A stretch of DNA of 64,000 nucleotides from a virus. A program made the translations under genes and the position numbers. The first letter of the stretch is position 1; every line of letters starts with the position of its first letter. This document shows, piece after piece, positions 1 through 64,000 of this stretch. The notes beneath the pieces are model-generated. The model made no database searches. It saw only the letters and a list, made by a program, of their open reading frames with translations, and had not been told where the DNA came from. The stretch covers positions 23,413 through 87,412 of the IMG/VR virus record IMGVR_UViG_3300028840_005080. The stretch is one strand, 5' to 3'.

Positions 1-456
1 AAACTCTGGTTCAATGTTGTATTTGTTAAATAATATTGAAATTCTTTTTGTCATATTCCCATTATATTTCGGCAATTTATATTTGCCATCATTAGCTTTT
101 TTTAATTTATTATATGATGATTTTTTTAATTTTCTTTTTTTAGGTTTTTCGGAAGGATGCAATATTTGCACATGTTCTTCTCTTAAATATATTGCAACAT
201 TCTCCAAAAACATCGGTATTTCATATAATTTCACACTATATCTTTTAGCGTTGTTCTCAATTTTTCCAAGATATGCATTACAATCTGAACATAAAACCCC
301 TCTTATGAATCCACTACCTCCTAATTTTTTCCTATGCTCATGATCGAGGCTTGGTCTTATAATTTGCTTCTTACACAATGGACATATCCCGTTTTGTTTT
401 TTTAATAATTTTTCTCTGAATTGCCTTATTTCTGAAAATTTCAAATATTTATTCAT
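1..456 (-). CDS. Recombination endonuclease VII-like nuclease (3' end cut by window edge)
   Basis: The frame is open from an ATG at 456 to base 1, giving 152 codons with no stop, so the C-terminus lies outside the window. Near the N-terminus a C-x2-C pair (motif CPLC) is followed by LDHEHR and then GVLCSDCN, which is the zinc-binding and catalytic arrangement of the phage T4 endonuclease VII family (His-Me finger, Holliday-junction and branch resolving). By family knowledge it would clear recombination and replication junctions before packaging. It lies two bases downstream of the small HTH gene and at the end of the recombination cluster, which fits. Confidence 0.8.
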   Translation of the reverse strand, partial: MNKYLKFSEIRQFREKLLKKQNGICPLCKKQIIRPSLDHEHRKKLGGSGFIRGVLCSDCNAYLGKIENNAKRYSVKLYEIPMFLENVAIYLREEHVQILHPSEKPKKRKLKKSSYNKLKKANDGKYKLPKYNGNMTKRISILFNKYNIEPEF

Positions 457-457
457 T

Positions 458-685
458 TTATTTCGATTTTTTTTCTTGCAAAAATTCAAAAGGATCAATG
501 TCAAAAATTGAACACATTCTAATAAAAGATATAATTGATTTGTGATGTCTATTATTTTTTTTAATCCTCAGCATATCAACAAAATCATCATAATCCGAGC
601 CACACATTTCTGCAAGTTCTTTATATTTGTATCTTCGTTTTTTTATTATTTTTCTAATTTTTTCAATATCAAGAAAAACTTCCAT
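458..685 (-). CDS. Small XRE-like helix-turn-helix protein
   Basis: A 75-residue protein with an N-terminal helix pair (residues about 8-45) and a final hydrophobic helix ending in IDPFEFL, a common ending of Cro/C1-type (XRE) domains in which the segment KELAEMCG resembles the turn-helix entry. It overlaps the exonuclease 3' end by 17 bases, indicating co-transcription. It may be a small DNA-binding regulator; no operator is identifiable. Function beyond probable DNA binding is inference. Confidence 0.6.
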   Translation of the reverse strand: MEVFLDIEKIRKIIKKRRYKYKELAEMCGSDYDDFVDMLRIKKNNRHHKSIISFIRMCSIFDIDPFEFLQEKKSK

Positions 686-1529
686 TGCAAAAATTTTCCC
701 ATCTTATTAATTCGTTTTTACTCAAATTATATCCATAATATTTAAATAATCCGTCAAAATCGCCAATATCAAAACTCGTTTCAAAATATTCAAGTTCTTT
801 TATTTTTTCTTTGCCAAAAGCATAAGGCAGTTTGATAAGCCTGTAATTCCTTTTGTGGATCGTTTTGTCTTTCAATATAGTTTTATACGCTTTGATTTTT
901 TTGTTTAACTCACCTTTCAAAAATTTCAACGCTGTTTTCTCTCCGACATTTTCAGATCCTTTTATATTATCAGAACTATCCCCCGCGATCGTTTTAATTT
1001 TTATGACATCTAACGGATAATATCCATACTTTGCAAAAAATTTTCTTTTATTATAAATCACGTTCGCACTAAGACAATATCTTTTTGTAGTGTTATTTAT
1101 AAGTTGCGACAGATCCGAATCAGATGAAATTATTATTTTATTTTCATCAGAATAAATATTACAAAATTCGGCAATAAGATCATCCGATTCGTATCCATCT
1201 TGAATAAAAAAATTGAATCCCAATTGCTGAATTATTTCTTTCAATTCTTTTATCCATTTGTAAGCCACCATCAATCTCTTTTTTTCTTCTTTGTTTTTTG
1301 GTTTTCTATTTGCTTTATATTCGGAATAAACTTCTTTTCTGTATGATTTTTTTGAATCAAAAAAGAAAACAAAACTGTTCGTTTTGAAAAATTCGGCAAA
1401 ATTCAAAATACGATTCATAAATCCATAAACAATGTCTTTCCCACTTTCCTCAATATCCATCTCTCTCGATAATGAATTAAAAGTAATCATTGCCAAATTG
1501 TTACTATCAATAAGGATGTGTTTACTCAA
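669..1529 (-). CDS. 5'-3' exonuclease / flap endonuclease (RNase H-like)
   Basis: The protein shows the FEN/5'-3' exonuclease acidic motifs in order: ILIDSNN at the N-terminus, a Lys/Arg-rich helical arch (YKANRKPKN), the ESDDLIAE and SSDSDLSQL metal-site motifs, and AGDSSDNI followed by a helix-hairpin-helix (GSENVGEKTAL). Family role: removal of RNA primers and 5' flaps. The start is a TTG at 1529 that overlaps the recombinase stop (TTGAGTAA) and has GAGG just upstream; the longer frame from 1598 also begins with TTG but has no ribosome site. Length from 1529 is 286 residues, close to T4 RNase H. Confidence 0.85.
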   Translation of the reverse strand: MSKHILIDSNNLAMITFNSLSREMDIEESGKDIVYGFMNRILNFAEFFKTNSFVFFFDSKKSYRKEVYSEYKANRKPKNKEEKKRLMVAYKWIKELKEIIQQLGFNFFIQDGYESDDLIAEFCNIYSDENKIIISSDSDLSQLINNTTKRYCLSANVIYNKRKFFAKYGYYPLDVIKIKTIAGDSSDNIKGSENVGEKTALKFLKGELNKKIKAYKTILKDKTIHKRNYRLIKLPYAFGKEKIKELEYFETSFDIGDFDGLFKYYGYNLSKNELIRWENFCNGSFS

Positions 1530-2694
1530 AACGCCTCTTTCTAACCTTTGTTTCTGTTTTGATGCTTTCAACAAATTCAAGCCATCTTTTCCCGACAATT
1601 TTTTTTAATTCTGTTTCCAAATTATTTTTTTCAATAAACTCAATAATTGTTCCGCTTTCTCTGTCATCGCTTTTTTTTCTTGATTCAATAGGAAACGCTT
1701 CATTGTCGAAATCTGTAAGAACATAATGTTTCGGATTCTTATATCCTTGTTTATCGTATTCCGGCCAGAATTTTCTTTCGATAAGCCAATTAATATTCGC
1801 ACGAACATCATCTATTCCATAATCCGCATAAAATGGGATCTTGCTTGTTTTCCAACCAAATCCGGTACTTTTTGTTCGATGGATATTTATAGTCATGTAT
1901 CCGCCGATTTGACACAATTTTTTATTATCTTCTTTATAATTTATGTCTCCGGCATTATGAACCCAAAATCTTTGTTGAGACATAAAATCTATTGCGCCTA
2001 TCTGGCTTTTTTTATATGGCCGAAACACGCTATCTTTCCCAAAATTTTTCATTTCGTGAAAAATAAGAATTAACAAAGAATTAGTTTCTTTCAACCCACT
2101 CGCTATCGTAGTCAAAAATTGCGTTGTGTATTTTGCCTTTTCCGTTTTATAACTTTGCTCGCCTTCCTTTCTTTCCAAATCTTCCTTTACCTTAAATGCG
2201 TCAAACGAATCCAAAACGGCTACAAATGGTTGCTTATCTTCGGACATCTTTTTAATTTCTTCAGCGACCAATTCAAGTCTCGGAGGATAAGGAACTGGCT
2301 CAACATCCCCTATTTTATCATATGTTTTTTGACCGAACATTTTTTTTACATCAAAGCCAAAGCCGTTTTCGGATTCATAATATTTTAATTTGTAGTTATC
2401 GAATTCCGGATTATTCGCGCAACAAGCCATGCAAGTCCCGGCCAACAAAGATTTTCCAGTGTTGCTTCCGCCAGCAAAATTTATTATCGTGCCTTTCTTA
2501 TATCCGCCTTGCCAATGATCAGATAAAGCGAGATTTAAAATCGTAACTCCTGTATCTATAAAATCGCTTGGTTCTTGTTTTTTGCCTTTTGTTTCTGATT
2601 TAACATATTTTTCTATTTGTTCGGTTATTTTTTTTTGTCTGCCCATTATGTTTTTTGCTTTCGTTTCAAAAAAAATTATTTTCCCGCCCACCAT
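1522..2694 (-). CDS. RecA/UvsX-type recombinase
   Basis: A RecA-fold ATPase of 390 residues with Walker A GGSNTGKS (75-82) and Walker B FVAVLDS (about 157-163). By family it forms filaments on single-stranded DNA and drives strand exchange in recombination-dependent replication and repair. It lies directly downstream of the gp32-type binding protein and upstream of the 5'-3' exonuclease, a T4-like recombination cluster. The start is uncertain: ATG at 2694 and ATG at 2646 (GRQKKITEQ) are both possible, neither with a strong ribosome site. The C-terminus is very basic. Confidence 0.85.
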   Translation of the reverse strand: MVGGKIIFFETKAKNIMGRQKKITEQIEKYVKSETKGKKQEPSDFIDTGVTILNLALSDHWQGGYKKGTIINFAGGSNTGKSLLAGTCMACCANNPEFDNYKLKYYESENGFGFDVKKMFGQKTYDKIGDVEPVPYPPRLELVAEEIKKMSEDKQPFVAVLDSFDAFKVKEDLERKEGEQSYKTEKAKYTTQFLTTIASGLKETNSLLILIFHEMKNFGKDSVFRPYKKSQIGAIDFMSQQRFWVHNAGDINYKEDNKKLCQIGGYMTINIHRTKSTGFGWKTSKIPFYADYGIDDVRANINWLIERKFWPEYDKQGYKNPKHYVLTDFDNEAFPIESRKKSDDRESGTIIEFIEKNNLETELKKIVGKRWLEFVESIKTETKVRKRRFE

Positions 2695-2709
2695 CCCGTA
2701 AAAAAATAA

Positions 2710-3858
2710 TCAAGCATCAACTATGTCGTCTATCGCATCCCAAAGTTGATCTTTACCCATCCCCTCTGGTTTTTTGATGCTTGAAAGAACAGAGTATTTT
2801 TCAACAACTTTTAGCAATTCTTCTTTCGACATTTCATCAAGATCAAGTTTTTTAAGTTCTACAATCTGGCTTTCATTATCATCAGAATCATCACTATTTT
2901 CTTTATCTTCATCCCAAGGCATTTCTTTATCTGATTTTACTTCAATTGTTTCATGCTCTTCCTGATTATAATCTTCATCCGCACTTTCCGGATCATCATT
3001 TTGAAATTCAACATTATCACCTTCGTAAAATTCGATAAACTTTTGTTCTGTGGCTGCCCAATCAACTTTATCATTATTCCAAACAAAATTAGCCGTAACC
3101 AAATCCTCAATTATATAAGCCTTGGCCATATATTCCTCAACCGAATAATCCCGTTTTTTTAAAGCAACATTTGACATCTTTCCCCATGCTTCTTCATAAT
3201 CAAGCTGGGTAAAAGAAATTATTCTCCCTTGCTCTTCCCAATCCCAATAAAGAATCAATCCGGTTTCATCATCATATCTGTCAGTATCAGGATCTTCTGC
3301 GACATCGTCAATTTGTTCCGCCCATCCCTTGTATTGCTCTTTTACGCTATAAGCAACCCTCCACAATTGCGATCCTTTTTCTTTTTCTTCATCATCCGAA
3401 ATAACAAGCACATTCCAAGCAATTCTGTGTTTTGGCCGAATAGGTTTAATTCTTTCTTGGTTTTTTTCATAATCAAGATATAATCCGTTTTTATCATTAT
3501 AAAGTTCATCGCAGGCTTTACAATATTTCCCATAAGTTTGTTTCAGACACAGCATGCTGTCTTTTCCGGATGTGCCAACATTTCTATGAATCACATGTCT
3601 AAAACAAAACGTCGGATCTCCTGACGATGTTCCGAAAAGATTTTTATTAATAACGCTTGGATATCTTCCAGTAAAATAAGGAACAATAACGCATTGATGT
3701 TTTTGTTTTTGAGCTTTTGGTTTCCATTCATTGAACTTCCCGCCGAAAACCATATCTACATAATCATATATGCTTTCACCGTTTTTCTGCGCCTGTCTTT
3801 TTACGCTATACTGATTTTTTATTTTGTTTTTAAATTTTCGCATTTCGCTTCTTTTCAT
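2710..3858 (-). CDS. gp32-type single-stranded DNA-binding protein
   Basis: A 382-residue protein with His91, Cys104, Cys113 and Cys116. The spacing H-x12-C-x8-C-x2-C nearly matches the zinc site of T4 gp32 (H-x12-C-x9-C-x2-C). The N-terminus is basic, as in the gp32 cooperativity domain, and residues about 280-345 are very acidic, as in its partner-binding tail, although here followed by a short SAP-like helical ending. It would coat single-stranded DNA and recruit the recombinase and polymerase encoded beside it. The start ATG at 3858 overlaps the upstream stop (ATGA). Confidence 0.75.
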   Translation of the reverse strand: MKRSEMRKFKNKIKNQYSVKRQAQKNGESIYDYVDMVFGGKFNEWKPKAQKQKHQCVIVPYFTGRYPSVINKNLFGTSSGDPTFCFRHVIHRNVGTSGKDSMLCLKQTYGKYCKACDELYNDKNGLYLDYEKNQERIKPIRPKHRIAWNVLVISDDEEKEKGSQLWRVAYSVKEQYKGWAEQIDDVAEDPDTDRYDDETGLILYWDWEEQGRIISFTQLDYEEAWGKMSNVALKKRDYSVEEYMAKAYIIEDLVTANFVWNNDKVDWAATEQKFIEFYEGDNVEFQNDDPESADEDYNQEEHETIEVKSDKEMPWDEDKENSDDSDDNESQIVELKKLDLDEMSKEELLKVVEKYSVLSSIKKPEGMGKDQLWDAIDDIVDA

Positions 3859-4337
3859 TTAATTAATCCTTTCTGTTTTTGTTTCATTAATGGAAAAACT
3901 CGTTTTAACTCATAAATATTAAATGTATCTCTCCTGTGCCAAATAACCGTATCATAAGCATGTTTCAGTATTTTTTCGTCTTTTCTAGCTTTTGCATATC
4001 GATCATTTGCTTTTTTATATTCTTCTCCGTATTCTTTTAGTGTTTTGCAATATTCTGGATTTACCAAAATAACACTTTCTATTACATCTTTTGTAGGCTT
4101 ACATTCAATTCCGTATTTTCTGGGATATTTTGTTATATCAATCCATAATTTAGCTCTAATTTTTTTTATAGAATCATCTTTTTTTGATATATATAAATCA
4201 CCCTCTGCCTTTTGTAATTCTTCAACTGCCAATGCATATTCGCGATTATAATAATCACAAATATTTACATGTCTGTCCCATTCGCCGGCCAAATCGAATT
4301 TATCAAGATTTGCATCCTTTTCATAATCTCTTTCCAT
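3855..4337 (-). CDS. Helical protein, candidate recombination mediator (UvsY-like position)
   Basis: A 160-residue, highly charged and mostly helical protein. The start is the ATG at 4337, which overlaps the clamp-loader stop (TAATG) with AGGAAG five bases upstream. I do not recognise it by clear sequence motif. Its size, predicted coiled character and place between clamp loader and the SSB/recombinase pair resemble T4 UvsY, the mediator that loads UvsX onto gp32-coated DNA. That assignment is positional inference only. Confidence 0.4.
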   Translation of the reverse strand: MERDYEKDANLDKFDLAGEWDRHVNICDYYNREYALAVEELQKAEGDLYISKKDDSIKKIRAKLWIDITKYPRKYGIECKPTKDVIESVILVNPEYCKTLKEYGEEYKKANDRYAKARKDEKILKHAYDTVIWHRRDTFNIYELKRVFPLMKQKQKGLIK

Positions 4338-5260
4338 TATTCTTCCTCGCATGCATCATAACAAGCGTTTCTAAGTCCTATATATCCACTGTCGTAAAAA
4401 TTTTCCTCAAACCATTTAGCGATCTTCAAAAATTTTTCATCCGTGCTCTTTCTACAACATGAATTAAAATATTTCAAAATCCCGTGTCTTATTCCTTCTG
4501 CTTCATATCTGAATTCAAGATTATTGAGGATTTTATTAGTTTTCTCAAAATCTCCGTTCATCAAATTTCTGCAAAGCTCTTTTATTTCCGGATTTTTAGA
4601 AGATGGTATGCCGCTCTCGACCAATTTTATTTGTGTTTTTTTATCCTCAATATCTATTATTTTATCAAGAGCGACAACCATTTCACGTGGCGCACCTTCA
4701 TTAACATCCGCAATTATTTTTAGTATTTCTATATCAACCTTTTTATTTTCTTTTTTGCAAATCGATTTTAATAGTTTGATCGATTCTTTTTCAGTGAACT
4801 TTCTAACATTATACCCGGCACATCTTTTGATCAATGTCTTTTTGATTTTCTGTGGATCAGTCGTGCAAAGAAAAAACCAAGCATGGCTTTTTGGCTCTTC
4901 GATCGTTTTCAAAAGTGTTTCTTGAAATCCGCTTGATGATTCCTGTGGCTCATCAATTATGTAAGCTGCATCTCTTCCGTCAAAAGCCTTATATTCTGAC
5001 TCAAAATTTATCCTCCTGCCGTCATCTTTTTTCCCTTTATCCGCTGCGTTTACTTCGTTTATTTCAGCATTTATAAAATTCGCGCATATCCTTGCAAGCG
5101 TAGTTTTTCCACAACCCGAAGGTCCGTAAAACAAAAATGATCTTTTTTTTCTGCTTTCGATTGCTTTTTTCAATCCAATTTTAAGTGCATTATTTCCATA
5201 AAATTCATCAAAATTTTTTGGTCTGGATTTTAATTCAAGCGACAACAATTCTTTATTCAC
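4337..5260 (-). CDS. AAA+ sliding-clamp loader (RFC small subunit / gp44-like)
   Basis: The 307-residue protein begins RPKNFDEFYGN, as in RFC and DnaX proteins, then Walker A GPSGCGKTT (46-54), a Walker B variant IIDEPQ (101-106), sensor 1 CTTDP and a KRC motif (145-147) that supplies the trans-acting arginine finger. It lacks a second loader subunit gene nearby, so a homo-oligomer or host partners are possible. Walker B departs from the usual DEAD/DExH form. The start is GTG at 5260 with GGAG nine bases upstream. It would load the clamp encoded at 9.4-10.4 kb. Confidence 0.85.
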   Translation of the reverse strand: MNKELLSLELKSRPKNFDEFYGNNALKIGLKKAIESRKKRSFLFYGPSGCGKTTLARICANFINAEINEVNAADKGKKDDGRRINFESEYKAFDGRDAAYIIDEPQESSSGFQETLLKTIEEPKSHAWFFLCTTDPQKIKKTLIKRCAGYNVRKFTEKESIKLLKSICKKENKKVDIEILKIIADVNEGAPREMVVALDKIIDIEDKKTQIKLVESGIPSSKNPEIKELCRNLMNGDFEKTNKILNNLEFRYEAEGIRHGILKYFNSCCRKSTDEKFLKIAKWFEENFYDSGYIGLRNACYDACEEE

Positions 5261-5278
5261 TGCTTTTCTCTCCCTTAT

Positions 5279-5767
5279 TTAAATTTTTTTCACATCTCTA
5301 TATTCGCAAAAAATGTTTTTATATTCGTCTGTCTTTTTCAGATATTCCAAACACTCCTTGTCTTCAATTTCAAATCTGTGGAGTTTGCAGACAATTTGAA
5401 AAAACAATCGTCTGTCTATTTTTGCTGCAAAACTCCCGCACCATAACGGAAGGCATGAAAAATCCAAATCAGCCCCACGCAAATCAGCCCCACGCAAATC
5501 AGCCCCGGACAAATCAGCCCCGGACAAATCAGCCCGACTCAAATCAGCCCCGGACAAATCAGCCTCTGACAAATCAGCCCGACTCAAATCAGCCCGACTC
5601 AAATCAGCCTCTGACAAATCAGCCCCGGACAAATCAGCCCGACTCAAATCAGCCTCTGACAAATTAGCCCCGGACAACTTTGGGATTATATTCCAATTTT
5701 CAAATCTCCATTTATTCCACTTATCAACCCCGCTTTTCAAAATTTTCAAATATTCTGAATTTGCCAT
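5279..5767 (-). CDS. Pentapeptide-repeat protein, short form
   Basis: A 162-residue protein with an N-terminal cap (about 33 residues) followed by about 15 tandem A(D/N)LSx pentapeptides that form a right-handed quadrilateral beta helix, then a distinct C-terminal helical domain of about 60 residues. The start at 5767 has AAGGAG upstream; the longer frame has none. The cap is very similar to that of the second pentapeptide protein at 10.7-11.5 kb, so these are paralogues. Some pentapeptide proteins mimic DNA and protect gyrase; whether this one does is unknown. Confidence 0.8.
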
Positions 5768-5789
5768 TTTCAATCTCCTTTTTTTGATT

Positions 5790-8700
5790 TTACTTCCATT
5801 CTTTGAATTTTGCAACAAATTTTTTTATCCCTTTGTTGAAAAAACCTTTATTTGCTCTGTCATATAAAACACTTGCCGGATGAATACAAAAAACAACCCA
5901 TGCGGCAATTTTATCAATCCACAAGCATTCACCTGATTTTCTTTTAATGCCGTAGTTTTCGTTTAGAAAATATTTCAAAGTAGTGGCGCCACATGCCAAA
6001 ACAAGTCGACACTTAGAATCTCTAATTTCTTTTTGCAAATACTCTCCGCATTTCAAAATATGATGATCTTCCGGTTTTCTTATTCTTCCGTTGATCTTTC
6101 CGGGATAACACTTGCATATATTTGAAATGTGAAAATGCTTTTTTGAACACCCATATTTTTTTAATTCATCCCATAAAACCCTTCCGGCTCTTCCAACAAA
6201 CCCAACGCCTTCTTTATCTTCATCCGGACCCGGCGCTTCTCCGACAACGAAAACATTGTATTTCCCTATTGATGGTTGAACAATTTGATTTGCAATTTTG
6301 CTCAATTCGCATCTCTTACAACTTGCAAAATCATGACCTTTAAATTTTGTTTTTGTTATCAATTCGCATTCGCATTCCGGCGTCAAAATCCCTTTTCTTA
6401 TATCATCATAATCCTTTTGAAACCAATTATCACCAATTATCGAATTCAAATTTTTATATTTATCATTTGAAACCTTAAAGCCGAAATATTTTTCATTTTT
6501 TTCATTCCATCCCTCGTCTATCCGCCTTGCTCCGACTTCATACAAAATTTTATCTTCGGCGGTATTTGTATCTTCCGCAACATAAAATCCGCTTGGAATC
6601 TCATATTTCATTTTCGAAAACTTTTTGGCAAGAACCGGACCTGCTTTGTCGATTTCGATAAAAGGAGTGTATATTTTATCTCCTTTTGTAACCCATTTTT
6701 TCGCATCGGATATGCCTATTTTTGGTGGCATAATTTTTAACCCAAGATCGCCAACCATATTTATAAAATCTTGTTTGTCTTTGTCGTTTTCCGAATACAT
6801 CAACGATGCGGATGCAAATTCGGCAGGATAATAATATTTTAACCACATCATTTGATATGAAATATAGGAATATGCCAAAGAATGCGAAAGATTGAATGCA
6901 TATCCTCCAAACTCTTTGATTTCATTCCATAGATTAGTTGCTTTCTTACTTCCGATGCGTTTCCCAGCACCTTCTATGAATTTTTGCTCATATTTGTATA
7001 ATTCACTGCCAGCGGATTTTGATATTAATTTTATAATTTTGTACGATTCTGATAAAGATATCCCGGCAAGCTCATGACATAACATCATTACCTGTTCTTG
7101 ATATATTATTGTTCCAAACGTCTCTTTTATTATATTATCTACTATTTTATTTCCTGTTTTGAAAATCTTTCTTTTATTCTTTCCTTGTTCGTATCTGTCA
7201 ACAACGCCTCCTCTTAACGGACCTGGACGGCACATTGCGTTTACCGCATAAATATGTTCAAATTTTGTTGGTTTAATTTTTTTAAGAATTCCGGTTTGAA
7301 GATCCGAATTAGCTTGCATTATCCCAGATGTATTGCCATTTGCGAATTCCGAAATTACTTTCTTGTCATTTGGTTCTATGGAATCTATATCTATTTCGAT
7401 ATTTTTATTTTCTTTTATTAATCCCAAAGTTTCGTCAATAACGGATAATGTTGAAAGTCCAAGAAAATCGAACTTTATCAATCCCATTCGCTCACAATAT
7501 TTTTTATCCCAACATACACTAATTTCACCTTTTGTTTTTATAAGAGCGCACCTGTCACTTGTTTTTATATCTTCGTTCGCAAAAACAAATCCCGCAGCAT
7601 GTTGTCCATAATTTCTTATTGTTCCTTCAAGTTTTTTGCAATATTTGACTATTTCAGGATATTTTTCATTAAATTCGCGACCTTCGTATGTTTCATCAAT
7701 CGTCTTTTGAATTGCGTTTTCTGTTTTGTCATCAATAGCTTTTGTAAATTTGTCTACTTCTTTAAGCGGAATGTTAAAAACTCTTGAAACATCTCTGACA
7801 ACACCTCTCGCCTTCATTCTTGAAAAAGTTGGAATAGAAACAGCATCCCCGAATTTTAGTCTTGCATATTTTATAACCTTCGATCTTTTTTCAGGAGCAA
7901 AATCAACATCAATATCGGGCCACGCATCTCTTTTTTCATCGAGGAACCTTTCAAACATCATCTCGTATTTTACAGGATCGAGTTCTTTGGCAGTGATTCC
8001 TATCAAATTCGCAACCAAACTTCCCGAAACGCTACCTCTTCCAGGCCCTACAGGAATACCGTTTTTTTTACAATAATTTACAACATCTTCGACGATTAAA
8101 AAATAATTACTAAACCCCTTTTTTGATATTACACCAAGTTCCCTTTCAATTCTTTCTTTGTATATTTTTTTATTAGGGAGTTTTTTGTATACCAACTCTC
8201 TCAGTTTTTCATCCGGATTTTCGCATACATCCGGCAATGAAATTTCTCTTTGTTCGAATCTGAAATTGCATTTTTCAATAATTTCCTGTGTATTGTTTAT
8301 TGCTCTTTTTGCTTGTTTTTTTGATAATATTTCTTGTTTTTTAAAATCTTGTAAAACTTCAAGCGCTGTTTTCAAATGAGAACTATCGAATTTCCATCTG
8401 TTCGGATCATTCCAAGTTTTACCAGATTGAATTGCCAGCATAATTTCCTGGATTATCTTTTCATCTTCGTTAATATAGTGACAATCGCATGAGGCAACTA
8501 ATTTTGTATTGCATAATTCAAGACATTTTAAATTAACATATTTCTGAATATCCAAATCATGCGCCTGAACTTCATAATAAAAATCATCTTTTAATCTGTT
8601 ACTTAATTCAACATGAAAATTTTTTACATTATCATTCCAATTATAGTCGGAAAGATAACTACTCGCACATCCGGATAAAATTACAAGCCCTTCGCAATGA

Positions 8701-9083
8701 TTCAAAACGGTTTCAAAATCTGCTCTTGGACGTTTGTAATATCCCTCCAAATTTGATTTTGAAATGATATTACATAAATTTGCCCAACCTTTTTTATTTT
8801 TTACAAGACAAGTCAGATGATATCGTTTTTCCTTGCCTATTTTTTTATACATATTTTCGACAAGATATAACTCGCATCCGTGAATAGCTTTTATATCTTG
8901 CTTATCGCACTCATCCTGAAACTCGATAAGACCGGAAACACCTCCATGATTTGTCAATGCAAGCGCTCCAAATCCAAGTTCTTTTACTCTTTTTGCATAG
9001 TTTTTTGCAGATCCGAAACCATCTAAAAGACTATGTTCGTTATGTACATGCAGATGGGTGAAATTCATATTTATTTTTTCCAT
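5790..9083 (-). CDS. DNA polymerase III alpha subunit fused to family-4 uracil-DNA glycosylase
   Basis: A protein of 1097 residues (start ATG 9083; residue numbers below add nine, counted from the longer TTG frame). It opens with a PHP domain ([14 protein letters not shown]). The polymerase core has [10 protein letters not shown] (355-364), the catalytic PDIDVDF (398-404) and the third aspartate in KFDFLGL (D548). Residues about 905-1106 are a family-4 uracil-DNA glycosylase: SCKRC, the GEAPG motif (958-962) followed by GVGFVGRAG, two further cysteines (ICKCY and LKCGEY) completing a 4Fe-4S site, and IHPAS. The fusion replaces the usual OB and tau-binding C-terminus. PHP proofreading residues look partly kept. 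It is the replicative polymerase, with built-in uracil scanning or repair as an inference. Confidence 0.9.
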
Positions 9084-9090
9084 ATCATTC

Positions 9091-9225
9091 TTACATCTCG
9101 ATAGTATCAAGTACGGATTGCATTGTTTTTATCAATTTTCTGAATTCCGCAACACTTAGATTTTGTGACAATCACAAATCATGCTTTGAACGTTGTTTGA
9201 ACACAATCGTCGGTATCTTTTTCAT
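9091..9225 (-). pseudogene. Small ORF interrupted by one in-frame TGA
   Basis: From an ATG at 9225 with GGAG eight bases upstream, the frame reads MKKIPTIVFKQRSKHDL, then TGA (9172-9174), then continues for another 26 sense codons (LSQNLSVAEFRKLIKTM and on) to TAA at 9091, seven bases before the polymerase ATG. Both halves look like protein. It is either a nonsense mutant, a TGA readthrough product, or a 17-residue leader peptide followed by a second short ORF starting at TTG. No homologue is recognised. Confidence 0.5.
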
Positions 9226-9435
9226 AGTTATAATCTCCATTTCTTACTGTTATACGCCGATGTCCGAGCTATTCAGACCTAAAATCCGGCAAGCCAACCG
9301 AATTAACGCCATTCCTGACTTGGTTTTTACATCGGCTTACGAGGCTTTCACACGAAAATCAAATTATTTTTTGACATAGACATATTATTATTTGTTTATT
9401 TTTCTCCTTTCGATAAAAAATTATAATTAGGCTTA
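9226..9435 (-). promoter_or_regulatory. Structured intergenic leader between clamp and polymerase
   Basis: This stretch without a long gene contains, on the minus strand, an 8-bp pairing GCCGATGT/ACATCGGC (9329-9336 with 9256-9263) enclosing a 65-base GC-richer loop in which CCAA/TTGG and CCGG segments can pair further. A short ORF with an AAAGGAG site (MSMSKNNLIFV) precedes it. It may be a cis-acting regulatory RNA for the polymerase message. No known riboswitch class is recognised. Confidence 0.45.
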
Positions 9436-10428
9436 CTAAACAGATTTTATCTTTACTATTCTTTTGAATTTTTCTCCGATGAACATAATCCCATGATCGT
9501 TGATTTTTGCCTTTTTTGTCAATTTTAAAGAATCATAGAACAAATCAGAATCAACAAAAAATTCGATATTTTCGTTAAATCCGTCGAATTCGATATTCTT
9601 TTTGATTCTGCCTTTTGCGCCTTTGTTGCCGATAATAACCGCTTCATTCTCGAATATTTTTATATTTATTGCGTTATCATCATCTTTAAAAATAACACAT
9701 TCGTCAATAACTTTATCAAAATCTTTCGGAAATTCAATATCATTGCCTTCAAAATCTTCAAAAAATCTTCTCCATCCGTCAAAATTAGAAATATCATGAC
9801 TTTTGAATTTTATTTGATAATCTTCTCCGTTCATTACAACAACATTTTCAGGAAGCACACAATATTCAATCGGATAGTTTTTAATAATGAATTCTGATAC
9901 AATCGGGTGAATACAAAAAGAAGATTTTATATCTACATCGCAACATGTGGCTGCTATCCTCGCTCCTCCTGTCGCAGCATCAATATCGAACACAACACTA
10001 CTTGAAATATGATCTTTGTCTTTATTCGCCGTTTTTTGACAAATTTCCAATGCTTCGAAAAAATCTTCATTTAGTTGTTCAAATTCACCAATTTCAAAAG
10101 AAAATCGCTTAACCTCGTTTTCTATGTCTGTTATTCCGAAATCAAGATTTATTGATTTCGATACAAAAGAAACAGACGACTCATCTATTTTTAAATCAAA
10201 TTCTGTTTCTTTTGTTTTCTTTAGAAATTTTACTAATTCGTTAGCGGGAATGGAAAACGTTTTTTCGTCTGTTTCAAATTTCGAAGATACCAAAATCAAA
10301 CCGTTGGTAACCCAAATTCTGTTGTTGTAAAAAAACAACAAATCGCAATTTTCTAATCTTGGATTGTCTTTTGCATAAGGGGCCAGAATTTGAACTTTTT
10401 TTAATAATTCATCCTTTTGTATTTTCAT
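9436..10428 (-). CDS. DNA polymerase sliding clamp (beta/DnaN-like, divergent)
   Basis: A 330-residue protein, near the length of bacterial beta clamps. Segment SIPANELVKFLKK near residue 78 is typical of the first clamp domain, and the alternating beta strands and C-terminal MFIGEKFKRIVKI fit the third. Together with the adjacent polymerase III alpha and AAA+ loader this is the processivity clamp. The start ATG at 10428 overlaps the stop of a 24-codon ORF (ATATGA) and has AAAGGG upstream, so translation is probably coupled. Confidence 0.7.
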   Translation of the reverse strand: MKIQKDELLKKVQILAPYAKDNPRLENCDLLFFYNNRIWVTNGLILVSSKFETDEKTFSIPANELVKFLKKTKETEFDLKIDESSVSFVSKSINLDFGITDIENEVKRFSFEIGEFEQLNEDFFEALEICQKTANKDKDHISSSVVFDIDAATGGARIAATCCDVDIKSSFCIHPIVSEFIIKNYPIEYCVLPENVVVMNGEDYQIKFKSHDISNFDGWRRFFEDFEGNDIEFPKDFDKVIDECVIFKDDDNAINIKIFENEAVIIGNKGAKGRIKKNIEFDGFNENIEFFVDSDLFYDSLKLTKKAKINDHGIMFIGEKFKRIVKIKSV

Positions 10429-10499
10429 ATCATCCCTTTAAATTTTGAAATTTCAAGAACTTCTACCCTAATTTTATCTTCTTTCGCTTTTATCCTCAT
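10425..10499 (-). CDS. 24-residue ORF ahead of the sliding clamp
   Basis: An ATG at 10499 follows a strong AAAGGAG site; the 24 codons end in a TGA overlapping the clamp ATG, suggesting coupled translation. Its start MRIK and its segment IRVEVLEIS resemble the start (MRIKYG) and end (IRIEVLEII) of the 129-residue protein at 60.8-61.2 kb, as if it were an internally deleted copy. It could also be a leader peptide regulating the clamp. Confidence 0.55.
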   Translation of the reverse strand: MRIKAKEDKIRVEVLEISKFKGMI

Positions 10500-10536
10500 T
10501 TTCAATTCTCCTTTTTTTTAATATTTTTAAAAATGT

Positions 10537-10618
10537 GTCGTCTTGCGGATATTGCCAGAAAATGTTTTTGGTGAGCGATTGCTATCCGATATCCGCTTTG
10601 TTGGCTAGGACAGACGAC
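10537..10618 (-). promoter_or_regulatory. Nested hairpin leader RNA upstream of the clamp operon
   Basis: In the 5' leader after the promoter at 10654-10681, two nested stems can form: GTCGTCT/AGACGAC (10612-10618 with 10537-10543, 7 bp) and GCGGATAT/ATATCCGC (10589-10596 with 10545-10552, 8 bp). The interior is about 36 bases. GC content is clearly above the surroundings. This suggests a regulatory RNA fold controlling clamp and polymerase expression; the class is not recognised. Confidence 0.55.
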
Positions 10619-10653
10619 GTTGTCCCCTTAAAGGAGCGCAATCATAATCATAT

Positions 10654-10681
10654 ATTATATATATGTTTTTGAGATTGTCAA
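10654..10681 (-). promoter_or_regulatory. Sigma70-type promoter for the clamp-polymerase operon
   Basis: Minus-strand TTGACA (10676-10681) is followed after 16 bases by TATAAT (10654-10659), both perfect consensus hexamers. It sits just after the pentapeptide gene stop region and directs transcription into the structured leader, the 24-codon ORF and the clamp. This implies early transcription by host polymerase. Confidence 0.75.
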
Positions 10682-11505
10682 TATTTAAGAGCTTCTTCAT
10701 AAGTCATAAAAAAATGAATTCCATCAGAACATTCAGTTTTCGGATTATTATCATAGTTATCCGCTTTGACATACTTCCCAACAATATATCGCAATTCCGG
10801 CCTAATCGATCCTGTAGATTCTTTTTTTATTTTCCCGTTTTCATCTTTAATTTCAATAACAAAGGCATATTCGGATCTACATTTTCTTCCAATCAAACTT
10901 GATGTTCTTCTTGAAAAAGCAGGGATCCTTAATTTTATTATATCTTCATCCCTTCCTTTTTTCCAACAATGAAATTCTCCATATGTCGGGCAAATTTTAT
11001 AATCAGGCAAATCAGCCTCGAACAAATCAGCCCCGAACAAATCAGCCCCGAACAAATTAGCCTCGGACAAATTAGCCCGTCTCAAATAAGCCTCGGACAA
11101 ATCAGCACATCTCAAATCAGCCTCGAACAAATCAGCCTCGAACAAATTAGCCTCGGACAAATTAGCCTCGAACAAATAAGCCTCAGACAAATCAGCCCGT
11201 CTCAAATCAGCCTTGGACAAATCAGCCCGTCTCAAATCAGCCTCGGACAAATCAGCCCATCTCAAATCAGCCCCAAACAAATTAGCCTCAGGCAAATCAG
11301 CCTCGGACAAATCAGCCCATCTCAAATCAGCCCCAAACAAATTAGCCTCAGGCAAATCAGCCTCGGACAAATTGACATTATACAAATCAGCCTTGGACAA
11401 ATAAGCCTTGGACAAATCTATAATTATACCCGGATTTTTCATCCTAAATTCATTCCATTTTTTTACTCCGCTTTTCAAAATTTCCAAATGTTCTTGATTT
11501 GCCAT
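10678..11505 (-). CDS. Pentapeptide-repeat protein with C-terminal DUF5758-like domain
   Basis: A 275-residue protein: a cap of about 33 residues (HLEILKSGVKKWNEFR), about 27 pentapeptides of A(D/N)L type up to residue ~168, then a C-terminal domain with FHCWKKGRD, KLRIPAFSRR, GRKCRSEYAFV and SDGIHFFMTYEEA. This end is typical of pentapeptide proteins carrying a small domain of unknown function (DUF5758-like, from memory). The start at 11505 has AAAGGAG. The two A-D-L-rich arrays here and at 5.3-5.8 kb share a cap but not a tail. Possible DNA mimic; function unproven. Confidence 0.8.
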   Translation of the reverse strand: MANQEHLEILKSGVKKWNEFRMKNPGIIIDLSKAYLSKADLYNVNLSEADLPEANLFGADLRWADLSEADLPEANLFGADLRWADLSEADLRRADLSKADLRRADLSEAYLFEANLSEANLFEADLFEADLRCADLSEAYLRRANLSEANLFGADLFGADLFEADLPDYKICPTYGEFHCWKKGRDEDIIKLRIPAFSRRTSSLIGRKCRSEYAFVIEIKDENGKIKKESTGSIRPELRYIVGKYVKADNYDNNPKTECSDGIHFFMTYEEALKY

Positions 11506-11534
11506 TTTCTTTCTCCTTTTTTATTATTTAAAAT

Positions 11535-11562
11535 AAAATAACAAAGTTTTTTTATAAGTCAA
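11535..11562 (-). promoter_or_regulatory. Probable sigma70-type promoter upstream of the pentapeptide gene
   Basis: Minus-strand TTGACT (11557-11562), 16-base spacer, TATTTT (11535-11540). It lies 30 bases before the gene start. The -10 element is imperfect, so confidence is moderate. Confidence 0.45.
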
Positions 11563-11632
11563 TCATGAAAATAGCTGATTACAGTCAATTATCAGCAAAT
11601 ATCAATACAATCCATCAAATTTCCTTCAAAAA

Positions 11633-13162
11633 TCATATAAAATCTCTTTTTTTCTCGATTTTTCTATGCCATTCTGAATCAACAAACATTTTCCCATAAT
11701 CCCGGCATTGTAAACACGCCGCTTGTCTGTCTGAAAAATCCCCATGTCTGTCGAACCAACCAATCCGTATGTATTTTAACCTCTTTTCATATTTTGACTG
11801 CGATAAAAACAAAGCTCCGTCGACATTGGCCAAAACTCCGATTTTTGATCCGGATACATTTTTTTCATCGAGATTGTCCTTTTTTAGTGCATCATAATCG
11901 CCCTGATGCGCCGTAAACAAAGCAGCGTATCTTGATCCGGCCAGACCACACGCATTCCGATACATCAGATCGATGATATCATGCTTTTGTTCACATCCAC
12001 TCATTGACTGTATAGAATCAAGAATGATCACATCCGGAATAAAATTTTCCTGATTCTCCAATATTTCCAAATCGCGCTCAACATTGAAAAATCCTGCCGA
12101 GAATTTTGGATACACACAGATTCTGAGATTATTCAATTTTAATCTTTCTATTTGTTTGCTCTTTTTTAAAACATGGTGTTCGCTCATTTTTTGTTTTTTT
12201 TTTGATTTATACCATACAGACGGAATAAAATGTTTGCTACCTCTGCATTCTGTACAAATTTTATGATCAACCGTCTTATAATCAACGCATATTTTATAAT
12301 CTTTGCCTACTACTGATATTTTGTTTTTTACTCTGTTCGGTTTTCTGCATTCAAGAGACTGATTTAAAAGACAATCAAAATAAGGAAAATCATATTCATC
12401 ATTGTTTTTGTCCAATTTCCCTGTAATTTGCTTATAAATTCTATCATCAGTTGCTTCCATCGTCATTTCAAAAGAAAACCAAACTACGCGAAGATGTTTT
12501 TCTATGGCCAATAACGCTGTTTCCTGAAGCCATGATGTTTTCCCGCGTTTTGGGATCCCCAAATAAACGTATGTATGTCCTTTTTTAAAATGCCCAACCA
12601 ATTCTCCCAAAACTCCCGGAAATTTAAAAAGATTGTTTTTATCGCGATTTGCAAAATGATTTTTAATGTGTTCCGTATTAAAAGGATTATACCATCCGCT
12701 CAGTTGATGTTCGACTTTTTTATATTCATCGTAAATCCTTTCAGCTTCTTCCGTTTTATCGTTTTCAAGAGCTAATTCAATTTTTTTTGTAAACAGCATC
12801 AATGATCGTTTTTTGAAATATTTTACAGCCAAATCATAAACATACGAATCATTAAAATTTTTTAACTCAAAATTTACAGAGATTTTTTCTATAAGAATTT
12901 GAATCAATTCATTTTCAGCATCTTCATATTTTATTTTTTTTTCATCAAATTTGTCAATTATATGTTTATTTGGTACTCTTCCATAATCTTTGAAATACTC
13001 AATACTCCATTCAATAATCTTTCTCATATTCTTGTTTATTATGTAATCACGCTGATATATCGGAATGATTTTTTTTATAAATTCATCAGAAATCACACAT
13101 GCTATTACAATTTTTAATTCAATATTGTTTTCATTCGGTTTTTTTAATTCAACTATTCCCAT
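11633..13162 (-). CDS. Replicative DNA helicase (DnaB/gp41-type RecA-fold)
   Basis: A 509-residue protein with Walker A GIPKRGKTS (202-210), the H1a-like WFSFEM (228-233) and Walker B VIILDSIQS (near 375), the pattern of DnaB-family ring helicases. The N-terminal 150 residues are helical, as in DnaB. Between Walker motifs lies an insertion of about 80 residues with cysteines at 264, 272, 292, 303 and 306 that may bind zinc; this is unusual for the family. It would unwind DNA ahead of the polymerase and recruit the primase at 18.7-19.5 kb. The start has AGGAG. Confidence 0.8.
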   Translation of the reverse strand: MGIVELKKPNENNIELKIVIACVISDEFIKKIIPIYQRDYIINKNMRKIIEWSIEYFKDYGRVPNKHIIDKFDEKKIKYEDAENELIQILIEKISVNFELKNFNDSYVYDLAVKYFKKRSLMLFTKKIELALENDKTEEAERIYDEYKKVEHQLSGWYNPFNTEHIKNHFANRDKNNLFKFPGVLGELVGHFKKGHTYVYLGIPKRGKTSWLQETALLAIEKHLRVVWFSFEMTMEATDDRIYKQITGKLDKNNDEYDFPYFDCLLNQSLECRKPNRVKNKISVVGKDYKICVDYKTVDHKICTECRGSKHFIPSVWYKSKKKQKMSEHHVLKKSKQIERLKLNNLRICVYPKFSAGFFNVERDLEILENQENFIPDVIILDSIQSMSGCEQKHDIIDLMYRNACGLAGSRYAALFTAHQGDYDALKKDNLDEKNVSGSKIGVLANVDGALFLSQSKYEKRLKYIRIGWFDRHGDFSDRQAACLQCRDYGKMFVDSEWHRKIEKKRDFI

Positions 13163-13171
13163 TATCGCTCC

Positions 13172-14071
13172 TTAAAACAATTCGGGTTTTATTTCTTTTA
13201 TTTTTGCAATCATAAGCCCATAAAGTCTTGAAAAATCAATAACAGGATTTTTATTTTTCTTAATAATACTCCAAATTTCTTCGTTTATCAAATCATAATA
13301 AATCGTTTGTAGCAATCTTGGAATAAATTTTTTATCCCATTCTCCGATATCGTTTACGATTTTCGCATAAGTTTTTTCTACAAAATGTTCGGATATATAT
13401 TTTTCAGCTATTTTCTGTTCTATTCCGCCTTTTGATTTTTTTATTGTTGGTTGATTTTTTGAATGTTTTTCTTTGAATTCGTTCGTGATCATTTTTGCCC
13501 ATGTTGTTCTTCCATATTTATTCCGGAAGTTATAATTTTTAACAACAACACCTTCACCGGTATTTTTGCCGTTATCGACAAGAAACCAATTGCTTTCCAA
13601 TTCGTGCAAAATATTATCCTTTGTCGGATTTTTTATAACACAAAGCGGAGGGATGAAATCAATATCGCGTTCAAAAAGATACAATCTGTATTTTTCATAA
13701 CTCAGATATTCTTCTTTTTCATCATCAAAAACATCAAAAACATAAAACTTCCTCCATGCGTCTTTTTGATAATCCTTAAAACTATGCGGAACCAACCACT
13801 CTCCGTAAAGTCTCAAATTAGGATTGCATTGAAAAAAACATTTATAATTTTTAGATTTTTCTCCGTTTAAGACATAATCACAAAACCCGGCATTATCATC
13901 TTCTGTTGCGAGCTCTCTATTCCTTGATCCGACTTTTATTTTTTCATCTTCAAACCAAATACTCCCGTTTGTTCCGTCAATTTTTGGGAATATGTGACAA
14001 GTTCCTAATTCTATTCCAGCAACTTCGTCATTTTCGAATCTTTTAATGTGCATATATTTTTTAAATGACAT
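13172..14071 (-). CDS. RNA ligase (Rnl2-like nucleotidyltransferase)
   Basis: A 299-residue protein with the covalent nucleotidyltransferase motifs: KIDG (Lys30-Gly33, lysine that takes AMP), motif III LYGEW (88-92), motif IV EGVVVK (173-178) and motif V WAKM (191-194). The surrounding SIWFEDEKIKVGSRNRE and the absence of an OB-fold DNA ligase domain fit the RNA_ligase family typified by T4 Rnl2, which seals nicks in RNA. Phages use it to repair tRNAs cut by host defence. It overlaps nothing and has AGGAGG at 14071. Confidence 0.8.
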   Translation of the reverse strand: MSFKKYMHIKRFENDEVAGIELGTCHIFPKIDGTNGSIWFEDEKIKVGSRNRELATEDDNAGFCDYVLNGEKSKNYKCFFQCNPNLRLYGEWLVPHSFKDYQKDAWRKFYVFDVFDDEKEEYLSYEKYRLYLFERDIDFIPPLCVIKNPTKDNILHELESNWFLVDNGKNTGEGVVVKNYNFRNKYGRTTWAKMITNEFKEKHSKNQPTIKKSKGGIEQKIAEKYISEHFVEKTYAKIVNDIGEWDKKFIPRLLQTIYYDLINEEIWSIIKKNKNPVIDFSRLYGLMIAKIKEIKPELF

Positions 14072-14161
14072 TCTCGCCTCCTCATTTCGCGTATTTTCGA
14101 TTATTTTTTAAAACCCATACCAAACCATTAAGAAAAAATAAAAGTCGAATTTTGAGGGTAA

Positions 14162-14548
14162 TCATGGCATTTTATGAGATTCTTTTATAATCTTCTTTCT
14201 GTCAATAATATCTGTATCGCAATATTCAAAATCATAAAGTAAATCGCCTATGCTTTTAAATTTCGCTTCTTTCGCTTCATTTTTCGTGTCGTATTTAACA
14301 CGAATGACATATTCAACAAAGTATTCTCTTCCAAAAACCCATTCTGGGCAAATTTTTTTAATTTGAAAAAAATCCAAATCAAACTCACCATTTTCAAAAA
14401 CATTCACCCAAAAATCAGTAAACGAATCAAATATATGTTGTTGAGTATCCCGATTCTGGAAAAATTTTTTTTCTTTTGCATCATATATCGCAAATTTTTT
14501 TTCTTTTGCATCATCACGCAAATCGATAAATTTATATTTGTTTGCCAT
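14162..14548 (-). CDS. Hypothetical protein with an internal heptapeptide duplication
   Basis: A 128-residue protein of unknown function with a ribosome site AAAGGA ahead of ATG 14548. Near its N-terminus DAKEKKF occurs twice, ten codons apart, produced by a 23-base direct repeat at 14462-14484 and 14492-14514. The remainder contains an aromatic-rich region (TDFWVNVFENGEFDLDFF). No family is recognised. Confidence 0.6.
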   Translation of the reverse strand: MANKYKFIDLRDDAKEKKFAIYDAKEKKFFQNRDTQQHIFDSFTDFWVNVFENGEFDLDFFQIKKICPEWVFGREYFVEYVIRVKYDTKNEAKEAKFKSIGDLLYDFEYCDTDIIDRKKIIKESHKMP

Positions 14549-14609
14549 TTTTTTCTGTTCCTTTCTTTTTTTGTTCAGAAACGTTATTCCCTCTCCTTTC
14601 CAATAAAAT

Positions 14610-15971
14610 TTAACATTCTGTTGATTCTATTTCACCTATCCTTTGACCAAACTTCATAACCGTATCATAAAACCATCCCTGTGTAAATATCACAGGAGTC
14701 CAAATAGTATTTTTCTTTTCCGAAATTGAGTTTTCCATCATATCTATCAATTCCGGAAGTGTTGTTATTTCTCCGATAAATTTGTTTTGGTTTTCTCTAA
14801 TCCACTTTTCTGCAATAATTGAGCCCGACATAAGTATTTGTTCTTCCTTCAGACTCAATTTTCTTGGGAATCGCTTTTTTAATTCACCATAAACTTTTTC
14901 ATTGTGTTTTGGAAGTTTTTTAGCAAATTTAAATTCCAGATCTCTGTAATCCGTATCTTTTATTTCGATAAACCAGCAATCTTTTTTTAATTTTATCGGA
15001 TTTTTTGATTCTTTCGCTTTGTTTTTTACATAATTATTCCAGCCATTTAAAAAATCACATAAACTTACTCTATGGCCTATTGCTTGTTTGGATAAAATCA
15101 GCATATCTTTGTTTTGCCATAAACGATCATACTTTTCAATTGATTTTTTAATTATGGCTGAATCTGCGTCTTTTTCCAGTAAATTTATTAATACTTGTAT
15201 TGAATTATTATAAACTTTTGATCCTTCTCTGTGGGATATTAAATTTGATTTGCTGTTCCAATAATCCATGATTTCTTTTGATTTGTTATAAAATTTGTTT
15301 TGTTCTGTTTTGGATAAATTTTTATTTGATTCTGAATTTATAACAGATTTATCAAAAACGGAATCTGTTGCTTTTGATTTATCAAAAAGCATGTTATTAT
15401 TATTAATAACATTTTTTTTATGTTGATAATCTCTGTTGTTAATCTCTGTATTAGTGTTACGAAAATCTTCATGACCCTGGTACAAATTTTTGTAAGAGGG
15501 GGGTACTGTTTTTTGTAAGAGGGGGTGATTATATGTAAAATTTTCAATAGTTTCTGCAACCGGACAAATATACATAACATTATTCAAAATAGTGTTATTA
15601 TTTCGAATTGTTATTTTTCTGAATTCTCTTTTTATCAATCCGAGTAAAACAAGATTATCAATTGCTCTTTTAATTTGTCTTTTGCTTAAACCATAAAAAT
15701 CAGCATAATCTTTATAGCTCTTTTGGAGCATATCGGCTTTGAATTTTGCTTTGTAATTTATTATATAGCCTGTTTTCTCGTCTCTTATTTCTGTTGGGCG
15801 ATACCAATAAACAACATCTGATAAAATATTTATTGCGAGAAGATCAGGCTTGCTTTTGCCCTTTTCTGTTTCCATTAATATCGTCTTAAACCAATTATGA
15901 GGAACAATATTTCCTGTTATGCCAAGTTTCATTATTTTTTCACATATTTCCCACGTTTGTTGTTTTTCCAT
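14610..15971 (-). CDS. Winged-helix replication-initiator-like protein
   Basis: A 453-residue protein. Residues 10-130 hold a winged-helix domain of the kind found in phage replisome organisers and plasmid Rep-like proteins (DVVYWYRPTE, then SYKDYADFYGLSKRQIKRAI as helix-turn-helix and IKREFRKI as wing). The middle is Asn/Lys-rich and low complexity. The C-terminal part (from about 230) is helical and ends with WTPVIFTQGWFYDTV. By analogy it may bind the origin or load the helicase. The start at 15971 has GGAG. It lies at the end of the operon led by promoter box A. Confidence 0.6.
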   Translation of the reverse strand: MEKQQTWEICEKIMKLGITGNIVPHNWFKTILMETEKGKSKPDLLAINILSDVVYWYRPTEIRDEKTGYIINYKAKFKADMLQKSYKDYADFYGLSKRQIKRAIDNLVLLGLIKREFRKITIRNNNTILNNVMYICPVAETIENFTYNHPLLQKTVPPSYKNLYQGHEDFRNTNTEINNRDYQHKKNVINNNNMLFDKSKATDSVFDKSVINSESNKNLSKTEQNKFYNKSKEIMDYWNSKSNLISHREGSKVYNNSIQVLINLLEKDADSAIIKKSIEKYDRLWQNKDMLILSKQAIGHRVSLCDFLNGWNNYVKNKAKESKNPIKLKKDCWFIEIKDTDYRDLEFKFAKKLPKHNEKVYGELKKRFPRKLSLKEEQILMSGSIIAEKWIRENQNKFIGEITTLPELIDMMENSISEKKNTIWTPVIFTQGWFYDTVMKFGQRIGEIESTEC

Positions 15972-16116
15972 TATTTGATTCTCCGTTTTTTTTAACTAAC
16001 CAATCTGATATGAGTTTGTTTATAACGCGACTTTTGTTATGCAACCCTTTGTCACAATACTCATCAAATTGTTTTTTTACATTTTCATCAATCGTATAGC
16101 TTACAGTTATTTTCAT
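15940..16116 (-). CDS. Ribbon-helix-helix (Arc/CopG-like) protein
   Basis: A 58-residue ORF with AAAGGAAAG before ATG 16116. A short beta strand (MKITVSYTID) is followed by two helices containing KSRVINKLISDWL, the usual CopG/Arc ribbon-helix-helix pattern, so it should bind DNA as a dimer and may be a repressor or arrangement factor. It overlaps the initiator-like gene by 32 bases. It is the first gene after promoter box A (16162-16182). Confidence 0.75.
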   Translation of the reverse strand: MKITVSYTIDENVKKQFDEYCDKGLHNKSRVINKLISDWLVKKNGESNNGKTTNVGNM

Positions 16117-16161
16117 TTCTTTCCTTTCACATTATTTATATTATATTATCATAAAAATAAT

Positions 16162-16182
16162 TTATTAAAAAGTTAAAAATTA
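16162..16182 (-). promoter_or_regulatory. Repeated 21-bp promoter-like box, copy A
   Basis: Minus-strand core TTTTTAACTTTTTAATAA, identical to copies at 41536-41556 and 56694-56714 and one base different from 33984-34004. The box also supplies the stop codon of the Cys-rich ORF upstream. It lies 46 bases before the RHH gene. Copy A keeps the 21-bp box but lacks the downstream CTGTTA element seen in the others. Confidence 0.6.
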
Positions 16183-16338
16183 CTTATCATCAAACAAAAA
16201 AAACTCACATTTCTTCATTAGTTCATGTAAAAAAACAGAACAAAAAATCCAATTCTGACAATAAAGACTTTCCGGGTTATCCCAATAAGGGCAATTTTTA
16301 CAGTGCTTTATTTTTGTGTTTGGTTTTGCTTCTGTCAC
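16180..16338 (-). CDS. Small cysteine-rich protein
   Basis: A 52-codon frame from GTG 16338 to TAA 16180 with HCKNCPYWDNPESLYCQNW and two later cysteines, a C-x2-C-x10-C-x5-C pattern that suggests a small zinc-binding fold. A similar C-x2-C-H-W pattern occurs in the 47-residue ORF at 46.7 kb. The ribosome site is weak, so the start is uncertain. Function unknown. Confidence 0.5.
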   Translation of the reverse strand: MTEAKPNTKIKHCKNCPYWDNPESLYCQNWIFCSVFLHELMKKCEFFLFDDK

Positions 16339-16393
16339 GGTTTGTGCTTTCTTTGTCTATAATACGAAGATTGCAATCACATATTGGTTCAAT

Positions 16394-16480
16394 TCATATT
16401 CCATCGATATATACCACTATGTTTCCACTCCCTTTGCGTTTTTGACAGGCTTTTTCTTCTTCTAGTAGAGGTATCGCCAT
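16394..16480 (-). CDS. 28-residue ORF
   Basis: ATG 16480 follows AAAGGAG at good spacing; 28 codons (MAIPLLEEEKACQKRKG and on) end at TGA 16394. It begins 13 bases after the restored end of the methyltransferase frame. The strong ribosome site is the main evidence. It may be truncated, since coding-like codons continue in other frames downstream in this decayed region. Confidence 0.4.
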   Translation of the reverse strand: MAIPLLEEEKACQKRKGSGNIVVYIDGI

Positions 16481-16493
16481 TGTTTTTTCTCCT

Positions 16494-17049
16494 TTATCTC
16501 CATTGTTCCGCCATGGCTTTTGCTACTCCTGCATAAGTTTTACTCCTTTTCTTTCTTCTGTCATGGCTTGGTGGCATTTTCCATATTTTTTTGCTCTCTT
16601 CCCGATACGATTTTTGTAGGTTTTAGTTGTGGAAGCCTATTTATCCACAGACATGTGGCTTTTGTTTCTCCATGCCCGAATTGCCATGGTTGAATAATCT
16701 GATCAGGCTTTCTATAATGTGTTGACATAATTCCTATTGGATTTTCAATCATCCATTTGCAAGATAAATTCGTGAACATCAAAAAGAAATCTATTGCTTC
16801 TTTTTGCCTACCGTCTTTTTGTTTCTCTTTAAACCATCTTGCTCCTGATGACGCAAGATGAGTACACGGCGGAAATGCCAAGACCATATCCCATTTTTTC
16901 CAAAGTAAATTGGTTACATCATCTTGTATGTGCCATTCAGGATGATCACCACCACATTGTAAAATATCGCATGAAAAAGCACTATGTCCTTTTTTTCGAA
17001 ATTCAATTGTAACAGCTTGACTTTCTTCACATGCAACTAAAATTTTCAT
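16494..17049 (-). pseudogene. Phage DNA methyltransferase-like gene with a poly-A frameshift
   Basis: From ATG 17049 the frame gives MKILVACEES and FPPCTHLASSGARWF (PPC at 60-62), the start of a phage family annotated as DNA cytosine methyltransferase-like. The frame then ends early at 16561 (162 residues). Removing one A from the run of seven at about 16584-16590 restores a typical family C-terminus (KIWKMPPSHDRRKK, then KTYAGVAKAMAEQW) ending at TAA 16494. So the gene is frameshifted, or the homopolymer is misread. Catalytic activity is likely lost unless slippage rescues it. Confidence 0.7.
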
Positions 17050-17262
17050 TTACCAATCCAACTCCTTTCCGCCCCTAAAAAATTTTACAGCACGATTATA
17101 AAGCAAAGCCAAACATTTTTTATCACAGTTATCAATATCAATTTTGAGTTTTTTGGCTTCCGATTCCACAATTTTTTCTGTGATTTCCTCATTTGCCGGT
17201 TTTACAGTGATTCTATAATTTTTGTCTTTAACTGTTTCTTTTGTTTTATGACTTGTAAACAT
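17050..17262 (-). CDS. Hypothetical 70-residue protein
   Basis: A small charged protein starting at ATG 17262 behind GGGGAT, ending immediately before the methyltransferase-like gene (TAAATG). The sequence is mostly helical with one cysteine pair (NCDKKC). No family recognised. The gene follows the hairpin-rich leader at 17292-17430. Confidence 0.6.
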   Translation of the reverse strand: MFTSHKTKETVKDKNYRITVKPANEEITEKIVESEAKKLKIDIDNCDKKCLALLYNRAVKFFRGGKELDW

Positions 17263-17291
17263 GTTATCCCCTTGTTTTAAAAAGAAGAGGA

Positions 17292-17430
17292 GCGCGGCAT
17301 TTTTTTATCGATTGGCAGTCGAATACCGCGCGTTTTGGAGAGATTGGCAGAGGTATGAAAACTGTTTTGTTGTTGTAATTTTTTTTATCCAACGCCAATT
17401 TCTCTCACTATAAAGATTGCCAGTCTTTAT
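17292..17430 (-). promoter_or_regulatory. Hairpin-rich intergenic leader
   Basis: Between two small genes, this stretch can form several minus-strand stems: TAAAGA/TCTTTA (17424-17429 with 17411-17416), GAGAGAAATTGGC with GCCAATCTCTC (17394-17406 with 17338-17348) and GCGCGG/CCGCGC (17326-17331 with 17292-17297). The word (C)TG(C/G)CAATC recurs three times. It resembles a structured regulatory leader for the 70-residue gene; class unknown. Confidence 0.45.
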
Positions 17431-17441
17431 AAGGAATTTTA

Positions 17442-17624
17442 TCATTCCTTCAAAAATCTGTCAAGTTTTGAACGAAGGAATTTTTGATTGCCAACCAAAG
17501 ATTTATTTTCTTTTTGGTTCTTATATTCAATCGACATAAAACATTTCAGGCAATAATTTTTATCTATTCCTGGGATTTCGTTCGTTGTATCTTTACCACA
17601 TATTTTGCATTTATTCATTTTCAC
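17442..17624 (-). CDS. Small zinc-finger protein
   Basis: Sixty residues with CKICGK and CLKCF, a two-knuckle C-x2-C...C-x2-C zinc pattern separated by about 18 residues, followed by a basic helix. The start is a GTG at 17624 overlapping the upstream TGA (GTGA), or the ATG two codons later. Possible nucleic-acid or protein-binding role; no specific family recognised. Confidence 0.6.
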   Translation of the reverse strand: MKMNKCKICGKDTTNEIPGIDKNYCLKCFMSIEYKNQKENKSLVGNQKFLRSKLDRFLKE

Positions 17625-18052
17625 TCGTTTTCATCTCCCAACATTTCCGAGTTTCGTTTTTTTTGACTCCAACCCTTTTTTATGACCTCTGCAAGTTTAT
17701 TTAATCCTTTTTGCGTATCGATATGATAGTGGAAAACCCCATTACGATATTCATCACTATACCATTCCTTCGGGCTTATCCCTCCGGCATATCCTGCTAC
17801 TCTTATTTCTTTTCCATATTCTTCATGTAGTTTTTCTGCCACTTTGAACGAGATAGGATTTGTTTTTGTCTCTGCTATCCAATAATACCATGCCCGTCTG
17901 AATATCCATCCATTCAAGATTCCTCTGTTTTTCGTTTTGACCTCATAATTTGAAAACGAATCGGAAATAATCAAATCGATTTTTGCTTCTTTTAATTCCG
18001 AAAAAGTTGTTGAATCCGCTATCTTTTCTGTTACCCCTGCCAAATTAATCAT
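17621..18052 (-). CDS. Hypothetical protein (143 residues)
   Basis: A protein with a compact mixed alpha/beta look: SNYEVKTKNRGILNGWIFRRAWYYWIAET, then NPISFKVAEKLHEEYG and a GVFHYHIDT segment. The start at 18052 has GGAG. I do not recognise it with certainty; a similar arrangement is common in small phage proteins of unknown role. It lies downstream of the decayed PAPS-reductase-like gene. Confidence 0.6.
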   Translation of the reverse strand: MINLAGVTEKIADSTTFSELKEAKIDLIISDSFSNYEVKTKNRGILNGWIFRRAWYYWIAETKTNPISFKVAEKLHEEYGKEIRVAGYAGGISPKEWYSDEYRNGVFHYHIDTQKGLNKLAEVIKKGWSQKKRNSEMLGDENE

Positions 18053-18142
18053 TTGTTATCTCCTTTGGCAATGAATTATTTTGTTTTCCATAATCAAAGC
18101 CTCCCTTACGTGGCTTCTGATATTAATAAAATGTTTAAAATT

Positions 18143-18289
18143 TTAATTTAAACTGTTGCATATCCAAACACATTCACCGACGATGTTCGAATCATCATCA
18201 TAATATTTTGATAATTGATTATTTTCTATTCTTTTTCTAAATTCTTTTAAAGTTTCATCCTTAAAAATATGAACATCTTTTTTTAATTT
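18143..18289 (-). other. Coding-like remnant frame without a start
   Basis: After the TAA at 18290 the same frame continues open for 48 codons (KKDVHIFKDETLKEF and on, ending CVWICNSLN) to TAA 18143. The composition looks like protein but no start codon with a ribosome site is seen. It may be the tail of the broken upstream gene or a separate remnant. Confidence 0.35.
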
Positions 18290-18684
18290 TTATTTTTTTT
18301 TAAAAGCGATATTTCTGTAGACTTGTTCGATTCTTTTTGCTCTTTTGGATTCATTTTTATCAATACCAAAAATTAAAATATCTCCGTTTTTAACAAATTT
18401 TTGCAATCTTTCCGCTTTCAGAATTCGCGAACAGAAAGGCATTCTGTTATTTGCTATTGCTTTGTTGTCATAAAATAATTGCTCAGGATTTCTGCCGTCA
18501 TTATCTATTACTATTTTTTATGATACAAATCTTGTAAATCGTCCAAAAATCTATACAAATCAGGGTGCTCCCATTTTGTATCGTTAAAATATAGAAGGAC
18601 ATTTTTGTTATATTTTTCTATTGCCCAATTTGCACAAAATGCTGATGCCTTGCCTCCGCTTAATGCGACAACAATTCTGTTCAT
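18290..18684 (-). pseudogene. Broken PAPS-reductase-like (ATP-PPase) gene
   Basis: ATG 18684 overlaps the primase stop (ATGA). The first 57 codons read MNRIVVALSGGKASAFCA, an SGGKxSA PP-loop, then LYFNDTKWEHPDLYRFL, highly typical of phage phosphoadenosine-phosphosulfate-reductase-family proteins. A TAG ends this at 18511. One extra A in the run of six just before it would join the next frame (IVIDNDGRNPEQLFYDNKA, then MPFCSRILKAERLQKF), again typical of the family, which ends at TAA 18290. So it carries at least one homopolymer frameshift and is also shorter than usual. Members act in defence or modification; activity here is doubtful. Confidence 0.7.
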
Positions 18685-19541
18685 ATCAACATACTCCTTT
18701 TGAATTCTTTTATTTGTTTTTTTGTCATGTTCCCCGGATCATCATAATCACAACAAAAAACTCGGTTATCTATAAATCCGTCTAATTGACAACCCAAATT
18801 TATCGCCTGCTCTTCCGCTCCTTTTGCTTTCTTTTTTCTTCCATCAAAAATTATATACACAAATTCAAATTTTTTAACAATCAGATTTATTTGTTCATTT
18901 GAAAGGGAATCTCCCAAAGCCGGAATAGTATCACTTTCGTCGAATCTCCAACAATCAATCAAACCTTCAACCAAAAAAACATATTCTGTTGTGATTTTTT
19001 CGATATTATAAAGATACTGATTCGCGCTATCAGATTTCACGTACGGGATTCTTTTTCTTGTACAATCCGCATAAATCCACTCACCACCGTAAATAGGAAC
19101 AAAAATGCTGAATCGATTTTGTCCTATTTTTCCAGTGAATTTTATGTTATATTTTTCTATTAGTTTCCACACATTGAATCCTCTTGATTTCAGATATTTT
19201 TTATGAATTTCAAGAGGTTCATCAAGCAGATCTTTCGGAAGTTTTGTTTTTATTTGTTTTGTTTTTTTATTACTATCTGAAAAATATTTGTCTTTTACCA
19301 ACGAATCGGTTATTTCTTTGGCATTTTTCCACGAACATCTTTCAAAATGTTTTACAAGCTCTGTCAGGTTTGTTTTACACTGACATCTCCAACAATTTAA
19401 GCCGCCTGTTGGGGATATTCCAAGATGATTTGAACTATCTCCGCAAAAAGGACAGCGGATGTTTATCCAACCTTTTCTACCGACGTTTTTACCACCTGTT
19501 TTCGGAGACAGTCCGTGTTTGTTTAACCAATTTAGAAGCAT
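18681..19541 (-). CDS. DNA primase (zinc-ribbon plus TOPRIM)
   Basis: A 286-residue primase-like protein. The N-terminus holds a CHC2-type zinc ribbon (CPFCGD, an H, then CWRC at about 52-55). The TOPRIM part contains FLVEGLIDCWRF with the catalytic glutamate and VYIIFDGRKKKAKG, in which the usual D-x-D is D-G-R. This fits short phage primases that make primers for the helicase-polymerase complex; the reduced TOPRIM acidic motif leaves catalytic strength open. ATG 19541 directly follows the upstream stop. Confidence 0.75.
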   Translation of the reverse strand: MLLNWLNKHGLSPKTGGKNVGRKGWINIRCPFCGDSSNHLGISPTGGLNCWRCQCKTNLTELVKHFERCSWKNAKEITDSLVKDKYFSDSNKKTKQIKTKLPKDLLDEPLEIHKKYLKSRGFNVWKLIEKYNIKFTGKIGQNRFSIFVPIYGGEWIYADCTRKRIPYVKSDSANQYLYNIEKITTEYVFLVEGLIDCWRFDESDTIPALGDSLSNEQINLIVKKFEFVYIIFDGRKKKAKGAEEQAINLGCQLDGFIDNRVFCCDYDDPGNMTKKQIKEFKRSMLI

Positions 19542-20102
19542 TTAACAATCCCACTCACTATTGTCGAATCGTGAGTTTCCCAATTTAAATGGGATCTCAA
19601 GATTGTTCATATCGATATAATGATTTATTTCGTCATTTTTGATATAAATGACTTTTGATCCGTCCCAATGAACAAGATCAGACGGATTGCCTCCTGAAAT
19701 TTTAATACGAATCCATGTTTCTGTTATTGGAAATTCACCTATGACAACATACCAAGATCCGATTCTGCCAGCCGCACCATCCGCTCCGTATGCATAATCG
19801 AGTTCTTTAAACGGATTTGTTTTTAATTTTTTTATAGTCCCATTACCTCGCCTTGTATAACCTCCTTGACTTGACAAAATAAAAAAATCAGCGGAATTGC
19901 CGGAATTAATTCTGCATTTCCCCGTTTTTGTTTGCCCTATTGAGAATGCAGAATTAATTCCTTTTTTTAATTCTATATATCCGGGAGTCGGGATGAAGAC
20001 TTCTTTCCTTCCTCTTCCATATTCTCCGATATGGAATCCCCACAGTTTTCCAAATGACATTTCTTTTTCGTAACTTTCAATACTGAAATTTGTAAAAATC
20101 AT
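19542..20102 (-). CDS. Hypothetical protein (186 residues)
   Basis: A mainly beta, Gly- and aromatic-rich protein (GYIELKKGINSAFSIGQ, DFFILSSQGGYTRRGNG, GAAGRIGSWYVVIG) of unknown function with AAGGAG before ATG 20102. The clustering between the SNF2 helicase and the primase suggests an early gene. No catalytic motif is recognised. Confidence 0.6.
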   Translation of the reverse strand: MIFTNFSIESYEKEMSFGKLWGFHIGEYGRGRKEVFIPTPGYIELKKGINSAFSIGQTKTGKCRINSGNSADFFILSSQGGYTRRGNGTIKKLKTNPFKELDYAYGADGAAGRIGSWYVVIGEFPITETWIRIKISGGNPSDLVHWDGSKVIYIKNDEINHYIDMNNLEIPFKLGNSRFDNSEWDC

Positions 20103-20139
20103 TACTTTTCTCCTTGTTTATTTAGCCAATTGATGAGCA

Positions 20140-20484
20140 TTATTGATTTTTCTCGTTCATGACATATGAAAATGCCTGTCTTAGTTGCGCCAAGTCCATT
20201 TCGTCAATCATGGTCGTATAATCTCTGTATTTCGGATCGTTTTTCAAATGTTCCCTGGCTTTGTCCGGCGTCCAATAGACAAGCTCCCAGGCATCCAGGT
20301 TGTCGGCATTTTTAATATCGATTTCATGGTTTGTATCATTGGGATCAAGACCCGCATAAAATATGCCGTGCCTGAATTCTCCACGCCAAGTTTGGTTGCC
20401 CCACAGAGGACGAGGCGCATTGATGATTTTCCAATCCCTCGGAATTATTGCTGGTCTGCTGTCAATGATATGAATCTTTTTCAT
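20140..20484 (-). CDS. Hypothetical protein (114 residues)
   Basis: A protein with many Trp/Asp/Asn residues (PRPLWGNQTWRGEF, DAWELVYWTPDKA) and a helical C-terminus. AAGGAG precedes ATG 20484, and the helicase stop overlaps the start. Not recognised; probably cotranscribed with the helicase. Confidence 0.6.
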   Translation of the reverse strand: MKKIHIIDSRPAIIPRDWKIINAPRPLWGNQTWRGEFRHGIFYAGLDPNDTNHEIDIKNADNLDAWELVYWTPDKAREHLKNDPKYRDYTTMIDEMDLAQLRQAFSYVMNEKNQ

Positions 20485-22361
20485 TACTTTTCTCCTTCGA
20501 TAAGTTTTTGGATTAATGATTCTATAATATCGCTTTCTTTGAATTTTCCGTCAATAATTTTTTCCGTGATTTCTCTTTTGTAATCAATAATTTCACACAG
20601 ATATTCGTCAAGCGTGCCCTTTGCAACGAATACATAGATTGTTACCGGCCTTTCTTGTCCGATTCTTACCAATCTGTCACAACATTGATCAAAATCAGCC
20701 GGAACAAAAGGAAGCTCCGTAAAACCTCCGTAACATGCTGATGTAAGCGTTATCCCCACTCCTGCTGCTGAAATACCTCCGACAAACAATTTGATATCAC
20801 CGTTATTCTGAAATTCTTCGACAATGTTCTGACGTTTTTTTACGTCAATATCGCCGTCAATTTTAACACTGTTTTTATGAGATTTCATTAATTCAGAAAT
20901 CGCTTTTTTGTGGTGAGCGAACATGACGAATTTTTCATTATTATTGTCGAAAAAATCAGTTAACCATTTTTTGACAACTTTCGCTTTTGCATCGCCCAAT
21001 ATTCTTCTTAATCTGAATATACAGGCTTTTTTCTTTTTGTTGTCGTATTTACTTATATTATCAACAATTCCACGGATTTCGGCTTTGTACTTTGCCATGT
21101 CAGATGATTCAAGTTCAATTGGCATGATTTGGATTGTTTTTTGCGGAAGATCTTTTAACACATCTGTTTTTTTCATTCTGATCATGCAATAATTAAGATA
21201 TTCATTGAGTTCTTTCGCATTCGAAATTCCGTTATATTGCCACCCAAATCCGTTATGACGTGGATTACAATATCTGAATCTGAAATCATATCTTGTGCTT
21301 GCTACGGAGGGTTTGACTTTGTTCAGAATCGACCACAATTCATCTGCCGAATTTCTGAACGGAGTACCTGTGAGCGGGATTATATGTTTTGCGATATCGC
21401 ATAATTCCCGAACCGCTTTTGACTGATAAGTTTGCGAGTTTCCTATTTTGTGTGATTCGTCTATAATTAATATTTCTACTTTGTTGAAATAATTTATCCA
21501 TCCGGAGTGTTTTATTTCAACATTTTTTTTATGAATATTTCTGATAATATCATAATTGACTATATAGAATTCCGCTTCAGGATCAAGTTGATTATTTTCG
21601 TTCGGAAGGCCGCTTAAAACTTGGATTTTTTTTTCACCAAGCCACTTTTCAATTTCAGATTTCCAATTTAATTTCAGTGTGGCCGGACAAACGATGACAA
21701 CCGGTCTTTTTTCGAGATGATGTTGACAATACATAAGAGACACAAGAGTTTTACCAAGCCCCATGTCCATTGCCAGCATACACTTTCCGGCGTGGCTTTC
21801 GATAAAATTAAACGCATCCCATTGAAAGTTATACGGAATACCTTTTAATCCTGATATTTCTTTAATTCCCGGATCATCAAAATTAATTTCATGAAAATAT
21901 TTTTTGCGAATCGAATCATCAATGTCAAACTCGAAATCAACAAGTTTTTTATAATTATTCAAAGTAAACGGAACATGCCATTTTTTATCAGAATATTTTC
22001 TACCAGCCAAAGTTTTTACGAAACCAAGCGTGTTCCTGAAATTATCTCCCGAAAAAGATAATAAAATTTTATTATCTTTCATTATTGTTGTTTTTTCGTT
22101 TTCGGGAGGTTTTATTTGTTCAGCAGTTGTAGTTATCGGAGTGCATTCCGGATTAATCGAAAACAACCCTGATTTGCTCAATTTCGAGAGATTTTCATTT
22201 GTGGCGTCTATTATCCATGCTTTTCTATCCCAATCAAATTTACGGCCTTTCAGAGTCTTAATGAAGTCTTTTTTCTTAACATTGTATTTGAATGAAGCAA
22301 TAAATTTATCTGTTTCCTGATTTATTTCATATTTGTATGATTTTTTAATTTTTTCTATCAT
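20484..22361 (-). CDS. SNF2-family DNA helicase/annealing ATPase (SMARCAL1-like)
   Basis: A 625-residue superfamily-2 ATPase: Walker A MGLGKT (near 196), DESH Walker B (IIDESHK), LTGTPFRN, and motif VI region CDRLVRIGQERPV. The N-terminus has two HARP-like repeats (VKKKDFIKTLKGRKFDWDRKAW, and a second near residue 110), a layout like SMARCAL1, which anneals and remodels stalled forks. T4 UvsW has a comparable role. It should act in fork repair and recombination-dependent replication. The start has AAGGAG. Confidence 0.85.
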   Translation of the reverse strand: MIEKIKKSYKYEINQETDKFIASFKYNVKKKDFIKTLKGRKFDWDRKAWIIDATNENLSKLSKSGLFSINPECTPITTTAEQIKPPENEKTTIMKDNKILLSFSGDNFRNTLGFVKTLAGRKYSDKKWHVPFTLNNYKKLVDFEFDIDDSIRKKYFHEINFDDPGIKEISGLKGIPYNFQWDAFNFIESHAGKCMLAMDMGLGKTLVSLMYCQHHLEKRPVVIVCPATLKLNWKSEIEKWLGEKKIQVLSGLPNENNQLDPEAEFYIVNYDIIRNIHKKNVEIKHSGWINYFNKVEILIIDESHKIGNSQTYQSKAVRELCDIAKHIIPLTGTPFRNSADELWSILNKVKPSVASTRYDFRFRYCNPRHNGFGWQYNGISNAKELNEYLNYCMIRMKKTDVLKDLPQKTIQIMPIELESSDMAKYKAEIRGIVDNISKYDNKKKKACIFRLRRILGDAKAKVVKKWLTDFFDNNNEKFVMFAHHKKAISELMKSHKNSVKIDGDIDVKKRQNIVEEFQNNGDIKLFVGGISAAGVGITLTSACYGGFTELPFVPADFDQCCDRLVRIGQERPVTIYVFVAKGTLDEYLCEIIDYKREITEKIIDGKFKESDIIESLIQKLIEGEK

Positions 22362-22412
22362 TATCCAGCTCCTTTTCGGTATTATGGATAGTTATTATTT
22401 TTTTGCGGGTTG

Positions 22413-22454
22413 TGTGTGTTCCTGTTATGTACATCAAAGCCATCAGGAACACAC
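22413..22454 (-). promoter_or_regulatory. Long hairpin between the SH3-like gene and the SNF2 helicase
   Basis: Minus-strand GTGTGTTCCTG (22444-22454) pairs with CAGGAACACAC (22414-22424 region), 11 bp with a 19-base loop, followed downstream by a run of A/T including AAAAAAA. It may be a weak terminator or a regulatory stem before the helicase gene. Confidence 0.5.
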
Positions 22455-22494
22455 TTGGTTTACTGGGATGCCCGCATCACCCTTAGGAGTGCGG

Positions 22495-22674
22495 CTATTC
22501 TGTCAATTCTTGTCTGAGCTTACCGGCCGTTTTTATTCTGACTTGTCGGCCAGTTTTGAGATTTGTCCCATTCCATCCTCCGTAAATCGATTCGGAAGTT
22601 AATTTTACCGAATCGATTTTGTTCGAGACTTTTACGGCGTATATTTTGCCGATTTTAACATCTTTCTTTTTCAT
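22495..22674 (-). CDS. Small SH3-like beta protein
   Basis: A 59-residue ORF starting at ATG 22674, which overlaps the DHH gene stop (ATGA), and ending at TAG. The pattern VKIGKIYAVKVSNKIDSVKL, GGWNGTNLKTGRQVRI and KTAGKLR matches small bacterial and phage proteins with a single beta barrel in which a V-KVSGK.L.PV segment precedes GGW.GTNL.TGR.VRI. Function unknown; the fold guess is from memory of that pattern. Confidence 0.65.
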   Translation of the reverse strand: MKKKDVKIGKIYAVKVSNKIDSVKLTSESIYGGWNGTNLKTGRQVRIKTAGKLRQELTE

Positions 22675-23429
22675 ACAAGCGCATCATAAACACGCCGCCC
22701 GTCTTCTGTGTTGAATTCGATTCCTCTTGGCGAACCTGCGGCTTTCGGATGACCGGCAAATTCTATACTGGCTACCGTTTTTCCGCCAAATGCATACTCC
22801 GAAAGCGGATTACAGTAGATTGATATTGATTTGTAATGTTTTCTATGAACAATCACGACATCAATGCCATCTTCATAAGCTCTGGAAGGATCGAGCGGAT
22901 CGTTTGGACCGATAACCCAATATCCGACTGTTCCGTTCGAAGCAACATTACAATCAATATAGGCTTGCAAGCTGGCCATATTGGCTTTTCTGCCAATCTT
23001 GATGATTTTGTTTTCAGTGTGTTCCATCATTGTTTCAATGAGATGTGTAACTTCTTGCGGTTCGTCTTTGGGGAACGGGAATTTGAGATCACGTGCCAAT
23101 TGATTGACGCCCACCATATACAACAGAGTCAGATCAAACTTGTTGGAACATGCTGAGCTACCGTTCAAGTCAATTTTTTCCATTAGATCGACATCGACAT
23201 CCGGCAGTTCTTTTCCTGCCATTCGAAGCAACCCAATATATGTGTCAGCATCGATGTGAGTGATTTCTACCATATCATTTTCATCAAGTGTAGGAATCCG
23301 GTCATCATTGCATGGCGCGGGGTTTTCATGATGCACCCCGTGATGATCAAAATGATTCTGGCCATCTGCCAAACCTGATTCCAACGAAAAACTATTACCG
23401 CTTGCTTTTTTTATCAACATTACTTTCAT
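22671..23429 (-). CDS. DHH/DHHA1-type phosphoesterase
   Basis: A 252-residue protein with FDHHGVHH (27-34), EITHIDADTYIG (about 54-65) and a C-terminal DHHA1-like AGHPKAAGSPRG. These are the metal and substrate motifs of DHH phosphoesterases such as NrnA (nanoRNase) and RecJ. The order is unusual, since the DHH motif comes before the TH-D-D motif. Likely a small-RNA or nucleotide phosphoesterase; base composition is richer in GC than neighbours, hinting at separate origin. AAAGGG precedes the start. Confidence 0.65.
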   Translation of the reverse strand: MKVMLIKKASGNSFSLESGLADGQNHFDHHGVHHENPAPCNDDRIPTLDENDMVEITHIDADTYIGLLRMAGKELPDVDVDLMEKIDLNGSSACSNKFDLTLLYMVGVNQLARDLKFPFPKDEPQEVTHLIETMMEHTENKIIKIGRKANMASLQAYIDCNVASNGTVGYWVIGPNDPLDPSRAYEDGIDVVIVHRKHYKSISIYCNPLSEYAFGGKTVASIEFAGHPKAAGSPRGIEFNTEDGRRVYDALV

Positions 23430-23453
23430 TTTTAATTCCCTTTCTTTTTTTGG

Positions 23454-23723
23454 TTAAACGGCGCATCTGACTTTGACAGTCTTAGCGCCGCACTTTGGAC
23501 AGATTCCACTTTTTTCCGGAGGGCCATCAATCTGTTCATGATAACCGCACATTAATTCGCGTGCCGCCCGAAGGTGCTTGCAATTACGGTGAAAATAAAA
23601 CCCTTTGCAATTGCAGCGGGATCGCCCCCCAATACTGTTGATGTGACATTGCTCGTAACCGCCAATATGAGCGGTATTCCCATTTTTACAAATTTCCATT
23701 GGAACCAAAATCAAATCTGGCAT
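23454..23723 (-). CDS. SWIM-type zinc-finger protein
   Basis: Eighty-nine residues from ATG 23723 (overlaps the upstream TAA, with GGGAAAG upstream). The segment CNCKGFYFHRNCKHL matches the SWIM zinc finger (C-x-C-x(n)-C-x-H), and ICPKCGAKTVKVRC forms a second zinc knuckle. It likely binds DNA or protein. Function not known; one of several zinc proteins in this early cluster. Confidence 0.65.
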   Translation of the reverse strand: MPDLILVPMEICKNGNTAHIGGYEQCHINSIGGRSRCNCKGFYFHRNCKHLRAARELMCGYHEQIDGPPEKSGICPKCGAKTVKVRCAV

Positions 23724-24046
23724 TACACTTTCCCTTTCAGAATCTTTCTTGCTGATTCCGGCCATTTCGTGTCGCACGACCAACCCGGAGTTTCGCTTTC
23801 CATCTTAAAGCAAGGAATTAATACCCCGTCAATATCCAGTTCAGGAACTGCCCACGTTGAAGATAAATATGTATAACTATCTTCAACGATTTTATTGTCA
23901 CGGAAAATGCAGCCACCTGTCCATTCCCAATCGTTCCTTAATCCGGCATTGCAAAAAACAGGTTTTTCTTTTGCGATTATTCTGGCTGCTTTATCCCAAT
24001 CGAATACCATGAGTTCTTTCCCATAAAATGCATTGAAACTGTTCAT
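23723..24046 (-). CDS. Hypothetical protein (107 residues)
   Basis: The start ATG 24046 has AAGGAG eight bases upstream; the longer frame from 24094 does not. The protein is rich in Trp and Cys (WEWTGGCIFRDNK, SSTWAVPELDIDGV). No family recognised. It overlaps the downstream SWIM gene by the TAATG junction, so they are co-translated. Confidence 0.6.
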   Translation of the reverse strand: MNSFNAFYGKELMVFDWDKAARIIAKEKPVFCNAGLRNDWEWTGGCIFRDNKIVEDSYTYLSSTWAVPELDIDGVLIPCFKMESETPGWSCDTKWPESARKILKGKV

Positions 24047-24059
24047 AATAATACACTCC

Positions 24060-24260
24060 TTACGGTTCTGTCTCGACATCGCAAAGGATATCATTCGCTT
24101 TGTTAAGAGCGGACAAAATCTCTGTCAGCTTCATTTGTCCTTCCCCTGTCCAATTTTCATGGATATCAGGATTTCTGATTTCGGATTTCAGTAACATTTT
24201 GAAATCATCAATCTGCCCCAATAACATATCGTACATTTCCGAAATTTCTGACATGATCAT
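24060..24260 (-). CDS. Hypothetical helical protein (66 residues)
   Basis: A small acidic helical protein starting at ATG 24260 behind GGAG, first gene after the promoter at 24300-24328. Two helices (YDMLLGQIDDFKMLLK and QMKLTEILSALNKAND) suggest a coiled bundle. Not recognised. Confidence 0.65.
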   Translation of the reverse strand: MIMSEISEMYDMLLGQIDDFKMLLKSEIRNPDIHENWTGEGQMKLTEILSALNKANDILCDVETEP

Positions 24261-24299
24261 TTTCAGTCTCCTTTATTTTTAATGTTGATATTGAGGAGT

Positions 24300-24328
24300 A
24301 TATTACAGAAAAAAATTACAAAATGCAA
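24300..24328 (-). promoter_or_regulatory. Sigma70-type promoter for the 24.3-20 kb early cluster
   Basis: Minus-strand TTGCAT (24323-24328), 17-base spacer, TG followed by TAATAT (24300-24305). The gap from 24261 to 24432 holds no gene, and this promoter reads into the zinc-protein, DHH and helicase genes. Confidence 0.65.
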
Positions 24329-24432
24329 TCCTGATTTTAGTCAAAAAATAACGATTATCGGCAAATATTCGGAAATATTATATCAAAATGAATTATTTTC
24401 TTAATTTTTCAAAGAATTTCTATTATTTTCTC

Positions 24433-25038
24433 TTATTTTCTAAGAAATGACGGATTGTTTTTGATATTTTCACGATATTTCAAAGGAATTCTGATTTTCC
24501 CTTGTTTCGGCGAGCGTAAATATCCGTTTTTTATAAAGAATTCGAATAATTTTCTTGTGATTCGGATGTCGTGCAAACAATATTCAATTGTTTCAATAAA
24601 ATTCGATGTGTTGAAATTTATACTGATTTTTTGTTTATTGAGGGTCATTTTGCATAAATCATTTAAATTTAATCCGCCTGGAGATTTTTTTTTAACAGAT
24701 TCAGATAACTTTATACCATAAAATGATGATAAGACAATTAAAAATATATCATATTCAAGCCAATATGTTTCACGTGAAACAATTTTGAAATACGGGAAAT
24801 TCAAGCGATATTTTCTATTGTTTCCAAGTAAAAGCCGAGTGTCAAAATTAATTCCGTTAAATGAAGCACATATGTTTCCATTCAATGCTCTTATAAGCTC
24901 TGAAGAATTGTCAAATATAAAATAGGTATCGCGATTATAACTGTAAATGCATCCGCACAAAAACCCCATCGTATTTTGGGGATCTTTAAACGTCCCTTTG
25001 TTCCTTGTCTCGCAGTCATATATTAAAATGTCTTGCAA
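24433..25038 (-). CDS. DEDD-type 3'-5' exonuclease
   Basis: The RNase H-like exonuclease motifs are in order: Exo I IYDCET, Exo II NGINFDTRLL and Exo III CLHDIRITRKL. It could supply proofreading in trans to the polymerase, or act in repair. The frame is open back to 25206, but that part overlaps the upstream tail gene; a TTG at 25038 (LQDILIYDCE) is the more likely start, giving about 201 residues. The first parS-like palindrome (24766-24781) is inside, encoding VSRET. Confidence 0.75.
   Translation of the reverse strand: MQDILIYDCETRNKGTFKDPQNTMGFLCGCIYSYNRDTYFIFDNSSELIRALNGNICASFNGINFDTRLLLGNNRKYRLNFPYFKIVSRETYWLEYDIFLIVLSSFYGIKLSESVKKKSPGGLNLNDLCKMTLNKQKISINFNTSNFIETIEYCLHDIRITRKLFEFFIKNGYLRSPKQGKIRIPLKYRENIKNNPSFLRK
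24766..24781. promoter_or_regulatory. parS-like palindrome, copy 1
   Basis: TGTTTCACGTGAAACA, a perfect 16-bp palindrome identical to the canonical bacterial ParB-binding parS site. It lies within the exonuclease gene. Three more exact copies occur in the window. Confidence 0.8.
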
Positions 25039-25051
25039 TTTATATTCTTTC

Positions 25052-26176
25052 TTAAGTTTCCCATGGTTCGCCCCAGTCAATTGCGGCATTATTAAAATTC
25101 GGGATTCCTGCCCAATCAAGATTAAGAATTGTATTTGATGTATATCCGTTATCGCAAGAACCCGAATACGTATAATCATCAAAATCATAAAAAGTATCAT
25201 AAACATATTCTGATGTAAATGAGTAAACGCTAAAGATCATCCCTAATTTTTCCGGACAATTATAATTATTTGTCCAATTGATTCTTAATTGCGATGGTCT
25301 GTTTTCGTTTAGCCATTGTGTATGCTCAATCACGCTTTCGCCAGTCCAATTTTGATTGCAATAATTGCCAAAAGTCGGATATGTCAGATATCTTTGATTT
25401 GATGTTTCCCATTTTGCATAAAAACTCCCTCCGTCATTCCAATAATCTGGAGTGAATCTTGAAACCCATCCGGAATCCGTATTAAATTCTATATTGTTAA
25501 TATAGAAACTTGCTCCATCACGAATTGGACAGCAGATAACCGTTGGTTGTCCTGGTATGAGATAATACATATATAACTGAATATATGTTGCCCAATATAA
25601 ACAATCAACAGGCTCATCCCAAAAACCTACGACAACCGGTCTTTCATAACTCCCATATTCATAAAAAACAACTACTATGTCATCTGCTTCAAATGCTGCC
25701 GTATCGCATTGCATATATTGTGCTTTGCATGATCTTGTAGAATCCCCGTATATTTCTACTTCCATATATTCGGCATCTGTGATCGAAGCAACTTTACCTT
25801 TTTTGTATAACGGATATTCTTTTTGCCAACGCCTGTTTCTTTCAGATGACAGGATGTACCCCTTGACAAGCTGATGTTTGTTGTTTGTTTCCCATAATTC
25901 TTTTGGTTTTTTCCACACAGAATTTGTTGAATATGTGTAAACAGGGATATTTTCTTCTTCCTGGCCCGTATGTGTATTCGGTAGGAATCTTAGATTCCCG
26001 TGTCCTTTGTTGACAACAGGCGGTTCGTTGTCAATATCTGCGATTCTTACTTCGGTGCCCAAAAGAATTTCATCTTTTGTGACGCATTGTGCCGAAGTTT
26101 CGCCGATATCAGGAACATTTACGATATAATTATTATTTTCCGCATCATCAATATTTGTTATTACACCGCGACTCAC
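25052..26176 (-). CDS. Distal tail / baseplate-type protein with OB-like domains
   Basis: A 374-residue protein starting at GTG 26176 (overlaps the upstream TGA). Two related segments, GVITNIDDAENNNYIVNVPD and GKVASITDAEYMEVEIYGD, each followed by a VVVxG strand, resemble tandem OB-like folds used by tail-tip proteins. The remainder is Tyr/Trp/Asn-rich. Position at the end of the tail module suggests a tail tip or host-binding component. Exact role is inference. Confidence 0.55.
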   Translation of the reverse strand: MSRGVITNIDDAENNNYIVNVPDIGETSAQCVTKDEILLGTEVRIADIDNEPPVVNKGHGNLRFLPNTHTGQEEENIPVYTYSTNSVWKKPKELWETNNKHQLVKGYILSSERNRRWQKEYPLYKKGKVASITDAEYMEVEIYGDSTRSCKAQYMQCDTAAFEADDIVVVFYEYGSYERPVVVGFWDEPVDCLYWATYIQLYMYYLIPGQPTVICCPIRDGASFYINNIEFNTDSGWVSRFTPDYWNDGGSFYAKWETSNQRYLTYPTFGNYCNQNWTGESVIEHTQWLNENRPSQLRINWTNNYNCPEKLGMIFSVYSFTSEYVYDTFYDFDDYTYSGSCDNGYTSNTILNLDWAGIPNFNNAAIDWGEPWET

Positions 26177-27462
26177 GACTCTTTTCCGATATATGCGCTA
26201 AATGTTGTTGTCGGCATGGATCCATATTGATAGGAATGTTGATATTCATATATTGGACATCCTGTTGCTGCCAAAGTCGCTTCGGTTGAGTTTATTGTGA
26301 CAAACTTCCTTATTCCTATATCAGAATTTAAAATTGTTGTTATTTTAAAATTTTTTTCCATTTCTTGCGCATCTGAAATAATATTTGAAGCCAACCGCGC
26401 TGCCTCTGTTAAATTTTTTATAAGCCCGGATGATATTGTCAAATTGTTTATTCCATGCTTATTTGTATAATCACCAACTGCTTCCTGATATGTACTTGCA
26501 TTTTCGTCTACACCTATTACCTCACATCTTGTTGTTATTCCAAGTACATCATCTGTTTCGAAGCTTATTATTTGTGAATCATTATACGAAAGCGATGTTA
26601 GAAAATCAGAAGGTCTGTTTCCCACAAAATAATTTGTAACTCCTCCTGAATAATCCATGTAATGCCATAATTGCGTTCCAACAATTTTGACTATATCGTT
26701 TACTGCGGCAAGAGCTGTTTTATACGCAAAATCTTGTTCTGTCCAATCATAAAGTGAGTTTGTGTTTACGTAATAACTACCGCTTATTATGTCTCTTCCT
26801 CCAAATATTTTTGCAAGATAATAATTTAGAATTCCATCTGCGTTTCCGGAATATTTTGATCCTGTGGCATCTTCGTATGATTCAAAATACACGGTATTCA
26901 TCTCTGTTGCAATAGATGTTCCTGATAACGTTATATAATTATTCCCTCCGAAAGAATATGTTTCCGGTTTTCTGTTCGCAAACCCTTCAAACAATAATTC
27001 ATAAGAAATTCCATTGTTTGATGAATAATAAATTTGCAATCTTTTATATCTGTGTGGTCCGAGTATTCCATAATCATCCAAATGTCCGGAAACCCACACT
27101 CTTGAATTATATAACTCAGCCTTGTCAATTGTTACGCTAAAACTACCTATGACATTACTTTTGGAATTAGAAATATTAAAAGCGTATGCTGTAGAAAGAT
27201 ATTGCCATTGATAAACGCCCACATCCGGGTCATAATCTCTCCACATTACATATGCTTTTGGCTTTATTATATCGCTTGGAGTAGGTATTATTCCCGGATC
27301 AACCACAACTTCGCCTGGGATTATTCCCGGAATAGGCAACGCAACAAGATTTATGCTATATGGCAAATCTACGGAACCATAATGATACGATCTTGAAATT
27401 TCAAAATTGAGCGTGATCGGGAATTGATGACCTTGGCCACCAAATAGGAGCGTCAGAGACAT
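26173..27462 (-). CDS. Tail tip / central hub-type protein
   Basis: A 429-residue protein of mainly beta composition. Features include a proline-rich linker (VDPGIIPTPSDIIKPK) and segments SIATEMNTVYFES and FVTINSTEATLAATGCPIYEYQHSY typical of phage hub or gp44-like proteins. It follows four small tail genes after the tape measure, where distal-tail and hub genes sit in siphoviruses. GGAG precedes the start. Exact family not confirmed. Confidence 0.55.
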   Translation of the reverse strand: MSLTLLFGGQGHQFPITLNFEISRSYHYGSVDLPYSINLVALPIPGIIPGEVVVDPGIIPTPSDIIKPKAYVMWRDYDPDVGVYQWQYLSTAYAFNISNSKSNVIGSFSVTIDKAELYNSRVWVSGHLDDYGILGPHRYKRLQIYYSSNNGISYELLFEGFANRKPETYSFGGNNYITLSGTSIATEMNTVYFESYEDATGSKYSGNADGILNYYLAKIFGGRDIISGSYYVNTNSLYDWTEQDFAYKTALAAVNDIVKIVGTQLWHYMDYSGGVTNYFVGNRPSDFLTSLSYNDSQIISFETDDVLGITTRCEVIGVDENASTYQEAVGDYTNKHGINNLTISSGLIKNLTEAARLASNIISDAQEMEKNFKITTILNSDIGIRKFVTINSTEATLAATGCPIYEYQHSYQYGSMPTTTFSAYIGKES

Positions 27463-27465
27463 TTA

Positions 27466-28068
27466 TTACTCTCCGCCACCAGCTTGGTATGCTTCCCATG
27501 ATCCGCTACCGGATGGTGTCGAATCGGATATCCATTCATCTATCGCACCCGTTGTTGCGGCATACCAGATATCCGCGCTTGTAACTCCGCCTGTAAGTGT
27601 GACATGCACCCCTATTTTGGCTCCGCCTTTGACAGACCACGTTTGCACCATACACAGTGTGTAATTTCCTGTTGTATACAATGCGCTTGCTGCTCCCGGA
27701 GGTGCGAATCCGGAAAATACTTTTGGTTCAAGAAACCCTAATGCATCATCTCCGCTATCTATCACTATTGGCGTTACTATGACATTGCCGACTGTCGATC
27801 CGGTACAATAATATTGAACAATGCATGTAAAAGTTGTGGCTTCTCCGATTGTTATCGCATTACTTAATATACCTGATGGAATTGTGCTAAACTGAAGATC
27901 ATCATCGGATGACACAGTTCTATTGACCGTATCAAAATCAAGGCCATGATATTTACAAGTCGCATCAAAATACTGGACATCACGGGCATTCGTGTCCGCA
28001 TCGTCAACATTGGCATCGCGTGTGGCTATTCTACTTCCATCTGCTATTGTTGAACTTCTTTCAGCCAT
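27466..28068 (-). CDS. Tail-region structural protein (200 residues)
   Basis: A small-residue-rich protein (Ala, Gly, Thr, Ser) with repeated short beta segments and a final GSGSWEAYQAGGGE. Similar proteins occur among minor tail or decoration proteins of uncultured phages. AGGAG precedes ATG 28068. No catalytic motif. The assignment is by position and composition. Confidence 0.55.
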   Translation of the reverse strand: MAERSSTIADGSRIATRDANVDDADTNARDVQYFDATCKYHGLDFDTVNRTVSSDDDLQFSTIPSGILSNAITIGEATTFTCIVQYYCTGSTVGNVIVTPIVIDSGDDALGFLEPKVFSGFAPPGAASALYTTGNYTLCMVQTWSVKGGAKIGVHVTLTGGVTSADIWYAATTGAIDEWISDSTPSGSGSWEAYQAGGGE

Positions 28069-28079
28069 TTACTTTTCTC

Positions 28080-28520
28080 CTAAGTTGAATCCGGCGTTTC
28101 GAATTTTGCAACTATGCTCTCAAAAACTGCCGAATCTCCATCTAAAATTGTTTGATCACTATCATACGTTATTGCTGACATAATAGGATCGTTTGTGACT
28201 GTATCGTTGTAAATAATTACGACTCTGTAAGGCCCTATGTTACCGCCCGATGCTGTTATTGTCACATTATTAAACGTTCTTTTGGCGAGATTATTTGCGT
28301 CATCAACAGCAACGGAACCACCGGACATCGTCTCTCCTCCGGCTGTGTATCCGTTTCCTGTTGAAAGTTCATTTCCTGAAACGTCAGAATATTCAATATC
28401 ATTATCAACATCAAAAGTGAAATTGCTACATAATATTAATTTGAATGTATCATTATCCCAATCTATTTCTTTTGTGGCCAATAACAGAGCCGCGTTTTGT
28501 GGGATTTGAACCGTAGCCAT
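28080..28520 (-). CDS. Tail-region structural protein (146 residues)
   Basis: A beta-rich protein. The opening LLLATKEIDWDNDTFKLIL and later TGNGYTAGGETMSGG are very typical of a widespread phage structural family of unknown function seen near tail genes. AGGGAG precedes the start. Likely virion component; the exact place is unknown. Confidence 0.6.
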   Translation of the reverse strand: MATVQIPQNAALLLATKEIDWDNDTFKLILCSNFTFDVDNDIEYSDVSGNELSTGNGYTAGGETMSGGSVAVDDANNLAKRTFNNVTITASGGNIGPYRVVIIYNDTVTNDPIMSAITYDSDQTILDGDSAVFESIVAKFETPDST

Positions 28521-28771
28521 TATATTCTCCCTATTTCAAATCCGTTTATATCAAATTTTTTGTATCCCAAAAATGTTTCACGTGAAACATTCGTTTTTTC
28601 ATAATTGAATTTGTTAAAAAATAATTCAATAGTAATATTTTTATAATTATCTTCATTATATGTCTGAATTCCGAATAAGCATTTCATAGAATTATTGAAG
28701 TAAAAATTTAGAAAATTTAGTATCAATCCTTCTTTATCGTTTTTATAAAAAATCAGATTAAAATCAAACAT
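28520..28771 (-). CDS. Small tail-region protein containing a parS-like site
   Basis: An 83-residue Phe- and Asn-rich protein with no recognised family. GGAG precedes ATG 28771. It overlaps the next gene by one base. The second parS-like palindrome (28574-28589) is coded here, again as VSRET, which suggests that the palindrome is accommodated in coding sequence. Confidence 0.6.
   Translation of the reverse strand: MFDFNLIFYKNDKEGLILNFLNFYFNNSMKCLFGIQTYNEDNYKNITIELFFNKFNYEKTNVSRETFLGYKKFDINGFEIGRI
28574..28589. promoter_or_regulatory. parS-like palindrome, copy 2
   Basis: Exact copy of TGTTTCACGTGAAACA, inside the 83-residue gene, 3808 bases from copy 1. Confidence 0.8.
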
Positions 28772-29160
28772 TATGCAGTCTCCATATCAATTGAATCGCC
28801 TGTTACAAGCATTTGAATAGCCGTATATGTTTTTCCGTATTCATTCCCGCTTTTTTGTACATCTGTAATATAAACAGGCCATGTTTTGTCAACATAATTG
28901 AAAAAATATTCCAAATACGTGTTGTCTTCTTTCATTTCCGCAAGCAAATTGTAATCATCTTGTGATAACCTTATATTCGATACTTCTATTTTTGTTCCTT
29001 TGTTGTTATAATCCCATACAGCCCAAACAATATCGCCGTTAAGATATGTGACTTCTGCTATTTTTTTTTGACCTATTCTTTTAAAAGTTGGCTCATCAAT
29101 ATCAAAATTTATTGAATTTCCGGCTGTTCTGTAATATTTGCTATTTATCGAGGCTTTCAT
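28771..29160 (-). CDS. Tail protein downstream of the tape measure (129 residues)
   Basis: A beta-rich protein (AEVTYLNGDIVWAVWDYNN, then DKTWPVYITDVQKSG). Its position right after the tape measure suggests a distal tail or tape-measure-associated protein; similar small proteins are common there. AAGGAT precedes ATG 29160. Family not recognised. Confidence 0.55.
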   Translation of the reverse strand: MKASINSKYYRTAGNSINFDIDEPTFKRIGQKKIAEVTYLNGDIVWAVWDYNNKGTKIEVSNIRLSQDDYNLLAEMKEDNTYLEYFFNYVDKTWPVYITDVQKSGNEYGKTYTAIQMLVTGDSIDMETA

Positions 29161-29162
29161 TT

Positions 29163-32100
29163 TTATCCTTCTTGCCCGAATACATTGAATTGTTCCGCTT
29201 CGGCTTCAACGAAAATTTGATCAATTAATGATTTTGTCAACCCTCTTAGCCATTCCTCCCCGTTTGAATTAACTTCGACATTAAAAACAAATCTTTCCGG
29301 GAATCCGAATTGCCTTATTGCATCTGTTAATTTTTCCTGACTTTCTAAAAGATAACTATTTGATTCTATCAATGATTGGAGGGCATCGCGTGTCGCAGCC
29401 CCTCCTATTTCCGTATCAAAACCCGCAGCCTGTCCAAGCCCTCCTGTTGTTAAAAGCCTACCGATGCCTTCTTCTATCGCAGATGACAAACCCTCTGTTG
29501 TTTCTCCATCTTCTTCGGGAATAATAGGCTGTATCGGCGATACTGATAATTCTCCAAATGTATCTTGCATTGAAGGAAAATCCTCAATGCTTTTAATTAT
29601 TGTTCCTATCCCGCTCGTAACATTGCTAAAATCAGCTTCTATTTTTGGTTTCAATCCGCTTGTTTTATCTGCGAATCCGATTACTTTTCCCTGTATTTCC
29701 GCTATTTTTTCAGAAAGCGGGAGTTTGCTTGAGCCTGTCCCTGTAAAATCAATGTTGTATTGACTTGTTTGTTTTACCAAATCGGAGAGTCTCATAAACG
29801 AAGATGTCATTCCGCCTATTTGATTATTTATGCTTGAGAATGAACTTCCTATTTGATTTCCTATGTTCACAATATCTTTTGATCTGTCAGCTATTCCGCT
29901 AAAAGCCGAATCTATTTGATTACCGAGTCCGCCTATCACATCTGTTGTATTTTTTATTTGATCTTCTACGAGACTTTGTTGTGAAATAAGAGAATCGTTT
30001 TGATTTTGAAGTACGCTTACAGCCGCATCGCTTGCTTTTTGCATAAGATCGATTGAGAGCGTTGTATTTTGTTCAAGTGATTTTACTACTTCACCTGATT
30101 CGTCTTTTATTTCTGTCTGTAATTCTCCGGCAAGATCGGCTGCTTTTTCATACAATTCTGCTGCTGCTTCAAAATTTCCTTTTGCACTTTCTTGCTGAGC
30201 TTGGGCATAAACTTCGTCGTATTCAAGTCGAATATCTTGGAATTGCTCAAGTTCAGTCATTGTTTCGCGTCTGGCTTCTCTTATTTTTTCTTCAGTAGTT
30301 TGCTGAATATCGACGATTTTCCCATTAATTTTATCAATTTCGTCAGCCAAACTTTGCCATTCGGATTTCAGATCATCAAGAATATCCGTAGCCTGATCGT
30401 AAATTTCTTCATATGCGCCTATTACTCCGTCAGCCATTTTTTCAGCGGCTTCTATGTTTCCAGAACCAAACGCTTCGTTTACTTGTTTAATTCCTTCCTG
30501 TAGTTTCGAAGCACTATCAACTATGTCGTTAAAAGAATCGGCTGCTTGCGTTGCCGATTCATCTACGGATGATGTGAAATTTCCATAATCTTCTGTTAGG
30601 ATTGATATTTCACCTGACAAACCAGTAAGCGTATCTTTGAAGTTTGTCCACCCTTCGATTCTTGCTTCAACATCCGCTGCGGCTTCTTCAAGCGTCTGAT
30701 CAAGTACATCGACCTTAAGCCCGAAATTAGCGGCTTCAACAGTTATTGATTGAAATTGCTGTTGAAGTGCTTTTATTGCTTCCATGTCATTTTTTGCCGC
30801 ACTCGCTATTGATCTTTGACTATATGATCCGGCAAATTCTGCTACGTTGATTCTTGCATTATCAAGCAAAAGATTCAGATCATTAAGGCTCTGTGTTGCC
30901 GGATCAATGTCTACAAAAAAAGCTACCGGGATCTGCCATGCTTGCCTCATGTTTGTTGCTCGATCAAAAAGCATTTCAAGTTTTTCGCCAGCTACTTGAA
31001 AATCACTTGTTGTTTGTCTTGATAATTCGCTTGAGGCTGAGGCTGCTTCCTTTTCGGCGCTTGTTACTTCGTCTGTTTTTTCTTTTACCGCCTGCTTTAC
31101 TTCTATTAATTCGAGTTCGGCTTGTTTTTTTGCGAGTACGGCATTTGCATATTCTTCGCTATCCTGCCCATATTGTGATGCGGCAAGTTGTATACTTTCG
31201 CTTAATTTTTGTATTTTAAAATTAAGAAAATCTTCTTCTATTGCACGTTTTTGATTTGTCGCATTTTCAACACTGATAACTCCGCGCGCTTCTTGTTTTT
31301 CTATTTCGACAGTTGCGATTTCGTAGTTTGCTTGTCTTATTGAAATTTCTTCTTCCAGACTACTTTTTAATGCTTCTCTTTCTTCTTCTATTTTTTGTAT
31401 TTTAAATTCTGTAAACTCTCTTTGTACGTCTTTTACTGCCTGATATGCCTCTTTTTGTCTTTCAACATCTTCCGGATAATTTTCTTTTATGATATCATAG
31501 GCTTCTTGCGTTTTGCTTATTTTATCATTTAAATATGTTTCCTGAGCTTCAAGACGTTTTTGCAGAGACTCTTCTTCGTCAATTCTTCCTTCAGCCTCAA
31601 GAAGATTTATATCTGCTATATTTTGTTCATATAATATTTTTTCTTTTTCTAATGAGTTTTCTATATCTGTTAGCCTTGTTTCAAGATTTTTCTTTCTGTC
31701 TTCTTCTGCTTGTTGCTTTAGTCTTGTTACTTCGGCCTCGGCATTTTTTATTACTTCGATTATTTTGGCATTTTCGTCTTTTTCTGCCTGTGTTTTTTCA
31801 CCGGTTTTTGATTTAAAATTTTCTATATCTTCGGAATAAAATTCTTTTAATGTATCAACTCTTGCTTGTGCTGCTTCTATCGAACTTGAATTATATTCTT
31901 CCTGGGCTTCGGCTTTTCTTTGATTTGCTTCTTCCGCGCTTATAACTCCGCTTTTTTCGAGTTCGTTTATTTCGTCTGTTGCTCCTTTATATGTTTCTTT
32001 TCTTAATTCAAGAGATTTTTTTTGCTCTTTGTTAATCGTTTCAAGAGTTCTTTTATTTGATTCTACTATTTTTTCCCCGACTTTTTCTACTATCCTTGCT

Positions 32101-33929
32101 TCTTCTTCAAGTATAAGGCGGGAGATTTCACCGTATTCTTCAAAATCCGCTATTGCCTGATCCGAATCGACTTTTATTTCGGCAGGTGGAAGATTGCTTA
32201 TAACACTATCTGCTTTTTCCGCAACTTGTTCTATGGCATGTATGTTTTCAACGGACGCCTTTAAAACATTATCAACCCATAAATCAATCGGCTCTCTGTT
32301 TGCGATTTCTGCATTGCCTTCTGCCGCTTTTTTCCCGTATTCTTGTATTCTTTGTGTAGTTGCCGCTATTTCTTCTTGCAGATCAACAAAAGGAAGTGTG
32401 TTAAGCCCTTCTTGCAGATCGAGGATATATTTGTTCGCATCTCTTAAAAATTCGTTAAAAATAACCTGAAGCTCTGTAACTCCAAGTGTTGCTGCGGTAT
32501 ACCAACCCGTAAACGCATCATGAACTGTTGCAACTATAAGAGCAATTGAAGTCAGCGACGTATTTATTATTTTTAGTATTCCTTCGAGTCTTTCACCTCC
32601 CGAAGTCGAATCAACAAAGCCTTTTACAAATTCGGCTCCCAAATTTATCATTATTTGGATATTTTGGCTCAGAATTGTTGATATGTCTGAAAGAAATTTG
32701 TAAACGTTTTGTATATTTCCTTGAAACGCTTGGTCAAATACTTCCTGTGCTGCTTGTCTTAATGCGTTAAATGCTTCTACAAGAGGACCGCCTATCCCTC
32801 TGCCTGATTTTTCAAGTTCAAGCAATTGGCTTATAACACCTCTTATTCCGGAGTTTTCATCTTTTCCAACAAATTCTATCAAAACAGGAAGTAACTCTTC
32901 ACCTATCGTTTTTTTAAATACGTCAAGTGTTCCGCCGAGATTATTAAGGACTATGCTCCACTTTTCTGATTTCTGTCTTGCTGCGTCTGTTGAGGAATTT
33001 GTTCCTGTTATTGTTGTTGTTAACTCTTTAATTGCTTGTGATTCGTTGTTTATAATTCCTGCGAATTGTGATGCTTCAACGCCAAATAACGCAACAGCAT
33101 CTGTTGCCGATATTGTTTGCCCTTTGAATGCATTTAATATTTCAATTGAGTTTTTTGTTGCCGGATTTACATCTTTATAAGTAAGGCCGTAATTTGCAAG
33201 TGCTGTTGTTCCTTTTTCTGTTTCTTTTGTCAGTGCAACAAGAGCACCTCTGAAAACAGTTCCTGTTTGAGACGCATCGAGACCTTGTTTCCTTAATAAA
33301 GCCAAAGTCGCGACAGTTTCTTCCAAACCCATATTAAACAAATTTGCTGTTGGCCCTGCGAATTTTAACGCTTCTCTTAAATCAGATACGCTGGCAGCAG
33401 AATTAAATTGTGTTGCGGCGAGTACATTTGAGACTCTTGATACTTCCGTTACTTCAAGACCGAATTGGCTAAGAGTAGAAGTTAAAGCTGATACGCTTGT
33501 ATTTAATTCTGTACCTGTAGCTATTTGTAATTCAATTGCCGCATCGGTAATATTTTCTAACTGATCCGCTGCTCCGAAACCGAATTGGGCAATTGACTCA
33601 AGCGCTTGTCCGGCTTGTGCGCCAGTTACCGGAAATTTTGCAACAAGACGATCAAGAATGTTTCCGATTTCTTCTGTTGATGCTCCCGCCTTGCCAACTA
33701 CCGCACTGACATCAAAAATAGCATCGTTGAAATCCGCTGCGGCTTGAACAGCGCTTTGGCCGATACCTATTGTAAAATTTGCAAGCACCAATGAAAATCC
33801 GGCTATTGCTGCCTGTGCTTCTACCGCTGCTGTCCCGATTCCACCCAAAAGCCCGCCAAATTTTTCAAGCGTTGAACTATAATCGTCGACTGCGCTTATT
33901 ATTATTTTTACTTCTCGATCAATCGCCAT
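29163..33929 (-). CDS. Tail tape measure protein
   Basis: A 1588-residue protein. The N-terminal third has the TP901-type tape measure pattern (alternating Ala/Gly-rich helices such as AAADFNDAIFDVSAVVGK and VSNVLAATQFNSAASVSDL). The central part (about 600-1000) is long charged coiled coil, with repeats of I(S)xEEA..RK. The C-terminal part holds hydrophobic helices and ends with a small beta region. By the usual rule of about 0.15 nm per residue the tail would be near 240 nm. AGGAA precedes the ATG; promoter box B lies upstream. Confidence 0.9.
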   Translation of the reverse strand: MAIDREVKIIISAVDDYSSTLEKFGGLLGGIGTAAVEAQAAIAGFSLVLANFTIGIGQSAVQAAADFNDAIFDVSAVVGKAGASTEEIGNILDRLVAKFPVTGAQAGQALESIAQFGFGAADQLENITDAAIELQIATGTELNTSVSALTSTLSQFGLEVTEVSRVSNVLAATQFNSAASVSDLREALKFAGPTANLFNMGLEETVATLALLRKQGLDASQTGTVFRGALVALTKETEKGTTALANYGLTYKDVNPATKNSIEILNAFKGQTISATDAVALFGVEASQFAGIINNESQAIKELTTTITGTNSSTDAARQKSEKWSIVLNNLGGTLDVFKKTIGEELLPVLIEFVGKDENSGIRGVISQLLELEKSGRGIGGPLVEAFNALRQAAQEVFDQAFQGNIQNVYKFLSDISTILSQNIQIMINLGAEFVKGFVDSTSGGERLEGILKIINTSLTSIALIVATVHDAFTGWYTAATLGVTELQVIFNEFLRDANKYILDLQEGLNTLPFVDLQEEIAATTQRIQEYGKKAAEGNAEIANREPIDLWVDNVLKASVENIHAIEQVAEKADSVISNLPPAEIKVDSDQAIADFEEYGEISRLILEEEARIVEKVGEKIVESNKRTLETINKEQKKSLELRKETYKGATDEINELEKSGVISAEEANQRKAEAQEEYNSSSIEAAQARVDTLKEFYSEDIENFKSKTGEKTQAEKDENAKIIEVIKNAEAEVTRLKQQAEEDRKKNLETRLTDIENSLEKEKILYEQNIADINLLEAEGRIDEEESLQKRLEAQETYLNDKISKTQEAYDIIKENYPEDVERQKEAYQAVKDVQREFTEFKIQKIEEEREALKSSLEEEISIRQANYEIATVEIEKQEARGVISVENATNQKRAIEEDFLNFKIQKLSESIQLAASQYGQDSEEYANAVLAKKQAELELIEVKQAVKEKTDEVTSAEKEAASASSELSRQTTSDFQVAGEKLEMLFDRATNMRQAWQIPVAFFVDIDPATQSLNDLNLLLDNARINVAEFAGSYSQRSIASAAKNDMEAIKALQQQFQSITVEAANFGLKVDVLDQTLEEAAADVEARIEGWTNFKDTLTGLSGEISILTEDYGNFTSSVDESATQAADSFNDIVDSASKLQEGIKQVNEAFGSGNIEAAEKMADGVIGAYEEIYDQATDILDDLKSEWQSLADEIDKINGKIVDIQQTTEEKIREARRETMTELEQFQDIRLEYDEVYAQAQQESAKGNFEAAAELYEKAADLAGELQTEIKDESGEVVKSLEQNTTLSIDLMQKASDAAVSVLQNQNDSLISQQSLVEDQIKNTTDVIGGLGNQIDSAFSGIADRSKDIVNIGNQIGSSFSSINNQIGGMTSSFMRLSDLVKQTSQYNIDFTGTGSSKLPLSEKIAEIQGKVIGFADKTSGLKPKIEADFSNVTSGIGTIIKSIEDFPSMQDTFGELSVSPIQPIIPEEDGETTEGLSSAIEEGIGRLLTTGGLGQAAGFDTEIGGAATRDALQSLIESNSYLLESQEKLTDAIRQFGFPERFVFNVEVNSNGEEWLRGLTKSLIDQIFVEAEAEQFNVFGQEG

Positions 33930-33983
33930 GTGAATTTCCTACAAAAATGTAATTTATACAAGGAAAGTTACCAGAAATGCAAA

Positions 33984-34004
33984 TTATTAAAAAGTGAAAA
34001 ATTA
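33984..34004 (-). promoter_or_regulatory. Repeated 21-bp promoter-like box, copy B
   Basis: Core TTTTTCACTTTTTAATAA, one base from the other copies. On the minus strand a CTGGTAAC element follows 9 bases later and a small TACATTTTTGTAGGA stem with the ribosome site precedes the tape measure ATG. Confidence 0.65.
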
Positions 34005-34011
34005 GGATGGA

Positions 34012-34491
34012 TTAGGATTGTTCAATTTCAGTGAGATCAAGTGAGAATTTTACAACTTCGTTTATAAATCTTGGAGCTTTTTCGCTAATTTGTAGAATTT
34101 CTTCAAAAGTGAATTTTGGATCAACAACATTTCTTTTAAAAACGCTTAGTTCAAAAATAGTGGAGTTGCCTATTTTTTCAGAATTTATTATCTCCATAAT
34201 TTTGTTAAAATCAACTTTTTCACCTTTTTCGGAACATTTGTTTATATATGAAAACAAAATTCCTGGCTGATTTGCCAAAGATTTGCATTGAATATGATCA
34301 TCAAGAGAGGCTCCTTTGACTCTCAATATAAATTGTTCATTTTCTTTCAGTCCTATTTTTTTGTTCCATTTGAGCGGAATTTTGAATTCTCTTATAATAG
34401 TTTTATTATTGATAAAATCGACAAAACTATCTTTGTTTAATATTACTTTTTCAGTTTCTTTGCTCTTTTTGTTTTTTCTTTTTTTATGCAT
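34012..34491 (-). CDS. Tail assembly chaperone, frameshift extension (T-like part)
   Basis: An open frame of up to 159 residues located between the 80-residue ORF and the tape measure. Its end (VVDPKFTFEEILQISEKAPRF) resembles the end of the 209-residue upstream protein (VDPKLNWSDIVWLSTMFPMV). It lies in the -1 frame relative to the 80-residue ORF; the overlap has a slippery A AAA AAA, so the likely product is a fusion made by ribosomal frameshifting, not separate initiation. The usual role is coating the tape measure during tail assembly. Confidence 0.6.
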   Translation of the reverse strand: MHKKRKNKKSKETEKVILNKDSFVDFINNKTIIREFKIPLKWNKKIGLKENEQFILRVKGASLDDHIQCKSLANQPGILFSYINKCSEKGEKVDFNKIMEIINSEKIGNSTIFELSVFKRNVVDPKFTFEEILQISEKAPRFINEVVKFSLDLTEIEQS

Positions 34492-34685
34492 TCCAACAAA
34501 CTTTCAAAATCGTATTTTTCATATTCAATGTTATAAAATTTTGCTGTTTGTATAATATTATAAATCCACCAATATTGAATTTCTTCGAGTGTTAATTTGT
34601 TGCCAAATATTCCGGACGTTTCATAAATAAATTTGTTTTTATCAGCACATAATGAAAACAGACTTTGAAGATAAATATCATTCAA
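34443..34685 (-). CDS. Tail assembly chaperone, first part (G-like)
   Basis: An 80-residue protein with aromatic helices (EEIQYWWIYNIIQTAKFYN) starting at TTG 34685, overlapping the upstream stop (TTGA). Its last codons include C-ATA-AAA-AAA-GAA, a -1 slippery heptamer. Frameshift there joins it to the 34012 frame. This is the classic layout of G/GT chaperones directly before the tape measure. Confidence 0.6.
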   Translation of the reverse strand: MNDIYLQSLFSLCADKNKFIYETSGIFGNKLTLEEIQYWWIYNIIQTAKFYNIEYEKYDFESLLECIKKEKTKRAKKLKK

Positions 34686-35311
34686 ATAGACTTCAAATTT
34701 TTTTTTAAAGTAGGTCCTTTTGCGGTAAGGGTTGAAATTTTATCCGAAATTCTTTGACAAACCATCGGAAACATTGTTGATAACCAAACTATGTCCGACC
34801 AATTTAACTTTGGGTCAACCATTCCGTATTTTATCAAAAGTAGTTGAAATTTTGCTTGGGGATTCATGTTTTTGACTTTTTTCAGAGCATTTAATGTCTC
34901 ACTTTCCACTTCTTCCTCTGATTTTGCGGATGCACTTGTTATTCCGTCGACAAGATTCTGAATTTGTTCATTAACATCCATTCGCGCTCTTATGTATGAT
35001 GAAAAATCAATTCCTGAAACTTTTATTGTGACTACTTTTATTTCTTCTTTTTCAAGCTCTTTTATTTCTTTTTGGAGTTTTTCTATTCTTTTATTTGTTT
35101 TTTTTACATCTTCGTCTTTTTGAATTGTTGTTTTTAATTTTTCCAATTCCGTTCTTTTTTGTCTTAAATCCTCTTCCTTTTTATTTAATTCTTCTATTGA
35201 CAGAAGCCCCATAATCGGATTTAGTTCCGGAACTTCTATATCAACAATTTCTTTTTCAAATACATTGTCTTTTCTTGAAAATTTAGCTTTGTCAAGAAGG
35301 ATTCTTTCCAT
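34682..35311 (-). CDS. Tail assembly chaperone-like protein (209 residues)
   Basis: Coiled-coil rich at residues 40-90 (KKEEDLRQKRTELEKLK) and helical afterwards. The C-terminus VDPKLNWSDIVWLSTMFPM is shared with the downstream chaperone frame, suggesting an ancient duplication. It follows the major tail protein, in the position of a chaperone. ATG 35311 has AAGAAAG. Confidence 0.5.
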   Translation of the reverse strand: MERILLDKAKFSRKDNVFEKEIVDIEVPELNPIMGLLSIEELNKKEEDLRQKRTELEKLKTTIQKDEDVKKTNKRIEKLQKEIKELEKEEIKVVTIKVSGIDFSSYIRARMDVNEQIQNLVDGITSASAKSEEEVESETLNALKKVKNMNPQAKFQLLLIKYGMVDPKLNWSDIVWLSTMFPMVCQRISDKISTLTAKGPTLKKNLKSI

Positions 35312-35349
35312 TATGCAGTCTTTCTTTTTAAGATAGGATTGTTTGAATA

Positions 35350-35366
35350 GGGGGATTAATCCCCCC
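35350..35366 (-). terminator. Hairpin between major tail and chaperone genes
   Basis: GGGGGATTAATCCCCC forms a strong GC stem in the 62-base gap after the major tail protein. No U-tract follows on the minus strand, so it is more likely an attenuator or mRNA stabiliser that separates abundant tail message from the chaperones than a full terminator. Confidence 0.5.
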
Positions 35367-35373
35367 TAATTGT

Positions 35374-36417
35374 TTAACTAAGTTTCGCGTAAAGTTCTCC
35401 GTCCCCATTCACTGTTACAGCCGCATTAAGCGTATCTTCAACCGGGAAGTTTCGAGAAACAGTCCAAATTGCAAGGCCGGCATAATACGGGGTTTCATCA
35501 GCATCCGGATAATGTTTGTACCATCTCTTTTTGTTTTTCAACAGAGACAATACGTCATTTACAGCGTTAAAATAAGCACTTCCGGAACTCGACCAGCTTG
35601 GAGTTCCCAATGCTTTTTTGGATGCCGGATCGCGATATGCTCTTGATTCAATTACGGACACGTCTTCTGTGAAATTGAAATCATATGTATCCGGAACTTC
35701 CTCAAAAATCGCGTCATAATATTGAGCGTAAACGTTTCTACGTGCTGTTCCCGATCCTGCTCCGTGTATCAACGGCAAAACAGATGCAAATTGAATACAT
35801 CCGACATTTTGGGCGTCATTTCCACTTCCGTCATGATGAAGGATGGAAAAAGACGGAATATTAGCATATTCTTTTGTATCGCTATTGATTTCGCCCGCTG
35901 TTACCGCAGCCGCACCGGAAACGCTTCCACCGTAATATGTCATTGTAACATATCCGATGAGAAATTCATTTTCCGGAATAAACGGAGGACCGCCAGCAGC
36001 GCCTCTTGTAGAACTTGTATTCCCCTCTGTTCCCACTGTTTTATTGATAGTTCCGTTTGTATCAACACTAAGCGCTGTAACTTTCACATAAGTAGCCGCT
36101 CCGGTAGGTCTTTCAAGATCGCTAATTGTTGTACCAGTAACTGTTACGGTTGATCCCAAAAGATACCCGGTTCCGGAACTCACATCCACTTCGTTATTCC
36201 CACTACCCGCTGTTATTGTAAATCCGCTTACAACACCATCTAATCTTACTTCGGCTTGTCTGTCTTCATCATCACTAATGAATGTTGCAGATGTTACAAA
36301 TTTTTTCCCAATATCAGCAGCGGGAGAGGACACAGTGCTTAGCACATTCCAAGGATAAAAGTCGGAACCAATTTCGGCTTCGATTTTTACATCTTTCCCT
36401 GTTTTTCTTGTACCCAT
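35374..36417 (-). CDS. Major tail protein
   Basis: A 347-residue protein. It contains an internal Ig-like or lectin-like insertion rich in Thr/Gly/Ser (about 70-150, VTVTGTTISD), and ends RNFPVEDTLNAAVTVNGDGEL, an ending common in phage major tail proteins. GAGG precedes ATG 36417, and the strong hairpin follows. Position between tail completion and chaperones supports a tube subunit. Confidence 0.7.
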   Translation of the reverse strand: MGTRKTGKDVKIEAEIGSDFYPWNVLSTVSSPAADIGKKFVTSATFISDDEDRQAEVRLDGVVSGFTITAGSGNNEVDVSSGTGYLLGSTVTVTGTTISDLERPTGAATYVKVTALSVDTNGTINKTVGTEGNTSSTRGAAGGPPFIPENEFLIGYVTMTYYGGSVSGAAAVTAGEINSDTKEYANIPSFSILHHDGSGNDAQNVGCIQFASVLPLIHGAGSGTARRNVYAQYYDAIFEEVPDTYDFNFTEDVSVIESRAYRDPASKKALGTPSWSSSGSAYFNAVNDVLSLLKNKKRWYKHYPDADETPYYAGLAIWTVSRNFPVEDTLNAAVTVNGDGELYAKLS

Positions 36418-36420
36418 TTT

Positions 36421-37251
36421 TTAACCTCCCACATATACCTCTTCCGTGACCAAAAGCGGAATAATTCGGTATCTAACCGGGAAACGCAAATTGTCGACGG
36501 TTATGGTATCAAATGTGTAATCAATTATATTTTTCCCTCTTTCTTCCGTAGGATTGTCATAACCCAACAGAACACTACAATCATTCGAAGCGCCAGCAGA
36601 TACTGTGACATAGTTTTGCGGACCTTCGTAACTTTCGATTTTGAATTTATTTGTTTCTGAATCGAAAGTTACGGTCGCATCGAGATATCCGTCATCACTA
36701 TGCGTTCCAAGTGCTCTTAGAGATGTTTGAATGTTTGTAGCTATGGCAGATCCGCTTAAAGTGGAACTACCGCAATTTATATTGTTATAACCGCTCGAAG
36801 TCTTTCCGTTGATAATTACGGTTATTGTTGATTGCGAAGGTGTAAGATCGAAAGTCGATCCGGTATTTGAATTGCTTTCGCTATAACCTTTTGTGTTATA
36901 ATTCGTTATCAGATCATTTCCTAATTCTCTTATTGCGTTTTTTATATCATCCGTAAATTCAAGCAATCCTTTGTAAGTTGTTCCGCCATCCGTATATCCG
37001 GTGATTATTTCGGATAGTTGTTTTTGAAACTCCATTCTTGCGTATATGTCTATTTGGTAAACAAATTCCGCAATGTCAGGATAACTTCTTTTTCCGGTTG
37101 CTTCCACTTCGTTCAAAGGTTCAAGGATTACGGTATAAGGTTGTCTCGGATAATTTTCTTTAAACGCTTTTTCGAAATTACTTACATATGCCGCAAGCGT
37201 GGTGTTGTTGTTAAGTTGATTGTATATGGCATTGTAAACGTCTTTAAACAT
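36421..37251 (-). CDS. Tail terminator-like protein with an inserted beta domain
   Basis: A 276-residue protein. The N-terminal part (VYNAIYNQLNNNTTLAAYV, VYQIDIYARME) and C-terminal PVRYRIIPLLVTEEVYVG resemble tail terminator proteins of about 150 residues. Between residues about 130 and 235 lies an insertion (PSQSTITVIINGKTSSG, TVTFDSETNKFKIES, SVLLGYD), a repeat-type beta domain also known in tail fibres and flagellar proteins. The insertion may be exposed on the virion. Confidence 0.55.
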   Translation of the reverse strand: MFKDVYNAIYNQLNNNTTLAAYVSNFEKAFKENYPRQPYTVILEPLNEVEATGKRSYPDIAEFVYQIDIYARMEFQKQLSEIITGYTDGGTTYKGLLEFTDDIKNAIRELGNDLITNYNTKGYSESNSNTGSTFDLTPSQSTITVIINGKTSSGYNNINCGSSTLSGSAIATNIQTSLRALGTHSDDGYLDATVTFDSETNKFKIESYEGPQNYVTVSAGASNDCSVLLGYDNPTEERGKNIIDYTFDTITVDNLRFPVRYRIIPLLVTEEVYVGG

Positions 37252-37423
37252 TGTTTTTCTTATTATAAAAAAGGTTGTAAGTATCTTTATGGCTAAATTT
37301 TATTCCGTTGTTTTCGAAATGTTCTATAATGTTATAAATTTCCATACATCCGTCAACTATGTATTTTTTAAAACCAAACCATGGATATTTATTTTTATAT
37401 GCTCTTTTCGCAATAGGAATCAT
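37244..37423 (-). CDS. Small hypothetical protein (59 residues)
   Basis: ATG 37423 overlaps the upstream TAA (TAATG). The protein (MIPIAKRAYKNKYPWFGFKKY, then IIEHFENNGIKF) is basic and aromatic; no known family. It overlaps the terminator-like gene by eight bases, so it belongs to the tail operon. Confidence 0.55.
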   Translation of the reverse strand: MIPIAKRAYKNKYPWFGFKKYIVDGCMEIYNIIEHFENNGIKFSHKDTYNLFYNKKNNV

Positions 37424-37983
37424 TATACACCCAATCTTTTTTTAATCGTTTCATCGATCATTCTTTCAATATGCTCAACGTCGCTACCACCTGGAATTCG
37501 TGAATATTTGTCACTAACTCCCAAATGAATCCTTGGTTGGATTTTGATATTAAATTCAACAGTTCTTCCGCTTGATTTTAATATCATTTTCGATTCGCCG
37601 CCTGTCTGAGTCAATGTGGCTCGTTCTTTCGCATTTCTTTTATAAAATATTTCAGCCTTGTTTTCACCCACTGTTTTCCATAATTCATTTGCCATTCTTG
37701 TAGTGTTAACTGTCTGAAATTCCCACCCCTTGAATCGCCCGCCTTTAACTTTCTTTGTTGTCGGACCTGTAAGCGGGGAATTTTGCCCTTTCATGTCGGC
37801 ATACCATTTTGGGTTTTCAGGCCATGGTTTCAATTCCGGATCGACTTTACGAGCGTATCCTATCTTTGCCGAATTTAGCAAAATTGTAGCCGCATCATCT
37901 AATATTTTTTGACGATCAAGCTGTGAAATACTTTTGAATGTTTGTCTGACTTCTTTGTCATCTATTTTTAGTTCGATAGCCAT
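37423..37983 (-). CDS. Phage virion morphogenesis / tail completion protein
   Basis: A 186-residue protein: MAIELKIDDKEVRQTFKSI, then PENPKWYADMKGQ and near the C-terminus IHLGVSDKYSRIPGG followed by an IERMIDETIKK helix. This is the pattern of the Mu gpG / HK97 gp10 group of completion proteins, which join head and tail. Length and position fit. Confidence 0.65.
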   Translation of the reverse strand: MAIELKIDDKEVRQTFKSISQLDRQKILDDAATILLNSAKIGYARKVDPELKPWPENPKWYADMKGQNSPLTGPTTKKVKGGRFKGWEFQTVNTTRMANELWKTVGENKAEIFYKRNAKERATLTQTGGESKMILKSSGRTVEFNIKIQPRIHLGVSDKYSRIPGGSDVEHIERMIDETIKKRLGV

Positions 37984-37984
37984 T

Positions 37985-38059
37985 TTAAATCATTGGGCAT
38001 CCGTATACAAAAAACATCGATATAAAAAGTAGCATAAATCCTAATTTCGTTCTGTTCAT
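37985..38059 (-). CDS. Minute lipoprotein-like peptide (24 residues)
   Basis: ATG 38059 has AAAGGA. The peptide has a basic start (MNRTK), a hydrophobic core and a C-terminal FFVYGC, which looks like a lipobox (V-Y-G-C), leaving only four residues (CPMI) after cleavage. It follows a gene for a membrane-anchored coiled-coil protein. Resembles the lipoprotein part of lysis cassettes; function is inference. Confidence 0.5.
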   Translation of the reverse strand: MNRTKLGFMLLFISMFFVYGCPMI

Positions 38060-38060
38060 A

Positions 38061-38435
38061 TTATTCCTTTCTTGAATGATATTTATCATAATGTTCCTGA
38101 TATCGTTCTTTTAGAGCATCTATACATACACGATTTTCCGTTATTTTACCTTCGATATATGTCCATTTTTCGACATTTCTTTTTTCGAAATTCTCATGCA
38201 TTCCTCTTATCATATCACGCATATCTATTTTTTGGGCTTTATAACGTTCTTCGAGATCAGCTTTTACTTCCTGATAACGCGCATCCATATCGTCTTTAAC
38301 TTCTTTATAGCGTCTGTTCATATCTTCTTTGACATGACGTGCCCAAAAAAAGATGGCTGTGAGGATTAATCCTGAAAAAGTTCCGTTTATAATCCCCACA
38401 ATTTTAATTACATCATATGTTGTTATCGGATTCAT
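38061..38435 (-). CDS. Membrane-anchored coiled-coil protein (i-spanin/holin-accessory-like)
   Basis: A 124-residue protein with one N-terminal transmembrane segment (about 11-31, IVGIINGTFSGLILTAIFFW) then a charged helix with near-repeats RYKEVKDDMDARYQEVKADL. The layout is type II membrane plus periplasmic coil, as in Rz-type spanins; the next gene encodes a minute lipoprotein. The hydrophilic part and position suggest a role at the envelope. Confidence 0.5.
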   Translation of the reverse strand: MNPITTYDVIKIVGIINGTFSGLILTAIFFWARHVKEDMNRRYKEVKDDMDARYQEVKADLEERYKAQKIDMRDMIRGMHENFEKRNVEKWTYIEGKITENRVCIDALKERYQEHYDKYHSRKE

Positions 38436-38783
38436 TTATTGTCTGATTTTTTCCATGTTATCATCATGCCCCGCATTAAACCAAGTTTCATACGCTTGAG
38501 TAGTAGTGACGCAACTTGTCAATTGAGCCACTGTGAATCCCGAAAACGAGGTTGCATCGATATCCGCTTGAATAAATTCATTTGCTTCGCCGCTGCTAAA
38601 CGCAAGACTCGACCATTTTTGATCCATTTGTTTTGCATATTCGCGCACTTCGACCATCATATTTGCCAATGTTCGCATATCTGACAAATAAGTTGCTTTT
38701 TGATCATCGATTAATGCTGCTCCTACAAGTCCTGCAAATCCGATTACGAGTACGAGTATCAATCCTACGATTTTTTCTTTCAT
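38436..38783 (-). CDS. Exported or membrane-anchored small protein
   Basis: A 115-residue protein with an N-terminal hydrophobic segment (IVGLILVLVIGFAGLVGAAL) that may be a signal peptide or anchor, and a soluble helical remainder. AAGGGGG precedes ATG 38783. No family recognised. With its neighbour it forms a small envelope-protein cluster in the tail operon. Confidence 0.55.
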   Translation of the reverse strand: MKEKIVGLILVLVIGFAGLVGAALIDDQKATYLSDMRTLANMMVEVREYAKQMDQKWSSLAFSSGEANEFIQADIDATSFSGFTVAQLTSCVTTTQAYETWFNAGHDDNMEKIRQ

Positions 38784-38828
38784 TCCAATCCCCCTTATGT
38801 GTATGAATTTATTATAATTTCAAATCCT

Positions 38829-40334
38829 TTACGATGTTGTCCCCATCAATCTCCATCTGTTTGCAATTGGATCGTGCCAAATTATACACGAATCATTCTC
38901 AGTTAAGGTCAACGTACCAGGCAACGCAAATCTGTTTACGGTTGTTGATGTTAGCTGTTCGTGTAACAGACGTATGTTGTTTGTGCTTATATTTATAAGG
39001 TGTATTTTTTTATTGGCCTGTTTTGCAATTCCGTTAATATCGACATTTGTCGTTGTATCTATTCTGATTATCCTTGCCGATGCCAATCCCGTTGGGTTCC
39101 AATCGTCCTGATCAGCGCTTAAAGCCGCCGGGGATATATACGATGATATGTATTCATCCTGAAAATCAAATGTTCTGTCAAGATCAAGGCGTGATTGATC
39201 TTCAACCCACGTAAACGTTGCATCATCGTTGAACCCGTTAAATGACAATGTGTAATCTATGTTAAATAGCCCTCGGCCGATTATCAGGTTTTTCCCTGAT
39301 ATTATGTTTGATCCGGTGGTCCTAATCTCCAATATGCCTGTTGAATCTGTTTCGAACGTTGAATATACAGAACCGCTATATCGGCTTCTCATTTGCGGCC
39401 CCGCTGTAGATATGAAATCCAATTTATTTAATGGGTTCGAGACACCAAATCCCACATCACCGTCCGTGTCAACAACGATAGAACTGGCAGGGGTTCCAGC
39501 CAGAAATGTCAATACGTTCGCGCCCCCTGTGACATCTCTGACGACGAACGCCTCAGCTGAATTCAAACCGAAATTCCATGTTCTATCTGTATTTGCAAGC
39601 TCCAGGTTAAACGCCGCCCCGTCGTTTTTTTCTGCCCGAAACGCAGTCGTACCAGTTGTGTATATGTGTAGCGTTCTCGTCGGGTCGATATTTATTCCAA
39701 TAGCATTGGAAGGCGCATCAACCCTTAAAACCGTATTTTCAACCCATGCGCTCCCATTCCAAAACAACGTATTTTGTGTCGCCGTGCCATCGGCTATCAA
39801 CACGTTGGCCGTCGCCGCCGTCACGCGTCCGAAGGAGTCAACAGTAATATCCGCGCTCGTGTATGATCCCGGGGTCACACCTGACGTAGCCATACCGATT
39901 GTCATTGACGGAAGCGCCAATGTTCCACCGCCTGTAATCGGTGATGTGACGTTCACCTGAAACGCCTCACAAGCTATTTGACACGCGTCACCGTTCGGAT
40001 CGTATACCGACGTGTACATGTCACCTCCGCCAGCGCCATTTGTTGCTGCTGTTATTTGCCCTTGCGCATTAACGCTGATATTTGCAGATGTATAATCTCC
40101 GGGCGTTACAGTTGTATTTGAAATATCTATTGTTCTATCAGCGGACAAATCGCCTCCGCCTTCAAGCCCGATTCCGGCTATTATTTGACGTGATTCTGAA
40201 ACACCGCTTGATTCCTGAACATAATCAAAAGCATTTGTGTATGGATTGAAAACCGTTTTATATGGCTGTGCATCGCTTTTTTGCGCGATACATACAAACG
40301 CAATCAATATCGATATGTAGAATATCTTTTTCAT
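38829..40334 (-). CDS. Tail-fibre-like adhesin with an N-terminal signal peptide
   Basis: A 501-residue protein. Residues 1-22 (MKKIFYISILIAFVCIAQ and SDA) form a Sec signal. Residues about 55-150 have tail-fibre repeats (VTPGDYTSANISVNAQGQIT and VTPGSYTSADITVDSFGRVT). The rest is beta-rich and ends in a WRLM motif typical of fibre tips. A signal peptide on a phage fibre is odd: it implies export or a bacterial-type surface adhesin. By eye the gene has more GC than its neighbours. Confidence 0.65.
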   Translation of the reverse strand: MKKIFYISILIAFVCIAQKSDAQPYKTVFNPYTNAFDYVQESSGVSESRQIIAGIGLEGGGDLSADRTIDISNTTVTPGDYTSANISVNAQGQITAATNGAGGGDMYTSVYDPNGDACQIACEAFQVNVTSPITGGGTLALPSMTIGMATSGVTPGSYTSADITVDSFGRVTAATANVLIADGTATQNTLFWNGSAWVENTVLRVDAPSNAIGINIDPTRTLHIYTTGTTAFRAEKNDGAAFNLELANTDRTWNFGLNSAEAFVVRDVTGGANVLTFLAGTPASSIVVDTDGDVGFGVSNPLNKLDFISTAGPQMRSRYSGSVYSTFETDSTGILEIRTTGSNIISGKNLIIGRGLFNIDYTLSFNGFNDDATFTWVEDQSRLDLDRTFDFQDEYISSYISPAALSADQDDWNPTGLASARIIRIDTTTNVDINGIAKQANKKIHLINISTNNIRLLHEQLTSTTVNRFALPGTLTLTENDSCIIWHDPIANRWRLMGTTS

Positions 40335-40525
40335 TTTATATATTCCTGCCTACTACCAAGCGAATCTTTTTCTATGTGTACATCGAATTCAATTATGTAT
40401 TCAGTCAATGAACTCGGATCAACACCCGCAAAAAGAACGCTATCATTAGATACATCTCTGAAAATAGCAAAATGGATACAGCAACTCATGCTTGTAATAG
40501 TATAAAAACAGATTCCATCATCCAT
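40331..40525 (-). CDS. Small hypothetical protein (64 residues)
   Basis: Likely start ATG 40525 (overlaps the upstream stop through ATGGATGA). Contains a hydrophobic Cys pair (SMSCCIHFAIF) and FAGVDPSSL. The longer frame from 40591 runs through the upstream gene. No family recognised. Confidence 0.5.
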   Translation of the reverse strand: MDDGICFYTITSMSCCIHFAIFRDVSNDSVLFAGVDPSSLTEYIIEFDVHIEKDSLGSRQEYIK

Positions 40526-40805
40526 CGATAATATATTCAAGAGCATCATAATCATCAGCTTTATGAACAAAGTCATTATTTCCATTTGCAAATATTTTTT
40601 CTATGACATTATTATTACCGTCATAAATAAACTTTACTATTTGCCATAAATAATCAGATAATCTTGTTTTTCTTCCTTCCCTTACATTCCAAGGCTTTGA
40701 AACCAAGACATATTCAACAAGATTATTTGCGTTATATTTGTAAACATATTGCAAATCATCTCTTATTTGAGGATTTTTATCAATATTGTTATGCCATTGA
40801 CTCAT
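40518..40805 (-). CDS. Hypothetical connector-region protein (95 residues)
   Basis: A polar protein with repeated aromatic beta strands (YVYKYNANNLVEYVLVSK and GNNNVIEKIFANGNND). GAGGG precedes ATG 40805. Similar small proteins occur between connector and tail genes; the exact role is unknown. Confidence 0.55.
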   Translation of the reverse strand: MSQWHNNIDKNPQIRDDLQYVYKYNANNLVEYVLVSKPWNVREGRKTRLSDYLWQIVKFIYDGNNNVIEKIFANGNNDFVHKADDYDALEYIIDG

Positions 40806-40807
40806 TA

Positions 40808-41482
40808 TTATGCCCTCACCATTTTTTCTATTTTTACAATTTTGAACCTGCTTGCATACGTTTCAAGAATAAATTTATCATCCGCAGCAAAATCAATACT
40901 ACCTGAATTAATAGTTACATAAAAAGGAAATTTTACCCAATCTGCCCAATCATTTTCAGGATATCTGATATCAATTGTTAGCGTTGGCAATGCCCCTGTT
41001 TTTGTTCCGTTTACTGAAAATTGATTATTTGAATTTGCTGTAAAAAGCCATATTTCAGTTTTTGTAAATTCTTCGTTTAACGAATGAACCGTCATAGTTC
41101 CATTTCCAGTATTCTCACTACCTGCTTCCGGAACATTTGCGGAAGAATCAAACTGCATATTTTCAAGGGCTTTTATGGCATCTTCATATTTGGGTTGCCA
41201 TTCGGATTGATTCAGAGTTTCTTGGACATGACTATCCCTAATCAGATATGAAAAAACCAAATCAATTTCAATCTCTTTCAAAGCTGGGATATGTGTTGCC
41301 GGAATTGCTGTTTTTCCACGGAGTTTGTCATTAATGAAGTTATACGCTTTTGTTCGCGCACTTTCCATCAACGTATCTTTTTCAGCTTGAGACAATCCGG
41401 ATATGAAAAATCCTAATTGCGGATCATCAATCGAGATTCCGTTTAAAAGCGTCAAATCCGAATTTGTTGAGTACGTAGCCAT
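40808..41482 (-). CDS. Head-tail connector / adaptor-like protein
   Basis: A 224-residue protein. The N-terminal helices (TDLTLLNGI, EKDTLMESARTKAYNFINDKL, LKEIEIDLVFSYLIRD) match the gp36/DUF1320 connector group of Mu-like phages. The C-terminal 90 residues are an extra beta domain. AGGAA precedes ATG 41482, and promoter box C lies upstream. It begins the connector-tail operon. Confidence 0.6.
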   Translation of the reverse strand: MATYSTNSDLTLLNGISIDDPQLGFFISGLSQAEKDTLMESARTKAYNFINDKLRGKTAIPATHIPALKEIEIDLVFSYLIRDSHVQETLNQSEWQPKYEDAIKALENMQFDSSANVPEAGSENTGNGTMTVHSLNEEFTKTEIWLFTANSNNQFSVNGTKTGALPTLTIDIRYPENDWADWVKFPFYVTINSGSIDFAADDKFILETYASRFKIVKIEKMVRA

Positions 41483-41535
41483 TATATTTCCTACAATTTT
41501 GTAATTTCTTTAAGGAAATATAACAGTAAAGAGGA

Positions 41536-41556
41536 TTATTAAAAAGTTAAAAATTA
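41536..41556 (-). promoter_or_regulatory. Repeated 21-bp promoter-like box, copy C
   Basis: Exact copy of the box (core TTTTTAACTTTTTAATAA), then 9 bases, CTGTTATATTTCC and a TACAAAATTGTAGGA stem ahead of the connector gene. It follows directly after a terminator. Confidence 0.7.
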
Positions 41557-41572
41557 AAGAATGGATTATATG

Positions 41573-41605
41573 AAAAAAGAGATATGAAAAAATTCATATC
41601 TCTTT
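41573..41605 (-). terminator. Rho-independent terminator
   Basis: Minus-strand AAAGAGATATGAA pairs with TTCATATCTCTTT (13 bp) around a TTTT loop and is followed by TTTTTTC. It ends the thymidylate-synthase transcript, immediately before promoter box C. Confidence 0.8.
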
Positions 41606-41616
41606 ACTATAAAACG

Positions 41617-41763
41617 TCAAGTTTTTTTATTTCTGTTTCTCCACTTATTCATACATGCTGCTATTCTTTGTTCGCGAGTCAGCGACCCTGACTTTGTTTC
41701 TGTCATTCATCTTCGTATATAATTTTGTTGTTTCTCGTTTTTTCTTGGCTTTGGCAAAGGCAT
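41617..41763 (-). pseudogene. Small conserved phage protein with TGA at the family's cysteine
   Basis: ATG 41763 begins MPLPKPRKNEKQQNYIRR, then TGA (41707-41709), then continues MTETKSGSLTREQRIAACMN to TGA 41617. The widespread phage motif is MPxPKPxxNExxxxFIxRCMx...QRxAxC; the TGA falls exactly at the RC(M) cysteine. Nothing else is disrupted. Either a nonsense mutation, a sequencing error, TGA readthrough (possible selenocysteine), or truncation. It sits in the TS cassette with TAATG coupling. Confidence 0.65.
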
Positions 41764-41879
41764 TATTTATCCTCCGTTTCGTATTCTTTTTTATGTTTTT
41801 CTTTTCTCATATACCATTTTATCTTTTCTTTAATTTGCTGATTCTTTTTGGTTGTTTTATGATCATCTTTTTTTGACAT
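41763..41879 (-). CDS. Small basic protein (38 residues)
   Basis: ATG 41879 with GAGGAA upstream, ending TAATG at the next small ORF. Lys-rich sequence (KKDDHKTTKKNQQIKEKIK, YMRKEKHKKEY). No family recognised. Part of the TS cassette. Confidence 0.5.
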   Translation of the reverse strand: MSKKDDHKTTKKNQQIKEKIKWYMRKEKHKKEYETEDK

Positions 41880-41886
41880 AAAAATA

Positions 41887-42594
41887 CTATTCCTCTTTCA
41901 TGCATCTTATTTTTGCAAGTTTTTCAACATACCCATAAAGATGAAGCCCTTTTGATTCTACTATCATTTCTCCGTCATCAACACTTATTTCACTTGCCAT
42001 ATATTCTTTTAACTCTTGGATTGCCGCAAGATTGGCTGGCATACCTCCCCACAAATCCCATGATCTGAAATAGACAAAAAAATGTAATTTGTCATTTTGA
42101 ATCCTTGTGTCAATATGGCGTAAACACGGAGGGTCTTTTAAAATCAAATCTCTTGGTTGTGCTATTTGCAAAATCATTTGATTATTTCTATATCCGTAAT
42201 TTTTGTAAGTATCAATAATATATTTGATTTGGTCCAAAAAACAATCGCTTAAATCAACACTTGTAAGTCTTTCTCCGTATGTGTATGATTCATCTTCTTC
42301 TTTTAGAGACGTCATTAAGTATTCGATATAAGATCTTGAATAATTTTCGCCACCATATACATAATCATACTCAACAGGATTAGGGATTCCAAGATGATCA
42401 GGTATTCCTGGCAATTTTGGTTCTATTCTGGGATATTTTACATGACCGATAAAATAATCATATTCAAGACGTGTCTGGCCTTCATATGAACCTCTGTTTA
42501 TTTTGAATCTTCTTCCATTATTCAAAATATCATAAACAGCTTGAAACCACAGATCTGGCAAATCTCTTGCTTCTATTTTGTGAATTTTGATCAT
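41887..42594 (-). CDS. Thymidylate-synthase-fold pyrimidine methylase/hydroxymethylase
   Basis: A 235-residue protein with the TS signature: catalytic Cys157 in DPPCLRHID (154-162), then HFFVYFRSWDLWGGMPANL (171-189) matching the RSxD...G-x-P-N motif and SKGLHLYGY near the C-terminus. The short length and the R-S-W-D-L form resemble archaeal and phage TS or deoxypyrimidine hydroxymethylases. Substrate (dUMP or dCMP) and one-carbon donor cannot be told. It may feed base modification. Ends with TAG. Confidence 0.75.
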   Translation of the reverse strand: MIKIHKIEARDLPDLWFQAVYDILNNGRRFKINRGSYEGQTRLEYDYFIGHVKYPRIEPKLPGIPDHLGIPNPVEYDYVYGGENYSRSYIEYLMTSLKEEDESYTYGERLTSVDLSDCFLDQIKYIIDTYKNYGYRNNQMILQIAQPRDLILKDPPCLRHIDTRIQNDKLHFFVYFRSWDLWGGMPANLAAIQELKEYMASEISVDDGEMIVESKGLHLYGYVEKLAKIRCMKEE

Positions 42595-43808
42595 TTATAA
42601 ATTTTCCAAACTGCTCTTTTCGATCTGTCTTCGGTAAATTCTATAAATTCAAAATCATAGTTATATTTTCTGAATTTGTCTTCAATTTCCTTCGCTTGAT
42701 CGGATTTTCTATTTTGTATCGCATTACTTTCTACATAACAAATATCCCAATCAAACGATTTTAGTAATTCGAATAATTTTTCTCCGACATGTTTATATAA
42801 CGAAAGCGCAAATACTATATCAATTTTTCTGTCAAATTTTAAATTATCTTTTGTTATGTCGAATTCGAGAAAATTGATATTCATTGCATTATATCTCGCC
42901 AAATCTCTTGCACAATCAATATAATCAAATTCGTTATCATATCCGTGTAACAATCTTGATCCCCTGTTCCAACACTCGGTTAAAACAGAGCCAAGTTGAC
43001 ACCCAAGATCAACTATCGATTTTTCGGAAAGATTTTTGTCAATTTTCATTTGATCAAATCTGTAAAGTGTATCTCTTGATCCGGCTTGCCATTTGCCGTC
43101 TATAAAATACGTTTGATAGTTTTGTTTTCTATTTTTATGTGGAAATTGTGTGAGTTTTTTTATTCTATCTTCCAATAATTCCTTGCTTTGTTTATATTCA
43201 AATGATTCTCTCCATTTTTTTCTAAACCATGAATCAGAATAATTCAGATACATCATATCCCATATTGTTCGACGTACATCTATCAAACACCCGTTAACAA
43301 TATTTTTTTCTTTTATTATGTCTCCGATTGTTCTTTTTGACGGGATTTTAATTCTGACATTTTTCATTATATAATCAAGATTAAAATTTCCGTTTTCTGA
43401 TTTATTAGCATCATCCATAAAATATCCGTATCTTCCTTTACAGTCGCAATATTTGTAACCATATGGGAAGTCAGATACAAAGTTTTCAATATAAAATGAT
43501 TCTCCGATTTTTGGAGAACATCGGTTTTTTTGAAGATATTTCAAGATTTCGTATTCCGATATGATTGATTTTTGACTCTCGAAATCAAAATGTTTTTCAG
43601 AATTATTGAAAGTTCCGGTTTTGATTGATTCTTTGTTTAGCCCTTTTCTCCAATCATGATAAGGCTCTATTTTCCCATTAAAGGAATTAATTATTTTCAT
43701 TCCTAATTCCGGAATCCATAATGCGTGTTTTCCAATTACGATATCATATTTGTTATTTAATATGTCTATTTTATTATTTTTGATTTCTGCTTTTTTAATT
43801 ATTTTCAT
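42591..43808 (-). CDS. SAM-dependent methyltransferase with N-terminal extension
   Basis: A 405-residue protein. The C-terminal half has class I motif I SIVDLGCQLGSVL (about 264-276) and the motif II/IV region IDIVFALSLYKHVG. The N-terminal 200 residues hold a Cys-containing segment (YKYCDCKGRYGYF). ATG 43808 follows AAAGAG. It is the first gene in the cassette after a sigma70-type promoter. Substrate unknown. Confidence 0.65.
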   Translation of the reverse strand: MKIIKKAEIKNNKIDILNNKYDIVIGKHALWIPELGMKIINSFNGKIEPYHDWRKGLNKESIKTGTFNNSEKHFDFESQKSIISEYEILKYLQKNRCSPKIGESFYIENFVSDFPYGYKYCDCKGRYGYFMDDANKSENGNFNLDYIMKNVRIKIPSKRTIGDIIKEKNIVNGCLIDVRRTIWDMMYLNYSDSWFRKKWRESFEYKQSKELLEDRIKKLTQFPHKNRKQNYQTYFIDGKWQAGSRDTLYRFDQMKIDKNLSEKSIVDLGCQLGSVLTECWNRGSRLLHGYDNEFDYIDCARDLARYNAMNINFLEFDITKDNLKFDRKIDIVFALSLYKHVGEKLFELLKSFDWDICYVESNAIQNRKSDQAKEIEDKFRKYNYDFEFIEFTEDRSKRAVWKIYK

Positions 43809-43836
43809 TTTTTCTCTTTCGTATTATTATTTATAA

Positions 43837-43865
43837 AAAATATATTAAAATAAAAAATTTGTCAA
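43837..43865 (-). promoter_or_regulatory. Probable sigma70-type promoter for the methyltransferase-TS cassette
   Basis: Minus-strand TTGACA (43860-43865) with TATTTT at 17-base spacing (43837-43842), or TATATT at 15. It lies just past the terminator at 43873-43911. Confidence 0.55.
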
Positions 43866-43872
43866 TATAGAT

Positions 43873-43911
43873 ATAAAAAAAAGAGATGTCTAAAAACATC
43901 TCTTTTTTTTT
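43873..43911 (-). terminator. Rho-independent terminator (bidirectional form)
   Basis: AGAGATGT (43882-43889) pairs with ACATCTCT (43896-43903), flanked by A-runs on one side and T-runs on the other. It ends the radical SAM gene on the minus strand. Confidence 0.85.
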
Positions 43912-43915
43912 GAAT

Positions 43916-44647
43916 TTATATATATTTTTGTAAATCTTTTTTTATAATATAAGGTTTTTTGTATTTTTTCATAATAAGAATGATATTCTTACCAAATTGT
44001 TGCCAATCTATTTCTTTTGATATTGGATGATGATTCATTTTTCCTACTTTATAAAAATCTGTAAATTTATACGTTTTTTCAATAAGTCTATAAACTGCTT
44101 CCGGATTAAAAACAGGCTCGAACGATACCCATGTTTTTAAGCCAAAATCTCTTTTTGCGATTAATAACGATTCGATTCTTTCATTTGGAAAACTGGCTTT
44201 TGGCTCCCACTTTAATGATTCCGAGTCTGAGTCTGTTGTCAATGTAACCGCAAACTCATTTGTTTTATTTTTTTTTAAAACGTCAAAATCTCTTGTCGCA
44301 AGGAGGCCGCCTTTTGTTAATATTGAAACACTTAAATTATATTCTGAAAATATTTCAAGCGCACGTTTTGTTATTTCCAATTCTTTTTCGATTGGTTGAT
44401 AACAATCAGACGTGAAAGATAACAATATATTTGTATTTGTATTTGTATTTATTTTTTTGCAATTATTTTTAAGTTTTTTTATAATATCTTTTCTTGGCGT
44501 AGATTGTGAATAAAATGCTTCTCTTTTAACGAAAGTTGCAGATGGTGCATAACAATATACGCATCCATGCTCGCACCCTTTATAAAGATTACATGCCAAT
44601 CCCGCATATTCTTTCGCCTTCCCTTTTGGTTCATAAATAACATTCAT
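43916..44647 (-). CDS. Radical SAM protein of the spore photoproduct lyase group
   Basis: A 243-residue radical SAM enzyme with the cluster motif C25-EHG-C29-VY-C32 and GCEHGCVYCYAPSATFVKRE around it, and SVSILTKGG for SAM binding. The C-x3-C-x2-C followed by YAP is typical of the SPL/Rv2578c group. SPL repairs UV thymine dimers; other members act in unknown modification. Phage copies exist in the literature as homologues only. A private promoter and terminator make it a single-gene unit. Confidence 0.75.
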   Translation of the reverse strand: MNVIYEPKGKAKEYAGLACNLYKGCEHGCVYCYAPSATFVKREAFYSQSTPRKDIIKKLKNNCKKINTNTNTNILLSFTSDCYQPIEKELEITKRALEIFSEYNLSVSILTKGGLLATRDFDVLKKNKTNEFAVTLTTDSDSESLKWEPKASFPNERIESLLIAKRDFGLKTWVSFEPVFNPEAVYRLIEKTYKFTDFYKVGKMNHHPISKEIDWQQFGKNIILIMKKYKKPYIIKKDLQKYI

Positions 44648-44680
44648 TTCCCTCTCCTTTGTTAATTGTTTTCTAAATAT

Positions 44681-44709
44681 AGAATAATAATATTTTTCTT
44701 ATTTGTCAA
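44681..44709 (-). promoter_or_regulatory. Sigma70-type promoter for the radical SAM gene
   Basis: Minus-strand TTGACA (44704-44709), 17-base spacer, TATTCT (44681-44686), 34 bases before the ATG. Confidence 0.75.
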
Positions 44710-44712
44710 GGG

Positions 44713-45267
44713 TTATTTGAAACAGAATCGGAATGTTCCATATATTTTTTTTTGTTCGGGTTGATAATATTTTATTTTTTTGACTTGCGTTAATGATAGA
44801 TATTGGAAAAACCTATCATTATTATAAAATAAAGTAGGGCATTCGTTTATCATTTCATTGGAAAAACCAATTTTATTTAGCATATTTTTCGGAAGGGCGC
44901 CATATAATGACCTAATAGCTGTGAAAAACACAATTCCAGTATACTTTTTATTGTATAATATTTCACATTGTTTGAACGGGATGCCATAAGAATCGAGATC
45001 TATTATATCAAATATGTTTAAATTTTCCATGCCAAGTAAATATTTTATATTATCACCGATTATTTTTGCATGTTTGTTATCTTTTTTATCTATGCCGATT
45101 ACATTTATATTTTTATTTTTATTTATTTTTATTATTTCTTTCCACAAAAAACCATTGCCATAAAAACAATCCAATACACAAATATTTTTTTTATTTGGTA
45201 AAAAATCGTTTCTTAATCTTTTTTTGATATCGAAATTTGAATTATCTGTTTTTTTAATTTGAGCCAT
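44713..45267 (-). CDS. Methyltransferase-like protein
   Basis: A 184-residue class I methyltransferase-fold protein: ICVLDCFYGNGFLWKEI (motif I) and NVIGIDKKD (motif II), then FDIIDLDSYGIP as the catalytic-region motif. It overlaps the ParB-like gene upstream, a pairing common in phage DNA-modification modules. The target (DNA, RNA or protein) cannot be told. Ends at 44713 ahead of the radical SAM promoter. Confidence 0.6.
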   Translation of the reverse strand: MAQIKKTDNSNFDIKKRLRNDFLPNKKNICVLDCFYGNGFLWKEIIKINKNKNINVIGIDKKDNKHAKIIGDNIKYLLGMENLNIFDIIDLDSYGIPFKQCEILYNKKYTGIVFFTAIRSLYGALPKNMLNKIGFSNEMINECPTLFYNNDRFFQYLSLTQVKKIKYYQPEQKKIYGTFRFCFK

Positions 45268-45781
45268 AAGTTATCTCAATATCTTGCTTCGTTTCTGCAT
45301 AAGTTATTATGTCCGACATATCTTCTATTTTATCAACTGGTAACGATATCAATAAATGCAATTTTTTATATGGAATAAGATCTTTTTCTTTTATTGCGTT
45401 GTTATTTTCTTCGTTTTTATTGTTAAAACCAATAATGTTGATATTGTTTAATTCTGATATAAGATAATTTAATTCGTTTTCATCTGCTTCAGATAAAAAT
45501 GGCAAAGAGTTATCCGCTATCAATAATTCTATCGCTTCTTCTTTGTTTAGATGTGACACATCATTGACGAATAATGTTTTATAATCCTTTCTTTTTGCTG
45601 CTTCAACCAAACCGTTTCCGGCTATTACCTGATTATCCTTCCAAATTACAATATTTTTATATTGCAAGAATTTTTCTAACGATTTTTCAAGCTCTCTTAT
45701 TTGATTTTCCGGATGTTTGTTGTAATTAGAAAAATCATAAGGTTCCTTTAGTTCTGATATATCAATTTCTTTAAGTTTCAT
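45254..45781 (-). CDS. ParB/sulfiredoxin-domain protein
   Basis: A 175-residue protein with the ParB-N fold: NKHPENQIRELEKSLEKF, IVIWKDNQVIAGNGLVEAAKR and LNKEEAIELLIADN. It lacks the helix-turn-helix and C-terminal dimer domains of partition ParB and the GERR CTP motif, so it is unlikely to bind the parS sites itself. Phage ParB-N proteins often sit by methyltransferases, as here. Function unresolved. Confidence 0.7.
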   Translation of the reverse strand: MKLKEIDISELKEPYDFSNYNKHPENQIRELEKSLEKFLQYKNIVIWKDNQVIAGNGLVEAAKRKDYKTLFVNDVSHLNKEEAIELLIADNSLPFLSEADENELNYLISELNNINIIGFNNKNEENNNAIKEKDLIPYKKLHLLISLPVDKIEDMSDIITYAETKQDIEITYGSN

Positions 45782-45783
45782 TT

Positions 45784-46731
45784 CTAATCCAAATAAATAT
45801 TTTGTAGTTTTTTACCATCAAAAAAATCCAGTATCATCCGTAATCGTTCTTTTGTTGAGTGATATTTTTGGCAAAACTCAAATCCTTTTTCGCGTATGCA
45901 TTTTTTATCATTGAATTGATTGAATTTTCTAATAAAAACATCAACATTGCCAAGCTCATAAGGAACATAATGAATATAGTCCCGAAAAAAACTTTGTATA
46001 TTTTTATGATTTTCATGAAAATAAATAGCTCCGGCACCTATGTATTGAAACGGACGGACGTCCAAATAAAGATCGATATCGCTCCCCATTTGTGTTCCAA
46101 GAATTCCTTTTGCGGATGATGAAACTACAGGAGTAATGAACATAGAATTCCCGTATTTTTTATCAGGATATGTTTTTATTTGAATTCTTTTTGACAATTG
46201 TTTTAAAAATTCTTTTCTTTGTTTGTGGTGTTCCCCGAAGTCAAGACTGCCTGTAAACACAATATCGGCTTTGAAACGATCTTGTTTATCGGCTATATCT
46301 TTTTGATACATACATCCATAAGGCCAGTGAATTGCAGGTATTTTCCATAATTCAGAAAAACCCTTGTGTTCGGCGTGATTCACAAGTCCCAAATCGCATA
46401 TGTCAGAAATATTATGTGGAAATCTTGGTTTTTTTCTGGCATCTCCGCAATGATATACTATTTTTGTTCCCCATTTTTTTCTTGTATCTCTTAGGATTTG
46501 AAATAAATCATCTCTGTTCCATGGCTTTTTATCAAAAATACAATGGCAAAGAAGAATATCAGGCTTATAAAAATCAATTTGGTTTTTTAGATAAGTCAGA
46601 TCGGATTGTGGTAACAAGGGAATTGGAAACGCCGAACATCCGCATCTTATAGCTCCTTCAAGCACGCCTATATTAAAATAACTCGGATATGTTGTGTATT
46701 TACCAAGTATTGCTATCCTAATTTGTTTCAT
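45784..46731 (-). CDS. Glycosyltransferase (GT-B, CgeB-like)
   Basis: A 315-residue protein with a GT-B-type layout: an N-terminal Rossmann-like part (IAILGKYTTYPSYFNIGVLEGA, then PDILLCHCIF) and a C-terminal part with ADIVFTGSLDFG, MGSDIDLYLDVRPFQYIGAGA and KGFEFCQKYH, typical of CgeB-like transferases. Sugar and acceptor are unknown. Part of the glycosylation island. Confidence 0.65.
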   Translation of the reverse strand: MKQIRIAILGKYTTYPSYFNIGVLEGAIRCGCSAFPIPLLPQSDLTYLKNQIDFYKPDILLCHCIFDKKPWNRDDLFQILRDTRKKWGTKIVYHCGDARKKPRFPHNISDICDLGLVNHAEHKGFSELWKIPAIHWPYGCMYQKDIADKQDRFKADIVFTGSLDFGEHHKQRKEFLKQLSKRIQIKTYPDKKYGNSMFITPVVSSSAKGILGTQMGSDIDLYLDVRPFQYIGAGAIYFHENHKNIQSFFRDYIHYVPYELGNVDVFIRKFNQFNDKKCIREKGFEFCQKYHSTKERLRMILDFFDGKKLQNIYLD

Positions 46732-46871
46732 TCTTTTCTTTCAAATTTTTCACATGAATCACGCCAGATTTTTATATCCCAAGTATAAAAACATCTTCTT
46801 ACAGCATATCCATTATCAGAATATTTTATCCAATGTTTGCAATAAACGCATATTTTTGTCGGATTTTTCAT
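46728..46871 (-). CDS. Small cysteine-rich protein (47 residues)
   Basis: ATG 46871; the stop overlaps the next ATG (ATGA). Contains KICVYCKHWIKYSDNGYAVR, then a third Cys and a fourth in DSCEKFE, a C-x2-C-x(n)-C-x(n)-C zinc-like arrangement similar to the 52-residue ORF at 16.2 kb. Function unknown. Confidence 0.55.
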   Translation of the reverse strand: MKNPTKICVYCKHWIKYSDNGYAVRRCFYTWDIKIWRDSCEKFERKE

Positions 46872-46873
46872 AT

Positions 46874-47434
46874 TTATTCATTTTTAATATCCAATTCAAA
46901 ACAAAACCCAAGCCCGTATGATGGCAGTACTATAAACTCTTCTTTATTGACTTCTTTTATATAATCTTCGTTGCCTGTTTTAAATCTTACAAAATATTTT
47001 TTATTTATTAAATTAATATGATCATGAAAATCAAATATATTAAGAAATTCATTTGGGGGATAATGCCATGGATTTGGATGGTAATTTCCATTTGGCGTTG
47101 CGACAAAAATATATTTGTTGGATATAAAACAAATATCATCAATCCATCTGTTTAAAATATCAATAGTCACATGCTCAATAACATCGAAAGCCGTAACAAG
47201 ATCGTAACTATGATTAACAGATGCTGGCCAACATACATAATCAATGGTATTCATTAAGGCTCTGTTGATATCCTGCGTTTTTACATTTTCTGTTATTATT
47301 TTTAATCGTTCTTTTGCTTTTCCCCAACCCGAACCAACATCAAGAACAGAATTTATATTTTTATTTTTGAAATATTTACCTACAAACTCATGCCAAACTT
47401 TTTGCAGATCTTTTGGTGGTGTTTTTGTATACAT
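46874..47434 (-). CDS. SAM-dependent methyltransferase
   Basis: A 186-residue class I methyltransferase with SVLDVGSGWGKAK (motif I), VTAFDVIEHV (motif IV) and FVATPNGNYHPNPWH. This form (DVIEHV, TPNG) is common in sugar or small-molecule methylases of glycosylation clusters. AAGAAG precedes the start. Confidence 0.7.
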   Translation of the reverse strand: MYTKTPPKDLQKVWHEFVGKYFKNKNINSVLDVGSGWGKAKERLKIITENVKTQDINRALMNTIDYVCWPASVNHSYDLVTAFDVIEHVTIDILNRWIDDICFISNKYIFVATPNGNYHPNPWHYPPNEFLNIFDFHDHINLINKKYFVRFKTGNEDYIKEVNKEEFIVLPSYGLGFCFELDIKNE

Positions 47435-47443
47435 ATTTTCTTC

Positions 47444-47587
47444 TTATTTATCGCTTTTTATACCATTTCTTCGACGTTTGATTTTTTCAAGGATTTCATC
47501 TTTGTTAAGAAGTTTCATTCCATTATCTATTGCTTTTTTCGTAAAGTCAATAAGTTTTTGCTATTTTTTTTCTCGTTTATCTTCCAT
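47444..47587 (-). pseudogene. Small ORF interrupted by one in-frame TAG
   Basis: ATG 47587 reads MEDKREKK, then TAG (47561-47563), then QKLIDFTKKAIDNGMKLLNKD and on to TAA 47444, 38 more codons. The ATG overlaps the preceding small gene. The downstream part has an internal ATG (24 codons) that might be used alone. Readthrough, mutation or misread poly-A (the TAG follows eight A residues in the minus strand). Confidence 0.45.
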
Positions 47588-47747
47588 GTTCCAAATCAGA
47601 CTCATAAATCCAATCAAATTCATTATATTTCGGATCATCAAATCTTATTTTGTATTTATAATCAATTTCTGTAATCTTTTTCTCTTCTATTATTGTTCCT
47701 AATTCGTTATTTAAAAATTTTACCCTTACTTTGTTACCCACTGTCAT
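47577..47747 (-). CDS. Small beta-rich protein (56 residues)
   Basis: ATG 47747 has AGGAAG and overlaps the upstream stop (ATGA). Sequence MTVGNKVRVKFLNNELGTII, then IRFDDPKYNEFDWIYESDL suggests a small SH3-like barrel. No family named. Confidence 0.6.
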   Translation of the reverse strand: MTVGNKVRVKFLNNELGTIIEEKKITEIDYKYKIRFDDPKYNEFDWIYESDLEHGR

Positions 47748-47911
47748 TTTTTTCTTCCTATTTTTGGTTTGAATTCGTCACCAAGTTCATATACATACAT
47801 TCCCGATTTACAAAGAGGGCATTTTTTAATTTTTTTTGGTCGTTGTGTCTTTATAACAATTTCATTATCTGTATAAAAACATTGTGAACATTGCCAAGAG
47901 TAGCTTTTCAT
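47744..47911 (-). CDS. Small zinc-ribbon protein (55 residues)
   Basis: ATG 47911 with AAGG upstream. Two zinc knuckles: QCSQCF and KKCPLCKSG, with an 18-residue spacer. A simple zinc ribbon, probably binding nucleic acid or protein. Confidence 0.65.
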   Translation of the reverse strand: MKSYSWQCSQCFYTDNEIVIKTQRPKKIKKCPLCKSGMYVYELGDEFKPKIGRKK

Positions 47912-47913
47912 AT

Positions 47914-48108
47914 CTAACCTTCATCGTTAATTACTTTAATCGTAATAAGTATATTTGTTTCTGAAACTCCGTGCTCATTGATATTATATGAAAATTCAAA
48001 ATTATATTTATCAACAAATGGTTTTTTTATTTCATGTAATTCCAAACATTCTTTCAAATGTTTCCCAACCATATCGGAAACAACATTATTACTCGAACAA
48101 TTGCACAT
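47914..48108 (-). CDS. Hypothetical protein (64 residues)
   Basis: Likely ATG 48108 (MCNCSSNNVVSDMVGKHLKE); the longer frame from 48156 overlaps the upstream gene. N-terminal CNC and a later Cys. No recognised family. Confidence 0.5.
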   Translation of the reverse strand: MCNCSSNNVVSDMVGKHLKECLELHEIKKPFVDKYNFEFSYNINEHGVSETNILITIKVINDEG

Positions 48109-48112
48109 TTGT

Positions 48113-48862
48113 TTATAGTACCTTTCTTTTATGAGCAAATACAATCGACTCATCATCGCCTATATGTTTATTTGCAAAGCTGTTATCATCGCCTATTCCA
48201 CCATACAGATAACATCCGAGATTTTCAATTATCCATTCGGCATCTATATCATCGCTTTTAAAATCAAGTTCATCTTCCAAGTGTTCTGTAAACGTTTTCC
48301 AGGGATTATATTGGCCACCTGTTCCGTTAATTTTTTCGAAACAACATTCAAAACAATCAAGCATGAAATCAGTACGCCAAATTGAATTCAAACTTGACCA
48401 TCTTGGGCTTGTAGTTAGTTTTATTCCATCAATTTTTATCTCTTCTTTTATAAAATTACCTTTAAAGCTATTATTTATTCTTTTATTAAAAATGATTTGA
48501 TTTATTTCCGGATTATTATCCATTAGTTTGATAAGTTTTGTAATATCAATGTGTTTAGTAAATACAAAATCATCACATAAACGCAACATATATCTTTTAT
48601 TGTATCCGGAAGAAAGGCCAAGAATATTTCGTATTGTACCAATAAGGCCTATTCTCGGATTCGATGTTATAATTGCATCAAAATCGCCTTCGTATTTTGC
48701 CCAATGAATGTTTTGATTTGATTTTTCTTCGTCAAAAAAATCTTCATGCAAAATTAATTTGCCCGCTTTTTGTATTTTCAGATATTTTTTTGCTGATTTG
48801 AATGATTCTTTTAACAAATTTGGTCTTGATGCGCTTGTTATGCATACCGCAAGATTATTCAT
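48113..48862 (-). CDS. Glycosyltransferase-like protein (GT-A type), paralogue 1
   Basis: A 249-residue protein beginning LAVCITSASRPNLLKESFKS with the nucleotide-sugar motif LRLCDDFVF (about 105-113, D-D) and KLTTSPRWSSLNSIWRTDF. It is a paralogue of the gene at 48.9-49.6 kb; both share ASRP, a double Asp, INQ.xFNKR and KLTTSP.W....IWRT. Likely transfers a sugar onto a phage or host glycan. Acceptor unknown. Confidence 0.6.
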   Translation of the reverse strand: MNNLAVCITSASRPNLLKESFKSAKKYLKIQKAGKLILHEDFFDEEKSNQNIHWAKYEGDFDAIITSNPRIGLIGTIRNILGLSSGYNKRYMLRLCDDFVFTKHIDITKLIKLMDNNPEINQIIFNKRINNSFKGNFIKEEIKIDGIKLTTSPRWSSLNSIWRTDFMLDCFECCFEKINGTGGQYNPWKTFTEHLEDELDFKSDDIDAEWIIENLGCYLYGGIGDDNSFANKHIGDDESIVFAHKRKVL

Positions 48863-48917
48863 TTGTTTTTTCTTTTACTCCGACTTTTGTACTAAAATCT
48901 GTATCATATATAATCAT
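48855..48917 (-). CDS. 20-residue ORF
   Basis: ATG 48917 with AGAGGAT upstream; MIIYDTDFSTKVGVKEKTNE then TAA, overlapping the next gene start. The ribosome site is the main support. May be a leader peptide. Confidence 0.4.
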   Translation of the reverse strand: MIIYDTDFSTKVGVKEKTNE

Positions 48918-48936
48918 TTTATTATCCTCTCATTTT

Positions 48937-49638
48937 TTAATATTTATATCCCATACCTCTGTTACTATAACCTCCGCCTATGCTTTTAATATAAGGAGGC
49001 TCGCCAATAGGTCCCCAATAATACGTTCCGAGATTATCGATTATCCAATTTGCGTCAGGTCTTGTTTTATGTGGCCTTTTAAGTACTTTGTTAATTTGCC
49101 AATGGCTATTATCTGAATTCGGAAAATCAACCCATCTTTGCTTTATAAAAGATGTTCTCCATATTGCTGCTGTATAACGCCAATGGGGAGATGTTGTTAA
49201 TTTGAATCCTGACCTTTCTACTTCTTTTTTAGGCCAATCCGCAACACTTCCCATCGTCCCACGTTTGTTGAAAGCGATTTGATTGACATCTTCATTTTCT
49301 TCCATAACTTTGATAATATCATCAAGCGGAACATCTCTCAAAGCGATATGATCATCTTCCCAGTGAATAAAATACTTTGTGTTACATGGTTTAAGAACAT
49401 TTCCAATTGACATCCCCTGACCTATCGGTTTATTCTTTTCTATTCTGTCAAAAAACTTTGAATATTTCGCCCAATGAACACATTCTGCTGAAAGCTCTTT
49501 ATATAATTCGGCTTCGTGAAGAATGTAAACAAGTTTCCCAGAATATTTAAGATGTTCAATGATTGTCGGAACTGATTGCTTTAGCAAAAATGGCCTTGAA
49601 GCACTGTCAATCATTATTTGAATGTCCGGATAGTTCAT
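48937..49638 (-). CDS. Glycosyltransferase-like protein (GT-A type), paralogue 2
   Basis: A 233-residue protein from ATG 49638 (overlaps the upstream stop, ATGA). MNYPDIQIMIDSASRPFLLK, FIHWEDDHIAL (D-D), VNQIAFNKRG and GFKLTTSPHWRYTAAIWRT align with paralogue 1 by eye. Tandem duplication within the glycosylation island; different acceptors are possible. Confidence 0.6.
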   Translation of the reverse strand: MNYPDIQIMIDSASRPFLLKQSVPTIIEHLKYSGKLVYILHEAELYKELSAECVHWAKYSKFFDRIEKNKPIGQGMSIGNVLKPCNTKYFIHWEDDHIALRDVPLDDIIKVMEENEDVNQIAFNKRGTMGSVADWPKKEVERSGFKLTTSPHWRYTAAIWRTSFIKQRWVDFPNSDNSHWQINKVLKRPHKTRPDANWIIDNLGTYYWGPIGEPPYIKSIGGGYSNRGMGYKY

Positions 49639-50120
49639 GGCTTCACAAATTCGCATATTCCGCGTTCTTTGTTGTCAATTTTGTAATTAATTCCATACAT
49701 ATTTTTCAATGCTTTAAGTAACGTTCTGATACCGCGTGTATTGGCATCATCAAATAGGCACAAAGCTCCTGATTTTATATTATCCCAATGAAAGAACAAC
49801 GGAGCTATTCTTTTTTCGGATGATGGTCCGTCTATAAATGCAAAATCGTAACTAATATCTTTTTCAATAAACGTGAAGTAGTTTTGAATACATCTTACAT
49901 TGCCGCTATTATTACCAAATTTTTCAAACACATATCGAAAATAATTCGGATCATCTTCAAACGTATCAACTTTTTCTGAATATTTTGCAATGATTTCAGT
50001 AGCAGTACCATATCCCGTGCCAAATTCAAGCGAATATTTTGGTTTTATTTCTTTTAGTTTTTTTTCAAGATAATTTTGCAAATATTTTGGAATGCTCATT
50101 CCTTCTTTGAATTCAATCAT
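49635..50120 (-). CDS. SAM-dependent methyltransferase (small)
   Basis: A 161-residue class I methyltransferase: YSLEFGTGYGTATEIIAKYS (motif I), VDTFEDDPNYFRYV and DFAFIDGPSSEKR. The last motif is typical of O-methyltransferase-like sugar or protein modifying enzymes. ATG 50120 overlaps the Lar-like stop. Confidence 0.65.
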   Translation of the reverse strand: MIEFKEGMSIPKYLQNYLEKKLKEIKPKYSLEFGTGYGTATEIIAKYSEKVDTFEDDPNYFRYVFEKFGNNSGNVRCIQNYFTFIEKDISYDFAFIDGPSSEKRIAPLFFHWDNIKSGALCLFDDANTRGIRTLLKALKNMYGINYKIDNKERGICEFVKP

Positions 50121-50337
50121 TGATCACCCTGTTGTTCCACAATGTTATCATTTCTTCATAATCATCGAATACAGATGACATTTTGTTTGTATGCGCTATA
50201 CATTTATTATCAGAACATCCTATCGAATAATGCATACCTCTTTGTGTAATAACTCCGTCATTGCCACAAAACGGACATGACTCAATATCTAACTCTATTT
50301 CTTCAATTTTTTGCACATCGATTTTTATTTTTTTCAT
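50113..50337 (-). CDS. Lar-like restriction alleviation / zinc-ribbon protein
   Basis: A 74-residue protein with SCPFCGNDGV, YSIGCSDNKC and TLWNNRV, the pattern of the Lar family (CPFCG...C....C...W N R). Lar alleviates type I restriction in E. coli. An anti-restriction role here is inference. Confidence 0.65.
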   Translation of the reverse strand: MKKIKIDVQKIEEIELDIESCPFCGNDGVITQRGMHYSIGCSDNKCIAHTNKMSSVFDDYEEMITLWNNRVIND

Positions 50338-50342
50338 TTATT

Positions 50343-50918
50343 TTAAACCCTTTTTGTATTTTGTTCTTCCATTGCGTTTCTAAGTTGCGTAAATGCATTG
50401 CTCATAAGTGTTTTTAAAGATTCGAATTCTTGTTCGTTCCCGATTGCGAATATCTTTTTTTTCATATACCCGATTTCAGAAGCAATTGTTGCGATTTTTG
50501 AATACCCTGTTTTGCGCCATTCGTCTTCAAACAAACTCGAAAGTTTTTGCATATATTCTTGATTTTTCGGATTTTGCGCGCTGTATTCGATGTTTTTTAT
50601 GATTGTTTCTATTTTTATCTCTGGTTCAATATTAAAGGCGCGTTGCAAAAGTTCATATTTTTGGCGAATTACAGATTCCGTAGTCGCTCCGTCGTTCAAA
50701 GCTAATTCAACAGCTAATTCGACAAGAATAGGGTCGTATTTTGGCTTTGTTCCCATTGTTGTTATTGCCATTGGTTTGGGGAGGTTTTGTTTTTTGAACA
50801 ATTCCGTCAAAAGTTTTCCAATTTCGTTTTTTATACTATCAAAAATTTTAGTTTTGATATCATTTGGTAGAACTTCCCACAAATCAACAATTAATTTTAC
50901 GATATTATCTGTTTTCAT
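50343..50918 (-). CDS. Hypothetical helical protein (191 residues)
   Basis: An all-helical protein (VKLIVDLWEVLPNDIKTKIF, then KPKYDPILVELAVELALND) of unknown function. AGGAAAA precedes ATG 50918. Flanked by a homing endonuclease gene and the Lar-like gene. Not recognised. Confidence 0.55.
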   Translation of the reverse strand: MKTDNIVKLIVDLWEVLPNDIKTKIFDSIKNEIGKLLTELFKKQNLPKPMAITTMGTKPKYDPILVELAVELALNDGATTESVIRQKYELLQRAFNIEPEIKIETIIKNIEYSAQNPKNQEYMQKLSSLFEDEWRKTGYSKIATIASEIGYMKKKIFAIGNEQEFESLKTLMSNAFTQLRNAMEEQNTKRV

Positions 50919-50921
50919 GAT

Positions 50922-51560
50922 TTATTTTCCTAATTTTATATCTTTTGCCCTAATGATTTGATTCAATTTTGCAAATTCATCATGATATTTAATAGCAGCT
51001 ACATTATACGCTTTTGCAGCTTCGTTTTTTGTATTAAAATAACCAAGATGGATTTGTTTTCTGTTTTTTTGGATTGTCGATCTCCATTTATTATGCATTT
51101 TATGCCAAGAGGCACCTTTGAACCCGGAAGTATTATTATTTTGTTTACCTCTATTCATTTGGTTTTTGGAATTTGTACATATTCTCAGATTGCATTTTCT
51201 GTTATCTAAAACATTCATATTGATATGATCTACAAAATAATTATTATCATTAAGATCTATAAGAAATCTTGATAAAATAATTTTGTTGTTATCAACAACA
51301 TATCCTCCTTTCGATATATGCCGTTTTCGATTTTTAATTTTTTTATAATCTTCTTTATCAATGATTGCTTCTGTTATTTTATTACCATGATAATCATAGA
51401 GATGGATTTTACAAATATTATCTTCAAACATAAAATCATTAGGGTCGAATCTTGTTCTTTTTAGTATTTTACCATGTAAGCGAATATGATCGTAATGTCG
51501 TCTACAAAATCCGTTTACAGATTTTTTTTTATAACATTTGTCAACTTTGCAAGTTTTCAT
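50922..51560 (-). CDS. HNH-AP2 homing endonuclease
   Basis: A 212-residue protein: N-terminal zinc-like CKVDKCYKKK/CRRHYDHIR, a central HNH core (FVDHINMNVLDNRKCNLRIC, with SKNQMNR) and a C-terminal AP2 domain (GASWHKMHNKWRSTIQ, GYFNTKNEAAKAYN). This architecture is typical of free-standing phage homing endonucleases. The start ATG 51560 has AAAGG. It may have inserted into the glycosylation island. Confidence 0.85.
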   Translation of the reverse strand: MKTCKVDKCYKKKSVNGFCRRHYDHIRLHGKILKRTRFDPNDFMFEDNICKIHLYDYHGNKITEAIIDKEDYKKIKNRKRHISKGGYVVDNNKIILSRFLIDLNDNNYFVDHINMNVLDNRKCNLRICTNSKNQMNRGKQNNNTSGFKGASWHKMHNKWRSTIQKNRKQIHLGYFNTKNEAAKAYNVAAIKYHDEFAKLNQIIRAKDIKLGK

Positions 51561-51570
51561 ATTAAACCTT

Positions 51571-53235
51571 TCAAACAACAGACCAAAACATTTTTCGATA
51601 ATTTTCGGCTTGATTTTTCCACGTCCATGATTTTTCGATTGTTTCCCTTGCCTTGATTCCCATTTGTCTGCATTCTTCTCTGTTTTCTTTTAAATATTTT
51701 AATGCCTTAACATACTCATTTACATTATTTTTGTCTGAAATCATTATACCATTTTTTTCATTACCGTCAATATAAAATTCAGGAACATTTCCTATATTAT
51801 TTCCAATAAACGTCCTCCCGATACTACCTCCCTCAATTAAAAAATTCGGAGTTCCATCATAATCAGATGCTATCACAACACAATCTATATCATGATAAAA
51901 TTTTGGCATATCTTCATAATTTATCCGGTTTGTACTGTTATGTTTCGCAACCTGTGTTTTTAATTTTACATCAGCTTTCTGACAAGCCGGAATTATAATA
52001 TCTCGTAACCCCTTTCTTTTAATATCTTTACCAACATAACAAGCGGTAAATTCCTCTTTTATATTCCGCTCAAAAAATTCAAATTGTTTTTCATCTATTC
52101 CGTTTGGAACATAATGGCAATTATTATTCAAGTATTTGATTTTATTAAAAAGCAATATACTGTTTGCATGAATGGCATTTGCATTTTTCATTATTTGTTC
52201 AAAATTAGGAATATTGTTATATACATGTGCTGTTATTCCGGTAATGTATTTTGCCTTTCTATTTGGTAATCTTCTTTCATATGAAAAATACACATCTGCA
52301 TTTTGGTTCCATTCAAAAGTTATATCGATATCAAAATCATCCGATAACCATTTTTTTATGTTTATTGATTTTGTATTCCAACACCAAACCGGGGAATCTA
52401 TAAGTATATTAATTTTTGGTTTTTTATTAAGATTGATGTTAAATGTTTTTTTCTTATTCAGCCATTTATTACAAAAATATCTATGTGATTTTCTCCACGC
52501 CTCCTGACTATCAAAATCTTTTTGATTATTTACTGTCTGATGTTTCAAATGTTCTATGTTCGGATTTGGATGATATCCTATTGTATATCCTTTTCCCTTT
52601 GCCTTATAACAAAAATCAGCATCGGAAAACCAAGCCGGAGCATAATTTTCATCAAGATAGCCTATGGTTTCGACAATTTTCTTTTTTACTATAAGCCCAC
52701 CACCACCTACATATGCAAGCGGCCCTTTGTTATCTTTAATATCAAAAGCGTATCCGGACCTATCCATCGACCACGCTTCTGTTCCTACGATATCGGCTTC
52801 AATTGATTGAAGTTTATGGAGAGAATCAGAATTTATAAATTGATCATCATCGAGAATAAACAAAGTTATTCCCGTAGCCGCTTTCATTGTCTGATTTCTT
52901 GCAAGAATACAACCAAGATTTGTTTTATTTTCTATATAAATGTATTCGTTTTTTGAGAATAATTGATTTACGTTTGGCTCTGTAAAAGTTTTACATCCGT
53001 TATTCGCTACTACAACCTGATCTGTTTTTCTTTTGTGTTCTTTTATTCTTTCAAGACATTTTCTTATGTTTTTATCGTTGGCATAAACAATACAATAGGA
53101 AATATTTGGCTTTGACAAAATATCAACTGTTTTTCCAAATACTTCATCAACGGATATCGATTGGGAGCATCCGGGATTTTTTCTTCTTTCAAGCTGTCCG
53201 TTTGAGCAATGAATTTTATACCAGCATGGCTTCAT
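51571..53235 (-). CDS. Two-domain glycosyltransferase (GT2 plus GT4)
   Basis: A 554-residue protein. The N-terminal GT2 domain has VVVANNGC, LFILDDDQFI (DxD) and FSDADFCYKAKGKGY. The C-terminal GT-B/GT4 domain has YVPNGID, VIASDYDGTPNFLIEGGSIG and a typical tail with WKNQAENYRKMF. Such fused enzymes build short glycans. Acceptor unknown; neighbours suggest virion, host envelope or DNA. Confidence 0.75.
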   Translation of the reverse strand: MKPCWYKIHCSNGQLERRKNPGCSQSISVDEVFGKTVDILSKPNISYCIVYANDKNIRKCLERIKEHKRKTDQVVVANNGCKTFTEPNVNQLFSKNEYIYIENKTNLGCILARNQTMKAATGITLFILDDDQFINSDSLHKLQSIEADIVGTEAWSMDRSGYAFDIKDNKGPLAYVGGGGLIVKKKIVETIGYLDENYAPAWFSDADFCYKAKGKGYTIGYHPNPNIEHLKHQTVNNQKDFDSQEAWRKSHRYFCNKWLNKKKTFNINLNKKPKINILIDSPVWCWNTKSINIKKWLSDDFDIDITFEWNQNADVYFSYERRLPNRKAKYITGITAHVYNNIPNFEQIMKNANAIHANSILLFNKIKYLNNNCHYVPNGIDEKQFEFFERNIKEEFTACYVGKDIKRKGLRDIIIPACQKADVKLKTQVAKHNSTNRINYEDMPKFYHDIDCVVIASDYDGTPNFLIEGGSIGRTFIGNNIGNVPEFYIDGNEKNGIMISDKNNVNEYVKALKYLKENREECRQMGIKARETIEKSWTWKNQAENYRKMFWSVV

Positions 53236-54341
53236 TTAAAATCACACATTCCTTGAATAAAATGTGTTATATCAGGATCGTAATTTTTTATCCTTATACT
53301 TCCATCGATATGTGTGAACAACCACAAAGTCGGAACATTCAAAGCACTCGCCATATGCATAGGGCCTGTATCCGGACCAATGACAAGATCACATATATTT
53401 AACAAACTTGCTACCTGTCTTAATGATTTATTGAACCACGGATTTGATTTTCCGACTTTGTAATTTTTTGGTTTTGATTTTGCCACATCATACCCAATAA
53501 TGTTTTTATCTTCCAGTAATCTGTTTCTTAACTCATAAATTTTATCCCAAGATCTTACCGGAGCATTTGATTCAAGGATAAATGCAATTTTTTTAAATTC
53601 CCAGATATTGATCATTGAAAAATCATTCAATTCTTTTTCTGACAAATACAATTTTGGTCTTGGTGTTTCTTTTGGATTAAACCCGACTGAATCCATAAAT
53701 ACTTCTGAACGATTCATAGATACGTTTGGTTGATGTTTCATTTCATATTTGATACAATCCCGAGTCAGATCAATCACAACATCCCAATTTTTTTTTGTAA
53801 CATTGTCAGAATATGGAACAAGCGTATCTATATAGGGATTATTTTCAGCAAGACACAGAAATTCAGTAGGGCATGAATAAGTGATTTTGTAATTCGGATT
53901 TTTCTTTTTCGCATATTCAATAACCGGGAAAGTCATAATCACATCACCAAGCCCTCCGAGTTTTCTGAATATAAGCGTATTTACAGTCGTATCGAAATTT
54001 TGATAATCAGAAAGTTTTTGCTCTGAATAATTTACAATTCGATAAATTCTTGTTCCGTCGCCTCTTTCTGCTTGTTTTATTACAAAAGGAATTTTTTCGA
54101 GTTTTCTGGTAACAAATCTGTCCGAACAAAATATCAATCCGTTTTCAAATCGTAGATAATCCGCGATGCCAAGGAACAATTTATAATCAAAATGACAAAC
54201 ACAATCAAACACATCCGGATGTTTTGTAAGCCAATGATAAAGATTTATGTTATCGATTTGTTCCCACTCTGGTGTGATTTGATACGTTTGCTTTGAAAAT
54301 CTTACTCTTTTTGTTCCGGATTTTCTATATCTTGCCTTCAC
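53232..54341 (-). CDS. Heptosyltransferase-like glycosyltransferase (GT9)
   Basis: A 369-residue GT9 protein: IFRKLGGLGDVIMTFPVIEY and VIGPDTGPMHMASALNVPTLWLF, both hallmark motifs of LPS heptosyltransferases. The start is GTG 54341, overlapping the upstream TGA. Phage copies may remodel host LPS or join the glycan built by the neighbours. An N-terminal 110-residue extension is present. Confidence 0.75.
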   Translation of the reverse strand: MKARYRKSGTKRVRFSKQTYQITPEWEQIDNINLYHWLTKHPDVFDCVCHFDYKLFLGIADYLRFENGLIFCSDRFVTRKLEKIPFVIKQAERGDGTRIYRIVNYSEQKLSDYQNFDTTVNTLIFRKLGGLGDVIMTFPVIEYAKKKNPNYKITYSCPTEFLCLAENNPYIDTLVPYSDNVTKKNWDVVIDLTRDCIKYEMKHQPNVSMNRSEVFMDSVGFNPKETPRPKLYLSEKELNDFSMINIWEFKKIAFILESNAPVRSWDKIYELRNRLLEDKNIIGYDVAKSKPKNYKVGKSNPWFNKSLRQVASLLNICDLVIGPDTGPMHMASALNVPTLWLFTHIDGSIRIKNYDPDITHFIQGMCDFK

Positions 54342-54670
54342 TTCTCAGATGCTTTCTTTCTTCCGGGTTTTTTCTTTGTAATATATTTTGAAAGGATATC
54401 AGAAATTTCATTTTCGGTCAAATTTGTTTTTTCAATAAGTGATGTAATGTTGTCTTCAAACGCTTCTTTCGGCGATAATTGATATTGTTCATATTCGAAA
54501 AATTTTCCGTATTCTCTTTTCAATAATCTGAATGCGTTTGGCGAGATATTTTTTCCGGAAACAAAAACGCAATTTGGTGTGCATGCAATTTTTCTATATT
54601 CACTTAATGCGCTTAGCCCCTTGATTATAAAAACTTTTTCTTCTTTCCCTATATAAGTCAGTTTTTCCAT
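54338..54670 (-). CDS. Hypothetical protein (110 residues)
   Basis: A mixed alpha/beta protein (IIKGLSALSEYRKIACTPNCV) with a basic tail (KKKPGRKKASEK). Immediately downstream of the capsid gene and the third parS-like site. Not recognised; it may be a small head-region protein. Confidence 0.55.
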   Translation of the reverse strand: MEKLTYIGKEEKVFIIKGLSALSEYRKIACTPNCVFVSGKNISPNAFRLLKREYGKFFEYEQYQLSPKEAFEDNITSLIEKTNLTENEISDILSKYITKKKPGRKKASEK

Positions 54671-54687
54671 GAATTATCTTTCTGATA

Positions 54688-54703
54688 TGTTTCACGTGAA
54701 ACA
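54688..54703. promoter_or_regulatory. parS-like palindrome, copy 3
   Basis: Exact TGTTTCACGTGAAACA in the gap between the capsid stop and the next start, so it is not constrained by coding. Confidence 0.85.
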
Positions 54704-54750
54704 ATTTTAAAAAAGCGGGATATGTTTCAATCCCGCCAGAATAAAGAATA

Positions 54751-55752
54751 TTAGGCGTTCGGAGCCTCAGAAGATGTTACAATTTGTTTAATTGCTTTTG
54801 CACAAAGAACTTTGTCCTGATAAGCAATTTCAATCCCAACACCATGTTCAAATCCATAATCCCGAGTTTGTTCGTTCCAAGTCAGAACTTTGTTTTCTCC
54901 GTGTGCAATTGCTTCGGCTCCGATCATAACAGCACGAGAATAATAAACAGCCGGAGAATTGGCGTTTTGAGTTCTTCCGCAATTTGTAGATTCGTAAATT
55001 ACGGCACCGTCCAATTCACCCAAAGCGCCGGTAAAAATCGGATTCATTTTGCCACGTTCCGAACAATCACGATGATTTGTGATCCATTCCGTATCTTGTT
55101 TCAAGCTATAAGCCTGATAAGGATGAATCATACAAACAAAATATTCTTCGCCAGGCAATCCGGGAATAGAGATACCATGAATATTGTCGCCACGCATAAG
55201 AGCAACTGTTTTTCGGACTGTTTCTGCTGTGAATTCATCAGAACTGTCAATTGTATCAACAGAAGTAGCATCGCCTCCGTAAACAATCCCAATCGCTTCG
55301 GATTCCCAACCTACCGCCGCTGTCTGTTGCGCCGCTGTCCATTTGTCTTTGTCCTGCTTTTCGGCAATCCAACGGGCGAGCAAAGTCATAGCCATCTGTC
55401 TGAAGTCATTATTAATTTGCTTTTTCGCTTTTCCCGTCGAAGCAACCCCGTGCCTGATCCATTCCGGAACAACAGATACCTGCTGAGTAGTGATTTGTTC
55501 CTCGTTCCCAACAAGTGTACTTTCGCCTGTAACCCCCGTTCCCGTAAGATCGACAAGCCTGTTAACACGAATGGTATCGCCTGGTTCTGTAAGCAATTCT
55601 GTTTTGCGGATAATAGGCATTCCACTTCCTTCGTTACCCACAAATCGCTGCCACCATTGAAGCGCCTGAGCCTTCATAAACAGCTTCCGCGCCCAAATTT
55701 CAGGAATAAGATTCGCGAATTCCGTTGTCGTTGTCAGATTCATAAAAGCCAT
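54751..55752 (-). CDS. Major capsid protein (N4 gp56 family)
   Basis: A 333-residue protein. The start TTEFANLIPEIWARKLFMKA, the middle VGNEEQITTQQVSVVPEWIRHG and the end DYGFEHGVGIEIAYQDKVL fit the N4-gp56 family of HK97-fold major capsid proteins. GGGAGGT precedes ATG 55752. It follows the scaffold-like gene in a head operon led by promoter box D. Confidence 0.85.
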   Translation of the reverse strand: MAFMNLTTTTEFANLIPEIWARKLFMKAQALQWWQRFVGNEGSGMPIIRKTELLTEPGDTIRVNRLVDLTGTGVTGESTLVGNEEQITTQQVSVVPEWIRHGVASTGKAKKQINNDFRQMAMTLLARWIAEKQDKDKWTAAQQTAAVGWESEAIGIVYGGDATSVDTIDSSDEFTAETVRKTVALMRGDNIHGISIPGLPGEEYFVCMIHPYQAYSLKQDTEWITNHRDCSERGKMNPIFTGALGELDGAVIYESTNCGRTQNANSPAVYYSRAVMIGAEAIAHGENKVLTWNEQTRDYGFEHGVGIEIAYQDKVLCAKAIKQIVTSSEAPNA

Positions 55753-55844
55753 TTTTTAATACCTCCCAAACATATATATAATTCGATTTGAGTCAGTTTT
55801 TCAGCATTCCTTCAATCAATTCGGGAAGGCAATGGCATCAAGCC

Positions 55845-56624
55845 TTATTTCTTTTGTCTCTCCTCGATGCGATTCAAAATTTCGTCCATTTCTTTCAGTT
55901 CTTTGTCTGTCAATTCTTCTCTGTCTTTTGACAATAAAGTGTTCAATCTGTCAATATCCGGGACTTCGCTCATTTTATTATTATTCCCAGGAGCGGGTGT
56001 TTCCGGAACTTTTACACGAGTTTTTTTAAATTTGCTCATTTCATAAACAATTGATTCTTCGTTATGAATAAATTCTCCGTCATCATCTTTTTCAAGCAAA
56101 TTTCTTACAAATCCGTCACGCTCGTATTTTGAGGCAAATTGAATTCCCTGAGCTTGGGCAAGTCTGTCGATCATAATTTTTCTATCCTGAATTTTTGTCT
56201 TTTCGGATAGTTGACTTACGATTTTATCTTTTTCCTCAATTTGTCCTTTATAATCATTCACCTGATTCGCAAGTTTTTCAAGTTGCCTTGTGAGTTTTTC
56301 GATATCTGATGCACCGGCCAAATCACGTTCTTCTTTTTCTTTTTGAAGCTCAGAAAGTTGTTCTTGGATTTCGTCAAAAGTTTTGAGTTTTATATTCAAT
56401 TCTTTTTCGAGTTTACTTGCCTTTTCTTCCGCTTGCTTTACTCTGATTCGTTTTTCGGCAGCTTCGTTTCTAAGTTTTTCAACATAATCTTTATCGAAAA
56501 CCTTGGGCTCTTCTTTTTCTTTGGATTGTTCTGGTTTTAAAATAATTTTAGCAGGCTGAAATTTAGGTTCTTCCTGTGTTTCAGTTTGTTGGGATACCTG
56601 ATCCATTTTGTTTTCTTCTGACAT
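55845..56624 (-). CDS. Scaffold-like coiled-coil protein
   Basis: A 259-residue, charged, mostly coiled-coil protein (long E/K/Q heptads about 60-150) with Pro-rich segments (VKVPETPAPG). Start ATG 56624 has AAAGGG; the frame from 56654 does not. Such proteins upstream of the capsid gene act as scaffolds. No protease is visible beside it. Confidence 0.65.
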   Translation of the reverse strand: MSEENKMDQVSQQTETQEEPKFQPAKIILKPEQSKEKEEPKVFDKDYVEKLRNEAAEKRIRVKQAEEKASKLEKELNIKLKTFDEIQEQLSELQKEKEERDLAGASDIEKLTRQLEKLANQVNDYKGQIEEKDKIVSQLSEKTKIQDRKIMIDRLAQAQGIQFASKYERDGFVRNLLEKDDDGEFIHNEESIVYEMSKFKKTRVKVPETPAPGNNNKMSEVPDIDRLNTLLSKDREELTDKELKEMDEILNRIEERQKK

Positions 56625-56693
56625 AAAAGTTACCCTTTCTGTATAAAATGACAAAAATGTAATAATTTATGGAAAAGATAACAGAAAAGGATT

Positions 56694-56714
56694 TTATTAA
56701 AAAGTTAAAAATTA
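56694..56714 (-). promoter_or_regulatory. Repeated 21-bp promoter-like box, copy D
   Basis: Exact copy, then 9 bases, CTGTTATCTTTTCC and a TTACATTTTTGTC stem ahead of the scaffold gene. It follows a terminator, as does copy C. Confidence 0.7.
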
Positions 56715-56752
56715 AAAGAGGGGGTTGTTTGCTGAGCCTGGATGGATTAGAA

Positions 56753-56786
56753 ATAAAAAACCCGCTTCATTAATTTGAAGCGGGTT
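56753..56786 (-). terminator. Rho-independent terminator
   Basis: AACCCGCTTCA pairs with TGAAGCGGGTT (11 bp, 6-base loop), followed on the minus strand by TTTTTTATTT. It ends the single-gene unit 56813-57220. Confidence 0.85.
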
Positions 56787-56812
56787 AATGGATTTAAGTT
56801 TGTATTGTTATT

Positions 56813-57220
56813 TTATTCGGCATAAATGACTTTTGCCGAATTTACGATAATTTCGTTTTCCGCAACAGGCCCTATATCTCTTTTTCTTCCGTAATTCCAT
56901 CCGACTATGACATGAATATCATAACCGAAGTCCGTTGCCTGATCGTAGCAGGCTTCTATTTCCTCTTCCGGATTTTCAAGAAAAGCCTTTGGGTCTATTT
57001 TGAATCCGCATGTTCCTCCGACGGATTCCAGACTTTCCCACTCATCCGATCCGTATTCGATTTCATCCCAGCCATCAAAATCAAGAGATTTCGATTCTGG
57101 AATCCTTTCACCAACTTTGAAGGAGACTTGGTCGCCACGAATAGCGACAACCAAAGTGGGGTCATCAAGCCATAATTCGTAGTTTTCCCAATTTTTAATG
57201 GCTTCGATGATTTCTTTCAT
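56813..57220 (-). CDS. Acidic hypothetical protein in a single-gene unit
   Basis: A 135-residue very acidic protein rich in Trp/Glu/Asp (DGWDEIEYGSDEWESLESVG). AAAGGAG precedes ATG 57220. It has its own sigma70-type promoter and terminator, so it can be expressed apart from the head genes. Acidic small proteins often act as DNA mimics or inhibitors; that is a guess only. Not recognised. Confidence 0.65.
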   Translation of the reverse strand: MKEIIEAIKNWENYELWLDDPTLVVAIRGDQVSFKVGERIPESKSLDFDGWDEIEYGSDEWESLESVGGTCGFKIDPKAFLENPEEEIEACYDQATDFGYDIHVIVGWNYGRKRDIGPVAENEIIVNSAKVIYAE

Positions 57221-57268
57221 GTTTCAATCTCCTTTAAGTTTTGTTGTTTTTCCCCATGTTCTAAATAT

Positions 57269-57297
57269 ATAATAATATCAAAAAAAGGATTTGTCAA
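57269..57297 (-). promoter_or_regulatory. Sigma70-type promoter for the acidic protein gene
   Basis: Minus-strand TTGACA (57292-57297), 17-base spacer, TATTAT (57269-57274). One of the clearest promoters in the window. Confidence 0.8.
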
Positions 57298-57353
57298 GAG
57301 AAAAGTTTATTATTTTTTATATTTTTCAAACAGATGTGCAGTGGTGTATGGAG

Positions 57354-58424
57354 TTATATTGATTCAGGATTTGGGATTTCGTATTCATCAACAGGATTTG
57401 ATTCAAGCAATCCGATCATCTCTTCCATGTTTTTATACAGTAATTTTCCGGCCGCTCTTGTTGGATCATTCGGGATTATTCTTTTCTTTTCCCCGTTGAT
57501 ATTCGCAAACCATGATGATTTCTGATACGAATCCGGATCTGATTTCAATATATCAATTAATTTTATTCTTCTCTCTTCTATTGTCTGATTGATCCCTGTG
57601 TTTATATCGCTCCATTCGCATCTTGTATAAACCAAATCACATCGGCAAATATATCTCGGAGGAGGCCCATAAGTATCAAGCATTTGCTTTTCAGGGATAA
57701 CACCTGCAATTGATGCTTCAAGGCATATCGGTTTTGTTCTTCTGTCTATTGGATTACCGTTCCAACAACATTTCAAATTTTGTTTCTTCGCATCTTCCAT
57801 TACAAACGCAGTTCTTTGCGATACGGCATTTATGATCATTTCGGCTTCTGTCGATTGTCCGAATGAACTACCTATTCGAATCGATCCAAACTGAGTCAAC
57901 AATTGCTCAATTATTTTATCAATTGTTTGTTGTTGCGTTATCCCTCTAAGAAAAACACCATAAGCAAAATCATGCCATTTTTTTATTGTCTGATTTATTC
58001 TTTGAAATGACGCTTTGTTCAAATTTGACAACCTGGCATTCAAATCTTTTGTGATTATCGTTTTGTTTTCTAATCCGAAAAGATTGTTCCTGCTTTTTAT
58101 AAAATTTTTCTCTTGCTTTAGAACATCTCTGACAGTTGAATTAGAAACTTTTGAATATTTTTTTTTGTACGGATTAAACACCTTCTCTTCGGTTTTATTT
58201 AAAAATATGTTTATTTTCGCGATATTTGAATTTTTATTTGCAAGCCTGTTGTCTTTGTCTTTTTCCAAGTCTGACAAAAATTTCATATATTCTGTTGATG
58301 CTTTTTTATCTATTATATTGTTTAATCGATTTATGTCAGCTTGCGAGTCAGAAAGAATTTTATTTGAATCTTTTCTTGATCTTATTGCAAGCGAGTAAAA
58401 TTTTTTGCCGTTTGTGATGGTCAT
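57354..58424 (-). CDS. Minor head protein (SPP1 gp7 / Mu F-like)
   Basis: A 356-residue protein. Residues about 160-290 hold the phage-Mu F domain (YGVFLRGITQQQTIDKIIEQL, then EMIINAVSQRTAFVMED, and a Cys/Pro-rich CWNGNPIDRRTKPICL/GPPPRYICRCDLV). This protein usually associates with the portal in the procapsid. Its start follows copy 4 of the parS-like site. Confidence 0.8.
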   Translation of the reverse strand: MTITNGKKFYSLAIRSRKDSNKILSDSQADINRLNNIIDKKASTEYMKFLSDLEKDKDNRLANKNSNIAKINIFLNKTEEKVFNPYKKKYSKVSNSTVRDVLKQEKNFIKSRNNLFGLENKTIITKDLNARLSNLNKASFQRINQTIKKWHDFAYGVFLRGITQQQTIDKIIEQLLTQFGSIRIGSSFGQSTEAEMIINAVSQRTAFVMEDAKKQNLKCCWNGNPIDRRTKPICLEASIAGVIPEKQMLDTYGPPPRYICRCDLVYTRCEWSDINTGINQTIEERRIKLIDILKSDPDSYQKSSWFANINGEKKRIIPNDPTRAAGKLLYKNMEEMIGLLESNPVDEYEIPNPESI

Positions 58425-58444
58425 AATTGAAATGTATCCAAAAA

Positions 58445-58460
58445 TGTTTCACGTGAAACA
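58445..58460. promoter_or_regulatory. parS-like palindrome, copy 4
   Basis: Exact TGTTTCACGTGAAACA in the short gap between the endolysin stop (58461) and the minor head start (58424). Confidence 0.85.
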
Positions 58461-58997
58461 TTACATACAATATTTTTTATAATTATGGATAAATTCTTCC
58501 GGCTTCCCTTTTCCGAGATATGTATTATAATAATCTTTCCAATATTTTGCCATGCCTTTTACATCTCCGGAATCAGGTAGTTTTTTGGGAATAATCCAAT
58601 ATTTTATTCGAGTCATAATTATTTGATAAACAATGTTTCCTGTCATATGTAATTCGTTCGGGCCGTTTACTTTGCATGTTCTGATTATCTTTGATTCAAG
58701 CATTGGTCGTTTTTTGATAATGCGATCCCATAAATCTTTTTCAGTAATCGGCTCCATTTGAAATATTCCCTTTGCCGGCCCTCCTCCCCTTTGAACCAAT
58801 CCGGCCTGACCAAGATGTGTCTCCTGGGCCGCAGTCCCCATTAACAATTCAACCGCACTATCGGAATATAGATCAATATTTTTAAGTGTGATTTCAATTA
58901 AATTTCTCAAATCATTTTTATTAATCGGCATTTGCTCTAATCCGGCATAAGAATTTGATGATAGAAACAAGAATAAAAATAAAATTATTTTTTTCAT
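58461..58997 (-). CDS. Lysozyme-like endolysin with a signal peptide
   Basis: A 178-residue protein. MKKIILFLFLFLSSNSYAG is a Sec signal with an A-x-A-like site. The mature part has VELLMGTAAQETHLGQAG and GGPAKGIFQMEP, the E and GIFQ motifs of transglycosylase/lysozyme-fold enzymes. Export by Sec suggests secreted endolysin. The stop abuts parS copy 4. Confidence 0.7.
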   Translation of the reverse strand: MKKIILFLFLFLSSNSYAGLEQMPINKNDLRNLIEITLKNIDLYSDSAVELLMGTAAQETHLGQAGLVQRGGGPAKGIFQMEPITEKDLWDRIIKKRPMLESKIIRTCKVNGPNELHMTGNIVYQIIMTRIKYWIIPKKLPDSGDVKGMAKYWKDYYNTYLGKGKPEEFIHNYKKYCM

Positions 58998-59015
58998 AAA
59001 TAGTCGAAAATAGAA

Positions 59016-59195
59016 TCATTGTTTTCCTGATCCTATTTTATTTCCGACTTCGACCCCCAACAATACAAACAAATTACTCAAAACGTCCGAAACTATTGTT
59101 ATAAAATCATCAGATTTAAGTATCGATATGACTGTTATAATCATTATTGCCGTAACAGCGATCATTCTATAATTAATTTTTATCGGACTTTTCAT
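59016..59195 (-). CDS. Holin candidate
   Basis: A small membrane protein (59 residues from ATG 59195; the frame opens at GTG 59222). Two hydrophobic segments, IAVTAIMIITVISIL and IVSDVLSNLFVLLGVEVG, are separated by a short charged turn. Next to the endolysin, so a pore-forming holin is likely. Start uncertain. Confidence 0.6.
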   Translation of the reverse strand: MKSPIKINYRMIAVTAIMIITVISILKSDDFITIVSDVLSNLFVLLGVEVGNKIGSGKQ

Positions 59196-59250
59196 CTTTT
59201 TTCTTTTTCTTGCATAATTCACAATTGCATTTATGATGGTTTTCTGACAA
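59173..59250 (-). CDS. Possible 25-residue Cys/His-rich ORF
   Basis: TTG 59250 follows AAAGGAAA; it reads SENHHKCNCELCKKKKKDE to TAA 59173, with a C-x-C-x2-C pattern. It overlaps the holin candidate start. Low confidence because of the TTG start. Confidence 0.35.
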   Translation of the reverse strand: MSENHHKCNCELCKKKKKDEKSDKN

Positions 59251-59269
59251 TTTCCTTTTATAAATTTTT

Positions 59270-60721
59270 CTATTCGGTATTCTCAGAATCATTTTCTTCA
59301 TCTTCTCCGATCATATCTTCAGTATTTTCAAATTGTTCCATTCCGATTGATTCATTAAATTTTCTGTTTTCAAGCCATTTTGTTTGTGCTTCTTCTCTTG
59401 TCATTTCCGGATTTTCGCGTATCATAATATCTATCGGAGTGATAATGTTGTTTCTTAAATCCGCATCATCTTTCATTATTTGTTCATTCGGCGATAAGGA
59501 TACCGTTTCTTCCGCAAATTTCACATTCGCAATAATATCGTTGAACCCTGGAATATAATTTTTTCCTTGATTAATCAGCGAAATAATCACAGACATTTTG
59601 GCAAGTCTTAGATAACTCGGGCCGTATGTTGTTTTTTTGTCAAAATATTGTGATTCAAGTGGCATTTGGCGGATTTTGAGAGCATAACCTGATTCCGGAC
59701 TTCCGCTATCACCTGTCTGGATTACGGAAGACGGCATTGATGAAATATTCTGCAATTCTGATTTCATCATCATTAAAACATTTTTTACATCGCTGATTTT
59801 GGCATTCGGAGTAATATAGTATGCGTCATCCGGGGATCTCTCATCGTTTGGCAACTGATCGAATTTGATAAAACGTTTTGGTCCGAATTCTGCCTTAAAT
59901 TCCTTGGCAGTTTTAACTACCAACACAGAAAATGATTGCATCTCAACTATTGTGGCAAGAGAAGTCCAAAGATTGTTATAAGATTGATTAATATCCGTAA
60001 CATCTCCGATATTTGTAAGCCCGTAAAATGTGTTGTCGTCTTTCTTCGGCTGGAATAAAACTATTGGAATAAAACCATATGGATTGACGCCCTCATCCGC
60101 ATATAAAAGTTTTTTTGTTCTATCTGAAAATATGTAAACTCCGTAGCTTTCTTCGTCCCAAATTTCCACCCTGTGTCTGAGTCTGTCACCAGCAACAAAT
60201 GAATCAAACGGATATGATATTTCAATCCTCCCTATCTGTTTCCCATCGTTTTCTTTTGGAACAAAATGAAGAAATTCCCCCCGTATATCCTCAAAAGTTA
60301 TATCGCCGGTTTTCGGATTTGTTCTGACTATTATGGCACAAGTGTCAGAAATCTCAGCAATTCTTTGGACCATTTTCATAAACGGAGAAATGTCGTAAAA
60401 CGTCCTGGGGCTTATAATTGCATCCCAAATATCCTGATATGATCTGTCCTCGAATTCGACTTTTACAGGTTTGCCAAAAATTCCTTCGATGTACTTATCA
60501 ACAACAAGGCGAGTATAGTTGAGTTTTATTTTTTCTTTTTCTTTCCACTCATCATCTTCTTCGCCAATATATTGCTTAATCCATTTTTCCTGATTGCCGT
60601 CGTAGAAATCCCAACGCTTTCCTATATGTTCGATTTCCTGTTGGCGTTCGATTGTCAGCAGATTCGCAAACGTTTCGTTAACAATTTCCTCTGCCATATT
60701 TTTGAAGAGCATTTCAACCAT
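59270..60721 (-). CDS. Portal protein (SPP1 gp6-type)
   Basis: A 483-residue portal protein: KIKLNYTRLVVDKYIEGIFG near the N-terminus, then NPYGFIPIVLF and SYNNLWTSLATIVEMQSF. It builds the dodecamer ring for packaging and DNA exit. The ATG at 60721 is preceded by AGAGGA, which is also the arm of a terminator-type hairpin (60728-60760). Very acidic C-terminus. Confidence 0.8.
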   Translation of the reverse strand: MVEMLFKNMAEEIVNETFANLLTIERQQEIEHIGKRWDFYDGNQEKWIKQYIGEEDDEWKEKEKIKLNYTRLVVDKYIEGIFGKPVKVEFEDRSYQDIWDAIISPRTFYDISPFMKMVQRIAEISDTCAIIVRTNPKTGDITFEDIRGEFLHFVPKENDGKQIGRIEISYPFDSFVAGDRLRHRVEIWDEESYGVYIFSDRTKKLLYADEGVNPYGFIPIVLFQPKKDDNTFYGLTNIGDVTDINQSYNNLWTSLATIVEMQSFSVLVVKTAKEFKAEFGPKRFIKFDQLPNDERSPDDAYYITPNAKISDVKNVLMMMKSELQNISSMPSSVIQTGDSGSPESGYALKIRQMPLESQYFDKKTTYGPSYLRLAKMSVIISLINQGKNYIPGFNDIIANVKFAEETVSLSPNEQIMKDDADLRNNIITPIDIMIRENPEMTREEAQTKWLENRKFNESIGMEQFENTEDMIGEDEENDSENTE

Positions 60722-60727
60722 AAAAAA

Positions 60728-60760
60728 ATCCTCTGAGAAAGTTTATTTTTCTCAGAGGAT
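60728..60760 (-). terminator. Hairpin/terminator that contains the portal ribosome site
   Basis: Minus-strand ATCCTCTGAGAAAAA pairs with TTTCTCAGAGGAT (13 bp) followed by TTTTTTT and then ATG. The descending arm (AGAGGA) is the ribosome site of the portal gene. It probably stops transcripts from the gene block above. Confidence 0.75.
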
Positions 60761-60787
60761 TTTATAACAATTTTGAAATTATGTCAA
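60761..60787 (-). promoter_or_regulatory. Extended -10 sigma70-type promoter upstream of portal
   Basis: Minus-strand TTGACA (60782-60787), 15-base spacer, TG-T-TATAAA (60761-60766). Initiation would fall within the hairpin at 60728-60760, so transcripts from it lack a complete stem and escape termination. Confidence 0.65.
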
Positions 60788-60842
60788 ATTATGGAATCGG
60801 ATGGAGTCTTAAAGTTTTGCGGGTTTGACTCCCTTCTGCAAT

Positions 60843-61232
60843 TCAAATAGCCACATTTAGCCCCAAAATTATTTCAAGAACTTCGATCCTAATCTCATTT
60901 TCAGGACTCGGATCATTTCTCAGATTATCAAGCCACTCCTCGATATCTTGCTTCTTCATCATTACATCTGTTTTCTTTTTTCTTTTTCTTCCCGTTTTAG
61001 TTCTTTCGCCCGATTTCTTTTCTTTTCCCACTTTCTCCAATTCTTCTTTTTGTTTTTCAATGCTTCCTTCAATTGGCACACCGTTTTCATAACAATAGAT
61101 AAAAGCTTTTCTTCTACGATGACTTTCCGTTCTTGATTTCGGATTTAGATGAAAAGGAATTACTCTTTTCAAAAAATCTTGATAATTCATTCGAAACATT
61201 CTTTCATTTCTTTTCCCGTATTTAATCCTCAT
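60843..61232 (-). CDS. Lys-rich hypothetical protein (129 residues)
   Basis: Start likely ATG 61232 (GGGGG six bases upstream). Basic Lys/Arg stretch (KKSGERTKTGRKRKKKTD) then a helical end (EEWLDNLRNDPSPENEIRIEVL). Could bind DNA. Its start and end motifs echo the 24-residue ORF at 10.4 kb. Not a recognised terminase small subunit, though its place before the portal fits such a guess. Confidence 0.55.
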   Translation of the reverse strand: MRIKYGKRNERMFRMNYQDFLKRVIPFHLNPKSRTESHRRRKAFIYCYENGVPIEGSIEKQKEELEKVGKEKKSGERTKTGRKRKKKTDVMMKKQDIEEWLDNLRNDPSPENEIRIEVLEIILGLNVAI

Positions 61233-61274
61233 TTTCATCCCCCTTTTTTAAATTTTTTTTATTCTATCCAATCC

Positions 61275-61688
61275 TCAATCCTCAATAAAAAATTCTCTCA
61301 TTTTTTTAACTATATTTTTTTCAATCTGGCGAATCCGTTCCCTGGATATGCCATAGCGATCACCGATTTCCTGCAAGGTTGTGGGCGAATCGGAATATAT
61401 TCTTGAATCAAATATATCGATTTCCTTTTTTGTCATTTTTCGTCTGAATTCGGCGTTTTTTTCAGGAGTTGCAAGGAGTTTTATTTTATTGATGGTCGTT
61501 TTTACAACCCCGACTTTTTTGTTTTTTTGAATATAGACAATGGCAGATTCGAAATAATCGTATCTCCCAATTTTTTTGCCATTGCCTATATTTTTGGCAT
61601 GCCCGTTTTCAACCAATTTGTTTGTCCAAACATGCCTGATTGTATCAGGCTTTATCCCGACTTTTTCAGATAGTTCAATTATTTTCAT
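61275..61688 (-). CDS. Sigma-factor region 4-type transcription factor
   Basis: A 137-residue protein. Residues about 103-132 (TTLQEIGDRYGISRERIRQIE) are a clear sigma region 4.2 helix-turn-helix, most like RpoH/RpoD. The N-terminal 60 residues hold another HTH-like motif (KVGIKPDTIRHVWTNK). There is no region 2, so it cannot melt -10 DNA alone; it may retarget host polymerase, like T4 gp55-type or AsiA/MotA-type factors. AGGAAT precedes ATG 61688. Candidate reader of the 21-bp boxes. Confidence 0.75.
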   Translation of the reverse strand: MKIIELSEKVGIKPDTIRHVWTNKLVENGHAKNIGNGKKIGRYDYFESAIVYIQKNKKVGVVKTTINKIKLLATPEKNAEFRRKMTKKEIDIFDSRIYSDSPTTLQEIGDRYGISRERIRQIEKNIVKKMREFFIED

Positions 61689-61689
61689 T

Positions 61690-62232
61690 TTATTCCTTTA
61701 AGCTCAATTTGATATCATCAATAATATCATTGAAATTTGTGTTTTGTATGTTTTTGATTTTTGGTTTTGGCCTGCATTGATGGTTATTATCATCAAATCT
61801 CCATCCACAATATTTGCATTTCAAATTTGATCCAAATACAATATTTGTATATGGCCAAATTTGTTCGATTGTCCAAAATCCGCCAATAGGAAGCAAGCCA
61901 GCCTCTGAATTTCCATATTTTTCGGTATATTGACAAAAATTATTGCTCGTCATACCGGAATTATAAGATAATTTTATCCATTTGTGTTCAATCTTACAAG
62001 TGGATAAATCATCTATAATCATATTCAAACTATGGGCAACATTTCGGACCGCTTCTTCCAAATTTTCTCGGACAATAACCTTTAATCCCGCTGTTGTTCT
62101 GAATACCAAAGCATATTTTTCGCCGTTTGTAAAAATATGCCCTTTGGCATTCATATATGATTCAAAGACGCTTTTTGTTGTTCCTTCTATTTCTAATTTT
62201 CCAATTCCTATCATTTCAATCATCGTTTCCAT
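61690..62232 (-). CDS. Hypothetical protein with a C-terminal zinc knuckle
   Basis: A 180-residue protein. C-terminal CKYCGWRF and HQCRP form a likely zinc site. The N-terminal part is mixed alpha/beta. AAAGGGAG precedes ATG 62232. No family recognised. Together with the sigma-like gene it forms a small operon. Confidence 0.55.
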   Translation of the reverse strand: METMIEMIGIGKLEIEGTTKSVFESYMNAKGHIFTNGEKYALVFRTTAGLKVIVRENLEEAVRNVAHSLNMIIDDLSTCKIEHKWIKLSYNSGMTSNNFCQYTEKYGNSEAGLLPIGGFWTIEQIWPYTNIVFGSNLKCKYCGWRFDDNNHQCRPKPKIKNIQNTNFNDIIDDIKLSLKE

Positions 62233-62262
62233 TTTCTCCCTTTCGTTATCTTGCTCCTGGAT

Positions 62263-62363
62263 TTCAGAATCCCGACTCGGTTTCCCGGTATGGGTATCCG
62301 GGTTGCCTCCGCTTGTCTCACGGCCAGCTTGCCGGAATCCATATCTACGCCGGGGATTCTGAA
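62263..62363 (-). promoter_or_regulatory. GC-rich structured leader RNA
   Basis: A 101-base element between two zinc-protein genes. Outer stem TTCAGAATCCC/GGGATTCTGAA (62353-62363 with 62263-62273, 11 bp) encloses CCCGG-ATACCCATA-CCGGG (62298-62302 with 62284-62288) and CCGG/GGCC segments. GC content is far above average. Likely a regulatory RNA or small RNA; class not recognised. Confidence 0.6.
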
Positions 62364-62369
62364 TTTTAT

Positions 62370-62633
62370 TTAAATGTTCGCGTTACATCCCGGACAAGTC
62401 CGAGATTCCCCGACATCGCATCCGCAAACTCCGCAGGCTTGAGCTACTGAAGAGAGATCGATAAACTCCTCTCCGTTCTCATCAATGCACGCGCCGCATC
62501 CTGGTTCCTGATATCCCGGAGAACCTGGAACTATCCCGGAGTCCCAACAATTTATGCATGATCCGCTCGCTCCGGCAAAGGGCCAGTCGCTAGCCTGCAA
62601 TTCATTCCCGCAATAAGGACATTTGTCTTTCAT
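62370..62633 (-). CDS. Zinc-ribbon protein with two ribbons
   Basis: An 87-residue protein with DKCPYCGNELQ, SCINCWD, GCGACIDE, ACGVCGCD and TCPGCN: ten or more cysteines in C-x2-C pairs forming at least two zinc ribbons. Richer in GC than the genome average. AAGGAG precedes the start. Nucleic-acid binding is likely. Confidence 0.65.
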   Translation of the reverse strand: MKDKCPYCGNELQASDWPFAGASGSCINCWDSGIVPGSPGYQEPGCGACIDENGEEFIDLSSVAQACGVCGCDVGESRTCPGCNANI

Positions 62634-62926
62634 TTTTTTTCTCCTTTTTCTTTAAAAAAATGTTGCCCATCCTTTTTTCCCATATATTCAAAATAGCCGC
62701 CGCTCTTTATCGGCCTTCCGTGCAGTGCTCCACGGAGATTTCCGGACGAAACAACAACAGGTTTTATTTTTTCGTCCGGCCTCATCGGTCTCATTCCGAG
62801 GCCGCCTCCGGTAAACGTACACATAGTACCTACCGGCGGCATCGGAATCGTCTGGACATGGGTCGCCCTAAGCATTCCATCGACCCTTTCCATTTTTAAC
62901 ACCCCATCAAATCGATGAGTAAACAT
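62630..62926 (-). CDS. Hypothetical protein (98 residues)
   Basis: ATG 62926 has AAAGGAG, while the frame open to 63037 has none. MFTHRFDGVLKMERVDGML, PPVGTMCTFTGGGLGMRPM. A compact beta protein of unknown role. GC-rich region. Confidence 0.6.
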   Translation of the reverse strand: MFTHRFDGVLKMERVDGMLRATHVQTIPMPPVGTMCTFTGGGLGMRPMRPDEKIKPVVVSSGNLRGALHGRPIKSGGYFEYMGKKDGQHFFKEKGEKK

Positions 62927-63007
62927 ACCTTTTTCTCCTTTATTAATTCCTTTTCCTAATAGCATAGAACGATTCCGCAAACACATAAGATTTATCGATT
63001 TGAACAT

Positions 63008-63078
63008 AGGCGACACGATCGTCGCCTTTCTCGTCAAGTTTTCTTCCCATTGGGCTTGGTTGCGTCACAACCAAGCCC
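63008..63078 (-). other. Two perfect hairpins in a gene-poor gap
   Basis: AGGCGAC/GTCGCCT (63008-63014 with 63021-63027) and an 11-bp GGGCTTGGTTG/CAACCAAGCCC (63052-63062 with 63068-63078, 5-base loop). No U-tract follows on the minus strand. Likely regulatory leader stems before the 62.9 kb gene. Confidence 0.5.
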
Positions 63079-63083
63079 GGCTT

Positions 63084-63278
63084 TTATACCAAAATATCAC
63101 ATTCCGAATCAAAAACGATTCTTTCATCCACATAACCATAATTTTCAATCACAACCCCGCCAATATTGGCGCAAACTCTCTCCGCTTCTTCCTGTTCATC
63201 CCATATTTCCGCCTCCGGATACTCATCCGCCCATTGATTGCCGTCGAAAAATTTTTCACCGTATTTTATTATGAACAT
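63084..63278 (-). CDS. Small acidic protein (64 residues)
   Basis: ATG 63278; MFIIKYGEKFFDGNQWADEY, then EQEEAERVCANIGG. Small acidic protein, function unknown; its cysteine pair is separate. GGGGA precedes the start. Confidence 0.6.
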   Translation of the reverse strand: MFIIKYGEKFFDGNQWADEYPEAEIWDEQEEAERVCANIGGVVIENYGYVDERIVFDSECDILV

Positions 63279-63300
63279 CTCACGAGTTCCCCTATGTCTT

Positions 63301-63336
63301 CGTTGTGCCCGCCGAAGCGGGCGGTTTGTGGTTAAA
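63301..63336 (-). repeat. Repeated hairpin element, copy 1
   Basis: GCCCGC-CGAA-GCGGGC hairpin within a 36-base element; a near-identical copy lies at 63838-63873. Shared flanks CGTTG and GGTTTxTGGTTAAA. Confidence 0.6.
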
Positions 63337-63643
63337 CTGCGATTTCAATGGCAGGATTGATTTCATAGCCTTCTTCTGTATACGGATTTTCAGCCCATCC
63401 GCCGCCATCACAGGATTCATATGTGTACATGTTTGGAGCCACTTCCTCCGGATAATCGACCGAATCATCCGGGGAAAACCCGAAAAATTTTTCAAACGCT
63501 TCGTTCCGATTTTCTGCCTCAACCGTAAACGAATTACGATTTGCGCCTCCGATTTGAGACGCGACATGAGCAAGGCATCGATCTTTATTAATTACTTCCT
63601 GTGTAAAAAACGAGTTCCCATCTTTTGCGAATTCGTATTTCAT
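63332..63643 (-). CDS. Hypothetical protein (103 residues)
   Basis: ATG 63643 with AAAGGGGAG; the stop overlaps the repeated hairpin. Sequence includes NRNEAFEKFFGFSPDDSVD, YPEEVAPNMYTYESC and GGGWAENPY. Unknown family. Confidence 0.6.
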   Translation of the reverse strand: MKYEFAKDGNSFFTQEVINKDRCLAHVASQIGGANRNSFTVEAENRNEAFEKFFGFSPDDSVDYPEEVAPNMYTYESCDGGGWAENPYTEEGYEINPAIEIAV

Positions 63644-63822
63644 TTTTCTCCCCTTTCGTTGTGTCCATCGGCTATTTCTATTATGATTTCTTCTTCAGGA
63701 TTGTTCATGCTTCTCAGATATGTTCCTGGTTTGTGATTGTATGCGACATGCTCGAAGTCGCATCTTGCCTTTTTCATTTCTTCTCTGGCCTCTTGCGTGT
63801 TTTCTACTATGATTCTTTTCAT
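63640..63822 (-). CDS. Hypothetical protein (60 residues)
   Basis: ATG 63822, overlapping the next gene by four bases (ATGA-type). MKRIIVENTQEAREEMKKAR then YNHKPGTYLRSMNN. Not recognised. Confidence 0.6.
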   Translation of the reverse strand: MKRIIVENTQEAREEMKKARCDFEHVAYNHKPGTYLRSMNNPEEEIIIEIADGHNERGEK

Positions 63823-63837
63823 TGCCGTTCCCCATTT

Positions 63838-63873
63838 CGTTGGCCCGCCGGAGCGGGCGGTTTATGGTTAAAT
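63838..63873 (-). repeat. Repeated hairpin element, copy 2
   Basis: Second copy, GCCCGC-CGGA-GCGGGC; the loop differs by one base from copy 1. Same flanks. Lies between genes. Confidence 0.6.
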
Positions 63874-63878
63874 CAATC

Positions 63879-64000
63879 CTAATCCCAATTGCTGCTATGA
63901 CCTTCTCCCCCAAAGCAGCTTTTGGTGGAATATTCATCCCAGCCCCTTCTGCGCCTTTGTCTTCTTGCCATTTTTTTCCAAATGTTCTTGCTGAACTTAA
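63879..64000 (-). CDS. Possible Arg-rich short ORF at the window edge
   Basis: Frame open from base 64000 to TAG 63879; an internal ATG 63971 (GGA six bases upstream) gives MARRQRRRRGWDEYSTKSCF and ten more residues. It may be the end of a longer gene cut by the edge. Another frame is also open; low confidence. Confidence 0.35.
   Translation of the reverse strand, partial: KFSKNIWKKMARRQRRRRGWDEYSTKSCFGGEGHSSNWD

Follow-up and report, generated by a model that had tools for sequence, protein, structure and literature searches.

Why should a phage genome carry a bacterial centromere-like site four times over? The question is raised by the stretch of viral DNA analysed here (the window, 64,000 nucleotides, taken from an 87.4-kb record that has a 144-bp terminal repeat), for which a preliminary description had claimed four exact copies of the parS palindrome and a chance count far below one. 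Both claims hold. The 16-nt motif TGTTTCACGTGAAACA occurs four times in the window with no mismatch and nowhere else in the 87,412-base record, against 3.2e-5 copies per genome expected from base composition. The search of the whole genome for the 16-mer and near variants, which the description had proposed, returned these four sites only, with no copies at one or two mismatches in the record and a next-best match at three mismatches in the joined-genome scan. The motif is that of canonical parS, as had been said, the same 16-mer being listed for the Hyphomonas neptunium chromosome in Table 1 of PMC7022226. The sites and the genes that concern them are as follows.

24433-25206, minus strand: ORF coding site 1, weak phrog_17 match (E 8.4e-5)
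24766-24781: parS site 1, exact, coded as VSRET in the minus-strand ORF 24433-25206
28520-28771, minus strand: 83-aa ORF coding site 2, no PHROGs match
28574-28589: parS site 2, exact, coded as VSRET near the 3' end of the minus-strand ORF 28520-28771, extended to the 20-nt palindrome AATGTTTCACGTGAAACATT
29163-33929, minus strand: tape measure protein, some 0.6 kb before site 2 in the direction of transcription
45254-45781, minus strand: ParB-N-like protein with no recognised HTH (phrog_498/620)
54688-54703: parS site 3, exact, intergenic, between the major-capsid gene and the following ORF 54338-54670
54751-55752, minus strand: major capsid protein (phrog_334)
57354-58424, minus strand: possibly a minor head protein, from a weak Pfam match to Phage_Mu_F (20.7 bits, cut-off 29.6)
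58445-58460: parS site 4, exact, extended 20-nt palindrome, intergenic
58461-58997, minus strand: phrog_3108 family protein, some relatives of which are annotated as endolysin or lytic murein transglycosylase

Several further counts set these sites apart from the rest of the sequence. With up to three mismatches allowed, the window contains five matches, a number reached in none of 100 dinucleotide shuffles of the window, and among perfect palindromes of 12, 14, 16, 18 and 20 nt parS alone occurs more than twice. Away from the four sites the half-site GTTTCAC never occurs in isolation, where about 6-9 copies would be expected; it is one of nine such absent heptamers among 4405 seven-mers. All four sites are also present in another contig of this virus, which shows 100% identity in the two stretches compared (24.8 and 19.2 kb), so an assembly error is unlikely. 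The division into two coded and two intergenic sites was borne out, as were the within-pair spacings of 3808 and 3757 bases. The reported symmetry of the four sites about 41.6 kb has little meaning, since it follows from the similar spacing of the two pairs.

Sites 2 to 4 lie among head and tail genes, and site 1 in adjoining genes without assigned function. The ORF that codes site 1 overlaps ORF 25052-26176, and its true start may therefore be further in. Between the major-capsid gene and site 3 there is a terminator-like hairpin (54737-54714, minus strand) that ends 10 nt before the site. Site 4 lies in 36 bp of intergenic sequence, immediately downstream of the phrog_3108 stop codon and ahead of the possible minor head gene. 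This position is common to the window phage and locus L070, whose homologue of 58461-58997 also ends in an exact parS. A general rule that parS follows the phrog_3108 gene was rejected: distant homologues have an exact parS at one of 80 IMG/VR loci, on a contig already found through its parS, and none of 80 loci in bacterial genomes has a site even when one mismatch is allowed; many of the loci are short.

Neither HTH_ParB nor AAA_31 (ParA) has a match at E <= 0.001 in the 87,412-base record, which answers the suggestion that parA or parB might lie outside the window. No tyrosine integrase was matched in the phage genome, and no serine integrase, repressor, ParM or TubZ was named among the 60 proteins, part of the genome's ORFs, that were scanned with PHROGs. 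The one ParB-like gene, 45254-45781, had been described as lacking DNA-binding parts, in agreement with the absence of a recognised HTH. It falls in a cluster (42591-47434) with methyltransferase-, radical-SAM- and glycosyltransferase-like genes, a context that points to a probable part in DNA modification and none in partition. With only an N-terminal-type domain and such neighbours, it was rejected as a partition ParB of the phage. Nor do the results indicate a classic phage-plasmid that brings its own partition genes; having no recognised segregation genes, the phage probably borrows the protein of its host, as phi29 does.

The same site recurs in other viruses. Exact parS of the fully symmetric T/A form was found in 286 of 50,697 phage records, at 824 places on the two strands together; the count retains RefSeq duplicates and unannotated Listeria LM 4-11-1/4-14-1 fragments, which may be chromosomal. 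Two control palindromes of the same composition each occurred in none of the 50,697. In IMG/VR, where contigs may include misfiled host DNA, at least 120 stretches carry exact parS, against one each for the controls. Over 142 distinct viral contexts the site shows a symmetric AA/TT extension that falls to background by the fourth flanking base, and 63 of 146 sites lie inside ORFs of at least 100 aa, compared with 2359 of 2920 random positions. At two sites compared between DSS3P8 and MAL1, all 16 of 16 bases are conserved, the alignments around them having 75.9% and 70.4% identity; the sites number three in DSS3P8 and two in MAL1, indicating that sites are also lost or gained. HTH_ParB exceeded its cut-off in none of 11 whole records of parS-bearing phages, phi29 and B103 included; the same test took in 39 contigs from the parS-bearing IMG/VR stretches.

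Forms of the site were compared with host parS forms by species, as given in Table 1 of PMC7022226. For the T/A form the 60 best and a spread of 60 of the 286 records were inspected (partly the same records), together with 60 of 147 for the mixed form and all 58 for the C/G form. Pseudomonas is the largest group (17) among the 58 records with the Pseudomonas form TGTTCCACGTGGAACA (the C/G form) and does not rank among the ten largest groups with the T/A form; the mixed form is found in 36 Pseudomonas records, exceeding the 17 listed with the C/G form. Bacillus records comprise 11 with the T/A form and 24 with the mixed form, both within the B. subtilis consensus. Ten Klebsiella records have one C/G-form site each; eight of these are genomes of 345-358 kb, and three of the sites are labelled baseplate wedge. 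Klebsiella is not known to have a chromosomal ParABS. From these sequence comparisons, viral parS variants appear to follow the host parS type in part.

No diverged relative of the phage itself was found in IMG/VR through the capsid or tape-measure protein, the 100% identical contig being the sole match, and phage records gave distant capsid and portal matches at 25-29% identity and no DNA match to positions 24000-32000. Locus L060 has two sites 3805 bp apart and was considered as a relative of the pair formed by sites 1 and 2; it shares no gene with the window in the stretch compared, so the likeness in spacing is a coincidence. The site-4 neighbour gene has matches in Gamma- and Alphaproteobacteria, Bacteroidota and others, and those of the DNA polymerase are spread over many hosts; neither gene gave a host call.

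Several explanations that do not involve retention of phage DNA were weighed. Phi29-type phages, DSS3P8 and P100 are regarded as lytic, so inheritance would be of no obvious need to them, and this, together with the head and tail genes around sites 2 to 4, would suit a scheme in which host SMC, brought in by ParB at the phage sites, compacts or disentangles replicating phage DNA and so helps replication or packaging. We regard that scheme as unlikely. ParB-parS loads SMC in several bacteria, according to PMC7022226 and PMC10197239; against the scheme, lambda with introduced parS replicates and lyses in cells making CFP-ParB (PMC13190303), from which it follows at least that ParB on phage DNA is no block. 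Titration, by which replicated genomes with four sites each would draw ParB off the host origin and upset segregation and replication control, is somewhat less likely again. With an assumed 100 genomes per cell the phage would contribute 400 sites, the host no more than 22 in the species of Table 1 of PMC7022226, and the lack of recognised par genes in the phage fits; however, par genes are non-essential in most species of that table, so that the gain is not obvious, and many parS phages among the matches listed have a single exact site. Very unlikely, in our estimate, is a role in gene timing through spreading ParB clamps that silence or delay adjacent promoters: the gene neighbourhood of the four sites and a weak promoter-like match (9/12) overlapping site 3 speak for it, whereas promoter-like matches were at chance level in the one stretch scanned (16 vs 18.4 expected) and two of the sites are inside ORFs.

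That the palindromes are transcription terminators, or another protein's binding site, and only resemble parS is highly improbable. They form a hairpin of 6-9 pairs in three of four predicted RNA folds, and a T run follows sites 2 and 4 on the minus strand, but folding is near or modestly beyond that of shuffles (z -0.6 to -2.2), and neither site 3 nor site 4 was called when scanned, the hairpin before site 3 being a separate structure. The terminator role was rejected on these scans and folds, and the rarity of the two control palindromes argues against the whole explanation. Chance, or recent duplication without function, is hardly credible. Flanks of sites 1 and 3 and of sites 2 and 4 are slightly alike (alignment scores 11 and 10; per-comparison P 0.0001 and 0.0005 among 24 comparisons), but this resemblance is short, and the T-rich flank that viral parS has generally accounts for part of it; decayed copies are missing, and the expected count speaks against chance.

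We favor the reading that the four sites load the chromosomal ParB of the host, with positioning or retention of the phage genome as the likeliest benefit, and give it a probability of roughly 0.45. The broader proposal in the preliminary description, that these are host-ParB sites under selection, is well supported, though indirectly, by the missing par genes, the enrichment of parS across phages, the avoidance of ORFs, the symmetric extension, the partly host-matched variants and the phi29 precedent. Points against the favored reading also exist: no diverged relative was found, genes contain two of the four sites in the window and three of the four in phi29, the match to hosts is imperfect and includes the Klebsiella C/G-form sites, sites have come or gone between DSS3P8 and MAL1, the site-4 gene gave 1/80 and 0/80 loci, and more than 99% of phage records are without the exact T/A form. 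On host-ParB loading, and going by known ParB biochemistry, ParB-CTP would bind each parS during infection, close into a clamp and slide into the genes on either side, mostly those of the head and tail region, and the phage genome would thereby be marked like the host origin region. By analogy, ParB with ParA and/or SMC might then keep or segregate phage DNA with that region, so that it would not be lost under slow, deferred or arrested lysis, as with phi29 and Spo0J in sporulating cells. The retention function is drawn from this analogy alone.

We further lean, a little beyond even odds, towards a general viral strategy of borrowing host ParB through host-type parS, of many origins, extending to non-sporulating hosts and including the window phage; it would span unrelated virulent tailed phages, inoviruses and microviruses. 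If true, phages enlist the CTP-dependent DNA clamp of the host, backed by SMC and ParA, and code no partition gene themselves. Phi29 has, as we read the literature, been regarded as an exception bound to sporulation; should host-suited parS hold in many lineages and in non-sporulating hosts, ParB capture would be a common, so far overlooked device of host takeover or persistence, and the parS type of a viral contig could serve as an inexpensive hint to its host. Searches of open-licence literature, which takes in few subscription papers, gave no general account of host parS in phages.

Among known systems, phi29 is the nearest. The benefit to phi29 is tied to sporulation, and most hosts of the listed parS phages do not sporulate, which counts against the favored reading. 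Meijer and colleagues reportedly found in 2005 that phi29 spore entrapment is Spo0J-dependent, and PMC9437464, citing that work, describes host Spo0J as driving it. Phi29 and the window phage are alike in lacking HTH_ParB and in having four dispersed parS-type sites (B103 has two of the B. subtilis type), and the phi29 site at 17243 directly follows a stop codon (gene 16), as does site 4. They differ in genome size (19 kb vs 87 kb, the latter with its own DNA polymerase III-like replisome), in the form of the site (mixed B. subtilis form vs fully symmetric) and in that the host of phi29 is a spore-former. Spo0A, DnaA or CtrA boxes as a further parallel to phi29 were unconvincing (TGTCGAA 20 vs 13.0 expected, sd 3.7; DnaA-type 2 vs 3.9; CtrA-type 8 vs 23.6). 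P1-type phage-plasmids share a centromere-like site on the phage genome but encode their own ParA and ParB, which act on their own parS; neither protein was found in the window phage. Other parS-bearing phages like it include Lactobacillus Lpa804, Bromius and LpeD, Bacillus vB_BcoS-136, the DSS3P8 group, Butyrivibrio Arian, Listeria P100, Gordonia Woes, Vibrio phi 3 and the inovirus bajarodino 6, with one to six exact sites, mostly intergenic where examined; they differ from it and from each other in genome size, taxonomy, and site number and place. Bacterial chromosomal ParABS, finally, provides the same site, identical in H. neptunium and within the B. subtilis, Corynebacterium and Vibrio chrI consensus (Table 1 of PMC7022226), but joins sites to proteins, whereas the window phage has sites only and the proteins would be those of its host.

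The 16-mer TGTTTCACGTGAAACA occurs exactly at positions 24766, 28574, 54688 and 58445 of the window, confirming the four mismatch-free parS copies of the preliminary description, and its number lies, as claimed there, far beyond chance (3.2e-5 copies expected at 33.5% G+C, 4 seen). The four-site finding is real. The window corresponds to bases 23413–87412 of an 87,412-base IMG/VR virus record, and a search of the whole record for this 16-mer and near variants returned no further parS with two or fewer mismatches, the next-best match having three. Among perfect palindromes of 12, 14, 16, 18 and 20 nt, parS is the only one present more than twice in the genome. A second IMG/VR contig carries all four sites too, in two stretches of 24.8 and 19.2 kb that match at 100% identity, and short flanks are common to sites 1 and 3 and to sites 2 and 4, the likeness being modest. 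The half-site GTTTCAC is absent from the whole genome outside the four full sites versus 6–9 copies expected, a modest signal suggestive of selection against stray ParB binding; it is one of 9 absent seven-mers among 4405 of expectation at least 5.

The first 144 bases of the record are repeated at its end, so it probably represents a whole genome, about 87.27 kb long. This repeat lies at window 63857–64000 and at 1–144 of L005, the stretch with the record's beginning; 121 bp of it has a 95.9% identical further copy at L005 2123–2243.

Most long ORFs of the window are on the minus strand. Two sites had been described as coded (VSRET) and two as intergenic, which holds for sites 1 and 2 and for sites 3 and 4, respectively:

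Site 1, 24766: coded as VSRET in ORF 24433–25206; neighbours are genes without clear assignment
Site 2, 28574: coded as VSRET, close to where an 83-aa ORF below the tape-measure gene ends
Site 3, 54688: in the gap that follows the major capsid gene and a hairpin resembling a terminator
Site 4, 58445: directly after the stop codon of the phrog_3108 family gene (58461–58997, minus strand), before a possible minor-head gene

The 60 proteins scanned include a DNA polymerase III-like enzyme, clamp, clamp loader, helicase and primase, UvsX- and SbcCD-like proteins, endonuclease VII, thymidylate synthase, large terminase and portal. Neither HTH_ParB nor AAA_31 ParA found a match anywhere in the record, inside or outside the window, nor did tyrosine integrase; from these results we infer that the phage is virulent. 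The ParB-like gene at 45254–45781 matches phage families of the ParB-N type; Pfam gives no hit for it at 0.01, and its neighbours are methyltransferase-, radical-SAM- and glycosyltransferase-like genes. A published survey describes phage ParB-CTPase folds as often fused with methyltransferase-type domains (PMC12704722). Elsewhere in the window, the proteins of 5279–5818 and 10678–11505 (phrog_7713/923 families) have in common an imperfect short repeat that matches in many registers.

The exact 16-mer is present in 286 of 50,697 phage records (824 places counting both strands, about 412 sites), and two control palindromes of the same composition (one the reversed palindrome, the other differing by the swap of one symmetric pair) are each found in none of them. 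Across 2.9 million IMG/VR contigs it occurs in at least 120 stretches (controls 1 and 1). The 20-mer AATGTTTCACGTGAAACATT occurs in at least 119 IMG/VR stretches and is contained in 16 of the 120 parS stretches listed first, from which we estimate that parS stretches number some 900 or more, provided that the 120 are representative. Over 142 distinct IMG/VR contexts the flanking T is found in 57% (first position) and 50% (second), falling near background by the fourth, which is a symmetric protein-site signature amid unrelated surroundings. Only 63 of 146 IMG/VR sites are within ORFs of at least 100 aa, versus 2359 of 2920 positions drawn at random from that DNA.

Exact forms are also contained in Microvirus-type records of about 4–7 kb, including Spiroplasma phage 4, and in Microbacterium phages within a gene annotated as DNA-binding or helix-turn-helix protein (8 of 12 rows among those listed). 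In two IMG/VR contigs (L022, L049) five exact sites are clustered in about 0.8–0.9 kb, and in a third (L015) exact and one-mismatch sites form three closely spaced pairs; these may be centromere-like clusters of phages or of plasmids.

Table 1 of PMC7022226 lists the Pseudomonas site as TGTTCCACGTGGAACA and that of B. subtilis as TGTTNCACGTGAAACA. Phage records with the T/A form, the window's exact 16-mer, are led by those of Listeria (87), Microbacterium (49), Arthrobacter (29) and Gordonia (25), Bacillus counting 11 and Pseudomonas being outside the top ten host groups; the C/G form is found in 58 records, Pseudomonas the largest group (17), and the mixed form in 147 (Pseudomonas 36, Arthrobacter 28, Bacillus 24), all tallies counting related phages many times. 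As a trend, phage parS form thus seems to follow host type, although Pseudomonas records with the mixed form (36) outnumber those with the C/G form listed for that host (17). No enterobacterial phage with the T/A form is among the 120 rows listed of 286 records; however, ten Klebsiella records, eight of 345–358 kb, have one C/G-form site each, labelled baseplate wedge in three. In several Pseudomonas syringae phages (phiPsa374 and relatives) a mixed-form parS falls within an annotated DTR (direct terminal repeat).

Multiple sites recur in other phages. Phi29 has four TGTTTCACGTGGAACA sites, three within genes and the fourth immediately behind gene 16, and B103 two, at least one at a place matching phi29. 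Whole records contain four exact sites in vB_BcoS-136, three each in Lpa804, Bromius, DSS3P8, V10 and Butyrivibrio Arian, and two in LpeD and MAL1. The 5.9-kb inovirus bajarodino virus 6 (PQ006149.1) has six (635, 662, 1414, 2857, 4096 and 5628), of which five fall between annotated genes and the other barely within a CDS. Two sites compared across DSS3P8 and MAL1 agree at 16/16 bases, in alignments whose overall identity is 75.9% and 70.4%; the third DSS3P8 site has no exact counterpart in MAL1. HTH_ParB exceeded its curated cut-off in 0 of 50 parS-bearing records, of which 11 are from phages and 39 belong to the 120 listed IMG/VR contigs, many of these being fragments; Arian gave one weak match below it. 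In Vibrio phage phi 3 (Demerecviridae), mixed-form and exact sites at 821 and 2934 lie within the left terminal repeat and adjoin genes annotated A1 and A2.

Capsid and tape-measure proteins recovered no diverged relatives of the present phage in IMG/VR. A distant homologue of the phrog_3108 gene beside site 4 (44% identity) likewise has an exact parS at its gene end, on an IMG/VR contig first picked up through its parS. Exact parS is absent at 79 of 80 IMG/VR loci with this gene, one of the 79 having a single-mismatch site 9.8 kb away, and at 80 of 80 bacterial-genome loci.

The core idea of the preliminary description, that these are host-ParB sites, is well supported rather than proved, the wider parS pattern in phages serving as evidence; we put the probability that the four palindromes are selected host-ParB sites at roughly 0.85. 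PMC7022226 and PMC12704722 describe how ParB is loaded at parS in the presence of CTP, closes and slides, and how it contacts SMC and ParA. Because of this biochemistry, host ParB would be expected to load onto the phage DNA, provided that the host has a canonical ParB. The benefit we tentatively favour, at somewhat less than even odds, is that ParB would retain and position the phage's DNA when a cell lyses late. The main rivals are that the sites load SMC via ParB, or that they titrate host ParB. Lambda given a parS site multiplies and lyses in cells making CFP-ParB, according to PMC13190303, so ParB loading is compatible with lysis.

Spo0J takes the phi29 genome into the spore, as stated in PMC9437464. 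Host-type parS in a phage is already known from phi29, and the present phage is an added example. To our knowledge, phi29 is the one studied precedent for host ParB use by a phage, entry of its genome into the spore by Spo0J reportedly having been described by Meijer et al. in 2005. Beyond phi29, the surprise is the breadth of parS-bearing phages and the frequency of host-suited forms.
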